A stretch of 64,000 nucleotides of DNA from Candidatus Gastranaerophilales bacterium (lineage in GTDB: Bacteria > Cyanobacteriota > Vampirovibrionia > Gastranaerophilales > Gastranaerophilaceae), in contig CAJOKJ010000017.1 of NCBI GenBank assembly GCA_905235155.1, forward strand, positions 62,001-126,000, given 5' to 3'. The notes beneath the pieces were generated by a model. The model had not been told where the DNA came from. It was given only the letters and a program-made list of their open reading frames with translations, and did not search any database. A program made the position numbers and the translations under genes. This document shows, one piece after another, positions 1 through 64,000 of the stretch; positions within the stretch are counted from its first letter, which is position 1, and the number at the start of each line of letters is the position of its first letter.

Positions 1-999
1 CAACAAAAAGAGTTGTCTAATCAAACTCTTGAATATTTTGGTCTAAAAGCGGATATAAATTTAGATTGTATGCGTCCTAATCAATCTTTAGGAGAAGTTC
101 AGTCAAGAATTTTACTGGGATTGGAAAAGGTTTTTGCAGATAATTCTATTGATGCAACTATTGTTCAAGGTGATACAATGACCGTTCTTACGGCATCTTT
201 GGTAAGTTTTTATCATAAAGTTCCTGTTTTCCATGTAGAAGCAGGATTGCGTTCTTATGATATTTATGAACCTTTTCCTGAAGAAGTTATGCGTCAAATG
301 ACAAGCAGAGTTGCTCAATTGCACTTTGCACCGACTGAAAAAAATAAACAAGCACTTTTAAGAGAAGGTATTGATGAAAATAAAATATTTGTTACAGGTA
401 ACACTGTAATTGATGCTTTATTCTGCCTTTCAGATGAAGTGATAGAAAAATCCGCAAAATATTTTGAAGATAAGAATATAAATATTAACGATAAATTAGT
501 TCTTGTAACTGCTCACAGACGAGAAAATCACGGAGAAAGAATAGACAGGATTATAAATGCTATTTATGACTTGGCTACAAAATACTCCGACCATGAATTT
601 GTAATTCCTGTTCATCCAAATCCAAACGTAAAAAATAAAATACATACTGCTTTAGAAAAAGTTAAAAATATTCATTTACTTACACCTTTAGATTATCCGT
701 ATTTGGTATATTTAATGAAGAATGCAAAATTGATTTTAACTGATAGTGGTGGTATTCAGGAAGAAGCACCAACTTTTGGCTGTCCTACTTTTGTAATGCG
801 TTATGAAACAGAACGTCAGGAAGGTATTGATGCAGGTGTTTCAAAACTTGTTGGTGCAGATTACGAAAAAATTATGCAATTAAGCGGAGAAATTTTATCA
901 AAAGATAAAAAACAAACAAGACTTACTGCAAAAAACCCTTATGGGACAGGTAATTCTGCACAAAAAATTGAAGAATTGATAAAGAAGTTTTTTGAATAA
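1..999 (+). CDS. wecB: UDP-N-acetylglucosamine 2-epimerase (non-hydrolysing), 5'-truncated by window start
   Basis: Frame open to the window edge; WecB motifs (DTMTVLTASL, HVEAGLRSYD..PFPEEVMRQ, LVTAHRRENHG, TDSGGIQEEAPTFGCP). Confidence 0.93.
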   Translation, partial: QQKELSNQTLEYFGLKADINLDCMRPNQSLGEVQSRILLGLEKVFADNSIDATIVQGDTMTVLTASLVSFYHKVPVFHVEAGLRSYDIYEPFPEEVMRQMTSRVAQLHFAPTEKNKQALLREGIDENKIFVTGNTVIDALFCLSDEVIEKSAKYFEDKNININDKLVLVTAHRRENHGERIDRIINAIYDLATKYSDHEFVIPVHPNPNVKNKIHTALEKVKNIHLLTPLDYPYLVYLMKNAKLILTDSGGIQEEAPTFGCPTFVMRYETERQEGIDAGVSKLVGADYEKIMQLSGEILSKDKKQTRLTAKNPYGTGNSAQKIEELIKKFFE

Positions 1000-1088
1000 A
1001 TAAATTGTCTGTTTTACAATTGTAAATAATGTAAATATTATTTGGTCATGACAGCAAAAAAAATCTTGATGTTCTTTAACTAAGTATT

Positions 1089-3296
1089 ATGAAAACATTA
1101 TTTAATACATTTAAGCCGGCTTATTTTTCTTTTACGGCTCATCAAACAAACCCTATCAAAAGAAAAAATTTAGAGAAGATGGAATGGTTGGAAACATCAG
1201 GAGATGGCTCGTATGCATCAGCAACAGTTGATGGCAATAACTCCCGTGTTTATCATGGACTTTTAGCATCTTCAAAAAACGCACCTGTTGAAAGAAATAT
1301 TATTCTACAAAGGGTAGAAGATGAAGTTTCAGTAGGCGGTAAAAATCTTAAAATTTCAAATGTGTCTTATGGCGGTATGAAAGAAGGTTTTAAGAAGGAA
1401 GAAATGGTTGAAATCAAAGATTTTACAACTTTACCTGTTCCTACTTGGGAATATGATTTAGGTGAAAATAAAACTTTGAAAAAACAACTTGTAATGCCCG
1501 AAAAAGTAGGTAATCCTGAAGTTGTAACAGGTTACAAATATGACGCTCCCGAAGGTTCAGACCCTATAACAATAAAAGTTAGACCTTTTGTTAATAACAG
1601 AAGCATTCATGGCGGCGGAAACGGTGTTAAAGAATGGTACTATTCAAGAGGTACAAAAGGTGCAGTTGTAAATGCTAAAAAATGGGATAATAATGTTGAA
1701 CCAACATATTTGGCATGGTCAAAACCTGTAAAAGTAAACGATAAAGGTAATTTCTATAACGATTATTATTATCAAAGAGAAGCAGACAGAGGACTTCAAC
1801 AAAAAGAAGATGGTGTATATCAACCACTTGAACTTGAAGTAACTTTAAAACCTGGTGAAACATTCTCTTTCATGGCTGCAACATCTCCTGTAAACAGAGA
1901 GGTAAGTATTGATAAAGAAGTTGCTAAAAAGCAAGAAAGACTTGAAGGTTTATATAAGCAATCAGGTTTACCAAGAAGCAAAACAATAGATAATCTTCAA
2001 CGTGCAGCGGATCAATTTGTTGTTCACAGAAATTCTATTGACGGTAAAACTATCATGGCAGGCTACCATTGGTTTAATGACTGGGGGCGTGATACAATGA
2101 TTGCATTACCTGGTTTAACTCTTACTACAAAACGTTTCGATGATGCAAAATCTATTTTGACATCATTTGCAAAATATGCAAATAATGGTATGTTGCCAAA
2201 TAACTTCCCTGAAGGAGCAAATGACAGACCGGGTTATAATACTCTTGATGCTTCAATGTGGTGGTTTAACGCTTTAGACCAGTACACACAAGCAGCAGGT
2301 GATAAAGCAGATATGAAGTTCGTGAAAGAGCAATATGGTGCTTTAAAAGATGTTGTTAAACATCACATGTACGGAAGATTAACTGCAGATGAATTAGAAA
2401 AACAAAATCCTTTAATGAAGGGCATTGTTACTAAAGGTCAAGGTAAGTTGCCTGTTGGTGACGGAAACAGTGGTATCGGTATGGATAAAGATGGTCTTAT
2501 CACTGCTGATGACGGTCAATTGACTTGGATGGATTCTGCAAAATGGGATCCAAATGCAAGAAAATCACATCCGTACACTCCTCGTGACGGTAAAGCAGTT
2601 GAAATTAACGCTTTATGGTACAACGGATTGAGAATTATGGCTAACTTGGCTGATAAATTCGGTGAAAAAGAAGAAGCTAAAAAATATACCGAACTTGCTG
2701 ATATAGTAAAAGGAAGCATGCAAAAATTTAAAAATCCAAAAGGTGGTTTGTATGACTTAATTGATACTCCAAATAACCCTGAATACAGAGCAAACAGAGG
2801 TCAACAAGTTCGTCCTAATCAAATTATTGCAGCGTCTTTAACTCACAGTGCTTTTGATAAAGAAACTCAAAAGGATATTGTAAAAACTGTTCAAGATAAA
2901 TTATTGACTCCTTATGGTTTAAAATCACTAGCAGAAGGTGAAGACGGATATGCACCATATTATCCAAACGGCAATGGTGATACTCGTGATGCTGTATACC
3001 ATCAAGGTACGGTATGGTCTTGGCAAATAGGTCCATTCTGCGATGCATATTTGAATGCTTACGGAAATACTAAAGAAGCAAAAGAAAAAGTTGTCGGCTT
3101 TATAACTCCATTATTAGACCACATGTCAGGTAAAGTTCCTGCTCATGCTGATAGCGGATGTTGTGTCGGCGGTATTGCAGAAATTTTTGATGCTACTGGT
3201 GATTACCACGCAAAAGGTACTGTAAATCAAGCTTGGTCGGTTGCAGAAGTTCTTAGAACTTATGCTAAAGTTCAAGACGTAGCAAAATTCGAATAG
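1089..3296 (+). CDS. Amylo-alpha-1,6-glucosidase / glycogen debranching enzyme family
   Basis: 735 aa; GDE motifs (GDGSYASATVDGNNSRVYHGLL, GYHWFNDWGRDTMIALPGL, TWMDSAKWDP, HQGTVWSWQIGPF). Confidence 0.92.
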   Translation: MKTLFNTFKPAYFSFTAHQTNPIKRKNLEKMEWLETSGDGSYASATVDGNNSRVYHGLLASSKNAPVERNIILQRVEDEVSVGGKNLKISNVSYGGMKEGFKKEEMVEIKDFTTLPVPTWEYDLGENKTLKKQLVMPEKVGNPEVVTGYKYDAPEGSDPITIKVRPFVNNRSIHGGGNGVKEWYYSRGTKGAVVNAKKWDNNVEPTYLAWSKPVKVNDKGNFYNDYYYQREADRGLQQKEDGVYQPLELEVTLKPGETFSFMAATSPVNREVSIDKEVAKKQERLEGLYKQSGLPRSKTIDNLQRAADQFVVHRNSIDGKTIMAGYHWFNDWGRDTMIALPGLTLTTKRFDDAKSILTSFAKYANNGMLPNNFPEGANDRPGYNTLDASMWWFNALDQYTQAAGDKADMKFVKEQYGALKDVVKHHMYGRLTADELEKQNPLMKGIVTKGQGKLPVGDGNSGIGMDKDGLITADDGQLTWMDSAKWDPNARKSHPYTPRDGKAVEINALWYNGLRIMANLADKFGEKEEAKKYTELADIVKGSMQKFKNPKGGLYDLIDTPNNPEYRANRGQQVRPNQIIAASLTHSAFDKETQKDIVKTVQDKLLTPYGLKSLAEGEDGYAPYYPNGNGDTRDAVYHQGTVWSWQIGPFCDAYLNAYGNTKEAKEKVVGFITPLLDHMSGKVPAHADSGCCVGGIAEIFDATGDYHAKGTVNQAWSVAEVLRTYAKVQDVAKFE

Positions 3297-3311
3297 AATT
3301 TAAATAAATAT

Positions 3312-3352
3312 AAAAAAGCGGTAAACTCAAGAGGTTTACCGCTTTTTTATAT
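3312..3352. terminator. Rho-independent terminator
   Basis: AAGCGGTAAACTCAAGAGGTTTACCGCTTTTTT hairpin plus T-run. Confidence 0.85.
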
Positions 3353-3381
3353 TTTTGTTCGTAATATTTATTTACAAAGCC

Positions 3382-3409
3382 TAAAGTTTTTATAAAAGAT
3401 TTCCGACAT
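3382..3409 (+). promoter_or_regulatory. Putative sigma28 (FliA)-like promoter
   Basis: TAAAGTTT-N12-TCCGACAT, about 36 nt upstream of ATG 3445. Confidence 0.5.
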
Positions 3410-3444
3410 ACATAGTGTCTTAATGGAAAATAAAGGGTGTGTGT

Positions 3445-4050
3445 ATGGGAATGGACGGAATTTCAAATATTAATGCTAATATGATGTACGCAGTTAGTGC
3501 AGTACATTTTGGATGTAATAATTTAAGCGAAGAATTAATAAAAAAATTAAAAGAATTGGGAATTGATCCTTCGACAGTTAAATCTGAATCCGAAGCACGT
3601 GCATTAATTGCACAGGCTGAAAAACAGCAGTCAACAAACCAGCCTACACGTACACAGCAAGCTCAGGCTCAACCTCAAGTTGCAAGTCCTAATATAGATT
3701 TGAAAAAATTGAATGATGATATCAAAAACATGGGTGACAAGTTGGGTATTGATGTTAAAACAATAAAAGACCCTAAAGAAATTGTTGATAAGTTTGATGC
3801 TGCTATAAAAGAATTTACTGCTGCTGCATCCGTTCAAACAAATAAAAATGTTGCAGTGCAAGTTGATAATAACAAGCAAAATGGAATAAAGATTTCAACC
3901 GGTGCTGAAATTGTTGATAAGCCGGAAACTATACAGGCTGATTTTAAGTCTATAAAAGATAGAGTTGAAGAATTAGAAAATGCTAAAAATGCTATGTTTG
4001 CTGGACAAGACATGCTTGCAATGATGAACAGAATGGCTTTGGGCATTTAG
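3445..4050 (+). CDS. Hypothetical protein, about 200 aa
   Basis: ORF with GTG/ATG starts at 3439/3445, preceded by AAAGGGTG; Gln/Ala-rich middle; no family recognised. Confidence 0.7.
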   Translation: MGMDGISNINANMMYAVSAVHFGCNNLSEELIKKLKELGIDPSTVKSESEARALIAQAEKQQSTNQPTRTQQAQAQPQVASPNIDLKKLNDDIKNMGDKLGIDVKTIKDPKEIVDKFDAAIKEFTAAASVQTNKNVAVQVDNNKQNGIKISTGAEIVDKPETIQADFKSIKDRVEELENAKNAMFAGQDMLAMMNRMALGI

Positions 4051-4152
4051 TTTATTTAAAAAGTAAAGAGTTTTTACGACTGTAAAACATTAATTGTTTT
4101 ATGGTCGTTTTGCTATATAATATTCTTGTAGATATAGGGTGAGGTATTTATT

Positions 4153-7100
4153 ATGAAAAAAATTTGGATAATTTTAGGTAGTATAGTAGGCGGATTAGTA
4201 TTTTTAGCCTATTTGGCATTTTTATTTGTGCTTCCTAATGCAATTGATTTAAATCAATATAAACCAATGGTACAAAAGCTGGTAAAAGAGCAAATACCAT
4301 TAAATGTTGATTTTAGCAATGCAAAAATAACGACAACTCCTTTGTTATCAATAGGTGTGAAAGCGGATAATATAAACGTTCAATTTGAAGACGGAAAAAC
4401 TTTATTTTCTGCTGATAATGCTAAGTTTAGAATTGCCTTGCCTAGTTTACTATTGCTTACTGCAAAAGTTTCAACTGCTGAAATAAATAATCCAAAATTG
4501 AATTTTACAATTGTTGACGGTAAACAATTCAAGATTTTAATGCTTGTTGAACAAATTTTACAAAAGCAAGAAGAACAAATTACAAGCGAAACAGCAGCAG
4601 AAGTTGAAACGGCTTTTGATACTTCTTTTATAAGAATAAAAGTTCCGAATTTCAGAATCAATAATTATGATGTAAAAATTGTTGATGAAAAATCGGGTCA
4701 TAATCTTGAATTAAAAGGTGATTCTTTAAAATTGGCATATTTAAACGGCAAAGTTGTAAAGGTAAAAACTATTGCAGAATTTTATAGTGATAAAGATAAA
4801 AATATTACGGCAGATATTGATATAAATTCATTTTTGCCACCTGCTGAAAAACTTGATGCAGAAGATGACAAACCTGAAAGAGTAGAGCTACCGTTTGTAA
4901 ATCCTGTTCTTGCATATAGAGAATATAATTTAAAATCTAATTTATCCACAAAGTTAAAAATAAGAGAAAACAAAGGTCAAATTCGTTTGAATGGTTTTCT
5001 AAATATTGATAATACTACTTTAAAATTGGCAGATTATAATCTTCCGAAATGTTATTTTCACGGTATTTTTAACGGTACAAAAGGCAATATTGATACGACA
5101 GTTTCGGTTGCAAAGGGCGAAAATGTTGCTCTAAAAGGACTTTATGATTACGGTAAAAACAAAAAATTGGATATGGTTGTAAAAACCGATAGAATTTATT
5201 TTAATGATTTAATAATTCTTGCAAAGGCATATTTTGATTCTTTGCATATAAAAAATGATTTGAATTTAATAAAAGGTTTAGGTTATTTAGAAGCGAATGC
5301 AAATTTAAATACTAATTTAAGAAAGCTTGTTTCTGAAGGTAAAATTTTGGTTAGAGATGGCGGTATTGTAAATAAAAGTATAAATTTGGGTATAACAAAA
5401 ACAAACGTTAATTTGTTACTGGATAACAATGTTTTAGATATCAAAGACACATATACATATATAAATAATGCAATTCTAAAAGCAGAAGGTAAAATTGATG
5501 AAAAATCGGTTGCAGACATAAAACTTTATGCAAATAAAGTTCCTGTACCAAGTTTATATAGAGCTTTTGCACCAAATGATGTGAAAAGAAGTATTAATAT
5601 TAATAAAGGTAATGTGTCTTTAAACGCAAAAATTAACGGAAAACTAAAAGAACTTATCTGTGATGCAAAAGTAAATCTTGAAAGCTTTATAATGAGTGAT
5701 AAATCAAATTCTTTCAGAGTTATTAATGATGATTTAGAAATAAAACTAAATTCCGATACAAACAAGAGTTTAAACACAATAGAAATATTAAATAAAGGTT
5801 TAACAGTTCTTTTGCCTCAAACAAATTCAACAATAAAAGATAATGTATTGAAAATTAATATTGACGGAACAAGATTAAGATTAAATCCAACGGATGTGTT
5901 GTTGAATAATACTTCAAAAATTACATTTGAAGGGGTAATTGATTCAGATAAAAAAGAACCTGTTTTCAATATTAAAGGTAACGGAAATTTATATGCAACA
6001 GACTTGAAAAAATATGCAGGTGCACAAGCAGCACCATTTATTGACGCAAAGGGTCAAATTCCTTTAGATTTGACAATTGAAGGTGACACAAAACGTCAAA
6101 ATATGGTTTTGAGATTGCTTGCTTCTGCTGAAAATTATATAACACCAGTAACTTTCAAACAAACTTACGGGAAAAACACTGTATTACAAGCAAAAGTTGA
6201 TTTTAAAGGTGACAGATTAAAAATAAAAGATACAGGTTTATATAATATCTCATACACAACAGATGAAGAAGGCAACAAAGTTGAACAACTTGATGAAGTT
6301 GCAGGTATTAACGGAACTGTTACAAATTTGAACAGTACACCATTTATAAATGTTATAAGAATTAAAATTATTGAATGGTACAATACACGGATTTAGAAAT
6401 GCAGGTTTTGACCTGAACGGAAAAATGCTTGTATTTGGTAATTCTGCTTCGCCAAGAGTGCGTGGTAAATTTAATTTAAAGAACTTGTATATAAAAGATT
6501 TGCTTACAACAATGGATAATCTTGCACTTGATTTTAGAGGCAAAACTTTGAATGTGAATGCTCGAAATTTATTGTTAAACGGTTCTGATATTTCTGCACA
6601 AACAGATATTTCATTAGAACCTTCAAATATTTTACACATCAATAATTTAAGAGTAAATTCAAATAATATTGATTTAGATAAATTGATGATGGTAGCAACC
6701 GCAGCATCAAGAATTGTTCCTCAAAGTAGTTCTCCTGCCGCTGCACCGACAGATATACCTGTTGCGTTAAGGAATAGTTCTATTAATTTGCATCATATCA
6801 AAACAGGCAATATAAATTTACGTAATACAATGGCTGATATTTCTTTATTAAGAAATAATCTGTACATTGACCACCTAAGAACAAGAGCCTTTGACGGCAA
6901 TATGCAAGGTAGAATTGCCATGAACTTGTTGAGTAATATGCTTAAAATAGATGTTGCAGGTGAAGACATAAATACAGAAAAATTATTTAAAGATACTGCC
7001 AATATTAAAGATGCATTAACAGGCAAAATGTCATTTAACAGTGATTTGTTAATAAATGCAGGTACAACGGATTATAATGAACAAATGAAATCTTTACTCG

Positions 7101-7897
7101 GTAAAGTTGACTTTTCGGTTAAAGACGGTCAGTTTGGACCTTTTGGTAAATTAGAAAATATGATTTTGGCAGAAAATATTAGAGAATCACAATTTTTCCA
7201 AACAGCATTGGGTGGAGTTTTAAATGGCTTAACGTCAATTGATACAACTCACTACAAAGAATTAAAAGGTTCAATATTATTTAAGGACGGTATAACAACT
7301 CTTGCTCCTATAACTTCTGACGGAAATGTTTTAACACTTTATATTGCAGGTGATTTTGATTTGTTAAAAAATACTGCCGATATGAAAGTTAGAAGATTGG
7401 CATCTATGGTATCAAATGTTTTAGGTCCTATTGCAAACGTAAATCCTGTAAATTTGGTGAAATTAACTCCGGGATTAAATGTTGCTTCTGCAAAATTGTT
7501 TACTTTATTTACTCAACCTGTAACTCAGGAAGAACTTGATGCAATACCTGCATTTGATACAAAAACGGATAATTTAAATGCAACAAAATTCCAAATTATA
7601 GTAAGTGGTGATGTTAATAAGCCTATGTCGTTGGTAAAATCTTTTAAATGGCTTGCCTTGCAATCTCAAATTGATACGGCGGAAAATTTTGTAGCAACGC
7701 TTCCTGAACCGGATTCTCTTGACGCAACTGTTGAAGATATGGAAGAAAAACAAATAGAAGAAGCAAAAACAACGTCAAAAATAAAAAATATTTTCTTTAA
7801 AAAAGACAGAAAACAGGAAGAAGAAAAAATCCAAGAAACTAAGAAATTAATAGAACAAATGGAAAAATCTCAAGATACAAAAATTGAAGATTTATAG
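4153..7897 (+). CDS. AsmA-like / DUF748-like envelope protein, interrupted by a frameshift near 6370
   Basis: ORFs 4153..6396 and 6371..7897 are parts of one beta-repeat protein with an N-terminal TM helix; frame changes at ..RIKI|LNGTIHGF... Confidence 0.75.
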
Positions 7898-7902
7898 ACA
7901 AA

Positions 7903-7938
7903 AAAGAGTGAACTTATTTAAAGTTCACTCTTTTTAAT
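7903..7938. terminator. Bidirectional terminator between convergent genes
   Basis: AAAAAAGAGTGAACTTATTTAAAGTTCACTCTTTTT. Confidence 0.85.
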
Positions 7939-7944
7939 ATGTTT

Positions 7945-8691
7945 CTATTTGCAACTCAATTTAGTCCAACTTAGTTGAGAAGGACATTTTAAATAATCCA
8001 TATTACCGCTAGTCATTACCCAACCGGTACAATCTAAACCTTTAGTAAAACAACTTGAGGATAATTTATCTTTTCCGTAGTTTTGTTCTTGTTCCATACC
8101 CATAGGATATATTCCGTCCTTTGCAAATGCAAATCTAAATATATCTTTTCCCCAAATATGAGGACCTTTTTGGGGCCCGTCAATATCAACCAAAAATACT
8201 CCACAAACATTATTCGTTGGTTCATTTCCTGAGGCTTTAAAATCTCCGCAGTTATTTCTATATATGAGCCATGAGCTGGAAACATCGTCAACTAAAAGCA
8301 TTTTATAGGTGCTTAGAGTGTTATAATTAACATCATTTGAATTGTTTAAAATTTTTGCAGTCCCGGCAGTAAAACAGCCTGATACTGCACCGTCACAAAT
8401 TTTTCGAACTTTTAAAAATTCTCACATTCTTTGGCATGTTATTCTAGTCATAAGAGCATTGTCATCTGTTCCGTTATACCAACTTACGACAGGACCGTAT
8501 TTTATAACAGCTTGTCCGTGTGCATTGTTAAGCTCTGCATAAACTTTTTGTAATTTTGCGACGGTTTCTTTATTATTGGTAGAGTTATTCAAGTTTGGCA
8601 ATGTTAATGATGCAATAACTCCGATTATGCCTATAACAACAAGAGTTTCTGCCAATGTAAATGCTTTTCGTACCAATTGAGTTTGTTGCAT
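7945..8691 (-). pseudogene. Type IV pilin-like prepilin protein with an in-frame TGA
   Basis: N-terminus KAFTLAETLVVIGIIGVIASLTLPNL; ORFs 8422..8712 and 7945..8301 are in the same frame, separated by ..TCQRM-TGA-EFLKVRKICDGAVSGCF..; C-terminal half is typical of lineage pseudopilins. Confidence 0.75.
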
Positions 8692-9048
8692 ATATATTTT
8701 ACCTTTCATCATTCTGCTTATATTGTATTAATTCCCATAATCAAATATTAACAAACAATTTTACTTTAATCAATGTAATTTATTTACATAAGATTAAAAT
8801 AATACTAATAGTTTACATTTAATGTAGTAGAAAAAAATCATCCTCAATTTTTTGGTGTATTTTTCAAAATCCATGTGCCGCATGAATTTTGACCTTTTGT
8901 TAATCTTTTGGTCTACATCGGTTTATAAATCCAAAAATACCCTATTTTAAATCTTTTTGTTGATGTAACCTCCTCCAAAAAGATGTAGTATGAACAGTGT
9001 AGAAAACGAAAAAATTTATAGGGACATAAAAAAGATTTGGGGGAACAA

Positions 9049-9771
9049 ATGAGACAATTCAAAAAACAAGCAAGAGTAATTTTAATTGATGACAATTACG
9101 ATCATCTTGCAGGGGTAAGAGAACTTTTAAGTATGGAAAGCTCTTTTGATGTTGTTGCAGCAACAACAAGTGCAAATCAAGGTATTAATCTTGTTAAAAA
9201 GCATAAACCCGATGTTGTTTTGATGGATATGAATATGCCTGAAATGAATGGCTTACAAGCAATTCAAGAAATTGAAGAATTAGGATTAGATACAAAAATT
9301 TTAGCATTAAGTGCTTATGATGATGCAGATTTGATTTTCAGAGCAATGAAATTAGGAGCAAAAGGATACGTGTTAAAAACTATGGCATCTGCACAATTGA
9401 TTTATGCAATTGATGAAGTTGCAAACGGCAAAGTTTATATGCCTCCAATTTTAACAGCACGTTTCTTTGATTACTTCCAAAAATCATTCAAAGAAGAAAA
9501 AATTGCACAACAAAAAGCACAAGACTCAAATTACTTATCAGATTTGACACCAAGAGAAGAAGAAGTTTTAGACTTGTTGACTCAAGGTATTACATATAAA
9601 GGCGTTGCACAACAACTATTTATATCTGAAACAACAGTTAAAACTCACGTAAATAATATATTCCAAAAATTACAAGTAAGTGACAGAACTCAAGCGGTTT
9701 TATATGCTATAAATCACGGTTTTATGAGTAAACGTCAAGCAAGATCAGGTGCGTTAACAGCAACTGTATAA
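9049..9771 (+). CDS. NarL/LuxR-family response regulator
   Basis: Receiver domain (VILIDDN, VVLMDMNMPEMNG, LALSAYDD) and LuxR HTH (LTPREEEVLDLLTQG..ETTVKTHVNNIFQKL); GGGGG before ATG 9049. Confidence 0.93.
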   Translation: MRQFKKQARVILIDDNYDHLAGVRELLSMESSFDVVAATTSANQGINLVKKHKPDVVLMDMNMPEMNGLQAIQEIEELGLDTKILALSAYDDADLIFRAMKLGAKGYVLKTMASAQLIYAIDEVANGKVYMPPILTARFFDYFQKSFKEEKIAQQKAQDSNYLSDLTPREEEVLDLLTQGITYKGVAQQLFISETTVKTHVNNIFQKLQVSDRTQAVLYAINHGFMSKRQARSGALTATV

Positions 9772-9801
9772 CAGAACTCCTTTCAAATTTATATAAAGGC
9801 T

Positions 9802-9831
9802 GTCGTGTTATACAAAAATGTGTAACACGAC
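9802..9831 (+). promoter_or_regulatory. Intercistronic hairpin between response regulator and kinase
   Basis: GTCGTGTTA-12nt-TAACACGAC perfect 9-bp stem, no long T-run. Confidence 0.5.
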
Positions 9832-9862
9832 AACCATTACTTTAAGAAAATGTGTGTGAAAA

Positions 9863-11104
9863 ATGGCAAAATTTATAAAAGGCAAAAACAGATTAAAAGA
9901 TTTAATTTATATCCAAGAAAACAAACCTTGCAGTGAAAATGCAATTGACGGTATGGTTCGTTCAATGCTTGAACCTTTGTTTGAAAGTCCTGAAGAAAAA
10001 GGTGTTGTTTTATATAGATTTAACAATAATAATAAATATTCGGGTTTGTTAAGACGTCTGGGGTACACCGCAGTTGATGTTTATAATTTTTCTGAAGGTT
10101 CTAAAGATTTAAAAGAAGATATCTGGGATACAACAGAATTTTTATATGTATTAACAGGCAGATATGGTGCAAGTTTTGTTTATGACTTTCAAACCGAAGA
10201 TGTGGAACATTTTGCAGGCTATTATTTACTTTATAACTCTGTAAATTTGAGAGAATCTTTTGAAATTATCGAAGAAAATTGTACAAAAGATATATCTGCG
10301 TACAAAGAACAATACAAGCCTGATAGACGTGATAATTTATTGATGAACGAGTCTATCAGAAAAATAGTAGATTTAATGAGTGAAACAACTCAAGAAGTTA
10401 TGCTTGCTGATATTGAAAAAGATGCATTAACAAAAAGTGATGACCTTGCAAAACGTCTTGAATTTATTAATTCAAAATCAAGATATGTGGTTCACGAAAT
10501 AAGAAATCAACTCTCAATTTGTGAATTATATGCAAATATTATCGAAAAGCATTGCGAATTAAAAGATAATGTTGATTGTTCAAATGCCGTTGATTGTATT
10601 AAAACAGCAGTAAAAATAGCAAGCAGTGCATTAATGGATTTGAAATCTTTAGATAATAAAGATTTACAAGTATATAACGTAAAATCAATGGTAGAAAAAG
10701 CTGTATTATTGTCAAAAGTTTATGCAAATAACAAATCTATTGAATTTGTGACAAAATTTGATGACAAAAACAGTTCAATATTTGCCGATGAAGCAAAATT
10801 TTTGGCAGCCCTCGTAAATATTATTAAGAATGCAATAGAGGCGATTGAAGATAGTGGTAAAATAGAGGTTTCTACAAGTATAAAAGACGATTTTATCTCA
10901 ATAATTGTTTCAAATAACGGTTTGAAAATTCCTGAGGAAACACAACAAAAGATATTTACGGACGGATTTACAACAAAAACTACCGGCAGCGGAATTGGCT
11001 TGTATGTTTGCCGTCAGTCATTGGAAGAACAGTTTGCAAGATTAGAACTTTTAAAATCTGATGATAATTCAACAGATTTTGAAATTCTGGTAAGTATGGT
11101 ATAA
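9863..11104 (+). CDS. Sensor histidine kinase
   Basis: VHEIRNQLS phospho-acceptor box; HATPase motifs NIIKNAIEAIED, TTGSGIGLYVCRQ. Confidence 0.88.
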   Translation: MAKFIKGKNRLKDLIYIQENKPCSENAIDGMVRSMLEPLFESPEEKGVVLYRFNNNNKYSGLLRRLGYTAVDVYNFSEGSKDLKEDIWDTTEFLYVLTGRYGASFVYDFQTEDVEHFAGYYLLYNSVNLRESFEIIEENCTKDISAYKEQYKPDRRDNLLMNESIRKIVDLMSETTQEVMLADIEKDALTKSDDLAKRLEFINSKSRYVVHEIRNQLSICELYANIIEKHCELKDNVDCSNAVDCIKTAVKIASSALMDLKSLDNKDLQVYNVKSMVEKAVLLSKVYANNKSIEFVTKFDDKNSSIFADEAKFLAALVNIIKNAIEAIEDSGKIEVSTSIKDDFISIIVSNNGLKIPEETQQKIFTDGFTTKTTGSGIGLYVCRQSLEEQFARLELLKSDDNSTDFEILVSMV

Positions 11105-11115
11105 GGATAATAAAA

Positions 11116-11613
11116 ATGGATATTTTATCGTCAAGAACATCGAATATAACACAACTTGCAATGGACGGGTTAATGGAACGTCAAAGAGCGATAGGTGCAA
11201 ATATCGCAAACGTTGAAACACCCGGATATCAGAGGAAAGAAGTTGCTTTTGAATCTCAACTTTCAGAAATCATTGAAAAAGAGGATTTAAAAAATTTTAT
11301 AAAAGGTCAAAATAGTATTAAGCCTAAACCTGTTACATATGATGATTTTATGCAAATGCAGGTAGACAGAGAATACAGACGTAATTTGACACCACAAGAA
11401 AAAAAATATTTGATATCAAATTCATACGGAAAATTTGAACCTCAAGTTATGGATGACGTATTCTCAGAAGGAACTCAAGACGGAAACAATGTGGAACTTG
11501 AACGTGAAATGATGGATTTGAATAAAAACGGTACAAAATTTATGGTTTTATCAAATTTAGAAAGAAAATATTTTAGCGGACTTGGAGAAGTGTTGCGTGA
11601 TGGTGCAAGATAA
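11116..11613 (+). CDS. flgB: Flagellar basal-body rod protein FlgB
   Basis: GANIANVETPGYQRKEVAFESQL..DGNNVELEREMMDLNKN. Confidence 0.93.
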   Translation: MDILSSRTSNITQLAMDGLMERQRAIGANIANVETPGYQRKEVAFESQLSEIIEKEDLKNFIKGQNSIKPKPVTYDDFMQMQVDREYRRNLTPQEKKYLISNSYGKFEPQVMDDVFSEGTQDGNNVELEREMMDLNKNGTKFMVLSNLERKYFSGLGEVLRDGAR

Positions 11614-11641
11614 TTAAAATAAAGATTGGGTGGGAAAATAA

Positions 11642-12148
11642 ATGAGTTTAAATACATTTGATATTGCGGCATCAGGTATGACTGCACAAAGAATAAAAAT
11701 GGATACGGTTGCAAGTAATATTGCGAACGTAAATACAACACGTAATCCTGACGGAACAAAGGGTGTTTACGTAAAAAAATACGTAAATTTCAGAGCAATC
11801 TACGAAGATGAACTTTCAAGAGGTGCAAGAAATTTTGCATCAAATGCAACTGATGCAAAATTTAATCCTATGAACGGTAATTTTACTATAAATACCGGTA
11901 TTGCATTAAATCAGGGCTTGATTTCAAATGGTGTGAGAGTTGAATCAATACAGGAAACTGAAGAACCTACAAAATTAGTGTATGACCCAAATCATCCTGA
12001 CGCAGATGCAGACGGTTATGTTGAATTGCCAAATGTAAATGTCGTTGAAGAAATGGTTGATATGGTTTCTGCATCAAAGGCTTACGAAGCAAATTCTGTT
12101 GTTGCGGAAAACGTTAAGACAATGATTCAATCAGCATTAAATATTTAA
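11642..12148 (+). CDS. flgC: Flagellar basal-body rod protein FlgC
   Basis: FDIAASGMTAQRIKMDTVASNIANVNTTR...GYVELPNVNVVEEMVDMVSASKAYEAN. Confidence 0.95.
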   Translation: MSLNTFDIAASGMTAQRIKMDTVASNIANVNTTRNPDGTKGVYVKKYVNFRAIYEDELSRGARNFASNATDAKFNPMNGNFTINTGIALNQGLISNGVRVESIQETEEPTKLVYDPNHPDADADGYVELPNVNVVEEMVDMVSASKAYEANSVVAENVKTMIQSALNI

Positions 12149-12169
12149 TAAAAAAGGGGTATGTAAAAT

Positions 12170-12598
12170 ATGGATTTTAATACAATAAGCAGTATGAATA
12201 GTTTTCAAACTCAATTTAATCCTATTAAAAACTATAATAATTATCTAAAGGGTAATGCTTCATTACAAGTTAATAATAATTTTCAAAATGATTTTGAAAG
12301 AATGCTTCAAAATTCAATAAAGGCAGAAGAAGAAGCTTCAAAAAGAGTTTATAATCCTGATACTGCTGCTGGTTTAATGAATAATATAGAACGTGCATTC
12401 AGTAACGGTTTGAACGATGTAAACGATAAAAGACTTGAATTAGATGCAATGCAAGAGGCTTTTGCAAGAGGTGAGGACGTAAGTATTCATGATTTGATGA
12501 TTGCAAGTGAAAAATCAATGTTAAGTATGCAAATGGCAATGCAAATCAGAAATAAAATGATTTCAGCATATACTGATTTGAAAAATATGAGTATATAA
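12170..12598 (+). CDS. fliE: Flagellar hook-basal body complex protein FliE
   Basis: C-terminal EDVSIHDLMIASEKSMLSMQMAMQIRNKMISAYTDLKNM; follows flgC. Confidence 0.9.
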   Translation: MDFNTISSMNSFQTQFNPIKNYNNYLKGNASLQVNNNFQNDFERMLQNSIKAEEEASKRVYNPDTAAGLMNNIERAFSNGLNDVNDKRLELDAMQEAFARGEDVSIHDLMIASEKSMLSMQMAMQIRNKMISAYTDLKNMSI

Positions 12599-12634
12599 AA
12601 TTTTATGTTAAAATAATCTCAAAAAGAGGTATTT

Positions 12635-13938
12635 ATGACAAAAATTGCGTTGGTAAATCACGGCTGTGCAAAAAATTTGGTTGATGCGGAGTTAATGCTT
12701 GGTATTCTTGCAGATAAAGGTTATGATATAACCTTAGATGAAGCTGATGCTGAAATTGTCATAGTCAATACTTGTTCTTTTATTCACGATGCTGAAAAAG
12801 AATCTGTCGATACTATTTTAGAACTTGTAAATTCAGGTAAAAAAGTTGTTGTAACTGGCTGCCTTCCTCAGAAACATAAAGAAGAATTAAAAGAGGCAAT
12901 ACCGGAAGTTGTAGCAATGCTTGGTACAACTGATTTTACGCAAATTGCAGAAGTTGTTGATAACTTGATAAAAAGTGATTTTAAATATGTTAAGGATATT
13001 TCTGAAATTCCTTCTTATTGTTATCCAGAAAGTGTTAATCGTCAACAAATTACGGTAGGCTCAAGTTCATATATAAAAATTGCCGACGGCTGTAATTATA
13101 ATTGCGGATATTGTATTATTCCAAAGTTAAGAGGAAAATGCCATTCAAGAAAAATAGAGGATATTGTTAAAGAAGCACGTCAACTTGCTGATAAAGGTGT
13201 TTCTGAAGTGGTTTTAATTGCTCAAGATACAACCAGTTATGGTATTGATTTATATAGGAAAAACTCTTTACCAAAATTACTGGAAGAATTAAATAAGATA
13301 GAAAATATTTCTTGGATTAGAATAATGTACGCTTATCCGACAAATGTGGATGATGAATTATTAGACAAAATTGCAACGCTGGATAAGGTTGTAAAATATA
13401 TTGATTTGCCACTTCAACATTCAAATATTGAAGTTTTAAAATCAATGTGCAGACCTGCATTTGATTATAAAGAATTAATTAATAAAATAAGAAATAAAGT
13501 TCCAAATATTGCAATAAGAACAGCATTTATTGTTGGTTATCCGGGAGAAACAGAAGAACAATTTGAGGATTTATATAAATTTGTCGAAGATGTAAAATTT
13601 GATAAAATGGGTGTTTTTGAGTACTCGAAAGAAAAAGGTACGATTTCTTATACGATGAAAAATCAAATTCCGGTCAAAACGAAAAAAGCAAGATATAAAA
13701 AATTAATGGAACTTCAACAAAAAATTTCTGCGGAAAATAACAAAAAGTATGTAGGTAAAGTTTTACCTTGTATTATAGAAGGTGTGACGGATGATGGTTT
13801 TGTTATTGCTCGTTCAATGCACCTGAAATTGACGGTATGGTTTATATAAAGACAGATAAACAATTAGTTCCCGGTGATATTGAGAATATTAAAATAACAT
13901 CTTCAACCGAATACGATTTGTACGGAGAAATTATCTGA
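12635..13938 (+). CDS. rimO: Ribosomal protein uS12 methylthiotransferase RimO, 3' frameshift near 13815
   Basis: GCAKNLVDAELMLG, radical SAM DGCNYNCGYCIIPKLRGKCHSR; TRAM tail APEIDGMVYIKTDKQLVPGDIENIKITSSTEYDLYGEII* continues in another frame to 13938. Confidence 0.9.
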
Positions 13939-14065
13939 AAATAGCGTAGCCACATGTTTTTAAGATAATTGTAACAAAAGTGTTACAATTCTAAAAGTCC
14001 TGTTCTATATGGGTTTAAAGCCTTTGTTAATCATGTTTTTGCGATAATAGGCAATTATTTTTAAT

Positions 14066-14098
14066 AAAAATACTTTATTTAAGTACGAGAGATATTAT
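14066..14098 (+). promoter_or_regulatory. Shared upstream motif, copy 1
   Basis: AAAAATACTTTATTTAAGTACGAGAGATATTAT; near-identical to 24741..24770. Confidence 0.5.
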
Positions 14099-14128
14099 CA
14101 TACTTTATTGAGAAGAGGACGATTAAAA

Positions 14129-15058
14129 ATGACAGCAGATTTCGCATCAAATTTGAATATGATGATGGCACTGGATAGCTTTACAAACGGTGCATATAAA
14201 TATCAATATCCGACAATAAACGGTCAATCATTTATGGATAATTCCGTATTTGCGATGAATATGCCTGCGGCATTTCAGCAAGGTGTAGCGGTAGCAAATG
14301 CCTTGAATGCAACAAATTATTTCCCTTCAGGTACAGATGTATTTAACGCTTCGTTATCAACACCTGCTTGGTTGCAAAATGTAGGTAACAACTTTGCTAT
14401 GCCAAAGTTTGATTTTACAAATTTGTTTACATATAATCCTTTTGCAAGTTCTCAAACAAATCCGGCAAATCCAAATAATCCTGCTGCTTCAACAGGTGTA
14501 TCCGATTTAGTTAGAGAATTAAATGAACGTGGTATTTCTTCAACAGGTGATGAAGAAAAAGATAAAAAAGCTTTGAAACTTGCAAAAGCAAAAGAGGCTA
14601 ATTTAAAAGCAGAAGCGGCAAGTATTGCAGAAGATTTGTATGATGCAATGAAAGGTGCAGGTACAAAAAATGATAAATTAGTAGCAGCTGTTAATAGAAT
14701 TACAAAAGACAATGTAATGGCAGTTATTGAAGCATGGAATTCTGATTTTGCAGACGGTATGGATGGCGAATCTTTGATTGAGTCAATTCAAGGTGAACAT
14801 CATACAGGCTGGTTCGGACACCAACAAGAAGATTTAGAAAATCATATAAAAGAAGCGTTGTATGAAAAAGCAAAAGAAGTAGGTTTATCAAGTGAAGGTC
14901 ATGCGTTTAGAGCAAAAGTAAATTCAGAACATAGTGCATGGTTTACATCTGACGAAACTGTAAGAACAGCTTTTGATAATATTATAAGTAATATTTCGTC
15001 AAAAGAAACGGAAGTAAAAGAAGAAAATAAACAAAAAGCAATAAAAGGTAATAAATAA
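14129..15058 (+). CDS. Hypothetical protein with annexin-like C-terminal repeat
   Basis: EAASIAEDLYDAMKGAGTKNDKL...DGESLIESIQGEHHTGWFG; shares the module with the next gene. Confidence 0.8.
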   Translation: MTADFASNLNMMMALDSFTNGAYKYQYPTINGQSFMDNSVFAMNMPAAFQQGVAVANALNATNYFPSGTDVFNASLSTPAWLQNVGNNFAMPKFDFTNLFTYNPFASSQTNPANPNNPAASTGVSDLVRELNERGISSTGDEEKDKKALKLAKAKEANLKAEAASIAEDLYDAMKGAGTKNDKLVAAVNRITKDNVMAVIEAWNSDFADGMDGESLIESIQGEHHTGWFGHQQEDLENHIKEALYEKAKEVGLSSEGHAFRAKVNSEHSAWFTSDETVRTAFDNIISNISSKETEVKEENKQKAIKGNK

Positions 15059-15099
15059 TAAAAGTATAGTATAATAGGGTCAATAAAGGAGAACTAAAA

Positions 15100-16383
15100 A
15101 TGAGTGGCGATTTAACGAGTGCAGCAAGAGGTTTAGGGTTTACGGGTACCTTACCGAAAGGTGCTACTGATATTCAAAAAGACGGTAATGGACATTATAA
15201 AGTTACTGTTGGTAATGAAGTAAAGATTTTTAATGCAGATGGTACGCCTGCAAATGATAATTCACTTGCTAGTGCTGCTCAAGATAATAGTAGAAGTAGT
15301 AGTGGAAGTAACAGTGGAAGTAGAACAGAATCTCAACCACAATCTCAACCACAATTACAATCACAATCACAATCGCAACCACAATTACAATCACAATCAC
15401 AATCACAATCGCAACAGTCAAGTCAAAATCGACCACAAGGCAGTGGCATGGGTGAAAGTGTATTTAATGGTTCATTTAGTGGTGGCTTTACCATTGACCC
15501 TGCTGCTATGGGTAATGCAGCAATGAACACCGATGCAATTTTACAGTTTGGCTCAGAAATCCCGTTTGGGCTGGGTGGTCAGTTTAGTCAAGCTGCATTG
15601 GCTCAAAATATTATGGATTATGTAGGTGCAGCGTCATTTAATTTTGATTTTTCAAATTATATGGCTGCTTCATCACCTCAATCCGATCAATCTGTATCCC
15701 AAAATCCAAGTGTAGCAGGTGGTGATACGCAGGTAACAGATTCGGACGGTAATACAAAAACTGTTGCCCAACTTGCAGAAGACGGTGGATACAAAAAAAC
15801 AGCAACAGACGGTGTTTACCAAAAAAACGGCAAATATTATAAATATAATGTAGATAAAAAAGAATTTGAAAAAGTTGCTGAAGCAGAAGCAAAAAAAGCA
15901 AAAGAGGCAGATGATAAAAAAGCAGCCGATGCCGCAAAAGAAGCAAGTGATAAAGAAATTGACGCAGAAGCGGCAAGTATTGCAGAAGATTTGTATGATG
16001 CAATGAAAGGTGCAGGTACAAAAAATGACAAATTGCAGCAAACAATTGAAAGAATTAACAAAGACAATGTAATGGCTGTAATGAAGGCTTGGGACGAAAA
16101 CTTTGCAGACGGTATGGACGGAGAAACCTTACTTGAGTCAATTCAAGGTGAACATCATACAGGCTGGTTTGGAAATGCTCAAGAAAAACAAGAAAAATTA
16201 ATATTAGATGCTTTAGTTGGCAGAGCTGAGGAATTGGGTCTGATAAATGAAGCACATGCTGCAAGAGCAAAAGTAAATTCCGAACATAGTGCTTGGTTTA
16301 CGTCAGACGATACAGTAAGAGCAGCTATTGAAAATTTATATGCAAAAATTAAAGCAAAAGAGGCTGAACAAGCAGGTTCTTAG
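15100..16383 (+). CDS. Hypothetical protein: SQ-rich linker, FNFDFSN motif, YKY module, annexin-like repeat
   Basis: 427 aa; paralogous C-terminus to 14129..15058; RBS AAAGGAG. Confidence 0.8.
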   Translation: MSGDLTSAARGLGFTGTLPKGATDIQKDGNGHYKVTVGNEVKIFNADGTPANDNSLASAAQDNSRSSSGSNSGSRTESQPQSQPQLQSQSQSQPQLQSQSQSQSQQSSQNRPQGSGMGESVFNGSFSGGFTIDPAAMGNAAMNTDAILQFGSEIPFGLGGQFSQAALAQNIMDYVGAASFNFDFSNYMAASSPQSDQSVSQNPSVAGGDTQVTDSDGNTKTVAQLAEDGGYKKTATDGVYQKNGKYYKYNVDKKEFEKVAEAEAKKAKEADDKKAADAAKEASDKEIDAEAASIAEDLYDAMKGAGTKNDKLQQTIERINKDNVMAVMKAWDENFADGMDGETLLESIQGEHHTGWFGNAQEKQEKLILDALVGRAEELGLINEAHAARAKVNSEHSAWFTSDDTVRAAIENLYAKIKAKEAEQAGS

Positions 16384-16399
16384 TAAATAATTTTTATAA

Positions 16400-16434
16400 G
16401 CAGAGAACGGTTTATATATAAACCGTTCTTTGTT
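16400..16434 (+). terminator. Rho-independent terminator
   Basis: AGAACGGTTTATATATAAACCGTTCTTTG. Confidence 0.75.
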
Positions 16435-16500
16435 GTGCAATATTTATTTTATATTTTATGTGTCGAAACCACTCTTATAAAGCTTTTGTAAATTTTTATT

Positions 16501-16719
16501 TTAGTGTGCTCTTCTTGTTGTTGTATTTTCGAAAATATCTCTTGCACTGCTCATTGCAAGAGTTTTTAGCGAACAAATCCCATGAACTTTATCTACAACT
16601 CCAAGACTTGCAAGTCTGTTTAAAAGGAGTTCGTTTAAGTCGTCAGGATTAATAAATAACGCACAGGTTTTATCACAAATATTTTGATTAAACGGACATT
16701 TTTTTAAATTTTCATCCAT
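16501..16719 (-). CDS. Small Cys-containing hypothetical protein
   Basis: 72 aa, MDENLKKCPFNQNICDKTCALF..; AAGGAG upstream. Confidence 0.6.
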   Translation of the reverse strand: MDENLKKCPFNQNICDKTCALFINPDDLNELLLNRLASLGVVDKVHGICSLKTLAMSSARDIFENTTTRRAH

Positions 16720-16938
16720 GTAGCGTACTCCTTAATTTAGTGAAATGTAATACAATGTACCTACATGATAATCAAAATTTTATCAAAAAACAAAATGTAA
16801 ATAAATGTTAAAAAACTTCGAAAACCTTAAAAATACATGCAATTTCGGGGTGAATAATGTTTTTACATGATTGTAGACGTATAGTAAAATAGCGTCGAAA
16901 CTTAAACATGTACACAAAAAGTACAAAAGGAGTCGCTT

Positions 16939-18225
16939 ATGTATCCAAATGCAAGAGTTGATGGCAATCCGGGTGGTGCTGATTGGAAGTCTAAATTACC
17001 TGAGGCACTAAAAAATAAAGTTCCTGAAGGTGCTGATAGTTTTTATAAAGATGGTGATGTTTATATATTTACAAAAGGTGGTAACGTGATATCCGGCGGT
17101 AAATATAATGCTGACGGAAGCGTATTTACGGCTAAGCCATCATCATCTTCAAATATGCCGACTATAAATGATAACCAGATTACACAAGGTATAATGCAAC
17201 AAGGCGGTTCTATCTTTGGGGCAGGCTTTGGAGCAGGTACGGGTGTTGATTTAAACTCATCCTTTATGGGTGGAGGTTACAATATAAATACAAATAAACT
17301 TATGGGTAGTGCAGGTTTATTGGGTGCTGCTTCAATGCTTGCATCAGAAGCACCATTAGGTTTAGGCGGATTATTAGGTTCATTAGCAATGCCGGGTATT
17401 ATGGCAGGGTTTATGAAATCATTGTCATTTAATTTTGATTTTTCAAATATGTTTACATCAGCTCAATCAGGTACAGGTACAGGTACAGGTACAGGTACAG
17501 GTACAGGTACGCTTCCTGAAGGCTTTGAACAAACTGCATTAGCAGGTGTTTACAAAAAAGACGGTAAATTTTATAAGAAAGATGATAACGGTAATTGGCT
17601 TCAATGCGATGATACAGGTAAGATAAAAGATGAAGCAAAATTGCCGACAGGTTATGAAAAAACAGCAACAGAAGGTGTTTATAAAAAAGGCGAAGAATAT
17701 ATAAAATATGATGCCGAAACTCGTACTTATGTTGCTTGCAATGCAGATGGTACAAAAAAAGCAGATGCCCCGGCAGCTGATAAACCGGCAACTGAAACTC
17801 CTGTAGCCGAAAAACCTGCTGAAAAACCTGCAGCCGAAGAACCGGCAGCTGAAACTCCTGCAGCTGACAAACCGGCGGCTAAAACTCCGACAAGGTCAAG
17901 GACTAGTCATGTCAACGGTGACGGTTATAGTGTATCAAGACATTCAAATAGAGTTTTCTATAAATCGGAAGGCGGATCAACTAAATACTATGTAAAGAAT
18001 GGTAATAAATATACTCAAGTGTCTGATTACGACGGAAAAACTTATAAGTTAAACGGTAAGTTATATGATGCTAAGACCGGTAATCAAATAGAAACAAAAC
18101 AAGAGCGTCAACAAAAAGAAAACAGACAACGCATACAACGCATACAAGTTTCTGTTGATGAACAGGCACAAAGAACAACCTTTGCGGCAGATAGCACAAG
18201 AGTTGTTAGACCTATTGTTCCTTAA
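16939..18225 (+). CDS. Hypothetical low-complexity protein with two YKY modules, GT repeat and PAAE/K repeats
   Basis: AAAAGGAG RBS; GFEQTALAGVYKKDGKFYKKDDNGNWLQ and GYEKTATEGVYKKGEEYIKYDAETRTYVA. Confidence 0.78.
   Translation: MYPNARVDGNPGGADWKSKLPEALKNKVPEGADSFYKDGDVYIFTKGGNVISGGKYNADGSVFTAKPSSSSNMPTINDNQITQGIMQQGGSIFGAGFGAGTGVDLNSSFMGGGYNINTNKLMGSAGLLGAASMLASEAPLGLGGLLGSLAMPGIMAGFMKSLSFNFDFSNMFTSAQSGTGTGTGTGTGTGTLPEGFEQTALAGVYKKDGKFYKKDDNGNWLQCDDTGKIKDEAKLPTGYEKTATEGVYKKGEEYIKYDAETRTYVACNADGTKKADAPAADKPATETPVAEKPAEKPAAEEPAAETPAADKPAAKTPTRSRTSHVNGDGYSVSRHSNRVFYKSEGGSTKYYVKNGNKYTQVSDYDGKTYKLNGKLYDAKTGNQIETKQERQQKENRQRIQRIQVSVDEQAQRTTFAADSTRVVRPIVP
17469..17511 (+). repeat. In-frame hexanucleotide repeat (GGTACA)n, coding (GT)n
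   Basis: About 7 tandem ggtaca units inside CDS 16939..18225. Confidence 0.95.
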
Positions 18226-18267
18226 CGAATAGAACGACACTGATAATAGTGTAAAATTAATTAATAA

Positions 18268-18304
18268 CAAAAAAGAAAAGGATATTTATCCTTTTCTTTT
18301 TTAT
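18268..18304. terminator. Bidirectional terminator
   Basis: AAAAAAGAAAAGGATATTTATCCTTTTCTTTTTT. Confidence 0.85.
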
Positions 18305-18693
18305 TATTGATTGAATGATATTAATTGTTCTGCCCAAGCTTTGTTTTCGTCCTCACGAAAACTTATTGATTGGTTTTCGTTGTAGTGAATTGTTAAAATT
18401 CCACCGCTAAAATTTGTTATTGTCCTTTTTACTGATTTTATTGACGCAATTTCTATCAGTGTTATTTTTGGTATTTTTGTAAATATCCATCTGTATTGCT
18501 GTATTTCTATTTGTTCTTCACTACATCTTATTATCGTTTTACCCATAAGGCAAATGACAATAAGCATGATTAACATTATAAATGCAAATATTAGCATTAT
18601 TTTATCAACTGTACTCATTGCCATTAGTATTACAAATGCTAATGAAGCATAAATTTTCGAGAAAGTTGTTCTTTTTAATATGTATTCTTTCAT
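18304..18693 (-). CDS. Small two-TM protein with PH-like C-terminus, hypothetical
   Basis: Two hydrophobic helices then a beta-rich domain. Confidence 0.6.
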   Translation of the reverse strand: MKEYILKRTTFSKIYASLAFVILMAMSTVDKIMLIFAFIMLIMLIVICLMGKTIIRCSEEQIEIQQYRWIFTKIPKITLIEIASIKSVKRTITNFSGGILTIHYNENQSISFREDENKAWAEQLISFNQ

Positions 18694-18699
18694 AATTAA

Positions 18700-19182
18700 C
18701 TATATATCAGCTGTACAGTGAGGACATTTTGAAGCTTTGATGTCAATTGTTGAAAAACATCTTGGGCATTGTTTTGTTGTGCATTCTTCCGATTTTTCTT
18801 CACATTTTTTTGCTGCTATTTCTTGTAATTTATTCATACCTTTTACAAGTAAGAATACACAAAATGCAACTATTATAAAGCTGATGATTGTATTGATAAA
18901 CAAACCGTAGTTAATTGTTACTGCACCTGCTGCTTGTGCTGCTTCAAGTGAAGGATATTTTACAATTTCTCCTTCTGCGTTAGGTAAAGTTATATATAAA
19001 TTGGCAAAATCAACTTTACCCATTAACCAACCCAAAGGTGGCATAAATACATCTTTAACCATTGAATCTATTACTTTTCCGAATGCGGCACCGATAATTA
19101 TACCGACAGCCATATCCATTACATTGCCTCTCATTGCGAATGTTTTAAATTCATTTAGTCCGTTTTTTAACCAGTCAAACAT
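18700..19182 (-). CDS. mscL: Large-conductance mechanosensitive channel with C-terminal zinc ribbon
   Basis: [42 protein letters not shown]; tail [18 protein letters not shown]. Confidence 0.95.
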
Positions 19183-19364
19183 ATTATTCTCCTTTATTAG
19201 TCGTGTCTTTTATAAGATAGCATAAAAAGATTAAAACTCAATTTAAGGAATAAGATTATTAATATTTTGTATATGTACATATAGGCAGGTTCAAATTTAG
19301 AAAAAAGTATAAAGACAAAATTTATAAAGTATTTTAAATTATATAAAAATGAAGGAGTTGCAAA

Positions 19365-20894
19365 ATGTTTTGTTATCAATGTGAGCAGACAAGAAATTCT
19401 CAAGGTTGTATTTCGGTTGGTGTTTGCGGTAAAAATAGTGAAATATCCGATATTCAGGATAAGATTGTGAGTGCATTAATTAATCTTGCAAATTCTGCTG
19501 AAAGGTCATTGAAACATACAGAATTAATTATAAAAGGTTTGTTTATAACGGTTACTAACGTTAATTTCGACAGAGATTTTTTACAAAATTTTCTTGAAGA
19601 CTTGAAAAATGCTTATTATAGTGAAGAAAAATTTGATATAAAAGATTTGTGGAATGAAAATGACGATGTAAGAAGTTTAAAATCAATTATCCTGTTTGGT
19701 TTAAAAGGTATGGCTGCATTTGCTTATAACGCTCGATGTTTTAATTTTAAAAACGAAGTTGTTGACAGTTTTTTTTACGAGGCATTACAGGCTATATCAC
19801 AAAAAGATAATTTGAATGAATTGGGTGCATTAGTTTTAAAGACAGGTGAAGTTAATTTAAAAGCAATAGAATTGTTAGATAAGGCAAATACCGAAACCTA
19901 CGGACATCCTGTACCAACAAAGGTTACAACTAATATTGAAGCAGGTCCTTTTGTTGTTGTATCAGGACATAATTTGCAGGATTTGTATTTATTATTAGAG
20001 CAGTCTGTTGATAGTGGTGTGAATGTTTATACACATGGTGAGATGTTGCCTTGTCATGCTTACCCAAAGATAAAAAAGTTTGAACATTTAAAAGGAAATT
20101 TTGGTACAGCATGGCAAAATCAGCAGAAGGAATTTGAAAATATACCTGCTCCAATTTTATTTACCACAAATTGTATGATGCCTGTTTTAGACTCTTATTC
20201 CGATAGAACATTTACAACTTCACTGGTATCTTTTCCAAACGTTAAGTATATAAACCAAAATAAAGATTTTCAACCATTAATAAATAGGGCGATTGAACTT
20301 GGAGGATACAAAGCTTTTCAGCATAGAACAGGTTTGAATGGAGGTTTTGTATTGTCCGTCGGATATGGTCATAATACTTTATTAAATTTAGTTGAGCGAA
20401 TAGTAGATTTGCTTAATTGTGGAAAGTTAAAACATATTTTTATTGTAGGTGGCTGCGATGGGGCAAAATCAGGAAGAAATTACTATACTGAATTTGTAAA
20501 AAAAATTCCTAAAGATTCACTAATTTTAACTTATGCGTGCGGTAAATACAGGTTTAATGACATTTTTACCGAAAAAATATATGATATTCCAAGATTTATG
20601 GATATGGGTCAATGTAATGATACGTATTCTGCGATAAAATTTGTTCGAGAATTATCAAAAAAATTGAATTGTTCTATAAGTAGTTTACCTGTTTCTTTTG
20701 TAATTTCTTGGTATGAACAAAAAAGTGTAAGTATTTTGTTGACACTTTTGTACTTGGGTATTCAAAATATTAGGCTCGGACCTGGAATGCCTGCATTTGT
20801 ATCTCCAAATGTTATGAAAATGCTTATTAATAAATTTAAAATTAAACCAATATCAGCACCTGAGGAGGATTTAAAAGAACTATTAAATGTATGA
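19365..20894 (+). CDS. hcp: Hydroxylamine reductase / hybrid cluster protein
   Basis: MFCYQCEQT..GC..GVCGK; GHNLQDL..THGEMLPCHAYP; GGCDGAKSGRNYYTEF. Confidence 0.93.
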   Translation: MFCYQCEQTRNSQGCISVGVCGKNSEISDIQDKIVSALINLANSAERSLKHTELIIKGLFITVTNVNFDRDFLQNFLEDLKNAYYSEEKFDIKDLWNENDDVRSLKSIILFGLKGMAAFAYNARCFNFKNEVVDSFFYEALQAISQKDNLNELGALVLKTGEVNLKAIELLDKANTETYGHPVPTKVTTNIEAGPFVVVSGHNLQDLYLLLEQSVDSGVNVYTHGEMLPCHAYPKIKKFEHLKGNFGTAWQNQQKEFENIPAPILFTTNCMMPVLDSYSDRTFTTSLVSFPNVKYINQNKDFQPLINRAIELGGYKAFQHRTGLNGGFVLSVGYGHNTLLNLVERIVDLLNCGKLKHIFIVGGCDGAKSGRNYYTEFVKKIPKDSLILTYACGKYRFNDIFTEKIYDIPRFMDMGQCNDTYSAIKFVRELSKKLNCSISSLPVSFVISWYEQKSVSILLTLLYLGIQNIRLGPGMPAFVSPNVMKMLINKFKIKPISAPEEDLKELLNV

Positions 20895-20919
20895 TGCGGC
20901 TGTGAAATGTTCACACTTA

Positions 20920-22293
20920 TCATAATTTAATGTTGTCGTTTGTTATAACCTTCAAGTCTTGCAATGTTTCTTGCAGTAATTTTACGGGTTTTCTCTTTGA
21001 TTTTTGTATGATTTTTCCGTGTCTGAATCCTTCGTAACCGTCTTTTCCGCTTGCTATGTATGAATTTGTTATTACTTTATAATTTTTGTTTTCATCAATA
21101 TTTTTATCTTTTAGATAATATTGTAAATATCTTCGGTTTGTCTGTTGTCCGTGTTTTAAAATTTCTTTTAAATATTTTCCTTGAATTTCCATCATTACAA
21201 CATCATTATCAAATGGTAATATTTCAAGCAGATTTGCATAAGTTATGTTACCTTTAAGATTTCGGTTTATTCTTATCGAACCTGAATTCGTTATTATTGC
21301 ATCATAATTATTCTTGAATGGCTTTTTCATTGACATTAAAACCAAAGAACCTAAATTAGTCTGATTATGTTCTATTGTGTCTTGGTCGCCTATAAGTAGT
21401 ATGTTTGAAGTTGCAACAATTTCATTTGTAAGTTTCTTGTTTTTTTTATCTAATTTTGCAATTTGTATATCAACTTCATTATTGGTTTTAAGTTCTGGAG
21501 TTATATTTTTGTATGTATAATGTTTTAATTTTTTATCGAAATCAATTATCCCTACCCTTATACCAAATTCTCCATCTTGTATTATTGGGGTTTTACCTGT
21601 ATAATCCGGTGTTGTGAAAAAATAATGATTGTGTCCTCCCAGTATTAAATCAATTTGCGGAATTGCTTTTGCAATTGCTCTATCTTCATCGAGTCCGCAA
21701 TGTGATAGAATTATAACTTTATCGTGAGGAACTTGTTTTATAATTTTATTTATTTCATCTATCGGATTTGTTACGGTTAATTCTTTTGTATTTGTCAGAT
21801 TTGATAATTTTGATGTTGTTGCTCCTATTATAAGATATTTTTCCCCGTCAAATTCTTTTAAAATGTACGGCTTTACTGCTTTTTGTAAGTATTTGTCTTT
21901 AAAATGAACATTTGAGGTTATAAATTGAGTTTTAGAAAGTTTTATGTTTCTTTTTAGTATTTTTAATCCATTGTCAAATTCGTGATTTCCAAGTGCCACC
22001 GCATCGTAATTTATGTATGGCATTAATTTCGCACCTGATTTCCCGTAATCAAGTCTGTAATATAATGAACCTTGAAAATAATCTCCGCTGTCAAGAAGTA
22101 GAATATTTTTATTAGTTTTTCTCATGTCATTTACGAAGGTTACACGTCTTGAAAAACCACCGCTGTTTTTTACTCCTTTGTACTCAATAGGCGAAATTCT
22201 GCCGTGAGTGTCGCTTGTGTGTAAGATTGTTATTTCAGAAGCAAAACAAATATTATATACAAGTAAACTAAATATTAAAATAATCTTTTTCAT
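20920..22293 (-). CDS. Secreted 5'-nucleotidase / metallophosphatase (UshA-like)
   Basis: Signal peptide MKKIILIFSLLVYNICFA; ITILHTSDTHGRI, LLDSGDYFQGS, ALGNHEFDNG, GGHNH. Confidence 0.9.
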   Translation of the reverse strand: MKKIILIFSLLVYNICFASEITILHTSDTHGRISPIEYKGVKNSGGFSRRVTFVNDMRKTNKNILLLDSGDYFQGSLYYRLDYGKSGAKLMPYINYDAVALGNHEFDNGLKILKRNIKLSKTQFITSNVHFKDKYLQKAVKPYILKEFDGEKYLIIGATTSKLSNLTNTKELTVTNPIDEINKIIKQVPHDKVIILSHCGLDEDRAIAKAIPQIDLILGGHNHYFFTTPDYTGKTPIIQDGEFGIRVGIIDFDKKLKHYTYKNITPELKTNNEVDIQIAKLDKKNKKLTNEIVATSNILLIGDQDTIEHNQTNLGSLVLMSMKKPFKNNYDAIITNSGSIRINRNLKGNITYANLLEILPFDNDVVMMEIQGKYLKEILKHGQQTNRRYLQYYLKDKNIDENKNYKVITNSYIASGKDGYEGFRHGKIIQKSKRKPVKLLQETLQDLKVITNDNIKL

Positions 22294-23183
22294 TAATCTT
22301 TCTCCAAATATACTAATTTTTTTCTTATGTGCCATTGAAATAGCGTTAAAACAAGTATAATCGCAAATAAAACATAAGCCAACGCACTTGCTTTTCCTAT
22401 ATTAAAGTATTCAAAGGCATTTTTATATATAGAATATACTAAAACATTTGTACTGTCCAATGGCCCGCCTTGTGTCATTACATAAATTAAATCAAATACT
22501 TGAAAAGAGCTGATTGCAGTTATTATTACCACAAAAAATATTGTTGGTGAAAGTAAAGGAACCGTAACGTATTTAAAAGTTTCATATTCATTTGCACCGT
22601 CAATTTTTGAGGCTTCAAGTAAATCATTATTTAACGTGCTAAACCCTGATAAAAATATAACCATGTTGTAGCCTATTAATTTCCAAACAGATACAATTAT
22701 TAGTGCAGGCATTGCGAAATTAGTATCGTAAAGCCAATTAATATGCAAATTTAAAATACTGTTTAATATTCCAATATTTGGGTCAAATATCCATTCCCAA
22801 ATTATTCCTATGACTATCATAGGGGTTACAAACGGAAGAAAATACGCAGTCTTGAAAAACTCGCTGCCCTTTATTTTTAAATTTATTATATATGCTAAAA
22901 CTAGCGGAATAATAACTCCGAAAATAGTAGTGCTAATCGCATAAACAAATGTATTAATTAAAATCTTTAACAAAGCAGGCTCTGTAAATACATCTTTATA
23001 ATTTTGAAGTCCTATAAATTTTATTTCGTTTAGCAAATCCCATTTCGTAAAACTTAATCCGAATGAGCAAAAAATAGGAATTATAATAAAAACAAAAGTT
23101 CCGACTAATGCGGGTAAGATAAAAATGTATCCTGTCCAAGATTGTTCGTTTAAAATTTTTGATAAATAATTCTTCATATCCAC
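22293..23183 (-). CDS. Sugar ABC transporter permease (MalF/UgpA type)
   Basis: Six-TM pattern with EAA loop DLLEASKIDGANEYETFKYVTVPLLSPT. Confidence 0.88.
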   Translation of the reverse strand: MDMKNYLSKILNEQSWTGYIFILPALVGTFVFIIIPIFCSFGLSFTKWDLLNEIKFIGLQNYKDVFTEPALLKILINTFVYAISTTIFGVIIPLVLAYIINLKIKGSEFFKTAYFLPFVTPMIVIGIIWEWIFDPNIGILNSILNLHINWLYDTNFAMPALIIVSVWKLIGYNMVIFLSGFSTLNNDLLEASKIDGANEYETFKYVTVPLLSPTIFFVVIITAISSFQVFDLIYVMTQGGPLDSTNVLVYSIYKNAFEYFNIGKASALAYVLFAIILVLTLFQWHIRKKLVYLEKD

Positions 23184-23220
23184 GTCTTTATGATAATATT
23201 ATATATAAAAAACGGAGGAT

Positions 23221-24696
23221 ATGAAAATGTTGACAAAGTGGGATAGTGCATTTGGTAAAAATGATATTAGGGGGATATATGGTAAAGATGTTACGGAAGA
23301 ACTATATTTCTTTGTCGGAAAAGCATACATAAGATATATTGCAAAATTGGCAGAAAAAGAAGCTAAAGATTTATGGGTTACAGTGTGCCGAGATGCACGT
23401 AATCATTCTCCTGCACTTGCAAAAGCTATTGTTAGCGGAGTTACATCGGCAGGTGCAAACATTGTAGATTTAGGTCTTGCTCCAACACCTATCGGATATT
23501 ATTCTGATGTTGTGGGTGTAAATGCGAATGTTACAGACGGAAATGATATAGATGGTGCATTAATTGTTACCGCAAGCCATAATCCAAGTCAATATAATGG
23601 CTTGAAAATGACTTTCAACGGTCAAATTTTAGGTGAACAAGCCATCCAAGAATTACTTAAAATTGTTGCTGAAGTAAGTAAAGAATCTTTGTTATCGCAT
23701 ACTTTTGGTAAAAAAGAAGAATATGATTTAATTCCGGATTATATTGATGTTATGAAATTAAAATTCGGAAGAATTGGTGAAGGTATTAAAGTTGTTGTTG
23801 ATAGTGCAAACGGTACAGGTGGGGTTGTTGCACCTTCTTTATATCGTTCTTTAGGTTGTGAAGTTATCGAATTATATTCCAATCCTGACGGAAAATTTCC
23901 AAATCATCACCCAAATCCAAGTGATGAAAAAACTTTAGATGATATTAAAAAAGCCGTTGTTAATAATAACGCAGATTTTGGAATTGCATTTGACGGTGAT
24001 AGTGATAGAATTGGTGTTATTGATTCTCAAGGACATTCTATGACAGGTGATAAATTGTTATTAATCTATGCCCTTGATGTTATAGAAAAGTACAAAGATA
24101 GCGGTATTAAACCTGTTGTTGTATCGGAAGTTAAATGTTCTCAAGTACTTTTTGATACAATTAACAATTCCGGTGCGACTGCTATAATGTGTAAAACAGG
24201 GCATGGCTATATAAAAGCAAAAATGAAGGAAACAAAAGCAGTTTTGGCAGGAGAAATGAGTGGTCATACTTTCTTCAAAGACAGATATTACGGTTTTGAT
24301 GATGCTGTTTATGCCGGTTGCAGAATAATTGAAATTGTTGCTAAATTAAAAAAATTAAATCCTTCTTTCAAGGTTGAAAATTTGCTGGAACCTTTCAATA
24401 AAATTTATTCATCACAAGAAGTACGTTTGGCATGTCCTAATGAGCATAAAAAAGTTGTTTTATCTGAATTTGAGGACTATGTTGATAAAAATAAGGACAT
24501 GTTTGGCTCAGAAATTAAAGATATTATAACGATTGACGGTATGCGTATTGTGTTTGACGGAGGGTTTGCTCTTGTAAGACAAAGTAACACCGAACCTGTA
24601 TTTACTCTGCGTTTTGAAGCAAAGACAAAAGAAGAATGTGAACGCTTTGAAAACGTTATGGTCAGCAAAATAGAAGAGCTTGTTAAGAATTGTTAA
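23221..24696 (+). CDS. Phosphomannomutase/phosphoglucomutase
   Basis: FGKNDIRGIYG, VTASHNPSQYNGLKM, FDGDSDRIGV, GEMSGHTFF, RQSNTEP. Confidence 0.92.
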   Translation: MKMLTKWDSAFGKNDIRGIYGKDVTEELYFFVGKAYIRYIAKLAEKEAKDLWVTVCRDARNHSPALAKAIVSGVTSAGANIVDLGLAPTPIGYYSDVVGVNANVTDGNDIDGALIVTASHNPSQYNGLKMTFNGQILGEQAIQELLKIVAEVSKESLLSHTFGKKEEYDLIPDYIDVMKLKFGRIGEGIKVVVDSANGTGGVVAPSLYRSLGCEVIELYSNPDGKFPNHHPNPSDEKTLDDIKKAVVNNNADFGIAFDGDSDRIGVIDSQGHSMTGDKLLLIYALDVIEKYKDSGIKPVVVSEVKCSQVLFDTINNSGATAIMCKTGHGYIKAKMKETKAVLAGEMSGHTFFKDRYYGFDDAVYAGCRIIEIVAKLKKLNPSFKVENLLEPFNKIYSSQEVRLACPNEHKKVVLSEFEDYVDKNKDMFGSEIKDIITIDGMRIVFDGGFALVRQSNTEPVFTLRFEAKTKEECERFENVMVSKIEELVKNC

Positions 24697-24740
24697 GCAC
24701 AATTACCATGTAATTACTCAAAAAGTCAATTTTTTTGTCA

Positions 24741-24770
24741 AAAAATACTTTATATAAGTACGAGATATTA
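24741..24770 (+). promoter_or_regulatory. Shared upstream motif, copy 2
   Basis: AAAAATACTTTATATAAGTACGAGATATTA. Confidence 0.5.
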
Positions 24771-24785
24771 TTAGAGGTATTTTAG

Positions 24786-25910
24786 ATGACTGGTAATTAC
24801 AATTACAATCCAAGTTTTACAGGTGCATACCGTTCACCATACGATATTGAAAATTTAGCAAAATATGCAACAGGTGTTGCAATAACAAATCAAGATCCAA
24901 TTACTGTTTCAAGTTTAGCAAGCGGTGCTTTTGGTAACTTAGCTATTGAAGGTTGTTCTTGGTTAAAAACAAACAAAGGTAACTATCGTCAAGCAATTAA
25001 TACGGCTGCTCAAAATGCAAGAGCTATGAGTAACTTGTATAAATCAGGCGGTTCATTTGTAAACGGTGCAAAATTAGTTTCAAATGCCTCATCATCTGCA
25101 CAATTATTGGGTTTAATTCCTGATGCGGAAAAACTTGCAGGTATGTCAAAAAATACTCAAGCATTATATAATCAAGCAAGAATTGCAGCAGAAACTTTAG
25201 GTCAAACAGGTACAGCACATGCTGCAAAAACTGCAAATCAATTATTATGCCAAGCAAATGCAGCAGCAGCAAAAGAAGCAGCTTCTTCTGCAACAGGTTT
25301 ATGGGGTAAATTTAAAAATCTTTTAGGTATTAATAAAGCAAGTGCTGCAATTAACACAGCAGCAGCAAAAAGTACAGTTGGAAGTACATGCTTAAATACA
25401 TTTAAATCTTATGGCGGTACTGCAATGTTAGTAATGGAAGGTGCAACAGAAGCCGTTACTAACGTATATCCGACATTTAAGCAATTAGGTGCAAAAGCAG
25501 GCATGAAACAACTTGGTAAATCAACTGTTAAAACTGCCGCATCAGTTGGCGGTTGGGTTGCAGGTGCTGCTCTAGGTACTAAAGTGGGTGCTTTAATCGG
25601 TTCAGTTATTCCTGGTGCAGGTACAGCAGTTGGTGCTGCTTGTGGTGCCGTTATCGGTTCTGTATGCTCATTAATAGGTGGTATTTTCGGTAGCAAATTG
25701 GCTAAGAAGGGTGCTGAAAAAGTTGTTGGTAAAGATGAATTAGTTTTAGCACAAGAAAAACAAGCAAAAGAATTAGCAAAACAAGCACAAGCAAACGGCA
25801 TGGTTTTAAACCAAGTTGCAAATGCAGCAGCACAAAGATTAAATGCTGAAGGTTTACAATCAGAAGATGCAAGAATTGCTTATAACAGTTTAAATGCTTT
25901 AGCTGTATAA
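24786..25910 (+). CDS. Hypothetical protein with glycine-zipper membrane segment
   Basis: GGWVAGAALGTKVGALIGSVIPGAGTAVGAACGAVIGSVCSLIGGIFGSKL; AGAGG RBS. Confidence 0.8.
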   Translation: MTGNYNYNPSFTGAYRSPYDIENLAKYATGVAITNQDPITVSSLASGAFGNLAIEGCSWLKTNKGNYRQAINTAAQNARAMSNLYKSGGSFVNGAKLVSNASSSAQLLGLIPDAEKLAGMSKNTQALYNQARIAAETLGQTGTAHAAKTANQLLCQANAAAAKEAASSATGLWGKFKNLLGINKASAAINTAAAKSTVGSTCLNTFKSYGGTAMLVMEGATEAVTNVYPTFKQLGAKAGMKQLGKSTVKTAASVGGWVAGAALGTKVGALIGSVIPGAGTAVGAACGAVIGSVCSLIGGIFGSKLAKKGAEKVVGKDELVLAQEKQAKELAKQAQANGMVLNQVANAAAQRLNAEGLQSEDARIAYNSLNALAV

Positions 25911-25929
25911 AACTTATAATTTATAAATC

Positions 25930-25968
25930 AAAAAAGACCGATTACAATCGTAATCGGTCTTTTTGTAA
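25930..25968. terminator. Bidirectional terminator
   Basis: AAAAAAGACCGATTACAATCGTAATCGGTCTTTTT. Confidence 0.88.
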
Positions 25969-26015
25969 TGTCCCCTAATCTAATAGCTGTGCTAATTGAA
26001 ACTTTTAAACACTAA

Positions 26016-26195
26016 TTAAAGTGAACTTACTTTATAATCACGTTCAATAGTAGTTTGTGTTGATTCTAATGCAGCAGTAAGTACTTTTTCTATTAAGCAT
26101 TTAATGCTATCAATATCCTTTTTTAAGTTCATAAAATTAACTGTTTTTTGTTCTTCTAATGCATTTTTAAATCTTTGATAATTAACTTTTCTCAT
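26016..26195 (-). CDS. Small hypothetical protein, 59 aa (below ORF-track cutoff)
   Basis: AAGGAGcatgtattATG; MRKVNYQRFKNALEEQKTVNFMNLKKDIDSIKCLIEKVLTAALESTQTTIERDYKVSSL*; sigma28-like promoter upstream. Confidence 0.65.
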   Translation of the reverse strand: MRKVNYQRFKNALEEQKTVNFMNLKKDIDSIKCLIEKVLTAALESTQTTIERDYKVSSL

Positions 26196-26240
26196 AATAC
26201 ATGCTCCTTATATTTAAATTACGTTTCTCTCACATTTTAT

Positions 26241-26268
26241 ATATCGGATTATCATAAATAAAACTTTA
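26241..26268 (-). promoter_or_regulatory. Putative sigma28 (FliA)-like promoter
   Basis: Minus strand TAAAGTTT-N12-TCCGATAT. Confidence 0.6.
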
Positions 26269-26480
26269 GAGTTTGATATATTTTTTGTAACATTTGTTTA
26301 CAAATTTTAAAAAGATTGAATTAACAGTAACTTGATAATATTAAGAATTGTAAAACATGTAAAAGAGCATGTAGCAAAAAAAAAAATTAGAGTATTTGTA
26401 TGAATGCAAGTTAAATATTTGCGTGAGTGCATGTGAAAACATGTTAAAAAAGTACAATTGAATAGGAAATAAGGGCTGCA

Positions 26481-26879
26481 ATGGTAGATAACAGAGCAGC
26501 GGGATTTTACGGTATCGGAGGCTCTTTTAATTTCAAGAGCGGTGACATTTCAGGTACAGCCGCAGGAACAAAAGACGATAAAATGGGTCAAGGTAGCGAG
26601 TATTCCCGTCAAGATAAAAATGAAGAAAATTCGACAAGCAGTATGTCGATTAATTATACGGACAGAAGTGCACAGCTGCGTGCAACACTTAATTCATTGG
26701 CTATGATGAACGTTGCCGGTGTGATTAACACTAAAAAGCGACCGTCACGGTTAGATGATGACAAAGACGAAAAATTTGATGAGCATGAGTTTTATGAAAA
26801 AACTAAGAAGAAGCGTAAAGAACTCGTTCTCGAAAATGCTTTAGTCGATGATGACGAAAGAGAAGAACAAGACTTCTAG
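26481..26879 (+). CDS. Hypothetical charged protein
   Basis: 132-aa ORF after AAGGG; acidic/basic C-terminus. Confidence 0.6.
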   Translation: MVDNRAAGFYGIGGSFNFKSGDISGTAAGTKDDKMGQGSEYSRQDKNEENSTSSMSINYTDRSAQLRATLNSLAMMNVAGVINTKKRPSRLDDDKDEKFDEHEFYEKTKKKRKELVLENALVDDDEREEQDF

Positions 26880-26906
26880 AATAAATAATATATACAAAGT
26901 TGTATC

Positions 26907-28352
26907 TTAATCAAGAACGAGTCTGATTAAGGCACTTTGTGTTGCTTGTGTTTTAAATGTTATTTTTCCATTTTTATCAGCCCAGTTTGTAATTTCTTGT
27001 ATATTTTTAAATTTTGTATTGTAGTCATAAGACATAAATAACCAGTATTTACCGGGTGGTAATCTTTTCATTAAACTTGAATTAGTTTCATTTTTTGTGT
27101 GATTTGGTTTTATATATTCTATTTTATTTTGTAATTTGTAAAAGGTATTGTAGTAAAAGAAATCTGCATTTGAGCCTTCATTTATTACGATAGTTTCTTG
27201 AGGTGTGATATTTTTATCTATTATTTGCATCATTGTTCTTGAATAGTCACCTTTGTTGATATTTTTTAATTTTATAAAATTATAAGCAAAAATGGTATGC
27301 GGAATTAGTATAAATGAGAGTATAATGCATCCGATAATCCATTTTTTTATGTCGAGAATTTTTACTATATAAATTATCAAAAAAGGTATTAAAAATAATA
27401 TCATGCGTCTTGAATAAGGGTATAATTTCATCATTGAAGCAACTGTAAGTGTTGAAAAGGTTAGTATGGAGATTAATACTAATGATAATTTTGAATCTTT
27501 TATAGTTAGTATAAAACCTGTTATTATGCATAAAATTACTAATAGCAGTGATAAATGTGGTATATTTGAGAAAAAATATTGTAAATTTTGGGTGTTTAAT
27601 TGAGTAAGATTTGAGAGGTCTTTTGTTACAAATTCTGTTTGCCAGAATGACAGCATTCCATGTGCATTGCTTAAATACGATTTTATTACAAAGCATTTCA
27701 AGTAAATAAAGGCACTAATAGCAACGGGCATGAGCAGTGTTGTAAACAATTTTGGGTTATCACGTTTAAAGCTCAAAGTCATAAATCCGGCGATTATGAT
27801 AAAAGAGCTTCCAAACGAAAACCACGGTAAAATTGCCAGAATTGAACCATAAATAACCATTAATTTAGTATTTGCATTTTTAAAATTGATATTTAGCATG
27901 ATATATAATGCGATAAGAGAACAAAAAACGTCGACACTATATGGCTTGAATTCATAACTGTAATTTATTAAAACGGGGTTAAGTGCTAATAAGCAAATTC
28001 CTGTAAGAGTTACCCATTTTGAGTGAAAAATTTTGTTACCGACATACCAAAACATTATTAGTGATAAATTTCCGCAAATAAATGGAATTAAGCGTAAAAC
28101 AAAATCACATTGATATATATGACTGTAACTGTTTGTAATAAATACTAAAAACTTCGTTAGGATTAAAAACATTGGTGGTGCAATTTGCAAAAATCTCAAT
28201 TTCCCAAATAAATCCGAGTAATTTTTATTTAATACATTCCAACCCAATGCTGCTTCATCATGCCAGAATGGCGGATTTTCTATTAAGCCCTTAAGTCTTA
28301 ATATGAACCCTATTAAAATGATTAATATTAAAATAATATGCTCTTTTTTCAA
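26907..28352 (-). CDS. GT39/PMT-like membrane glycosyltransferase
   Basis: Multi-TM; PPFWHDEAALGWN and NYSYEFKPYSVDVF match the ArnT/PMT-type layout. Confidence 0.8.
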   Translation of the reverse strand: MKKEHIILILIILIGFILRLKGLIENPPFWHDEAALGWNVLNKNYSDLFGKLRFLQIAPPMFLILTKFLVFITNSYSHIYQCDFVLRLIPFICGNLSLIMFWYVGNKIFHSKWVTLTGICLLALNPVLINYSYEFKPYSVDVFCSLIALYIMLNINFKNANTKLMVIYGSILAILPWFSFGSSFIIIAGFMTLSFKRDNPKLFTTLLMPVAISAFIYLKCFVIKSYLSNAHGMLSFWQTEFVTKDLSNLTQLNTQNLQYFFSNIPHLSLLLVILCIITGFILTIKDSKLSLVLISILTFSTLTVASMMKLYPYSRRMILFLIPFLIIYIVKILDIKKWIIGCIILSFILIPHTIFAYNFIKLKNINKGDYSRTMMQIIDKNITPQETIVINEGSNADFFYYNTFYKLQNKIEYIKPNHTKNETNSSLMKRLPPGKYWLFMSYDYNTKFKNIQEITNWADKNGKITFKTQATQSALIRLVLD

Positions 28353-28354
28353 TT

Positions 28355-29770
28355 TTAATTACCTTTTATGTATATTAATTGACTTTTTGGATAATAAATA
28401 TTTTTATAGTCGTACTTGTATTCCGAATATGAATTTTTTGCCCAAGGTGCGTATATCCATACATTATTTGGTTTATATTTATTTAAATCTTCTTTATTGC
28501 TGTCTGGTTTATACAGAATTTTATCATTAATTATATCAACATTAAGATAAATTTTATTATGAAATTTATAATAGCGAGTATAGTATAAAAAATCAGGTAC
28601 AGATAAATTATCTACATATATAATATCATCTGCTTTTATTTTGTTACTTAAATCTTTTGTTAATTCTTTTGCATAATCACCTTTTACATTAACATTTTTT
28701 ATCAGTTTATTAAGATTTAAAAATGTCGGAAATAGTAAAAAAATGGTCAGTAATAAACTTATAATAAATTTTGTATAATTGTTTTGGACTTCTAATATTG
28801 CCAACATAGTAATTAACACAAGCGGAATTAAAAATAAAATAAATCTATCAAAGAAGGGATATACTTTAAGCAAACTAAGTATAAAAAATGATAAAAATAA
28901 AAAGAAGGAATACTTTTTGAAATAAGTATATTTTTTATTAACGGCACAGTAAATTGCTCCTGCAATTAGTAATATCAATGGCAAAATTGCATATTTCATA
29001 GAAAATAAGTAACAGATACAAAAGAATAATTGAATTATTATAACTTTAAAATTTAAAAAATTATAAATAAAAAAATCTTCCATAAAGTTATAATAAAACT
29101 TTTTTATATTTAAAGTATAAATAAGCAGTAGAATCGTTGAAATTAATGTTGGTAAGAATAATGTAAGCCATTTTTTTAAATTAGATTTAGAGAAAATGAT
29201 TATTTCACCAATAAATAATAAAATACTTGAAACAAATGCAAACCAAGGTAACAATGATAAACTTAGTCCAAGTATAACAAATTTTTTTAATGACCAATTC
29301 CAATCAATTTTTTTAAATAGATAAAACAAAAGACAAGTTGAAAAAACTTCAACAATATAAGGTTTAAATTCAATAGAATACCATATCAATTGGGTGTTAA
29401 AGCAAAATAATATAAGTCCCCAAATTATAGCGATTTTGTCTGTAAATATATTTTTTATCATTAAAAAAAACATGATTATACAAAGGTTACCAACAATAAA
29501 AGGAAAAAGTCTTAATATGCTATCTCCGGCATGAATTGTTGTTGTTAAGAATTTTGTTGTGACCAGAAATAGAGGCGGTGCAACTTGCTGAAGATGTAAA
29601 ATTCCAAATAATTCCCCATATTTAAGGGTTAAAATATTATAACCTAAAGCACTTTCATCAAACCAAAAAGAAGGTGCCGATATGAAAGTATAAAATCTTA
29701 TTGCAAATCCGAAAAACATGATTGCAATAATAGCTGCAATGTATGAATAATTTTTTAAAAATTTAAGCAT
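28355..29770 (-). CDS. GT39/PMT-like membrane glycosyltransferase, paralog of adjacent gene
   Basis: APSFWFDESALGYN and WYSIEFKPYIVEVF align with the neighbour. Confidence 0.8.
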   Translation of the reverse strand: MLKFLKNYSYIAAIIAIMFFGFAIRFYTFISAPSFWFDESALGYNILTLKYGELFGILHLQQVAPPLFLVTTKFLTTTIHAGDSILRLFPFIVGNLCIIMFFLMIKNIFTDKIAIIWGLILFCFNTQLIWYSIEFKPYIVEVFSTCLLFYLFKKIDWNWSLKKFVILGLSLSLLPWFAFVSSILLFIGEIIIFSKSNLKKWLTLFLPTLISTILLLIYTLNIKKFYYNFMEDFFIYNFLNFKVIIIQLFFCICYLFSMKYAILPLILLIAGAIYCAVNKKYTYFKKYSFFLFLSFFILSLLKVYPFFDRFILFLIPLVLITMLAILEVQNNYTKFIISLLLTIFLLFPTFLNLNKLIKNVNVKGDYAKELTKDLSNKIKADDIIYVDNLSVPDFLYYTRYYKFHNKIYLNVDIINDKILYKPDSNKEDLNKYKPNNVWIYAPWAKNSYSEYKYDYKNIYYPKSQLIYIKGN

Positions 29771-29864
29771 AATAAAATAATTTTATCATAATTATAATAG
29801 ACTATTGTAAAAAAAAAAGTTTTTTGGTATTATAAGATTGTCTATATAAGAAAAAGAGGATAAT

Positions 29865-30488
29865 ATGTCAGAAAATTTTGATTTAGATACAGGTAAAAAC
29901 ATTGTAGACGCTTTAAAAGCAGATGATGAAATGGAAGCTTTAGATTTAAGCGAAGAAGTTATTGACTCATCGGATGATGATGAACAATTTGCAGATTTTG
30001 AAAAAGAAGATTCTGTTGCAGAGGAAAATGAAACGGATTTTGTTCAAGAATTTGAAAGTTCATCTGATACGGACACTTTTGATTCTACGATGAAACCAAG
30101 CAGCGATTTTGAAGGTAACATGGTTGAAAATTTAAATACACATGCTGTTGTTGATAAATATGCAAGTGATTTATATAACTTTGAAGTTCCAAACAATGTT
30201 GCTGTATTGAAGAAGTTAATAGCAAAACTTCCTTCAGGTGTTACACGTCAAACAGGTGCTCAAATAATTAAACAAACAATGGAGGCACTTGGTATTTCAA
30301 TGAAGAGTGTTTTACAAGAAGCACAACAACTTCAAGAACAATTGAGTTCTTCTGCAAAAGAATGTCAAGCAACAATCTCAGAATATAAAAGACAAATTGT
30401 TACTCTTGAAGAACAAGCACAAAGCTATAAAAAGCAATATAACAATTTGAATGAATTAGTAAGTTTATTTATCCAAACTGAAAATTAG
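29865..30488 (+). CDS. Hypothetical acidic protein with C-terminal coiled coil
   Basis: 207 aa, AAAGAGG RBS. Confidence 0.7.
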   Translation: MSENFDLDTGKNIVDALKADDEMEALDLSEEVIDSSDDDEQFADFEKEDSVAEENETDFVQEFESSSDTDTFDSTMKPSSDFEGNMVENLNTHAVVDKYASDLYNFEVPNNVAVLKKLIAKLPSGVTRQTGAQIIKQTMEALGISMKSVLQEAQQLQEQLSSSAKECQATISEYKRQIVTLEEQAQSYKKQYNNLNELVSLFIQTEN

Positions 30489-30507
30489 TGAATAGTATAA
30501 AATAAAA

Positions 30508-30545
30508 AGCGGAGTTTGGTTTTATATCAAACTCCGCTTCTTATT
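30508..30545 (+). terminator. Rho-independent terminator
   Basis: AAGCGGAGTTTGGTTTTATATCAAACTCCGCTTCTTATTT. Confidence 0.75.
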
Positions 30546-30558
30546 TAAAGGAGTATAA

Positions 30559-31236
30559 ATGGAAATCAAAGGCATTATTTTTGATTTTAACGGAACTTTG
30601 TTTAATGATTCGGTTTTGCATGAGCAGGCATGGAGAGATTATTCAAAAATATTACGTGGAACATCTTTTTCTGATGAAGAAATGCATAAATATATGTTTG
30701 GTCGTTCTAATGAGGAAATTATAACTTACGCAATCGGTAGAAAACCTACACATGAAGAATGTTTAAAGTGGGCTAATGAAAAAGAGGCATATTATAGAGA
30801 ATTAGTTTTGAAAAATCCATCTTGTATTCATTTAACAGAGGGTGCAGAGAAATTATTTGATTTCATTTGTGAAAAAAATATTCCTCATACAATTGCAACT
30901 GGTTCTGAAAAAACAAATGTAGATTTTTTTGTTGAAATATTTAATTTAGACAAATGGTTTGATGTTGATAAAATTATTTATGATGATTATACAATTCCGG
31001 GTAAACCAAATCCTGCAATATACTTAAAAGCATTGACTATTTTAGATTTAAAGCCGGAAGAAACTGTTGTATTTGAGGATTCTTATTCAGGTATTACTGC
31101 CGCAAACAATGCAAAAATCGGTAAAATAATTGCTATTAATGATAATCCTGATAGTTTTCAGCACAAAGATAAAGTGTTCAGCGTGATTAAGGATTTTAAC
31201 GAATTAGATTACCGTCTTATTTACAATAACATTTGA
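30559..31236 (+). CDS. HAD-superfamily phosphatase, beta-phosphoglucomutase-like
   Basis: GIIFDFNGTLFND, ATGSEK, KPNPAIYLKAL, VVFEDSYSGITAANNAKIG. Confidence 0.88.
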   Translation: MEIKGIIFDFNGTLFNDSVLHEQAWRDYSKILRGTSFSDEEMHKYMFGRSNEEIITYAIGRKPTHEECLKWANEKEAYYRELVLKNPSCIHLTEGAEKLFDFICEKNIPHTIATGSEKTNVDFFVEIFNLDKWFDVDKIIYDDYTIPGKPNPAIYLKALTILDLKPEETVVFEDSYSGITAANNAKIGKIIAINDNPDSFQHKDKVFSVIKDFNELDYRLIYNNI

Positions 31237-31270
31237 AGTATTATAATTTAATTAAAAATAAGGAGGATAT

Positions 31271-31780
31271 ATGATTAACGAAAAATTACAAAATGCTTTT
31301 AATGACCAAATAAACAAGGAATTATATTCTGAATATTTGTATTTGGCAATGAAAATTTATTTTGAAGAAAATGATTTACAAGGGTTTGTAAACTGGTTTA
31401 ATATTCAAGTTCAAGAAGAACATGCTCATGCAATGGGTATGTTTAATTACTTAGGTGAAAGAGGCGGTTCAGTTAAACTTATGGCAATTGATGAACCAAA
31501 AGTTGAAGGCTCAACACCTGTTGAAATTTTTGAACAAGTTTTAAAACATGAAGAATATGTTACATCAAGAATTAACGCTCTTTTAGATGTAGCAGAAGAA
31601 ACTAAAGATAGAGCTGCTATTATATTCTTAAATTGGTACTTAAAAGAACAAGTTGAAGAAGAAGCAAGTGTTGGCAGCGTTTTAGCAAAATTAAAATTAA
31701 TAGGCGATGATAAAAAGGCTTTATTAATGTTGGATAAAGACTTGGCAACAAGAGTATTTAATCCGCCTGTTATTGGTTAG
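31271..31780 (+). CDS. ftn: Ferritin
   Basis: LQNAFNDQINKELYSEYLYLAMKIYFEENDLQGFVNWFNIQVQEEHAHAMGMFNYL; AAGGAGG RBS. Confidence 0.93.
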   Translation: MINEKLQNAFNDQINKELYSEYLYLAMKIYFEENDLQGFVNWFNIQVQEEHAHAMGMFNYLGERGGSVKLMAIDEPKVEGSTPVEIFEQVLKHEEYVTSRINALLDVAEETKDRAAIIFLNWYLKEQVEEEASVGSVLAKLKLIGDDKKALLMLDKDLATRVFNPPVIG

Positions 31781-31793
31781 GAATTTAAAAAAT

Positions 31794-31842
31794 AAAACAA
31801 AATGGGCAGGGTATTTATAAACCCTGCCTATTTTGTTTTTGT
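31794..31842. terminator. Bidirectional terminator
   Basis: AAAACAAAATGGGCAGGGTATTTATAAACCCTGCCTATTTTGTTTT. Confidence 0.8.
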
Positions 31843-31848
31843 TTGCTA

Positions 31849-32007
31849 TTATTCTGCTTCAAATTGGTCTTTGCCAACAGCACAAAGAGGGCATAACCAA
31901 TCTTCAGGTAAATCTTCAAATGATGTACCTGCTGCTATACCGTTATCTTCATCGCCTACCGCAGGGTCGTATACATATCCGCATACAGTGCATACATATT
32001 TTTGCAT
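31849..32007 (-). CDS. Rubredoxin, 52 aa (absent from ORF track)
   Basis: [60 protein letters not shown]. Confidence 0.95.
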
Positions 32008-32101
32008 AATTGTCCTCCTTTTTGTTTATTTTAACATTAAAACCTGTTGTTTTTATTAGACAACAGGTCGAATTGTAACAAAAATATATTTTTATGATTT
32101 T

Positions 32102-32524
32102 TTATACGCTATATTCAATGGTTGAGGTTTCGGAATTTGAAATATCTTCCATAGAATAAGAATAAGCATTTGACATTTCCGGCTGAATAGTATATTCTTC
32201 TGTCTCAGACTGTTCGTCAGTTGCTTGAGAACCATTATTATTAATTTTATCAAGAATTTTTTGTGCTCGTTGTATTGAAATATGGAAGTCTTGTGCAATT
32301 TGTTGAACACTTTTTGTAGCCGCAAGTCCATTAAGTCTTATTTCTGATAATATTTCGCTGTCGCTTTGCGTGTTTACTGTTGAAACAGCCGCTTTTGCCA
32401 TGTCTTCACTGCTAACTGTTGCAGTTTTAGTTTTATCTTCATCTGAAACAGTATTGTTTACTGTTTCAGGCTTGAATGTATAATTGTTATTTTGAAGTTG
32501 CGAAATTGAAAAATTATCACTCAT
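32102..32524 (-). CDS. Hypothetical protein with HTH-like segment
   Basis: MSDNFSISQLQ..; SVQQIAQDFHISIQRAQKILDKI resembles an HTH. Confidence 0.6.
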   Translation of the reverse strand: MSDNFSISQLQNNNYTFKPETVNNTVSDEDKTKTATVSSEDMAKAAVSTVNTQSDSEILSEIRLNGLAATKSVQQIAQDFHISIQRAQKILDKINNNGSQATDEQSETEEYTIQPEMSNAYSYSMEDISNSETSTIEYSV

Positions 32525-32588
32525 GGCATGTTCCTTACTAATATTGTATATTCCTATTATGCCCAATTTTATTAAATTTTAAACATGT

Positions 32589-34127
32589 TTAATTCCAGTA
32601 TCTCCATCCGTTAAGATAATAATTTAAAATTTCGGGATGATCAAGAGTAGATGCTTTTATATTTTTTCTTTTCACGTCTTTTTCTATGTGAAATAAGCTA
32701 TCTATGGAATTATTTTCTAAAAATTTTGTAGGTACATTAATTTTTATATTTTTTTCGTTTATAGGGTTATTGCTTGCAAGCATAAAACCCCAGTCCCCAA
32801 ATGACGGAACGTATGTATGGTATGGCTTTGTATATTTAAAGCCTGCTGCTTTAATTGATTCTTCAATGCACCAATAGGCTTCAGGAGAGAAGAACGGGCT
32901 GGTAGATTGTGTTACCATTATACCATTTCTTGCTAATTTTTGTTTTACAACTTTGTAAAATTCTTTGCTGTACAACCGTGCCAGTGATTGATTATTCGGA
33001 TCAGGTAAGTCTATTATTATTACATCAAAATATTCTTTTGCATTTTCTAAGTATTTGAAAGCATCTTCGTTTAGTATTTTAACTTTTGGATTTTCAAAGC
33101 TATGTTCGCTTAATTTTGCCATAATTCTATTTTTTACGGCTAAATCGGTCATTTCTTTATCTAAGTCAACAACCGTAATTTTTTTTACATCTTGATATTT
33201 TAATAATTCTCTTGTTGCAAGTGCATCTCCGCCTCCAAGCACTAATATATTTTCTTTATGTTTGACAAGATTCATCGGTATATGGATTAGAGGTTCGTGG
33301 TATCTGTATTCATCAATTGTTGAAAACTGTACATTACCATCAATAAACAGTCTTACATCTTCTTTATTTTTTGTTATAACAATTTGTTGATAAGGTGTTT
33401 TTTTAGAAAATATAACTCTGTCATCATACATTGAATTTTCTAAATGAAATGCAATTTCTTTTGAAAAAATAAGCATTCCGACAAGCAAAATCGCAATTAA
33501 AATACCTTGTGTTTTTAGCATTAATTTGCGTTTATTAGTAAGTTTATCTTTAAACCAAGCAAATGTTAAAACTCCAACTAAAAGATTTAAAAGTCCGGTT
33601 GAAATAGAGCTGTTAAATACACCCAAAAATGGCAATAATATAAATGGAAAAGCCAGACTCGCCAAAAATGCACCTAAATAATCAAGAGAAAGAACATTTG
33701 ATATATTTTCTCTTAATTGGAAATATTCTTCCATAATTCTTGTTAATAATGGTATTTCCAAACCAATTAGCGTACCTATTGCGATAATTAGCAGACACAT
33801 TATCGGATAATAGAAAAATTGAATAGAATATATAAAATATAAAATCGGTACAGATAAACCACCTATAATTGCAAGTAAAATTTCAACAAATATAAACCAA
33901 TAAATTAAATTTTTATTGAAAAATCTTGAAATTAGTGTACCGATACCCATTGCCGTCATAGTTAAACCAATGGTTATTGAAAATTGTTTTATGCTATCAC
34001 CAATAAAATATGACGAGATACTTCCTATCAAAAGTTCATAAATAATAGTACAATATCCTACTACAAATACGCAGAACAAAAGAATAGACGCATCTTTTTT
34101 TGTAAGAATACTTTTATTTTCCACCAT
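32589..34127 (-). CDS. speE: Membrane-embedded spermidine synthase-like protein
   Basis: Multi-TM N-terminus plus VLVLGGGDALATRELLKY, VTVVDLDKEM, IIDLPDPNN. Confidence 0.9.
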   Translation of the reverse strand: MVENKSILTKKDASILLFCVFVVGYCTIIYELLIGSISSYFIGDSIKQFSITIGLTMTAMGIGTLISRFFNKNLIYWFIFVEILLAIIGGLSVPILYFIYSIQFFYYPIMCLLIIAIGTLIGLEIPLLTRIMEEYFQLRENISNVLSLDYLGAFLASLAFPFILLPFLGVFNSSISTGLLNLLVGVLTFAWFKDKLTNKRKLMLKTQGILIAILLVGMLIFSKEIAFHLENSMYDDRVIFSKKTPYQQIVITKNKEDVRLFIDGNVQFSTIDEYRYHEPLIHIPMNLVKHKENILVLGGGDALATRELLKYQDVKKITVVDLDKEMTDLAVKNRIMAKLSEHSFENPKVKILNEDAFKYLENAKEYFDVIIIDLPDPNNQSLARLYSKEFYKVVKQKLARNGIMVTQSTSPFFSPEAYWCIEESIKAAGFKYTKPYHTYVPSFGDWGFMLASNNPINEKNIKINVPTKFLENNSIDSLFHIEKDVKRKNIKASTLDHPEILNYYLNGWRYWN

Positions 34128-34356
34128 GTATACCTTTTTGAGAGAATCTTGAGCCGCTTACGCTGTTTTCTCTAACACTTGTTCCGTAATATGAATCATG
34201 TCTTCCTATGTACCAGTATGAATGGTGATGGTGATATCCTCGATATCCTGGGTATCCGTAGCCTTTATATGCATAGTTGAAACAAGCAAAGTAAACGATA
34301 GTTAAAACCGCTATTAATACTACATAACAAATGAAGTTGAAGAATTTATTAGTCAT
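34114..34356 (-). CDS. Small membrane protein, Tyr/Gly/His-rich, in the PspA operon
   Basis: 80 aa, one TM segment, overlaps both neighbours. Confidence 0.65.
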   Translation of the reverse strand: MTNKFFNFICYVVLIAVLTIVYFACFNYAYKGYGYPGYRGYHHHHSYWYIGRHDSYYGTSVRENSVSGSRFSQKGIHGGK

Positions 34357-34951
34357 CGCTCATTTCCTCCAATGCATCATTTAATTTTTCTAAGCTTTCA
34401 CAAACCCATTTTTTGTTCATTAGTATAAACAAGATATATAAAATTATCAGCAAATCCATACCCATCATTAAATGAGGAATACCACTGCCTTTTTTTACTA
34501 CAATTTCTAAACCGATATTTTTCATCATATTTTCGTCTGTATGAAATTGAATGTAATATGTTCCGGGTTCAGTGAAAGCAAGTTTTGCTTCCATATTGCG
34601 ATCGCTTTCTGACCAATAACCTTCTGAATCGTATCCGCTTTCATGCCACAAGTCTTTCCCAAATTCATATAAGGTATCTTTATCTTCGTCAAGTACTTCG
34701 CCTGAAAAATATATGTTTGTATTATCTCCATACATGGATGAACGTATTTTACATATTTTAGGTTGTCCTTTTTTGACAACAATCGGTCCATACAATGAAC
34801 CTTCATCAAGACTGTAACTTCTTTTTGCTATTGTTTGGCTTTCAACACTGTAATATGTCCAAAAACAAATTAAACAAAAAACAGCACAAATAAACATCAA
34901 GTTATTATAAAAAAATAAATTTTCTTTTTTTTGTTTAGGATTTACTATCAT
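34349..34951 (-). CDS. Membrane-anchored hypothetical, two TM helices with extracytoplasmic beta domain
   Basis: TM at both ends; FTEPGTYYIQFHTDEN. Confidence 0.7.
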   Translation of the reverse strand: MIVNPKQKKENLFFYNNLMFICAVFCLICFWTYYSVESQTIAKRSYSLDEGSLYGPIVVKKGQPKICKIRSSMYGDNTNIYFSGEVLDEDKDTLYEFGKDLWHESGYDSEGYWSESDRNMEAKLAFTEPGTYYIQFHTDENMMKNIGLEIVVKKGSGIPHLMMGMDLLIILYILFILMNKKWVCESLEKLNDALEEMSDD

Positions 34952-34973
34952 ACTTCAAAATTTCACTATCAAA

Positions 34974-35843
34974 TTATACTATATTAACAAAATCAACCAT
35001 AAAGAAGATTAACAATGCAAATCCAATGATGACAAATGCTTCACCAAGACCTGCCGCAACGTTATTATCTTTAATTTCCTGTTTTATGTTGATTGCTTTT
35101 ACTACCATTCTGTCTAAAATGAATGCAATGCTTGGAAGCAAAAGTACTATTGCCGTTAAATCTATAAAATATAGCAATAAGCCGTGTTGCCATGTTCCAA
35201 CATCACCAAGTGTCGCTCTCATTAAAATTAAACCTATTGCGATAATATTTCCTGCAAACGAAACACCTACCGCAACATTATCTTCTTCGATTTCACCCAA
35301 TAGAGAATAAGGTGTAAGTTTATCGTATATTTTTGCAAAAATTATTAAGAAAATCATACCTAATAAATAATATACAATTGAAGAAACGACACCATACATT
35401 TTCCCATGAACAGCCAATGTTTCACCTGTTACGCATGCTGAGATAATCAAACCGGAAGCAACGTAAATACCAAAGTGAACGGCTGCCGTACCAATGTTTC
35501 TATCTCTTACAATTTCTGCAACATTATCAAATTTGTGTAAAATTGCTTTTTCTACTATAAAACCTGAGAATAACATTAAGAAAATTCCCAATAGTGCATA
35601 AATTATGTAGTATATTAAATCTACTCTGAAAGGAAATGTTGATTCACCGACAAATGCTCCTATTAAAACCGCAACATTACCGAATAAAAATCCGCAATAT
35701 GGAATAACGGCAGTAACGTTACCTTTTTTTATTTCACCGTACATATCATATTTTATACATTTAGTAAACATCCATTTACCAAAAATTAGCATTAAACAAG
35801 ATACTACAATATATATAAGACTTGTTAAAATAGAATATTTCAT
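34974..35843 (-). CDS. DUF350-family (YjfL-like) membrane protein
   Basis: Eight-helix-like duplicated hydrophobic pattern with conserved polar positions (NVAVLIGAF, AVHFGIYVASGLIISACVTG, NVAVGVSFAGNIIAIGLIL). Confidence 0.75.
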   Translation of the reverse strand: MKYSILTSLIYIVVSCLMLIFGKWMFTKCIKYDMYGEIKKGNVTAVIPYCGFLFGNVAVLIGAFVGESTFPFRVDLIYYIIYALLGIFLMLFSGFIVEKAILHKFDNVAEIVRDRNIGTAAVHFGIYVASGLIISACVTGETLAVHGKMYGVVSSIVYYLLGMIFLIIFAKIYDKLTPYSLLGEIEEDNVAVGVSFAGNIIAIGLILMRATLGDVGTWQHGLLLYFIDLTAIVLLLPSIAFILDRMVVKAINIKQEIKDNNVAAGLGEAFVIIGFALLIFFMVDFVNIV

Positions 35844-36541
35844 TATTTTTGCTCCTCACCGTGTGTAGAATAAACCGTAATTGCAGACGGTTTTATAACT
35901 TGAGAATAGTAGCAAACATAATCAGATTTGCCTTCTTCATTCTTCCATTCTTCAACTGAAACCAGGTAGTTTCCGTTTTTGAAATCCCAGTAATACAATT
36001 TTTCTACTTTTTTATCGTCACAATGTTTGTAGAATTTTGCATCGCCTGAATCAACATAACTATATTGTCGGTTAAGATAGTATACTGAGCCTGATTCGTT
36101 TTCGTCAATTTCTTTTAAGGATGTTGTAATTCGTAAATCACTAATTGTCAGTTTTTTTAATACAACTGATACGACTAAATCATCGTCATCATCTACATCA
36201 ACCCAAACTTTTTCACCGTCATTTCTAACGCATTCCAATTCATACCAGCTATAATCGCCTTCCATGTATAGATTTCTGCCAATAACTTTCAAATCTAAAT
36301 CGGTATCATATCCTTCAACGTTAGCCAGTTTTATGACACCACCCTCTTTAACGTTTTGTATAATTCTAATATCTTCAGGATATTTGTTCATACTTTGTTT
36401 TAAATCAAAATTTCTCTTAGCTAATGCTATGATTAAAACAACCGCAAATATTAATCCGAGTGCGGCAAGAAAACCTGTTGACATCGGCACGATACAAACA
36501 ATAATTACAAAAATAATTATCCCATAAATTGCAATGTACAT
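35843..36541 (-). CDS. DUF4178-like domain protein with N-terminal TM segments
   Basis: SWYELECVRNDGEKVWVDVDDDDD; GSVYYLNRQYSYVDSGDAKFYKH. Confidence 0.72.
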   Translation of the reverse strand: MYIAIYGIIIFVIIVCIVPMSTGFLAALGLIFAVVLIIALAKRNFDLKQSMNKYPEDIRIIQNVKEGGVIKLANVEGYDTDLDLKVIGRNLYMEGDYSWYELECVRNDGEKVWVDVDDDDDLVVSVVLKKLTISDLRITTSLKEIDENESGSVYYLNRQYSYVDSGDAKFYKHCDDKKVEKLYYWDFKNGNYLVSVEEWKNEEGKSDYVCYYSQVIKPSAITVYSTHGEEQK

Positions 36542-36559
36542 TTCTACTCCTTTTTTATA

Positions 36560-37303
36560 CTAATTATTTTCCGTTTCAATATCTTTTTGTTCAATTAAAT
36601 ATTTTGGAGTTATTTGTTTTTTTAATTCCAATAGTGATTGTTGAACTTCGTCTGAATATGTTGTACCGATTGCTGCATTTATTTCTTTGTCTATATCTGT
36701 TTCAATAGTGGTCATTTCTTCATAGGCTTGAGCCATTGATTCTTCTTTATGTACTTTTTCTTTCATGTTTTCTAATAGTGCTTGTGCATTGTTATCACTC
36801 ATAGAAACCATTTGCTTGCTTATTTTTCTTGATGTAACTGCTACTCTATGACGTGCTTTTAATGTTTTAACTTCGTCTTCCCAATTTTGTATTTGTTCTT
36901 TTAGATTAGCAATTTTGCTTTCCATTTTTTCTGACATAGTAGTATAGTTTTTTGCATCAAGAGTATATTTTTTTATATTTTCAATTGCTGTTTGTTTTTT
37001 CTTTAATGCTTCAGAGGCTAATCTGTCAGCATCGGCTTGGCTTAAATCTCCTGATTGTGCTTTTTGCAACAAAGTTAGTGCTTTTTTTTCATAATCTTTT
37101 GCTATTTCTGTTTGTTCTGCAATTTTATTTTGAGTATCTATTGCGAGAGATTTTATTTCTGCAAGACCTTTCATACTTGTATCGTAATCTTTTTTTAAAT
37201 CACGGATTGCTTGTTCTGCCATTAAAATAGGGTCTTGAATTTTGTTTACAAATGCATGTAAAAACGATTGCACGACTTTAAATAATTTTTGAAAAATGTT
37301 CAT
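36560..37303 (-). CDS. pspA: PspA/IM30 family protein
   Basis: NKIQDPILMAEQAIRDLKKDYDTSMKGLAEIKSLAI followed by a long coiled coil. Confidence 0.9.
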   Translation of the reverse strand: MNIFQKLFKVVQSFLHAFVNKIQDPILMAEQAIRDLKKDYDTSMKGLAEIKSLAIDTQNKIAEQTEIAKDYEKKALTLLQKAQSGDLSQADADRLASEALKKKQTAIENIKKYTLDAKNYTTMSEKMESKIANLKEQIQNWEDEVKTLKARHRVAVTSRKISKQMVSMSDNNAQALLENMKEKVHKEESMAQAYEEMTTIETDIDKEINAAIGTTYSDEVQQSLLELKKQITPKYLIEQKDIETENN

Positions 37304-37690
37304 TTATTGCTCGCTTTCTTCTGTATGTTTACGTTCAAAATACAGATATGCTTGGTTTATCATATCTGTTCTTTTTACTGCTTTTTTTTGTTTTTCTTCA
37401 TTATCGGCAAAGTTTTCCGGATTATATTTATTCAACAGTTCTTCGTAGCGTGCTTTTATTGCATCAAATGATGTGGCATTATCTTTAAATCCTAATATTT
37501 TAAGATAATGTTCGTCAAGAGATATTTGCTCATCATCTGTTGGAAACAATGGTTTGCCATAGGCTTTTTCTGCTTCTTCCAAATCGGCATCCATTTGAGC
37601 ATAAGCGTCTTTCAAAGGTATGTCTTCTTTTTCTACCGCTGATTTAATTTTGTCAACGGCATCTTTTAAAATGTTTTTAATATCTTTCAT
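37304..37690 (-). CDS. J-domain-like protein with degenerate HPD motif
   Basis: HYLKILGFKDNATSFDAIKARYEELLNKYNPENF...RTDMINQAYLYFE; NPE in place of HPD. Confidence 0.65.
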   Translation of the reverse strand: MKDIKNILKDAVDKIKSAVEKEDIPLKDAYAQMDADLEEAEKAYGKPLFPTDDEQISLDEHYLKILGFKDNATSFDAIKARYEELLNKYNPENFADNEEKQKKAVKRTDMINQAYLYFERKHTEESEQ

Positions 37691-37710
37691 AATCTATCCT
37701 TATACCATAA

Positions 37711-39462
37711 TTATATCTTGTTTTCAATATTTATTAAGTTATCTAAATTTTTTGAGTAGTTAAGAATTGTATTAAACATATTTACTATTAATTCTTTTTT
37801 TGCATTATTGTCTTTTGATAAAACAAGTTTAGAAAACTGTATTATTTCTATTTGAATTATATCTTGCAATATCATGGTGGAGGTTATTGAGGTTATAATT
37901 GGTGTTGCATATTCAAAAAATGAAGGATGGTCTTTGTACATTTCAAACCATTCTTGAACAGAATTAATAACGGGTCGTATTTTTTCTTGTTCTTCCTTTA
38001 GTATGTCTATTGAAGTTGTATGTAATTTTTCTTCAAAAGAATATGATGATTTAATTATTTCCTCAATAATATTGTAAGATGATACGGTTTCATCCGTTAA
38101 AATTTCCTCCAAAGGTTTATACTGCATTCCGTTGATAAAGGCACCAAACGTGCTTAAGTTATATAACTTTGAAGTTTTGTCCTTCGCAAAAATTATTTCA
38201 AATTGCTTTATAAATTCCGCATAGTCTGCTCTTGTTTTAACATATTCTCCTGTGATAGATTTGACTGTTGCAAGTGCGATTATGTTGTTATGTAATTTTA
38301 TTGATTTATCGTCATTTGCAGCGGCTATTTGTCCTGTGCAATATGCGGTATCATCCTTGAATGCCAAATCAACACCTGCAAAAATAATATTTTTGAAGCC
38401 CATAAGTTTTGCACACCTGTACGCACAAATAGTACTTGTTCCTCCTGTTTCCAAACATTTTAGTTTAGTTGGTAACTTCATTTGTAATTTGTTACTGAAG
38501 ATATTGTTTTGGGAGTAGTATATAAAATAATTTTTAAAAATTTTTGACCTTAGGTAGTAATCAGATTTAATGTCCTCAATAACGTTAATTGATTTAAGAT
38601 ATTCGTTGTCGGTTCTTAAGGAATCTTTTAACCATTTTGCATCAATTATGACACAAAAATCAGGAGTGATATCATTATTTTTTAGGACTTCAAGAGTTCT
38701 ATGTACTGCAAAAATAATGAATTTATCTCTATTCTTTTTTATTTTTTCAATGTTATCTTTTAATGACGGGCCTGCACCTAATACAAGTGCTGTTTTGTTT
38801 TTAAATTTATTTTCAAGTAAATTTACCGGATAGTTTTTAGCCTTGTCGGTAACGTTATGTAGAATATTAATAACCCAATCTTTTGAAAGTTTTTTTATTG
38901 TATTTAAATCGACAATTTTGTTTTGACATGTTTCATATATTCGTTCCGTTAGCAATGTAAATTCGCTTGAATGAAGCATTAAATAATTTTTGAGAAAAAC
39001 AAATTCGATTTTATCGTCCAATAAATAACGTTCTTCTATGTATTTGGTACAATCATTTATGTTGTCAGTTATGTAGAGTCTTCCGTCTGTAAAGTATTTT
39101 GTTAAATCCACGTATTCAAAAGTAAACCTTAAAATATTCAAATCAGGTTCATATAAAATTAGAGAAGAAATACTTTTTTGATGGGTATAGTCTAATAAAT
39201 TACCAAGACCCAGACCGAATATTACGATAAAATCGTGACGACTTGTTGCTGACTTTATTTGGTTTTCATATATTTTTTTAGCGGCTTCCAAAGGGCTTGG
39301 CGTATCATCAATATATCGTTCTCCTGAAGTTAATATGTATTCTCCATATTGATTTTTTAAGGCTCCAAGATTTTGAGAAGCTTTATTTAGTGAAATTTTA
39401 TTTATTTTTTTTGAAAGGTCTTTATTTATTTTTTCAAGAACTTTTATATTATTTTTAAACAT
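37711..39462 (-). CDS. DUF115 / MAF-like protein (6-hydroxymethylpterin pyrophosphokinase MptE-like)
   Basis: IVIFGLGLGNLLDY, ALVLGAGPSLKDNIEKIKKNRD, GFKNIIFAGVDLAFKDDTAYCTGQ. Confidence 0.85.
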   Translation of the reverse strand: MFKNNIKVLEKINKDLSKKINKISLNKASQNLGALKNQYGEYILTSGERYIDDTPSPLEAAKKIYENQIKSATSRHDFIVIFGLGLGNLLDYTHQKSISSLILYEPDLNILRFTFEYVDLTKYFTDGRLYITDNINDCTKYIEERYLLDDKIEFVFLKNYLMLHSSEFTLLTERIYETCQNKIVDLNTIKKLSKDWVINILHNVTDKAKNYPVNLLENKFKNKTALVLGAGPSLKDNIEKIKKNRDKFIIFAVHRTLEVLKNNDITPDFCVIIDAKWLKDSLRTDNEYLKSINVIEDIKSDYYLRSKIFKNYFIYYSQNNIFSNKLQMKLPTKLKCLETGGTSTICAYRCAKLMGFKNIIFAGVDLAFKDDTAYCTGQIAAANDDKSIKLHNNIIALATVKSITGEYVKTRADYAEFIKQFEIIFAKDKTSKLYNLSTFGAFINGMQYKPLEEILTDETVSSYNIIEEIIKSSYSFEEKLHTTSIDILKEEQEKIRPVINSVQEWFEMYKDHPSFFEYATPIITSITSTMILQDIIQIEIIQFSKLVLSKDNNAKKELIVNMFNTILNYSKNLDNLINIENKI

Positions 39463-39470
39463 ACTTTACC

Positions 39471-40973
39471 TTATTTTTTGTGCTTTTTTCCACATTTTAT
39501 AAATTTACTTAAAGATTCATTTTCGTCGCCTTCGTGATATTCTGCTGCGTGTTCAGCGTCGTCGTGATAATCTATTAAGTGATAATGCATTGCCATTTCA
39601 AGATTGATTAGGGCAATATTATATTTATATTCTGCATTTGTATATTCTTTTATTGAATTTATATAGACTTCTTTTGCATATTCCAAATCCAATTGAGATG
39701 TTATATTTTTTTCATAATTTGAATAAGTTAAATCAAAGTATTGAGAGGCTTTTTGCATTTTTTCTTTATTTTCCGATATATTTTTATACGTTGTATTTAC
39801 GTTGTTTAAGCATTTTCTAACTGTAAAATAAAGATTCTTTTTGAATGTTTCTATTTCTGTATCTGCTAGTTCCAGTTGTGCTTTTGCCCCTTTTATGTCA
39901 TATTTTTGACGCATTGCATTAATTGATGAATCAACAGAAACTCCTACTGATAATCCGTTATTTTTAAATTGATTTGTATTTAAAAATTCATATCCTGCAC
40001 CGGCATTTAGTTCAGGGTAATAGCTTCTTTTTACCAGTAAAAGTGCTTGTTCAAAAGAGTTTTTTGTTGCTACAAGTGCTTTTATGTCAGGACTGTTTTT
40101 ATATGCTTTTTCAACTGCTTCAATGTATGTGAATTTTGGATGTGTAAATATCGTATCATCTTTTTTTATTTGTTGTTTAACTTGTGTGTATGAAATATTT
40201 TTTATGGAATTTTGTTTTTGTGGTTTGTATGAAAAAGTTTGTGTTTCGTAAATTTTGTAATCAGGTGCATTTTCAAGATATATAGCATTATTTAAATCTT
40301 CTTTTGCATTTTTATATGAAACCTCCGAATTATTTAGTTCAACTTTTGCTTTGTATTGGCGTAGTTGAGCATTAACTAAATCTGCTTGATTTTTTTTACC
40401 TTCACTTACCAACTTTTGAATTTCTTTCGCTATTTTTGTCTGTAAATCATAGTTCATTTTTTGTGTTTCGTATTCGGCTTTTGCACGAAGTAAGTTGTAA
40501 TAGTGAGTTTTGATATTAAATACGGTAGAACATACAATGTCTTCAAATTCATATTCTGCTGCGATTTTTAAAAATACTTCCATTTTCACGTTGGCTGTTG
40601 TTTTTCCAAAATCCCAAATCATTTTATTAAGACTTACGCTTACAGATGGAAGTTCTCTGTAATTTCTTGAAAAATCTTCCCTGTTTGAATTAAATTCTTG
40701 TCTATATCCTGCACCTGCACTAAATTCCGGAAAATATGCGGATTTTGCAATTCCAACATTACTTTTTGCTATTTCTAATCTGTGGGCATATTCTTTTATC
40801 ACCGGACTGTTTTTAACTCCGATTGATATACAATCTCTAATTGTTAATATGGAGTCATCTTTTATATTAATATCAGTTTCTTTATGATGATGGTGATTAC
40901 AGCTGCAATCTTCAATCGCAAATGCAGATAATTGTATGAGTAGTAGTGCTGTAATTATTAGTATTTTTTTCAT
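39471..40973 (-). CDS. TolC-family outer membrane efflux protein
   Basis: Signal peptide; duplicated OEP domain pattern (ISIGVKNSPVIKEYAHRLEIAKSNVGIAKSAYFPEFSAGAGY / AVEKAYKNSPDIKAL..RSYYPELNAGAGY). Confidence 0.88.
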   Translation of the reverse strand: MKKILIITALLLIQLSAFAIEDCSCNHHHHKETDINIKDDSILTIRDCISIGVKNSPVIKEYAHRLEIAKSNVGIAKSAYFPEFSAGAGYRQEFNSNREDFSRNYRELPSVSVSLNKMIWDFGKTTANVKMEVFLKIAAEYEFEDIVCSTVFNIKTHYYNLLRAKAEYETQKMNYDLQTKIAKEIQKLVSEGKKNQADLVNAQLRQYKAKVELNNSEVSYKNAKEDLNNAIYLENAPDYKIYETQTFSYKPQKQNSIKNISYTQVKQQIKKDDTIFTHPKFTYIEAVEKAYKNSPDIKALVATKNSFEQALLLVKRSYYPELNAGAGYEFLNTNQFKNNGLSVGVSVDSSINAMRQKYDIKGAKAQLELADTEIETFKKNLYFTVRKCLNNVNTTYKNISENKEKMQKASQYFDLTYSNYEKNITSQLDLEYAKEVYINSIKEYTNAEYKYNIALINLEMAMHYHLIDYHDDAEHAAEYHEGDENESLSKFIKCGKKHKK

Positions 40974-41069
40974 ATTTTAATAATATCATAAATTTGCTTA
41001 TGTGTTGACATATTTTTATTTTTAGCAAATATATAGATATGTGGTTATTTTAGATGAAGGAGGTTTTTT

Positions 41070-42281
41070 ATGTGGGAAAAAAATATTGATATTAATGATG
41101 TAAAAGAATTAAGAACACGAACATTAGTATATTTTGGTGTTGGAGCAATAAAAAAAATTAATGACATATCAAAGGATTTAAAATCAAAAGGTATTGATAA
41201 AGTTATAGTAATGTCTGGTCGAAATGCTTATAAATCAACAGGTGCGTGGGATGTTGTTGAAGCCGCATTGAAAGATAATAAAATTGATTACGTCAACTAT
41301 GATAAAGTTACTCCAAATCCTACGACAGACCATGTAAACGAGGCTACAAAATTGGCTTGTGACTTTGGTGCTAAGGCGGTTATTGCTATTGGTGGAGGTT
41401 CTCCTACTGATGCGGGCAAGTCTGTTGCTATTCTTCTTGAATATCCTGACAAAACTGCTGAAGAATTGATTGAAGGTCAATTTGAAGTTACAAAGGCAGT
41501 GCCTATTGTGTCTATTAATTTAACTCACGGTACAGGTACTGAAACTAACAGGTTTGCTGTTGTTTCAAATTTAGCAAAAAATTTCAAACCTGTAATTGCT
41601 TATGATTGTATATATCCTACTTATGCTATTGATGATCCTCAGTTAATGGTTAAATTATCTCCAAAACAAACCAGATATGTTTCTGTTGATGCGGTAAATC
41701 ATGTTATTGAGGCTGCAACAACAACTGTTTCTTCACCTTATTCAATCACTTTAGCAAAAGAAGTTGTTGAGCTTGTGGCTAAATATTTACCAAAGGCTCT
41801 GGAAAATCCGGAAGATTTGGAAGCAAGATACTTTTTGGCTTATGCTGCAACAATGGGTGGTGTTTCTTTTGATAATGGTTTATTGCATTATACTCATGCT
41901 TTGGAACATCCTTTAAGTGCGGTGAAACCTGATTTATCTCATGGGTTGGGATTAGCAATGCTGCTTCCTGCGGTAGTCAAAGTTATTTATCCTAAAAAAT
42001 CGTATATTTTAGCAGATGTACTTGCTCCTATTGTTCCCGGACTTAACGGTAATCCTGATGAAGCCGAAATAGCAGCAAAAGGAGTGGAAGAATGGCTAAA
42101 ATCAATTGGAGTTTCGGAAAAACTTGAAGACGAAGGGTTTACTGAGGATGATGTTGATAAACTTGTAAAATTGACATTTGAAACGCCGTCTTTAGGCTTG
42201 TTATTATCAGTTTCACCTCATGGTGCAAAAGAGGATATAGTGAAAGAAATTTATAAGTCTTCTTTAAAACCGATGGCATAA
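41070..42281 (+). CDS. Iron-containing alcohol dehydrogenase
   Basis: AIGGGSPTDAGKSVAILLEYP, GTGTETNRFAV, SVDAVNHVIEA, HALEHPLSAVKPDLSHG. Confidence 0.92.
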   Translation: MWEKNIDINDVKELRTRTLVYFGVGAIKKINDISKDLKSKGIDKVIVMSGRNAYKSTGAWDVVEAALKDNKIDYVNYDKVTPNPTTDHVNEATKLACDFGAKAVIAIGGGSPTDAGKSVAILLEYPDKTAEELIEGQFEVTKAVPIVSINLTHGTGTETNRFAVVSNLAKNFKPVIAYDCIYPTYAIDDPQLMVKLSPKQTRYVSVDAVNHVIEAATTTVSSPYSITLAKEVVELVAKYLPKALENPEDLEARYFLAYAATMGGVSFDNGLLHYTHALEHPLSAVKPDLSHGLGLAMLLPAVVKVIYPKKSYILADVLAPIVPGLNGNPDEAEIAAKGVEEWLKSIGVSEKLEDEGFTEDDVDKLVKLTFETPSLGLLLSVSPHGAKEDIVKEIYKSSLKPMA

Positions 42282-42299
42282 TTTTATGTTGTAATATAT

Positions 42300-42333
42300 G
42301 AAAAAACTCAAGCTAATGCTTGAGTTTTTTGTT
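42300..42333 (+). terminator. Rho-independent terminator
   Basis: AAAAAACTCAAGCTAATGCTTGAGTTTTTT. Confidence 0.85.
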
Positions 42334-42442
42334 TCTAAATTTTATGTTATGTGAGTACAAATAAAAATTTAATATAAATAATAAATTAAAATCATATAAA
42401 TAGATTATCTATTAATCTTAAAAAAGTGTAAAATATTTTATT

Positions 42443-43693
42443 ATGACTGAAAATTTATCAAAAAAAATGGCAGATTTTTCTTCTGTCGCTATGAATGAAC
42501 AAAATCCAAAATATGCACAGGCCGCATCAAGAGTTAAGGAAATTTATAAAACTGCTTATGACTGTCGTTCTCCGTTTGAGCGAGATGAACACAGATTGCT
42601 GCACTCTACTGCATATAGACGTATGAAAAATAAAACTCAGGTGTTTTTTGCAACGGAAAATGACCACATCTGTACAAGAATTGAACACGTTACACATGTT
42701 GCGTCAATAGCCGAAACTATTGCTAAAACTTTGAAACTTAATTCCGAACTTGTTAATGCAATTGCAATCGGTCATGATATAGGGCATGCTCCGTTCGGGC
42801 ATCATGGCGAATTTATACTAAACGATATTGTGAAACGTCTTGATATATGCGTGCGTTTTTGGCATGAAGGTAACAGTTTAAATTTTGTTGATAATATTGA
42901 ACTTTTATCTGATTACAAGGGGCGTCTTCAAAACTTAAATTTAACTTATGCTGTTAGAGATGGTATTGTTTGCCACTGTGGCGAAGTTAATGAAAAAGTA
43001 GTAAAACCAAGAGATGAATTTTGTGATTTGACTGAAATTCAATACGCAAGTCACGTTATGCCATTTACTTACGAGGGCTGTGTTGTTAAATTATCTGATA
43101 CTATTGCGTATTTGGATAGAGATATTGAAGATGCTATGATATATAGAATTTTGTCGAATAATCAATTAAAAGAAATTCAGCAAATGATTCAAAGAGTATT
43201 TCCTCAACATAATATAGAAGAAATAAGTCCGAAAATTTTGTCCTATTATTTTATAAATGATTTATGTAGCAATTCAAGTGTTGAAGATGGCTTATGTCTT
43301 TCTGATGAAGCATTTAATATGTTACGTCAAATTAAAGAATATAATACCGAAAATATTTGTGGGCATCCAAGACTTCAACCGTTTAAAAAATATGCTACGC
43401 TTGTTTTGGAAACTATTTTTGAAAAATTGGATTCATATTTCTGTGATGATATTTTGAGTGCAATGAATTCGGAAAGAAGGTTATATCCTACTTTAACATC
43501 ATATTTTAGAACTTGGTTAATCAGGTACACTGATATTGATTTGGAACGAAAAGCAAGATATAAATGTGATAATAAAATTATTTATGATTATAAATCACAT
43601 AAAATGTACAGAAAAGCGATAATTCATTTTATTTCTGCAATGACTGATAAGTTTGCAATTAAAATATTTAACGAAATTATTTCATTTCATTAG
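42443..43693 (+). CDS. dgt: Deoxyguanosinetriphosphate triphosphohydrolase-like (HD domain)
   Basis: FERDEHRLLHSTAYRRMKNKTQVF, TRIEHVTHVASIAETIA, AIGHDIGHAPFGHHGE. Confidence 0.93.
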   Translation: MTENLSKKMADFSSVAMNEQNPKYAQAASRVKEIYKTAYDCRSPFERDEHRLLHSTAYRRMKNKTQVFFATENDHICTRIEHVTHVASIAETIAKTLKLNSELVNAIAIGHDIGHAPFGHHGEFILNDIVKRLDICVRFWHEGNSLNFVDNIELLSDYKGRLQNLNLTYAVRDGIVCHCGEVNEKVVKPRDEFCDLTEIQYASHVMPFTYEGCVVKLSDTIAYLDRDIEDAMIYRILSNNQLKEIQQMIQRVFPQHNIEEISPKILSYYFINDLCSNSSVEDGLCLSDEAFNMLRQIKEYNTENICGHPRLQPFKKYATLVLETIFEKLDSYFCDDILSAMNSERRLYPTLTSYFRTWLIRYTDIDLERKARYKCDNKIIYDYKSHKMYRKAIIHFISAMTDKFAIKIFNEIISFH

Positions 43694-43710
43694 TTGAAGG
43701 TAATAATAAG

Positions 43711-43745
43711 GCGATTTTACTATGTAAAATCGCCTTGATTTTATA
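43711..43745. terminator. Bidirectional terminator
   Basis: AAGGCGATTTTACTATGTAAAATCGCCTTGATTTT. Confidence 0.75.
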
Positions 43746-44577
43746 TAATTTCACATCCTGTCGGAATTGTTTTTAAATCTGTTTTTATCCAAAAGTTTTC
43801 AACCGGATTAATTGTTTTTTCAAGAACGAAGTATGTTGAACCGGAACCTGACATTATGGAGTTTTTATTTGCAAATTTTATTTTTTGTAAATCTTTAAAA
43901 TGATTAAATACTGCTGTTTCTAGGTCATTATATAGCAAAGGTTTTATATCAATATTATTTTTCAGATATTCAATCATTTTGTCGGTATTATTTTTATTTG
44001 GTTTGTTTTTAAGTTCGGCATATTTTTGATATCCTTCTTTTGCACTTATGCCTATATTTGGTTTAATTAAAGAAACTGGATATTCTCTAAATGGTAAGGG
44101 CAATACTTTTTCACCCCTTCCTGTTGCAAGTGTGCATCCGCCTTCAAGACAAACATTTAAGTCAGAACCCAGTATTGCACAAAGCTTGTGTAGTTCTTCT
44201 TTGTTTAGAGGGTTATTAAAGTATTTATTTAAAACCAAAAAAGTTCCTGCTGCATTTGTGCTTCCACCTGCAAGTCCCGCTTCTGACGGAATATTTTTTT
44301 CTAAATATACTGAAATTTTATGTGGTTGTGCACTTATTTTATCCATAAAAAGTGTGATTGCTTTGTGTACAATATTTTTTTCATTATATGGGATATTAGG
44401 GTTTGTTCCTGCTAAAGTAATTTCTGTTTTATCGGATTTTTCTATATTAAAAGTTAAATAGTCATACAAATTAATCATCTGCATAATACTTTTTAATTCG
44501 TGAAATCCGTCAGGTCTTTTTCCTGTAATTTCAAGAGTTAAGTTTATTTTTGCAGGTGTTTTTACTTTAATTTGCAT
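43741..44577 (-). CDS. ispE: 4-diphosphocytidyl-2-C-methyl-D-erythritol kinase
   Basis: KTPAKINLTLEITGKRPDGFHELKSIMQMI; NIPSEAGLAGGSTNAAGTF; SGSGSTYFVL. Confidence 0.94.
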   Translation of the reverse strand: MQIKVKTPAKINLTLEITGKRPDGFHELKSIMQMINLYDYLTFNIEKSDKTEITLAGTNPNIPYNEKNIVHKAITLFMDKISAQPHKISVYLEKNIPSEAGLAGGSTNAAGTFLVLNKYFNNPLNKEELHKLCAILGSDLNVCLEGGCTLATGRGEKVLPLPFREYPVSLIKPNIGISAKEGYQKYAELKNKPNKNNTDKMIEYLKNNIDIKPLLYNDLETAVFNHFKDLQKIKFANKNSIMSGSGSTYFVLEKTINPVENFWIKTDLKTIPTGCEII

Positions 44578-45404
44578 AGCTCCTCTGATAATTTGCCGAA
44601 TATTTCTATTGAAAGGCTTTCACCTCGTGTGTTTTCATCTATATTTAAATTTTTAAGTGCTGTTTGTACTTTTTCTTTTTCAAAGCCACCATTTACCAGT
44701 GCATTTTTAATATTCTTTCTGCGTTGTCCAAATGATGCTTTAATTGTTTTTCTAAAATGTGAATAATCAGAAAGTTCTAAACGGGGTTTATCATTGACTT
44801 TTAATTTTACAAGTGCGGAAGTAACTTTTGGTGCCGGATAAAAAGAGCGTTGTCCGACTATCCTTAAAAGAGAACAGTCTGCCCAAAATTGTGATAATAT
44901 TGTTAAAAGTCCGTATTGTTTTCCTTGTGATTTTTCGGTTGCAATAATCCTTCTTGCAACTTCTTCTTGTACCATTAAAATTATTTCAGAAATTGATGCT
45001 CTGTTTTTATTTGTTAAATCATCAATTTCACCCAATAAATGTGCAAGGATAGGACTTGTAATATAATAAGGAATGTTTGCAACAACCTTTAAGTTTTTAC
45101 CTTCTGCAAATTCTGAAATATCTGTTTTTAGGATATCTTTGTGTATAATTTGAAGATTATCTGCATTAAGTTTTTCAAGTTCTTTTATTGCATCTTCGTC
45201 AAGTTCTACGGCTATGACCTTAGAGGCATGTTTTATTAATTGTTCGGTTACAAATCCGACACCCGGACCAATTTCTAAAACGGTGTCGTTTTGTGTCAGA
45301 TTGGCATACTCAATTATATCGTCAATGACTTCGCTATTTATAAGGAAGTTTTGTCCGAGTCTTTTTTTTGTTCTGAAATATTTTGCTCTTTGTAAGTAAT
45401 CCAT
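44562..45404 (-). CDS. rsmA: 16S rRNA dimethyladenosine transferase
   Basis: KKRLGQNFLINSEVIDDI, VLEIGPGVGFVTEQL, VVANIPYYITSPILAHLL. Confidence 0.95.
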   Translation of the reverse strand: MDYLQRAKYFRTKKRLGQNFLINSEVIDDIIEYANLTQNDTVLEIGPGVGFVTEQLIKHASKVIAVELDEDAIKELEKLNADNLQIIHKDILKTDISEFAEGKNLKVVANIPYYITSPILAHLLGEIDDLTNKNRASISEIILMVQEEVARRIIATEKSQGKQYGLLTILSQFWADCSLLRIVGQRSFYPAPKVTSALVKLKVNDKPRLELSDYSHFRKTIKASFGQRRKNIKNALVNGGFEKEKVQTALKNLNIDENTRGESLSIEIFGKLSEELCKLK

Positions 45405-45501
45405 ATTACCAGTATATAATAATACAAACAGGTAAATGTTTAAATTTTTTTATTTGATACTTTAATTAGTGTTATGTTAAACTAAGAAAAAGGGGCATAT
45501 T

Positions 45502-46824
45502 GTGGTTGCACTAAAAGAACATTTAGATTTAAAAGCGGTCAGAAAATTATTTACTGATGGTATTAAATTATCTCCAAAGGATTTAAAAGTTGGTATTGAA
45601 TATGAACGTTTGCCTGTTTATTTTGAAACTAATCAATCAGCTTTGTATGAAGGTATTGACGGTATTTGTGAATTTTTACGACTTTATGCAAGAAATGAAA
45701 ATTGGGATTATTTGCTTGATAACAATAATATTATAGGGTTAAAGAAATTACATGATACTATCACTCTTGAGCCCGGAATGCAACTAGAGATGAGCCTTAC
45801 TCCTGAGAAATCAATACAAGAGCTTGAAAATAAAATCAATGATTTGGATGAAAGTCTATTACCGTTGCTTGATGAATTTGGTATACAGCTTTTGAGTTAT
45901 GGAATTTATCCTTTGACTACCTATAAAAATATAAAAATATTGCCAAAACAAAGATATAAAATTATGGCAAATTATCTTTGGGGAATTTTGTCAGATGTTA
46001 TGATGAGAGAAACGGCAGGTATTCAAGCATGCTTTGATTTTGATAGTGAAGAAGATGCTATGCAAAAATTCCGTATTGCAAATATGTTATCTCCTATTGT
46101 AACAGCAATGTGTGCAAATTCAGTGATAAGAGGCGGTGTTGATACCGGATATAAATCTTTTAGAGCTTTGGCTTGGCTAAATACGGATAGTGAAAGGTGC
46201 GGTTTTGCTACCAATTTCAACCGTAGTATGAGTTTTGATGATTATATAAATACTGTTTTAGAAACTCCGGTGATAATGTTTTCAAGGGATGAAAGAATTT
46301 ATGCGACAAATGGTACGATGACTTTGAAACAATTTATGACGAAGGAGTATCAAGGTTTTAACGCTACATTAGATGACTTTAAGCTAAGTGCTAACTTATA
46401 TTTTCCGGATGTCAGATTAAGAAAATTTATAGAAATACGTAATCATGATTGCGTGGGTAAAGGTTTACAATATTCCGTTATTGCTTTTTATAAAGGTATT
46501 TTATATTCAAAATCAGTGTTGAAAGATGTTGACGAATTACTTTCAAAGTTTAAATTTCAGGATTTTGCAGAGCTAAAATATAATGTGCCAAAAAATGCAC
46601 TAAATATAAAACTTGGAAATGTTGCACTTGTAAATATTGCAAAAGATTTGGTTAATTTATCGGAAAAGGGATTAAAAGAACAGGGCTTAGGTGAAGATGT
46701 TTATCTTGAACCTTTGCAAGACTTGGTTTATCAAGGTATTTGTCCTTCCGATATTATTATAAAAAATTGGTATGGTTCTTGGAACAAAGATTTAAATAAA
46801 CTCATAGAATATATAAAATGCTAA
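45502..46824 (+). CDS. gshA: Glutamate-cysteine ligase family protein
   Basis: VGIEYERLPV, LEPGMQLEMSLTPEKSIQEL, RETAGIQACFDFDSEEDAM, FPDVRLRKFIEIRNHDC. Confidence 0.88.
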   Translation: MVALKEHLDLKAVRKLFTDGIKLSPKDLKVGIEYERLPVYFETNQSALYEGIDGICEFLRLYARNENWDYLLDNNNIIGLKKLHDTITLEPGMQLEMSLTPEKSIQELENKINDLDESLLPLLDEFGIQLLSYGIYPLTTYKNIKILPKQRYKIMANYLWGILSDVMMRETAGIQACFDFDSEEDAMQKFRIANMLSPIVTAMCANSVIRGGVDTGYKSFRALAWLNTDSERCGFATNFNRSMSFDDYINTVLETPVIMFSRDERIYATNGTMTLKQFMTKEYQGFNATLDDFKLSANLYFPDVRLRKFIEIRNHDCVGKGLQYSVIAFYKGILYSKSVLKDVDELLSKFKFQDFAELKYNVPKNALNIKLGNVALVNIAKDLVNLSEKGLKEQGLGEDVYLEPLQDLVYQGICPSDIIIKNWYGSWNKDLNKLIEYIKC

Positions 46825-46825
46825 A

Positions 46826-46860
46826 AAATAACCCTCTATATAGAGGGTTATTTTTTATTT
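46826..46860. terminator. Bidirectional terminator
   Basis: AAAAAATAACCCTCTATATAGAGGGTTATTTTTT. Confidence 0.88.
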
Positions 46861-47343
46861 TTCACTACATTGTTTACATTTTTTCTTGAATAATTTGAAT
46901 TTTTTTGTGTGGCAAGAACATTTGCAATCTTCTGAACATTCTTTTTTAACTTTACATTTTTCGCACACTTTACTTTCTGAAGTTTCTGTTGTTGCTTCTT
47001 TTTTGCAATTACATTTTTTGTCTTGGCAACCGCATTTGCAGTCATTTTTTACGCATTCGCATTTCTTTTGGCAATTACATTTGCGGTTTTCACAATTGCA
47101 TTTTTTGTCTTGGCAACCGCATTTGCAGTTATTTTTTACGCATTCGCATTTCTTTTGACAATTACATTTGCGGTTTTCACAATTGCATTTTTTTGCTTGG
47201 CAATCGCATTTGCAGTCATTTTTTACGCATTCGCATTTTTTTTCGCAATTACATTTGCAGTTGCAATTTTCGCAAGCAATTGCACTATTGCTCAAAAACA
47301 AAATCGTACACGCTGCAAATACGCAGGTTAAAATCTTTTTCAT
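46855..47343 (-). CDS. Secreted Cys-rich repeat protein, metallothionein-like
   Basis: Signal peptide MKKILTCVFAACTILFLSNSAIA; three 29-aa repeats CECVKN(D/N)CKC(D/G)CQ(A/D)KKCNCENRKCNCQKK; about 38 Cys in the mature chain; GGAGG RBS. Confidence 0.85.
   Translation of the reverse strand: MKKILTCVFAACTILFLSNSAIACENCNCKCNCEKKCECVKNDCKCDCQAKKCNCENRKCNCQKKCECVKNNCKCGCQDKKCNCENRKCNCQKKCECVKNDCKCGCQDKKCNCKKEATTETSESKVCEKCKVKKECSEDCKCSCHTKKFKLFKKKCKQCSEK
47014..47250 (-). repeat. 87-bp in-frame tandem repeat, about 2.7 copies
   Basis: ttttttgtcttggcaaccgcatttgcag block recurs at about 47014, 47101 and 47188. Confidence 0.9.
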
Positions 47344-47472
47344 AAAGCCTCCAATCTTTCGGGTAACGTACGTAATGATTATAGTCTTAAACAGTACTTT
47401 TGTCAATGTTACACAGAATAAAAACGGCGATTTTGTGGAGTGCAAAATCGCCTTAACGTATCATAAAGTAAT

Positions 47473-48309
47473 TTACATGTATATAACAATGAGACCGATT
47501 AAAATACCAAGTATTACGAAAAAAGCAGGTAATTTGCTTCTGTACATCAATATAGATTGAGGTAAGATTTCAGCAAATACTACATATAACATTGCTCCAC
47601 TTGCAAAACTTAAACTTAATGCCAAGCCTAATGCACCCATATCTCCAAGCCAATAACCGAGAACTCCACCGATAACAGTTGGAAATCCGCTTAAAGCGGT
47701 AATCAAAACTGCAAATCTTCTTTTTATTCCTCCGTTTATTAATGGAACAGCAATAGCCATGCCTTCAGGTATGTTATGTAGACCTATTAGTATTGCTAAA
47801 ACCAAAGCCGAACCTTTCATTGCTCCTGAATGTGCAAAGGATGCTCCAATTGTCATTCCTTCTGGAATATTGTGTAAAGCAATTGCACAAGCCATAATTA
47901 TTCCTGCAATAAACAATGACAATTTTGTATCTTTTTTCTTTAAGTGTTCTGATAAATGGTTACTGTGTATAATCTCATCTAAGTCATCAGCAGTTTTAGG
48001 ATGTGAAATGTTAATATGATGAACTTCGTGATTTGTCATTTTGTCTATCAATAGGTTTAGCAAATAAACAACCATACACCCTAAAATTATTCCAAAAGAA
48101 ATAATAAAAATATTTGTTTTTGTTTCAACCGCACCTACAATCAAGTCTAAACATACAATTGCCGTCATAACACCGGCAGCAAAACTTAACAATAAACTAG
48201 CTGTTTTTGAAGAATCTCTTTTGAACAAAGAACCGATAGCACCGCCAATACCCGTGCCTCCGATTCCTGATAATGTTGTAACTTTAATTAATAAAATTAG
48301 TGGTTCCAT
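47473..48309 (-). CDS. ZIP-family metal transporter
   Basis: ALHNIPEGMTIGASFAHSG, GLHNIPEGMAIAVPLINGG, His-rich loop; likely start MEPLILLIKVTT. Confidence 0.92.
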   Translation of the reverse strand: MEPLILLIKVTTLSGIGGTGIGGAIGSLFKRDSSKTASLLLSFAAGVMTAIVCLDLIVGAVETKTNIFIISFGIILGCMVVYLLNLLIDKMTNHEVHHINISHPKTADDLDEIIHSNHLSEHLKKKDTKLSLFIAGIIMACAIALHNIPEGMTIGASFAHSGAMKGSALVLAILIGLHNIPEGMAIAVPLINGGIKRRFAVLITALSGFPTVIGGVLGYWLGDMGALGLALSLSFASGAMLYVVFAEILPQSILMYRSKLPAFFVILGILIGLIVIYM

Positions 48310-48322
48310 TGTTTTCTCTTTT

Positions 48323-48342
48323 TTGTTAAGTAAGCCTAACAA
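48323..48342 (-). promoter_or_regulatory. Putative DtxR/MntR-like operator, copy 1
   Basis: TTGTTAAGTAAGCCTAACAA imperfect palindrome. Confidence 0.6.
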
Positions 48343-48354
48343 CTTTACAAAATT

Positions 48355-48383
48355 ATTATATGCTAAAATAAAAAAAAGAACAA
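48355..48383 (-). promoter_or_regulatory. Sigma70-like promoter of the ZIP gene
   Basis: Minus strand TTGTTC-N17-TATAAT. Confidence 0.7.
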
Positions 48384-48388
48384 TGTTA

Positions 48389-48408
48389 TTGTTAGGTTTG
48401 CTTAACAA
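48389..48408 (-). promoter_or_regulatory. Putative DtxR/MntR-like operator, copy 2
   Basis: TTGTTAGGTTTGCTTAACAA (minus TTGTTAAGCAAACCTAACAA). Confidence 0.6.
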
Positions 48409-48430
48409 AATTTAAATAAAGGATATTACT

Positions 48431-49594
48431 ATGAAAGCATTAAAGTCAATGAGGTTACAAATAGGAGTTTTTGGCAGAACCAATGTTGGTAAATCTTCAT
48501 TTGTGAATAAAATTACGGGACAGGAAATTTCAATAGTATCTGATATTGCAGGCACAACAACCGATGTTGTTGAAAAGTCTATGGAACTTTTACCGATAGG
48601 GCCTGTAACATTTTTAGATACGGCCGGTCTTGATGATTCTTCCGAATTAGGAGAAAAACGTATAGAAAAGGCATTAAAAGTTATAAACCGTTGTGATGTT
48701 GCAGTTTTGATTACTGATAAATATGAATTTGATAATTGTGAAAAAGAAATTATAGAAAGATTTGAAGAACTAAATATAAAATATATAACTGTTATAAATA
48801 AGCAGGATGAAAATTTTGAAAATGATAAAAATTTTCTTGTAACTTCGACATTAAAAGATAAGGCTATTGTTGATAAATTCAAAAAAGAATTAATCAAAAT
48901 CTTACCTGATGAATTTATTAATTCTCCAAAAATTGCAGGTGATTTGGTTAGTGAAAAATCAACTGTTATCCTTGTTATTCCAATTGATAAAGAAGCACCA
49001 AAAGGTAGAATTATTTTACCGCAAGTGCAAACATTGAGAGATTTATTGGATTCAAATTGTATTACTCTTTGTGTAAAAGAAAGTGAATTGAAAGATGCAA
49101 TTAATAATTTAAAAGAATCTCCGTCATTAGTTGTTACGGATTCTCAAGCTTTTAAAACAGTTGCCGAAATTGTGCCTGAAAATATACCTTTAACATCTTT
49201 TTCAATACTTTTTGCAAGGTTAAAGGGGGATTTGAGTGAGTTTATAAAAGGGGCGAATGCAATTAAAAACTTAAAAGACGGTTCAAAGATTTTATTTTTG
49301 GAAAGTTGTACTCACCATGCCATTGATGATGATATTGCAAGGGTAAAAATTCCAAAATTATTAAAGAAATCTACAAATAAAGAGTTAATTTGTGAATATT
49401 TTACAGGACATGATTTTCCTGATGTAAGCGGGTATGATTTGATAATTCATTGCGGGGCATGCATGACGAACAGAAAAGAAATTTTATCCAGAATAATGAT
49501 TGCAAATTCACGTAATGTACCAATTACAAACTATGGAATAGTTATTTCTTATTGTCTTGGAATTTTAGAACGTGCAACAAAAATTTTTTCGTGA
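48431..49594 (+). CDS. hydF: [FeFe] hydrogenase H-cluster maturation GTPase HydF
   Basis: GVFGRTNVGKSSFVNKITGQEISIVSDIAGTTTD; C-terminal ESCTHHAIDDDIARVKIP..IHCGACMTNRKE. Confidence 0.93.
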   Translation: MKALKSMRLQIGVFGRTNVGKSSFVNKITGQEISIVSDIAGTTTDVVEKSMELLPIGPVTFLDTAGLDDSSELGEKRIEKALKVINRCDVAVLITDKYEFDNCEKEIIERFEELNIKYITVINKQDENFENDKNFLVTSTLKDKAIVDKFKKELIKILPDEFINSPKIAGDLVSEKSTVILVIPIDKEAPKGRIILPQVQTLRDLLDSNCITLCVKESELKDAINNLKESPSLVVTDSQAFKTVAEIVPENIPLTSFSILFARLKGDLSEFIKGANAIKNLKDGSKILFLESCTHHAIDDDIARVKIPKLLKKSTNKELICEYFTGHDFPDVSGYDLIIHCGACMTNRKEILSRIMIANSRNVPITNYGIVISYCLGILERATKIFS

Positions 49595-49628
49595 TATAAT
49601 TTTTATAAATTGGTAAACGGAGTAGAAA

Positions 49629-49910
49629 ATGATTACAGTAAAAGATGTTGAACACGTAGCAAAATTAGCACGTTTAGAGTTAACAGAAGAAGAAAAAGAA
49701 AAATTTACTCGTCAATTGGGTGATGTTCTGAAATATGTTGATCAGATGAATGAAGTTGATACTTCAAGTGTTGAGCCTTTATCTCATCCGATTGATTTTG
49801 TAAACGTCATGAGAGATGACGTAGTTAAATACGAACAAACTAAAGAGGCTTTAATGCAAAATGCTCCTGAAGAAGAAGACGGTTTCTTTAGAGTTCCTAA
49901 AATTAACTGA
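49629..49910 (+). CDS. gatC: Asp/Glu-tRNA amidotransferase subunit C
   Basis: VEHVAKLARLELTEEEKEKFTRQLGDVLKYVDQMNEVDTSSVEPLSH. Confidence 0.95.
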   Translation: MITVKDVEHVAKLARLELTEEEKEKFTRQLGDVLKYVDQMNEVDTSSVEPLSHPIDFVNVMRDDVVKYEQTKEALMQNAPEEEDGFFRVPKIN

Positions 49911-49932
49911 TAATTAAAGTAAAAAGTTCTAA

Positions 49933-51591
<1,659 letters not shown>

Positions 51592-51599
51592 TTGTAATT

Positions 51600-51640
51600 A
51601 AAGAAGGCTCAAAACATTTGTTTTGAGCCTTCTTTCTTAA
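51600..51640. terminator. Terminator between convergent genes
   Basis: AAAGAAGGCTCAAAACATTTGTTTTGAGCCTTCTTTCTT. Confidence 0.85.
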
Positions 51641-51667
51641 TAGCCGTATTGCTTATTTATGTTTGTC

Positions 51668-52048
51668 TTACTTTGCTTTATTAAACGCTTTTCTGTTTTT
51701 TATCAATTCTCCGGCAGCAACCGCAACACCGCCAATTATTGCAAGTTTACCTGCTAATGACGAAGTATCTGCTTTTGAAACTTTTTGCATTAATTGGTTT
51801 GCACCTAATATTGTACAAGATGTCAATAAACCTGAAAGTGCGGCTTTTCCTGTTGCAAGGATACCTGTTTTATTTGTTTTTACAAAATTAAATCCTTTTT
51901 TACAAGCATTTTTTGCTTTTTGTGTAGTTGAAATCTCAACTATATCAGCTTGAGGTGTTGTTTGCGGTTTTTGGCATGTACAATTTTGACAAGCAGGGTC
52001 GTTACAACCAAAATTTGTGTTATATGCTTGAATTGAACTAATATTCAT
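51668..52048 (-). CDS. Hypothetical protein with N-terminal Cys cluster and hydrophobic C-terminal segments
   Basis: MNISSIQAYNTNFGCNDPACQNCTCQK..; 126 aa. Confidence 0.65.
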   Translation of the reverse strand: MNISSIQAYNTNFGCNDPACQNCTCQKPQTTPQADIVEISTTQKAKNACKKGFNFVKTNKTGILATGKAALSGLLTSCTILGANQLMQKVSKADTSSLAGKLAIIGGVAVAAGELIKNRKAFNKAK

Positions 52049-52171
52049 GATTTCCTTTTTCCTTTACAAATTTTATAAGTTGACTAAAAATAATAATTGA
52101 CTTATTTTTCATAAACATTACAAAATTGTTACGTTTATGTTAAAATTTTTTTCAAGGAGTATTTATAAGTT

Positions 52172-52576
52172 ATGAAACACGAATTTAAACAAAAAGTTTT
52201 TTATAGTGATACAGATGCTTATGGTGTTGTATGGCACGGTTCATACTTGCGTTGGCTGGAAATGGGCAGAATAGGTCTTTGTGAAGATGCAGGATATTCT
52301 TTATCAAAATTATATGAAAATGATATTACACTTCCGGTTGTTGAATTAAATGTAAGATACAAATCTCAGGCAAAACTTGAAGATGAATTGTTAATTGTTA
52401 CGGAATTGTTTGAAACTTCAAGGCTATCTATGACTTTTGAGCAAAAAATATTAAATGCACAAACAATGAAAATAAATATTGAGGCTAAAGTAAAAGTTGT
52501 AGCAACTCATAATGACGGAATTTTGTACAGAAATTTACCGCAGGGTATGTTAGATTTTGCAGAAAAGGTTAAATAA
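52172..52576 (+). CDS. Acyl-CoA thioesterase (YbgC/4-hydroxybenzoyl-CoA type)
   Basis: YSDTDAYGVVWHGSYLRWLEMGRIGLCEDAGYS. Confidence 0.9.
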   Translation: MKHEFKQKVFYSDTDAYGVVWHGSYLRWLEMGRIGLCEDAGYSLSKLYENDITLPVVELNVRYKSQAKLEDELLIVTELFETSRLSMTFEQKILNAQTMKINIEAKVKVVATHNDGILYRNLPQGMLDFAEKVK

Positions 52577-53316
52577 TGGCAGTTAAAACAAGATTAAATA
52601 AATATATTGCATCGGCAGGTGTATGTTCAAGGCGTGATGCTGATGTACTTATTGAACAGGGTAAAGTTCTTGTAAACGGTAAAAAAGTCAATGAGTTAGG
52701 TTTTCTTGTAGGGGAAAAAGATAAAGTTTTTATTGACGGTAAGTTAATTTTGCCTAAAAAACATGAATACTATAAATTTTATAAACCGGCAGGGTACATA
52801 ACAACATCTGAAGATGAAAAGGGTAGAAAAACTATTTACGATGTGTTACCTGAAAATATGAAATCTTTAAAACCTGTCGGCAGATTGGATAAAGATTCAA
52901 CGGGTTTGTTGATTATGACAAATGATGGTGATTTGATTAATGATTTAACTCATCCGTCCATAAAAGTTCCTAAAGTTTATATTGTAAGAATAGACGGGCG
53001 TATTAATCAAAATCATATTGACCAAATGGCATCAGGAATTGAAATTGAAGAAGGTAAAATTGCTTATGCAGAGGTTGATGTTATTGAAATTTCTAATAAA
53101 ACTACATTAATGGAAGTCGTTTTATATCAAGGATTAAATCGTCAAATCAGAAAAATGTTTGATTTTCTCGGGTTTCAGGTAGAAAGTTTAAAACGAATTC
53201 AGCATGCTACAATTCAATTGGAAGGACTTAAAAAAGGTGAATTTAAGCCAATAAAGCCAAAACAAATAAAAGAATTAAAAACATATCTAAACAAGATAGC
53301 AGGAAAAGATGCTTAA
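52576..53316 (+). CDS. Pseudouridine synthase, RsuA/RluB family
   Basis: S4 domain RLNKYIASAGVCSRRDAD; VGRLDKDSTGLLIMTNDGDL; EVVLYQGLNRQIRKMF. Confidence 0.93.
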   Translation: MAVKTRLNKYIASAGVCSRRDADVLIEQGKVLVNGKKVNELGFLVGEKDKVFIDGKLILPKKHEYYKFYKPAGYITTSEDEKGRKTIYDVLPENMKSLKPVGRLDKDSTGLLIMTNDGDLINDLTHPSIKVPKVYIVRIDGRINQNHIDQMASGIEIEEGKIAYAEVDVIEISNKTTLMEVVLYQGLNRQIRKMFDFLGFQVESLKRIQHATIQLEGLKKGEFKPIKPKQIKELKTYLNKIAGKDA

Positions 53317-53890
53317 AATTGCTATTGTTGGAAATATTGCATCAGGGAAATCGACTGTTGAAGATTATATATCTTCAAAAGGTTATTCCGTATATGATAC
53401 TGATAAAATTTCCCACGAGATATTAAATTATTCAAAAGATGAAATTAAGGCTGCTTTTTGCAAATATGATATTCTTGAAAAGAATCAAATATCAAGGAAA
53501 AAAATTGCTGAAATTGTTTTTGCAAACAAAGAAGAAAAACAAAAACTTGAAAACATTATTTATCCAAAATTAAAGCAAAATTTATCAGAAATATTTGATA
53601 ATTGTAAAAGTAGAGTAGTATTTGTTTCAGTCCCATTACTTTTTGAAGTTGGTTGGCAAAATTTATTTGATAAAATTATTTTTGTTAAAGCAGATGATGA
53701 TATACGTTTAAGTCGTTTAATGAAAAGAAATAATTTGACAAAAGAACAGGCATTGTTAAGAATTAACTCTCAAAAACCCCAAGCAGATAAGGTTATGCGG
53801 TCAGATTTTATTATTTGTAACAATGATGATATTATATCCTTGCAAAAACAAACAGATGAGATTATAATTTTGCTAGAGGATATGGAGTAA
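53309..53890 (+). CDS. coaE: Dephospho-CoA kinase
   Basis: IAIVGNIASGKSTVEDYI, YDTDKISHEIL, RLMKRNNLTKEQALLRINSQ. Confidence 0.92.
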   Translation: MLKIAIVGNIASGKSTVEDYISSKGYSVYDTDKISHEILNYSKDEIKAAFCKYDILEKNQISRKKIAEIVFANKEEKQKLENIIYPKLKQNLSEIFDNCKSRVVFVSVPLLFEVGWQNLFDKIIFVKADDDIRLSRLMKRNNLTKEQALLRINSQKPQADKVMRSDFIICNNDDIISLQKQTDEIIILLEDME

Positions 53891-53895
53891 ACCAC

Positions 53896-56154
53896 GTGTC
53901 TTTAAATTTAGTAAGCAAAATAGAAGCAGGAAAAAAACAACGTGCAAGGGTAGTAATTGGTGTTACTGCCGCTGTTTTGATATTGGTTTTATTATGTATT
54001 ATTTTTATTCAATTGTTGTTTACTAAGGAAAGAATTGAGATTGAAAACCATATTACTGAAGTTGCAAAGCAAAGTGCCGTTGCTGTTGATTTGTTAATCA
54101 ACGGTGATTTTCAAACTTTAAATTTATATGCTCATATATTGGAAAAAGAACCTAAGTATCTGGATAATTCGCTTGTAAAGCAAGGTTTACAAACAGCAAT
54201 AAAAAATACCCGTTTTTACTCAATGGGTGTAGCATATCCGGATGGCAGAGTTTTAATTTATGATGCAAATAAAGGGTTTATGCCTATTTTAAATGTAAAA
54301 GATTTTAAATATTTTAAAGAAGGCATGAAAGGTCATAGCTTTATAGATTTTATTAATAGTGATTATGACAATGACAAATTAATTGTTTTATATGCTGTTC
54401 CTGTAATTAAAAACGGAAAAGTTATTGCATTGGTAACAGGTGCTAACGATGCAAAAGATTATACAAGAGCAGTAGATATCACTTCTTTTAACGAAGAAGC
54501 CGTTGTTCATATTATAGACGGTACAGGTGACATATTACTTCGTGATAAAAAAGGTAATTCAGTTTATAACAAGTCTGTATTTGAAGATGTAGACGGTATT
54601 AAAAAAGAAGTTAAGGATAAGGCTCTTAAAGACAAAAATACTGTAAGTTATTGGTTTAAAGATAAAACAGGCGAAAGAAAAGTTGCAGCATATATTCCTG
54701 TCGGATATAACAATTGGAAAATTCTTGCTATACTTCCTTTTAGTGCTATAAGTCATAATACTAATGCAGTTTTACGTTATGCGGTAATTTTCTTGTTGCT
54801 TATTAATATAGTTGTAATTTTAGGTATCCGTTACAATGTTTTAATAAGACGTCGTTCTGATAATATGATTATGGATATGGCATTGCAAGATGACATAACT
54901 CACAGCTTGAATAAGACAAGTTTTTATATTGAAGCCGAAAAAATCTTGTTTAATAAAAAAGAAGATGATGATGAAAATTTAGCAATGTTATTGATGGATA
55001 TTGATAATTTTAAAATTATTAATGAAGTTTATGATATAAAAAAAGGTGATGTTGTATTAAAAGAAATTGCAGATATTTTAAGTAAGAATATTGCTGAAAA
55101 AGGTATTTTTGCAAGATTTAATGATGATGTTTTTGCAATATTGTACAGATATAACAAAGAAGCTGAAATAGTTTCATTAATTGATAATATTACAGAAGAA
55201 ATAGTTAAAATTCGATTAAGCTTAAAAGTAATACCTTCCTTTGGTGTTTACTTAATTGTTGACAAAGCAATGCCAATAAATATTATGTGCGACAAAGCCA
55301 ATATTGCAAAAAGAACGATAAAAGGTCTTGTTGGTGACAGATTTGCATTATTTGATGAAAGCCTAAGTCAAGCACTTCTTGCTGATAAGGAAATTGAAGA
55401 CGAGATGAAACCGGCATTGGAAGGTCATCAATTTGTTATGTATTTGCAACCAAAAATAGATATGAAAACAAATCTCCCTTGCGGCTCTGAAGCTTTAATT
55501 CGTTGGAATCATCCGCAAAAAGGATTAGTTCCTCCATATAAATTTGTTCCGTTATTTGAAAGAAACGGATTTATTGTTGAAGTTGATAAATTTATGTGGG
55601 AGGAAGCATGTAAAGCGATAAGAGAATGGATTGATTTAGGATATGAACCATTGCCTGTATCTGTTAATATTTCTCGAATACACTTTAAATATGAAGATAT
55701 TGTTTCAACAATAGAAAATCTTGTTAAAAAGTATAATATACCGAAGAAATATTTAGAATTAGAATTAACAGAAAGTGCATTTTTAGATAATGAAGGTGCC
55801 GTAAATTCTGCAATTATTCAACTTCAGGAATTAATTGCAATGGATGATTTCGGTATTGGTTATTCTTCTTTAAATATGTTAAGAAAACTTCCGGTAAATG
55901 TGTTAAAACTTGACAGAGGGTTTATTAACGAAGCTTCTTGTACTGAAAGAGGATTGATTGTACTTAACCATATAACTCAAATGGCACGTGATTTGAAAGC
56001 AACAGTTGTTTGTGAAGGTATTGAAACTCCTGAACAGGTGAATATGTTGCGTAATGCAGGTGGGGATATTGCTCAAGGTTTTTATTATGCTAAGCCTATG
56101 CCGTTAGATGAATACAATGATTTTGTATATCACCACGAAGGTGCATATAATTAA
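53896..56154 (+). CDS. Cache-GGDEF(degenerate)-EAL protein, predicted c-di-GMP phosphodiesterase
   Basis: Extracytoplasmic sensor between two TM helices; GGDEF site is FNDDVF; EALIRWNHP, LELTESAF, DDFGIGYSSL intact. Confidence 0.9.
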   Translation: MSLNLVSKIEAGKKQRARVVIGVTAAVLILVLLCIIFIQLLFTKERIEIENHITEVAKQSAVAVDLLINGDFQTLNLYAHILEKEPKYLDNSLVKQGLQTAIKNTRFYSMGVAYPDGRVLIYDANKGFMPILNVKDFKYFKEGMKGHSFIDFINSDYDNDKLIVLYAVPVIKNGKVIALVTGANDAKDYTRAVDITSFNEEAVVHIIDGTGDILLRDKKGNSVYNKSVFEDVDGIKKEVKDKALKDKNTVSYWFKDKTGERKVAAYIPVGYNNWKILAILPFSAISHNTNAVLRYAVIFLLLINIVVILGIRYNVLIRRRSDNMIMDMALQDDITHSLNKTSFYIEAEKILFNKKEDDDENLAMLLMDIDNFKIINEVYDIKKGDVVLKEIADILSKNIAEKGIFARFNDDVFAILYRYNKEAEIVSLIDNITEEIVKIRLSLKVIPSFGVYLIVDKAMPINIMCDKANIAKRTIKGLVGDRFALFDESLSQALLADKEIEDEMKPALEGHQFVMYLQPKIDMKTNLPCGSEALIRWNHPQKGLVPPYKFVPLFERNGFIVEVDKFMWEEACKAIREWIDLGYEPLPVSVNISRIHFKYEDIVSTIENLVKKYNIPKKYLELELTESAFLDNEGAVNSAIIQLQELIAMDDFGIGYSSLNMLRKLPVNVLKLDRGFINEASCTERGLIVLNHITQMARDLKATVVCEGIETPEQVNMLRNAGGDIAQGFYYAKPMPLDEYNDFVYHHEGAYN

Positions 56155-56156
56155 AA

Positions 56157-56651
56157 ATGTTTGATAGAGATAAGTATTACCTCAGTTTGAATTCTACATA
56201 TTTAAAAAATATAAAAATTGATTTTGATGATATTGATATAAAATCAGATTTTAAAATTGTTTCATCAAATAATGGTATGCCTGTTTTGACAAAAAACGGT
56301 GTACCTATGAATAGTATGGAAAATCCATACGAAGAATGTAAAAGGTTATTTAGTGATTTATTATATTCTGATGATAAAATATGTATAATTTTTGGTCTTG
56401 AATTGGGATATGCATTAAAATATGCTTGTAACCACTATACAGGTAAAATTGTTCTAATTGAAAATGATTTTGAAACTATTAAGTACGTTTTGCAAAAAAA
56501 CAATTTAATGCAATATTTGTCTAACAGAAATTTAATATTTATAACAAATTTTAATAGGCTAAATTTGAGAGGAAAAAAAATATACATTGTTGCAAATAAG
56601 TATTATTCAGAAGTTTTTTCCGAAATTTTAGAAAATATACAGCCGTTTTAA
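56157..56651 (+). CDS. Stand-alone N-terminal MAF/DUF115-like module
   Basis: ENPYEECKRLFSDLLYSDDKICIIFGLELGYALKYACNHYTGKIVLIENDFETIKYVLQ resembles the N-terminus of 37711..39462. Confidence 0.6.
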   Translation: MFDRDKYYLSLNSTYLKNIKIDFDDIDIKSDFKIVSSNNGMPVLTKNGVPMNSMENPYEECKRLFSDLLYSDDKICIIFGLELGYALKYACNHYTGKIVLIENDFETIKYVLQKNNLMQYLSNRNLIFITNFNRLNLRGKKIYIVANKYYSEVFSEILENIQPF

Positions 56652-56654
56652 AAT

Positions 56655-56680
56655 AAAAAAAAGCCACCTAATCGGTGGCT
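56655..56680 (-). terminator. Rho-independent terminator on the minus strand
   Basis: AGCCACC-GATTA-GGTGGCT followed by T8 on the minus strand; no T-run on plus. Confidence 0.85.
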
Positions 56681-56728
56681 ACTAGACTTGGGGAGGAGGT
56701 AAGTGAACCTTTCGGTTCTTCTTATGGT
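56655..56728 (-). ncRNA. Putative small RNA, about 74 nt: two stem-loops flanking a C-rich single strand
   Basis: Minus strand: sigma28-like promoter, then AACCATAAGAAGAACCGAAAGGTTCACTTACCTCCTCCCCAAGTCTAGTAGCCACCGATTAGGTGGCTTTTTTTT. Confidence 0.5.
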
Positions 56729-56732
56729 TTTT

Positions 56733-56759
56733 ATATCGCTAATCAATTTCAAAACTTTA
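56733..56759 (-). promoter_or_regulatory. Putative sigma28 (FliA)-like promoter, weaker -10
   Basis: Minus strand TAAAGTTT-N11-AGCGATAT. Confidence 0.4.
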
Positions 56760-56807
56760 TATTAAATTTTCATATATCCTCCAAATGGTTTATGTTAAAA
56801 TTTTCTT

Positions 56808-58078
56808 ATGAATAAATATGTTGAAAAAAATACAATAGGTTTACGTGGTGAAATCGTTATACCATCTGACAAATCACTTTCTCATAGGGCAATAATGTTA
56901 TCATCGATAGCACGAGGTTCTGCCATCATAAATAATTTTTCAGTTGGTGCAGATTGTCATTCAACGTTGAATTTATTTAAAAATTTAGGTGTGAATATTG
57001 AGTTTATTTCTGAACAAAAACTAAAATTAAAATCAACAGGAATATTAGCTGCACCGACTTGTAATCTTGATTGTGGAAATTCGGGTACTACAATGCGTTT
57101 AGTTTCCGGTATTTTGGCAGGTCAAGATTTTAATTCGGTTTTATATGGTGATGAAAGTCTTTCAAAACGACCAATGAAGCGAGTTATAGAACCTTTATCG
57201 TTAATGGGTGCAAAAATAGACTCAAATGAATATAAGGCACCGCTAAAAATATTTGGTAAAAGGCTAAATGGTATTAATTACAGTTCAAAACTTGCGTCAG
57301 CACAGGTAAAGTCTTGTGTTTTACTTGCAGGTTTGCATGCTCAAGGAAAGACGAGTTTTACTGAGCCTTATGTGTCCAGAAATCACACAGAGCTAATGCT
57401 TAAATATTTAGGTGCTGATATTTCTGTTCATAATTCAACCGTAGAAATTGAAAAATCCGAACTTACGGCAAAGGATATAACTATATGCGGAGATATTTCG
57501 TCAGCTGCTTTTTTCATAGTTGCAGGTTTAATTGTTCCAAATTCAGATTTTATAATAAAAAATGTCGGACTAAATCCTACAAGAACGGGTATTCTTGATG
57601 TTGTTGAACAAATGGGCGGAAATATTGAAATATTGGATAAGCGTATTGAAGCAAATGAAGAAGTAGGTGACTTACGTGTGAAAACTTCTGATTTGCGTGC
57701 TTGCGAAATTGGAGTTTAATTCCTCGTTTAATTGATGAAATACCTGTAATAGCTGTTATGGCTACACAGGCTGAAGGTACAACAATAATTAAAAACGCTC
57801 AAGATTTAAGAAATAAGGAATCTGACAGAATTACCGCTGTTGTTACAGAATTAAGAAAATTAGGTGCAGATATTGACGAAACAGCAGACGGTTTTGTCAT
57901 AAATGGTAAAAAGCATTTAAAAGGCGGTTGTGAAATTGAAACCTACCATGACCATAGACTTGCTATGAGTATGTATATTGCAGGGTTAATTTCTAAAAGT
58001 TCCATTAATATTAACGACTTTCAATGGGTTAATATATCGTTTCCTGAATTTGAAAAACTTATTACTTCACTGCAATAA
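56808..58078 (+). CDS. aroA: 3-phosphoshikimate 1-carboxyvinyltransferase, frameshift near 57707
   Basis: SDKSLSHRAIMLSSIA, GNSGTTMRL, SAQVKSCVLLAGL in the first frame; SLIPRLIDEIPVIAVMATQAEG..RNKESDRI in the second (57701..58078). Confidence 0.92.
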
Positions 58079-58439
58079 CCGCAATTTCAAGTAAAGCACC
58101 CTTTGGCATATCACTTACGCTAACGCAAGTTCTGGCAGGTTTTGAGGTGAAATATTTTTCATAAATTGCGTTAAATTTTTTGAAATCTCCCATATAAGCA
58201 AGGTAGCAACTTGTTTGCACAATATTGTCAAAAGTAAATTCTGCTTCTGTTAATATGGCAGAAATGTTTTTAATAACTTGTTCCGTTTGAGATTCGATAT
58301 CAGAGTCAACAAGTTCTGACGTTTCAGGGTCAATACCAACTTGTCCTGAAATATATAATGTATTTTTGTTGACAAGAGTTGCTTGCGAATAAGGTCCAAC
58401 AGCTTTTGGAGCTGCTTCTGTATTAATATATTCAATCAT
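58062..58439 (-). CDS. ridA: RidA family (2-iminobutanoate/2-iminopropanoate deaminase)
   Basis: EAAPKAVGPYSQATLVNKNTLYISGQVGIDPET...SKPARTCVSVSDMPKGALLEIAVIA. Confidence 0.94.
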   Translation of the reverse strand: MIEYINTEAAPKAVGPYSQATLVNKNTLYISGQVGIDPETSELVDSDIESQTEQVIKNISAILTEAEFTFDNIVQTSCYLAYMGDFKKFNAIYEKYFTSKPARTCVSVSDMPKGALLEIAVIAVK

Positions 58440-58488
58440 TATAAACTCCTTAGATAAACTAAAAGCCACTAAAAAGTGGCTTTTAAAA

Positions 58489-58564
58489 TGGTACTCCCAG
58501 GCGAATTCGAATCGCCGTCGCCTCCGTGAAAGGGAAGTGTCCTAGGCCTCTAGACGATGGGAGC
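58489..58564 (-). tRNA. tRNA-Glu (anticodon TTC), encoded CCA
   Basis: GCTCCCATCGTCTAGAGGCCTAGGACACTTCCCTTTCACGGAGGCGACGGCGATTCGAATTCGCCTGGGAGTACCA; cloverleaf complete. Confidence 0.95.
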
Positions 58565-58696
58565 CTATCTGTTTGTGTATTCATCTTATAATAATCCCAA
58601 AAAAATGTCAACTACTTATTTTATTTTTTGTAAATTACTTGAAATGTTTATTTGTTTTGTATAAAATTGAAATATATAATTATAAGGAAAAGTATA

Positions 58697-61191
58697 ATGT
58701 TTGAACGATTTACAGAAAAGGCTATTAAGGTCATAATGCTTGCACAAGAGGAAGCAAGACGATTGGGACATAACTTTGTTGGTACAGAACAGGTTTTGTT
58801 GGGTTTAATCGGAGAAGGCACAGGTGTTGCTGCAAAAACTCTAAAGTCTATGGGTGTTAATCTAAAAGATGCTCGCACGGAAGTTGAAAAAATTATCGGT
58901 AGAGGTTCAGGTTTTGTAGCGGTAGAAATTCCGTTTACACCTCGTGCAAAAAGAGTTCTTGAATTATCGTGGGATGAAGCAAGACAATTAGGACACAATT
59001 ACATTGGCACGGAACACTTGCTTTTAGGCTTGATAAGAGAAGGTGAAGGTGTAGCAGCAAGAGTTTTAGAAAACTTAGGGGTTGATTTAAATAAAATTAG
59101 AAGTAATGTCGTTAAAATTTTAGGCGAATCAAAACCTCAAACAGTTTCATCAGGTGGCAGTTCATCTTCTTCATCTTCAACAACAAAGGCTAAAACCCCA
59201 AGTTTAGATGAATTCGGTACAGACTTAACTTTAGCGGCTGCCGAATTAAGATTAGATCCTGTTATTGGTCGTGAAAAAGAAATTGAACGTGTAATTCAAA
59301 TTCTTGCAAGACGTACAAAAAATAATCCTGTACTTTTAGGTGAACCGGGTGTTGGTAAAACAGCAGTTGTAGAAGGTTTGGCTTTAAGAATTGTTAATTC
59401 TGAAGTTCCTGATATTTTAGATGGTAAAAAAGTTATTCAGCTTGATATGGGACTTTTGATTGCAGGTACTAAGTATCGTGGTGAATTTGAAGAACGTTTG
59501 AAAAAGATAATGGATGAAATTCGCCAAGCAGGTAATATCATACTTGTAATTGACGAAATGCATACTTTAATTGGTGCGGGTGCAGCAGAAGGTGCTATTG
59601 ATGCTGCAAATATTTTAAAACCTGCGTTATCAAGAGGTGAAATTCAAGTTATTGGTGCTACGACTCTTGATGAATATAGAAAACATATTGAAAAAGATAC
59701 TGCTTTGGAAAGACGTTTTCAATCTGTATTAATAGAAGAACCTTCAATTGACGATTCTATTGAAATTATACGTGGTTTAAAACCAAAATACGAAGAACAC
59801 CACAGATTAATTATTTCTGATGATGCTATTGTCGCTGCGGTAAAATTGTCAAGCAAATACATTACCGATAGATTTTTGCCTGATAAGGCAATTGATGTTC
59901 TTGATGAAGCAAGTTCTAAAGTTCGTTTAAAAGTAAGTTCTTTATCTCCTGAAGGTAAAGAGTTGGATAAAGAACTTCGTGCAATAATTAAAGAGAAAGA
60001 AGAAGCAATAAGAAATCAAGAATTTGAAAAAGCATCTCAACTTCGTGATGATGAAGCAAATATGAAAGAGCGTATTCGTGAAGTTTCAGAAGAATGGAGA
60101 AATGAACACGATGCTAATAAACCGGTTGTAACAGAAGAAAATATTGCAGAAGTTATCGGTATGATGACAGGTGTTCCTGTTACAAAATTGACTGAAAGCG
60201 AAAGTGACAGATTATTAAAACTTGAAGAAACTTTACACGAAAGAGTAATTGGTCAAAATGATGCGATTGTTGCTATTTCAAAAGCAATAAGACGTGCGAG
60301 AGTTGGTTTAAAATCGCCAAACAGACCTATCGGAAGCTTTATTTTCTGTGGTCCTACCGGTGTTGGTAAAACTGAACTTGCAAAGGCATTGTCAGAAGCA
60401 GTTTTTGGTTCTGAAGATAACATGGTTAGAGTTGATATGTCAGAATTTATGGAAAAACATTCAACTTCTAAACTGATTGGTTCACCTCCGGGATATGTTG
60501 GCTATGATGATGGCGGCAGTTTGACAGAAACTATCAGAAAGAAACCTTATTCGGTAATTCTTTTTGATGAAATTGAAAAAGCACATCCTGACGTGTTTAA
60601 TATTATGTTGCAAATTCTGGATGATGGTCGATTGACTGATTCAAAGGGCAGACATGTAAACTTTAAAAACACAATTATTATAATGACTTCAAATGTTGGT
60701 GCAAGTATGATAGCAACTCAATCAAAATTGGGCTTCTCTACTGCTGATGACGAAAAGAAAGATAAATACGAAAAATTAAAAGATACGGTTAATGAAGAAA
60801 TGAAAAAAGCTTTCAGACCGGAATTTATAAACCGTATTGATGATATTATTGTATTTGCTCATTTAAGCAAGGAAGAAATCAGAGAAATTGTTGATTTGAT
60901 GATGAAAGACTTGTTTAAACGTCTTGATGAAAGAGGCTTAAAAATGGAAGTTACTAACGAAGTGAAAGACTTTATGGCAACTGACGGATACAAGAAGCTT
61001 ACGGTGCAAGACCTTTGAGAAGATTAATTCAACGTAAAGTTGAAGATACTCTTGCAGAAGAAATCTTGACAGGTAAATATCATGAAGGTGATACGATTGT
61101 TCTTGATATGAAAGACGGCAAGATGTTCTTTTCAAAAAAAGGTGAAGTTGTAAATTTGGAAGAAGAAAAAATGAAATCTTCTAAAGAATAA
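58697..61191 (+). CDS. clpC: ATP-dependent Clp protease ATP-binding subunit ClpC, frameshift near 61000
   Basis: [61 protein letters not shown]; expected tail [25 protein letters not shown].. continues in another frame to 61191. Confidence 0.95.
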
Positions 61192-61215
61192 GAAGTATAA
61201 AAAGTATATGATATT

Positions 61216-61255
61216 AATGGGGCAAATTTTATCTTTGCCTCATTTTTTTTGTGTA
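61216..61255 (+). terminator. Rho-independent terminator after clpC
   Basis: ATGGGGCAAATTTTATCTTTGCCTCATTTTTTTT. Confidence 0.8.
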
Positions 61256-61317
61256 AACAATTTATAAAAATAATTAATAATGATTGTAAAGATATGTAAC
61301 GGAAATGTTCAAAAACC

Positions 61318-61345
61318 TAAAGTTTACATGTATTTTTACCGATAA
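61318..61345 (+). promoter_or_regulatory. Putative sigma28 (FliA)-like promoter
   Basis: TAAAGTTT-N12-ACCGATAA, about 44 nt upstream of ATG 61389. Confidence 0.65.
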
Positions 61346-61388
61346 ATATCTTGTAAAGGGAATGAATTTTTTGTAAGGGGTACCGCTT

Positions 61389-62355
61389 ATGGGTATGTCA
61401 GCATCACAAGCAAGATTGTTATCAATTACTGCAAGAATGAATGATATTGAGTTTAAATCTCAACAAGTATCAAATATAAAAATAAGATTAGCAGATGATT
61501 CTGAAAAAGTAGCAAATGCTTATACGGCTGCTCTTAACAAACAAAAATTTTCATTTAATACTTATGATAAAAATGGTAATGCTCAAAAGATTGATTTAAC
61601 TGCTGCGTTTTTGTCAGGTAAAGATTCTCAATATAAATTAGTAAGACGTGACGGCAAGATGTTGGTTTCGAATGATGTCAAACAAAATTATGTTAATCGT
61701 ATGAGTAGTTGGAATAATTATGTTGATAATAAATTTGCTGATTCAACACGTGCTAAATATCCTGAATGGTGTGCACAAATGACATCTGACCATAATGCAA
61801 GATATAATGAATGTGAAGCAGAGTTTATTTTGCAATCTAAGTTTGGAGTAGGAGGTTTTGAAGCCACTTATGAAGCTTGTGGTATAAACGAAACAGAAAC
61901 TTCTTGGCATAATGGATTTAATGGATTGTTGGATGCTGGTCTTATTTCTCAAGCAGAAATTAATTTTTATAAAGATTCTTTTGCTCAATTATTTAATGCA
62001 ACATCTACATCTGGTGATCACGTAAATACAGATGCTATCTTCAGTATTGATAATGCGAGTGCTAATGATCCAAATTGGTTGTATGAAGCACTTGAAAGTG
62101 GTGAATTTTATCTTGTTGATAATACAGGTAAAGAAATTAGTCCTTCAAGCACCGTTCAAATAGTTCAAGAATCTGATACAACAGAATTAGCAAAAGCAGA
62201 AGCAGAATATAATGCAGCAACAGCAAAAATTAATAAAAAAGAAAAACAATTAGATAATGAAATGAAAGTTTTAGATACAGAACACCAAGGAATTTGATTC
62301 AGTTAAATCATTAATTGGTGAAAATGTGGAAAAATCATTTAACTTATTCTCATAA
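61389..62355 (+). CDS. Hypothetical coiled-coil protein of lineage type, frameshift near 62289
   Basis: MGMSASQARLLSITARMNDIEFKSQQVSNIKIRLADDSE..; C-terminal EFDSVKSLIGENVEKSFNLFS* in the second frame. Confidence 0.72.
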
Positions 62356-62390
62356 TTAAAAAGCCATCGTAAGATGGCTTTTTGTTTTAT
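62356..62390. terminator. Bidirectional terminator
   Basis: AAAAAGCCATCGTAAGATGGCTTTTTG. Confidence 0.8.
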
Positions 62391-62854
62391 CTTCGTCTTT
62401 CCATATTTTCAATTTCTTCTTGTGTTTTTACGTAATCTATCATTGCGTACAAGCCTAATTTATAAGAATATGATCCAAATCCGCTTATTTGTCCTATGCA
62501 AACAGGTGCAATTAATGAGGTATGTCTAAATTCTTCTCTTGCGTGGATGTTAGTCAAGTGTATTTCAACAACAGGTATTGTTATTGAGGCAATGGCATCT
62601 CTCAATGCAACGCTTGTATGCGTATATCCGCCTGCATTTATAATTATACCGTCAAATGTGCCGTTAGCAAATTGAATTTCATCAATTAATTTGCCCTCAT
62701 AATTTGTTTGTCTGCATACTAATTCAGTATTGTTCTTTTTTGCTTCGTCAGTCAGATTAATCTCTATATCTGTTAATGTTTTATTTCCGTATTTTTCAGG
62801 CTCTCTTGTTCCCAGTAAGTTTAAGTTTGGACCGTTTAGTAATAATAATTTCAT
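62387..62854 (-). CDS. aroQ: Type II 3-dehydroquinate dehydratase
   Basis: LLLLNGPNLNLLGTREPEKYG, INAGGYTHTSVALRDAI, EVHLTNIHAREEFRHTS. Confidence 0.96.
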   Translation of the reverse strand: MKLLLLNGPNLNLLGTREPEKYGNKTLTDIEINLTDEAKKNNTELVCRQTNYEGKLIDEIQFANGTFDGIIINAGGYTHTSVALRDAIASITIPVVEIHLTNIHAREEFRHTSLIAPVCIGQISGFGSYSYKLGLYAMIDYVKTQEEIENMERRR

Positions 62855-62962
62855 GTTCACTCCTTTTTTTTTTAATTATACCCAAAAAGAAAAAATTATA
62901 AAATGTGTAATATTTAATTATTTGTGGTATATTATATATATAAATAGAAATTAGAGGTATAA

Positions 62963-63307
62963 ATGGAAGAAAAAAAACTGCAACGCAGATGGTATGATAA
63001 AGATCCTGTATTAAAAGAAGCTTTGGAGTTGTTAAGATTGGCTCCCGGAGATAAAAAGGACGCTGCTGCCGAATTTGTAATTCAGTTACAGGAGCAAGTT
63101 GCTGCTGATGTTATTGATAAAATATATGACATAATGTGCGAGTATCACGGAAAAGGAAGACGTTGGTACGATAATGACCCTATGGTTATAAAAGCTATTG
63201 AATTGTTACGTGTAGCACCTAAAAAGACACAAAAGGAAGCCGCATTAAAATTATTGACTGCCTTAGAAAATAACGAAGGCGGTGGCATGGAATTAATTAA
63301 AGATTAA
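62963..63307 (+). CDS. Hypothetical protein with internal RRWYDxDP duplication
   Basis: RRWYDKDPVLKEALELLRLAP..KKDAAAEF / RRWYDNDPMVIKAIELLRVAPKKTQKEAALKL. Confidence 0.8.
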   Translation: MEEKKLQRRWYDKDPVLKEALELLRLAPGDKKDAAAEFVIQLQEQVAADVIDKIYDIMCEYHGKGRRWYDNDPMVIKAIELLRVAPKKTQKEAALKLLTALENNEGGGMELIKD

Positions 63308-63308
63308 A

Positions 63309-64000
63309 ATGAAAGATGTTCAAAACGAATATGATTCAAGAGGAATAGATATTCAGAAAGTAGGCATAAAAAATTTTGATATTCCTTTAAATATAAGAAG
63401 AAAAAATAGCTCTAATCAAATAGTATGTGCAAAAGCGGGAATTTCGGTTTCTTTACCTAAAGAGTATAAGGGTACACACATGTCACGTTTTGTCGAAGTG
63501 CTTACGGAATGGCAAACTAAGGATATGTTAGGTTCTGATTTAAAAGGATGCTTGGTATCTGTTATAAATAAACTGTCAGCACAAAGCGGTGAAATGTTTT
63601 TAGAATTTAAATATTTTATTGATAAGGAAGCTCCCGTTTCTCATCAAAAGTCTACTATGTGTTATGATTGCTATTTTAAATGTATATTAAATGATTATAA
63701 TTCTGAAAATGAGTTGTATAAATTTGCTCTGGGTGTAAAAGTACCTGTTACGACGTTATGTCCTTGTTCAAAAGAGATTTCGGAATATGGGGCTCATAAT
63801 CAAAGAGCAATAGTTTCAGTTGAGGTTTCTTATGATAGAAATGAGCATATTTGGATTGAGGATTTGATTTCAGAAATAGAACAGTGTGCTTCAAGTTCAA
63901 TTTATCCTTTATTAAAACGTGAGGACGAAAAGTTTGTTACCGAAACAGCATATAATAATCCGAAATTTGTAGAAGATGTATTAAGGGACGTTGTTCTAAA
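63309..64000 (+). CDS. folE2: GTP cyclohydrolase FolE2 (type IB), 3'-truncated by window end
   Basis: MKDVQNEYDSRGIDIQKVGIKNFDIPLNI..; VPVTTLCPCSKEISEYGAHNQRAIVSVEV; open to the window edge, so absent from the ORF track. Confidence 0.93.
   Translation, partial: MKDVQNEYDSRGIDIQKVGIKNFDIPLNIRRKNSSNQIVCAKAGISVSLPKEYKGTHMSRFVEVLTEWQTKDMLGSDLKGCLVSVINKLSAQSGEMFLEFKYFIDKEAPVSHQKSTMCYDCYFKCILNDYNSENELYKFALGVKVPVTTLCPCSKEISEYGAHNQRAIVSVEVSYDRNEHIWIEDLISEIEQCASSSIYPLLKREDEKFVTETAYNNPKFVEDVLRDVVL

Follow-up and report, generated by a model that had tools for sequence, protein, structure and literature searches.

A candidate sigma28 (FliA)-type regulon that includes a conserved small RNA in Gastranaerophilales

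Gastranaerophilales is an order of non-photosynthetic relatives of cyanobacteria, common in the gut and uncultured or barely studied. The window analysed here is the whole of a 64,000-nucleotide stretch (contig CAJOKJ010000017.1, positions 62,001 to 126,000) of a draft genome from this order. It carries flagellar rod genes, genes of unassigned function behind near-identical promoter-like sequences, and a putative small RNA (sRNA). The features on which the argument is built are given below.

3382-3409, plus strand: putative sigma28-type promoter TAAAGTTT-N12-TCCGACAT, an exact match, 36 nt from the -10 to the ATG, Shine-Dalgarno sequence present
3445-4050, plus strand: gene for a 201-aa protein of unassigned function (203 aa from the GTG start at 3439)
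9034-9043, plus strand: GATTTGGGGG, second-best predicted pairing site of the sRNA, before the ATG (9049) of a NarL-type response regulator gene
11116-12598, plus strand: flagellar rod genes flgB, flgC and fliE, above the NCBIfam cut-offs of TIGR01396, TIGR01395 and TIGR00205
26016-26195, minus strand: 59-aa ORF (MRKVNYQRFKNALEEQKTVNF...), with AAGGAG before the ATG
26241-26268, minus strand: putative sigma28-type promoter TAAAGTTT-N12-TCCGATAT, an exact match, 46 nt from the -10 to the ATG
26287-26303, minus strand: element TTGTAAACAAATGTTAC upstream of the promoter, its start 35 nt from the -35
56655-56726, minus strand: putative sRNA of ~72 nt, its 5' end placed from the promoter and its 3' end from the terminator
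56655-56680, minus strand: intrinsic terminator AGCCACC-GATTA-GGTGGCT-T8, 3' end of the sRNA
56684-56700, minus strand: unpaired invariant core of the sRNA, ACCTCCTCCCCAAGTCT, conserved in homologs
56733-56759, minus strand: putative promoter of the sRNA, of sigma28 type, TAAAGTTT-N11-AGCGATAT, whose CCGATA core is off by one base (GCGATA)
56774-56787, minus strand: CATTTGGAGGATAT, a conserved box whose end is 14 nt upstream of the sRNA -35; flagellin has it too, at the same spacing
61284-61300, plus strand: element TTGTAAAGATATGTAAC upstream of the promoter, its start 34 nt from the -35
61318-61345, plus strand: putative sigma28-type promoter TAAAGTTT-N12-ACCGATAA, an exact match, 44 nt from the -10 to the ATG
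61389-62297, plus strand: gene for a 302-aa member of the MG[ML]xxSQxR family, ending early relative to its paralogs, with a frame change near 62288

The sequence-only reading of this DNA had proposed a sigma28 (FliA)-type regulon scattered through the window, on the strength of three sites with identical spacing and a weaker fourth. The three exact sites are indeed found at those positions and with that spacing (strict matches at 3382-3408, 26242-26268 and 61318-61344), while none is expected from 100 dinucleotide shuffles of the window. The features it had described 3' of the sites are likewise present (the 201/203-aa, 59-aa and 302-aa ORFs and a short RNA ended by a terminator), and profile cut-offs confirm flgB, flgC and fliE as the flagellar rod genes that it had mentioned. 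The fourth site, which it had called weaker, is at 56734-56759 one base off TAAAGTTT-N12-CCGATA and has the canonical 26-bp span; the sRNA behind it is the best conserved member of the regulon. Relaxed to three mismatches, the motif occurs in the window at the background level, with no enrichment, and we therefore base the claim on near-exact sites only.

Across the draft genome (2.05 Mb in 64 contigs), the strict motif has 10 matches versus 0 for a reversed-pattern control, and all 10 lie 32-174 nt 5' of an ORF with a Shine-Dalgarno sequence. A looser form of the motif yields 16 matches versus 3 in the control, adding another MGxxxSQxR gene and flagellin, whose near-consensus site has one -35 mismatch and lies 53 nt 5' of the ATG. 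The sites are nearly exact when compared with TAAAGTTT-N11-GCCGATAA, spacing included, and the spacer is one base longer in six of the ten strict sites. In addition, among 14 sites drawn from this genome and a single relative, 7 have TTGTAAA-N3-ATGTAAC starting exactly 34-35 nt 5' of the -35, some of them paralogous copies. It is seen at 26287-26303 and 61284-61300 in the window and at L003, L004, L010, L021 and L024. This element is probably an activator site.

Three observations had been named beforehand as counting against a FliA regulon (no fliA in the genome, a motif as common inside genes as upstream, and its loss in close orthologs), and none of them was borne out. The genome encodes fliA (235.8 bits against TIGR02479, cut-off 189.6), the sole gene passing the FliA model, together with several further sigma70-family genes, flagellin and FlgK/FlgL-like genes. 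Within the family, fliA is above the cut-off in 140 of 146 genomes; the motif has 926 matches in these genomes versus 64 for the control, with at least one match in 138. Nor is the motif as common inside genes as upstream of them: among 60 strict sites in five relatives, 52 are followed by a Shine-Dalgarno sequence and an ORF no more than 115 nt downstream and one lies 5' of the sRNA, while 7 fall inside any ORF of at least 100 aa. Such positions, 20-115 nt 5' of ORFs with Shine-Dalgarno sequences, are promoter-like. The genes downstream of the 60 sites encode mostly uncharacterised proteins, and flagellin is absent among them. Furthermore, the motif is kept at an ortholog of the 203-aa protein in another genus, in the MGxxxSQxR family and at the sRNA. 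The presence of fliA, the motif counts, the promoter-like positions and the flagellin site thus support the proposed regulon, and on these sequence comparisons RNA polymerase with sigma28 (FliA) very likely uses the sites as promoters.

The proteins encoded behind these putative promoters are diverse. The 201/203-aa protein matches no Pfam family above the cut-off, and its ortholog in another genus (L067/L068) shares 29% identity (E 1e-19) and also has the promoter motif. The MGxxxSQxR family occurs in 145 of 146 genomes, often in 10-20 copies, and its members have conserved, helical ends and a variable middle; when their upstream regions were collected without regard to the motif, about half scored at least 11 of 14, versus about 4% of shuffles. 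A structure model of the 302-aa protein, based on three sequences, has a mean pLDDT of 58.6 and a low-confidence middle, so that only the two terminal helices are usable. In this gene (MGMSASQARLL, 61389-62360, plus strand) the C-terminal EFDSVKSLIGENVEKSFNLFS conserved among paralogs lies in another frame from ~62288, which reflects either a real frameshift or an assembly error. Targets in relatives include an identified GAF/HD-GYP protein (a c-di-GMP enzyme), EF-hand-like proteins and proteins of 41-60 aa. Families of 41-47 aa lie directly 3' of strict sites in several genera (L375, L382, L393, L400, L410, L411 and L413), with patterns such as MWPGAYSF...ELK.F and M.NYP.DE.REEDL.KL.DVLDEC. 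Most targets being uncharacterised, the label "late-class, motility-linked" that had been attached to them is presumptive, and nothing in these proteins proves a part in motility. Compared with the enterobacterial FliA class III regulon, the promoter consensus and spacing, the fliA gene and the flagellin target are alike; the differences here are the mostly uncharacterised and scattered targets, the extra spacer base in 6 of 10 sites, the element 34-35 nt from the -35 at some sites, and FlgM, which was not detected with PF04316.

The putative sRNA lies between aroA (56808) and an unrelated ORF and consists of a covarying 5' hairpin, the invariant unpaired ACCUCCUCCCCAAGUCU and the terminator. 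It folds better than its shuffles (z -3.5). With stems scored sequence by sequence, the 5' hairpin is present in 175 of 175 distinct homologs (mean z -4.5), and a single stem position can use as many as six pair types (CG, GC, AU, UA, GU and UG); the consensus structure of a MAFFT alignment omits it because its sequence is not conserved. Between this hairpin and the terminator lie 17 nt that, by contrast, hardly vary among homologs. BLAST found homologs in 118 of 146 family genomes and 37 of 41 genera. The names borne by records with the sRNA are Candidatus Gastranaerophilales, Melainabacteria or those of gut bacteria, plus a single record titled 'Clostridia'. Allowing at most one mismatch, the core is found in 237 of 382 genomes of a class-wide sample: 232 of 276 in the family, 5 of 10 from the order's remaining families and 0 of 96 in other orders. 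Judged by this core, the sRNA does not extend beyond the order in the genomes sampled from the class. In genus g41 the core is a variant, longer by two inserted bases, and coverage of the family is hence above the exact-core count. Membership in an Rfam family was rejected, as nothing scores above its gathering score (best isrD, 29.7 bits versus 37). From context, conservation and the covarying structure, we consider it highly probable that this is a real, transcribed gene.

Upstream regions of the sRNA, chosen by homology of the sRNA and not by the motif, have best -35/-10 matches averaging 11.7 of 15 versus 9.4 in shuffles, and 27 of 89 homologs score at least 13 of 15, versus 2 of 1780 shuffles. 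Some homologs match sigma28 poorly, and TAAAG...GCCGATAA is kept in sRNA representatives from another family of the order. In most homologs a ATTTGGAGGATAT-like box precedes the -35; it has zero mismatches in 99 of 191 regions versus 4 of 191 shuffles, a comparison in which the consensus was derived from the same data. Flagellin in this genome has TTTAGAGGATAT in its promoter, likewise 14 nt from the -35, and roughly a quarter of a megabase of sequence examined yielded no further copy. The box and spacing common to both ties the sRNA to flagellin control, and the promoter evidence makes it probable that transcription of the sRNA is FliA-dependent. In some genomes (e.g. L113, L126, L139 and L211), the GGAGGATAT/GATGAGAT box forms a full inverted repeat with arms of up to 12 nt, which suggests the operator of a dimeric regulator; the response regulator encoded at 9037-9771 is a candidate for binding the GGAGGATAT box.

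The closest parallel in architecture is Yfr1 of cyanobacteria. Previous studies have shown that Yfr1 is 54-69 nt long, with two stem-loops, the second being the terminator, and an unpaired, ultraconserved CU-rich stretch (PMC2190773), and that it has been verified to act through this unpaired stretch, for the most part where translation begins (PMC6974561), with targets among envelope and other genes (PMC6778093, PMC6974561). Our sRNA is of similar size, has two stem-loops flanking an unpaired CU-rich stretch with CUCCUC, fits the layout of two stem-loops with 16-20 nt unpaired between them, has variable loop and stem sequences, and occurs as a rule at one locus per genome. However, the Yfr1 motif ACUCCUCACAC is absent, the core being ACCUCCUCCCCAAGUCU in all but the variant genera; the guaB/trxA neighbourhood of Yfr1 is absent in the window, the sRNA lying beside aroA; and the sRNA has a sigma28-type promoter and no Rfam match. 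Because the motif and synteny tests fail, we rejected the identification of the sRNA as Yfr1. Sigma28-dependent sRNAs have been described in Escherichia coli (UhpU, MotR, FliX and FlgO; PMC10578931) and Campylobacter (CjNC1/CjNC4; PMC4626219). Compared by description, they resemble the present one in its probable FliA control, consistent with its conserved sigma28-type promoter (at least 13 of 15 in 27 of 89 homologs), and in a proposed action on flagellar expression. The E. coli RNAs are UTR-derived, whereas the sRNA here has its own promoter and terminator, and CjNC1/CjNC4 are predicted to act on sigma54-dependent leaders, whereas the target proposed here is fliA.

The proposed action is by analogy with Yfr1, in which an unpaired motif acts at translation starts. 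When pairing of a 20-nt core was predicted against 231 start regions of this genome, fliA ranked first, the NarL-type response regulator second and flgC fourth; shuffled cores do as well or better in minimum energy across these regions, so that only the identity of the predicted targets is notable. We then have 40 usable fliA leaders from relatives, phylogenetically non-independent, for comparison with 639 other leaders. TTGGG occurs in 19 of 40 fliA leaders versus 15 of 639 others, mostly 11-13 nt 5' of the ATG, and CTTGGG, a complement of the core, in 7 of 40 versus 0 of 639. The latter is the most enriched 6-mer of fliA leaders, the top 6-mers include two exact core complements, and the mean duplex energy with the core is -11.1 for fliA leaders versus -6.5 for the others. 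ACTTGGGGA is found in the fliA leaders of some genera (e.g. g26, g32 and g39). TTGGG is missing from the fliA leaders of several sRNA-bearing genera and, in the genus to which the window belongs, from most of those sampled, and the fliA leader of genus g41 has no complement to its two-base-longer core. Genome-wide, near-perfect sRNA complements number 49 versus 30 in the control, with almost none at start sites, and this comparison says nothing useful about targets.

We suggest a model in which FliA would transcribe flagellin and dispersed genes for small, coiled-coil or probably exported proteins, three of them in the window, together with the ~72-nt sRNA. The sRNA would keep its invariant CU-rich stretch unpaired between the 5' hairpin and the terminator, and CCCCAAG(UC) within it could pair with translation-start regions bearing (GA)CUUGGGG, chiefly that of fliA, with the response regulator beside flgBC-fliE as a second possible target. 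By blocking translation at these starts, the sRNA would let FliA restrain its own synthesis, a negative feedback. To this account as a whole, sigma28 promoters plus a FliA-made sRNA that dampens FliA, we assign a probability of about 0.7. Its last step is the most tentative: the partial complementarity is observed, while pairing and repression are what we infer from it, and feedback on fliA itself seems to us possible at somewhat less than even odds. FlgM is the usual, though not a required, brake on FliA in a FliA regulon. The PF04316 profile, which detects FlgM in E. coli, B. subtilis and Thermotoga, finds it in 0 of 146 family genomes, a search that a divergent anti-sigma factor could escape. 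It would be tempting to go further and see an order-wide, Yfr1-like, FliA-promoted sRNA, coregulated with flagellin through the common box, as replacing the missing FlgM checkpoint by pairing with the fliA start region and limiting FliA synthesis, in a regulon shifted from flagella to a large set of uncharacterised, probably exported proteins; this extension is speculative and rather unlikely to hold in full.

The FliA promoters and the sRNA could be real and the sRNA nevertheless act on many other mRNAs through its anti-Shine-Dalgarno-like CCUCCUCCCC, the likeness to fliA being due to an unrelated conserved leader. We take this possibility seriously, while holding it short of an even chance. 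The entire 17-nt core is invariant, which exceeds what pairing with fliA needs; fliA leaders show no enrichment of matches to the ACCUCCUC half; several sRNA-bearing genera have no fliA match; and Yfr1 sets a precedent for many targets (PMC6778093, PMC6974561). However, two exact core complements stand among the top enriched 6-mers of fliA leaders, flagellar genes lead the list of predicted targets, and flagellin has both the promoter and the upstream box in common with the sRNA. A different question is what the sigma factor serves. It might have a mainly non-swimming role, controlling a flagellar export apparatus, remodelled or incomplete, and its many substrates such as the MGxxxSQxR family and the small proteins. 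A full flagellar gene set is present in only some Gastranaerophilales, most early genomes having no complete set (PMC4040986), and fliA is nonetheless near-universal; the strict sites of the five relatives lead mostly to uncharacterised proteins and never to flagellin; and the MGxxxSQxR family, found in 145 of 146 genomes, has conserved helical ends and variable middles. With flagellin, FlgK/FlgL-like and rod genes all present in this genome, we regard such a role as unlikely here, but not remote.

The motif could also belong to another sigma factor or an activator that resembles FliA in its recognition sequence, as several other sigma70-family genes are present and extra upstream elements occur at some sites. 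The near-exact consensus and spacing, the single gene over the FliA cut-off and the motif at flagellin make this very improbable. Chance matches in an AT-rich genome might be suspected from the background level of relaxed matches in the window; they have next to no probability and are ruled out by the counts (0 strict sites expected in the window, 926 matches versus 64 across the family), together with their promoter-like positions and conservation. We thus retain the reading of sigma28 promoters with a FliA-made sRNA.

Among the papers that our literature search covered, none mentions FliA alongside Melainabacteria and none deals with an sRNA of Melainabacteria. A regulon defined by sequence offers an entry to dozens of uncharacterised gene families, and the near-universal FliA with its non-flagellar targets is worth following in a group of which only some members have full flagellar sets (PMC4040986). 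That a lineage sister to cyanobacteria conserves an sRNA with a CU-rich core is relevant to the question whether Yfr1-type RNAs predate photosynthetic cyanobacteria. If an RNA does feed back on a sigma factor in a group in which no FlgM is detected, this would be a different answer to flagellar timing control.

Several further observations concern other parts of the window. A response regulator and a sensor kinase are adjacent to flgB, flgC and fliE (9037-12598, plus strand), and it is plausible that they form a flagellar two-component regulator. Three neighbouring low-complexity proteins that look secreted are encoded at 14108-18225 (plus strand), the first two with a common C-terminal domain (SIAEDLYDAMKGAGTKNDKL...QGEHHTGWFG). 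Lastly, a very Cys-rich repetitive protein (CENCNCKCNCEKKCEC...), metallothionein-like in appearance, is encoded at 46855-47445 (minus strand).
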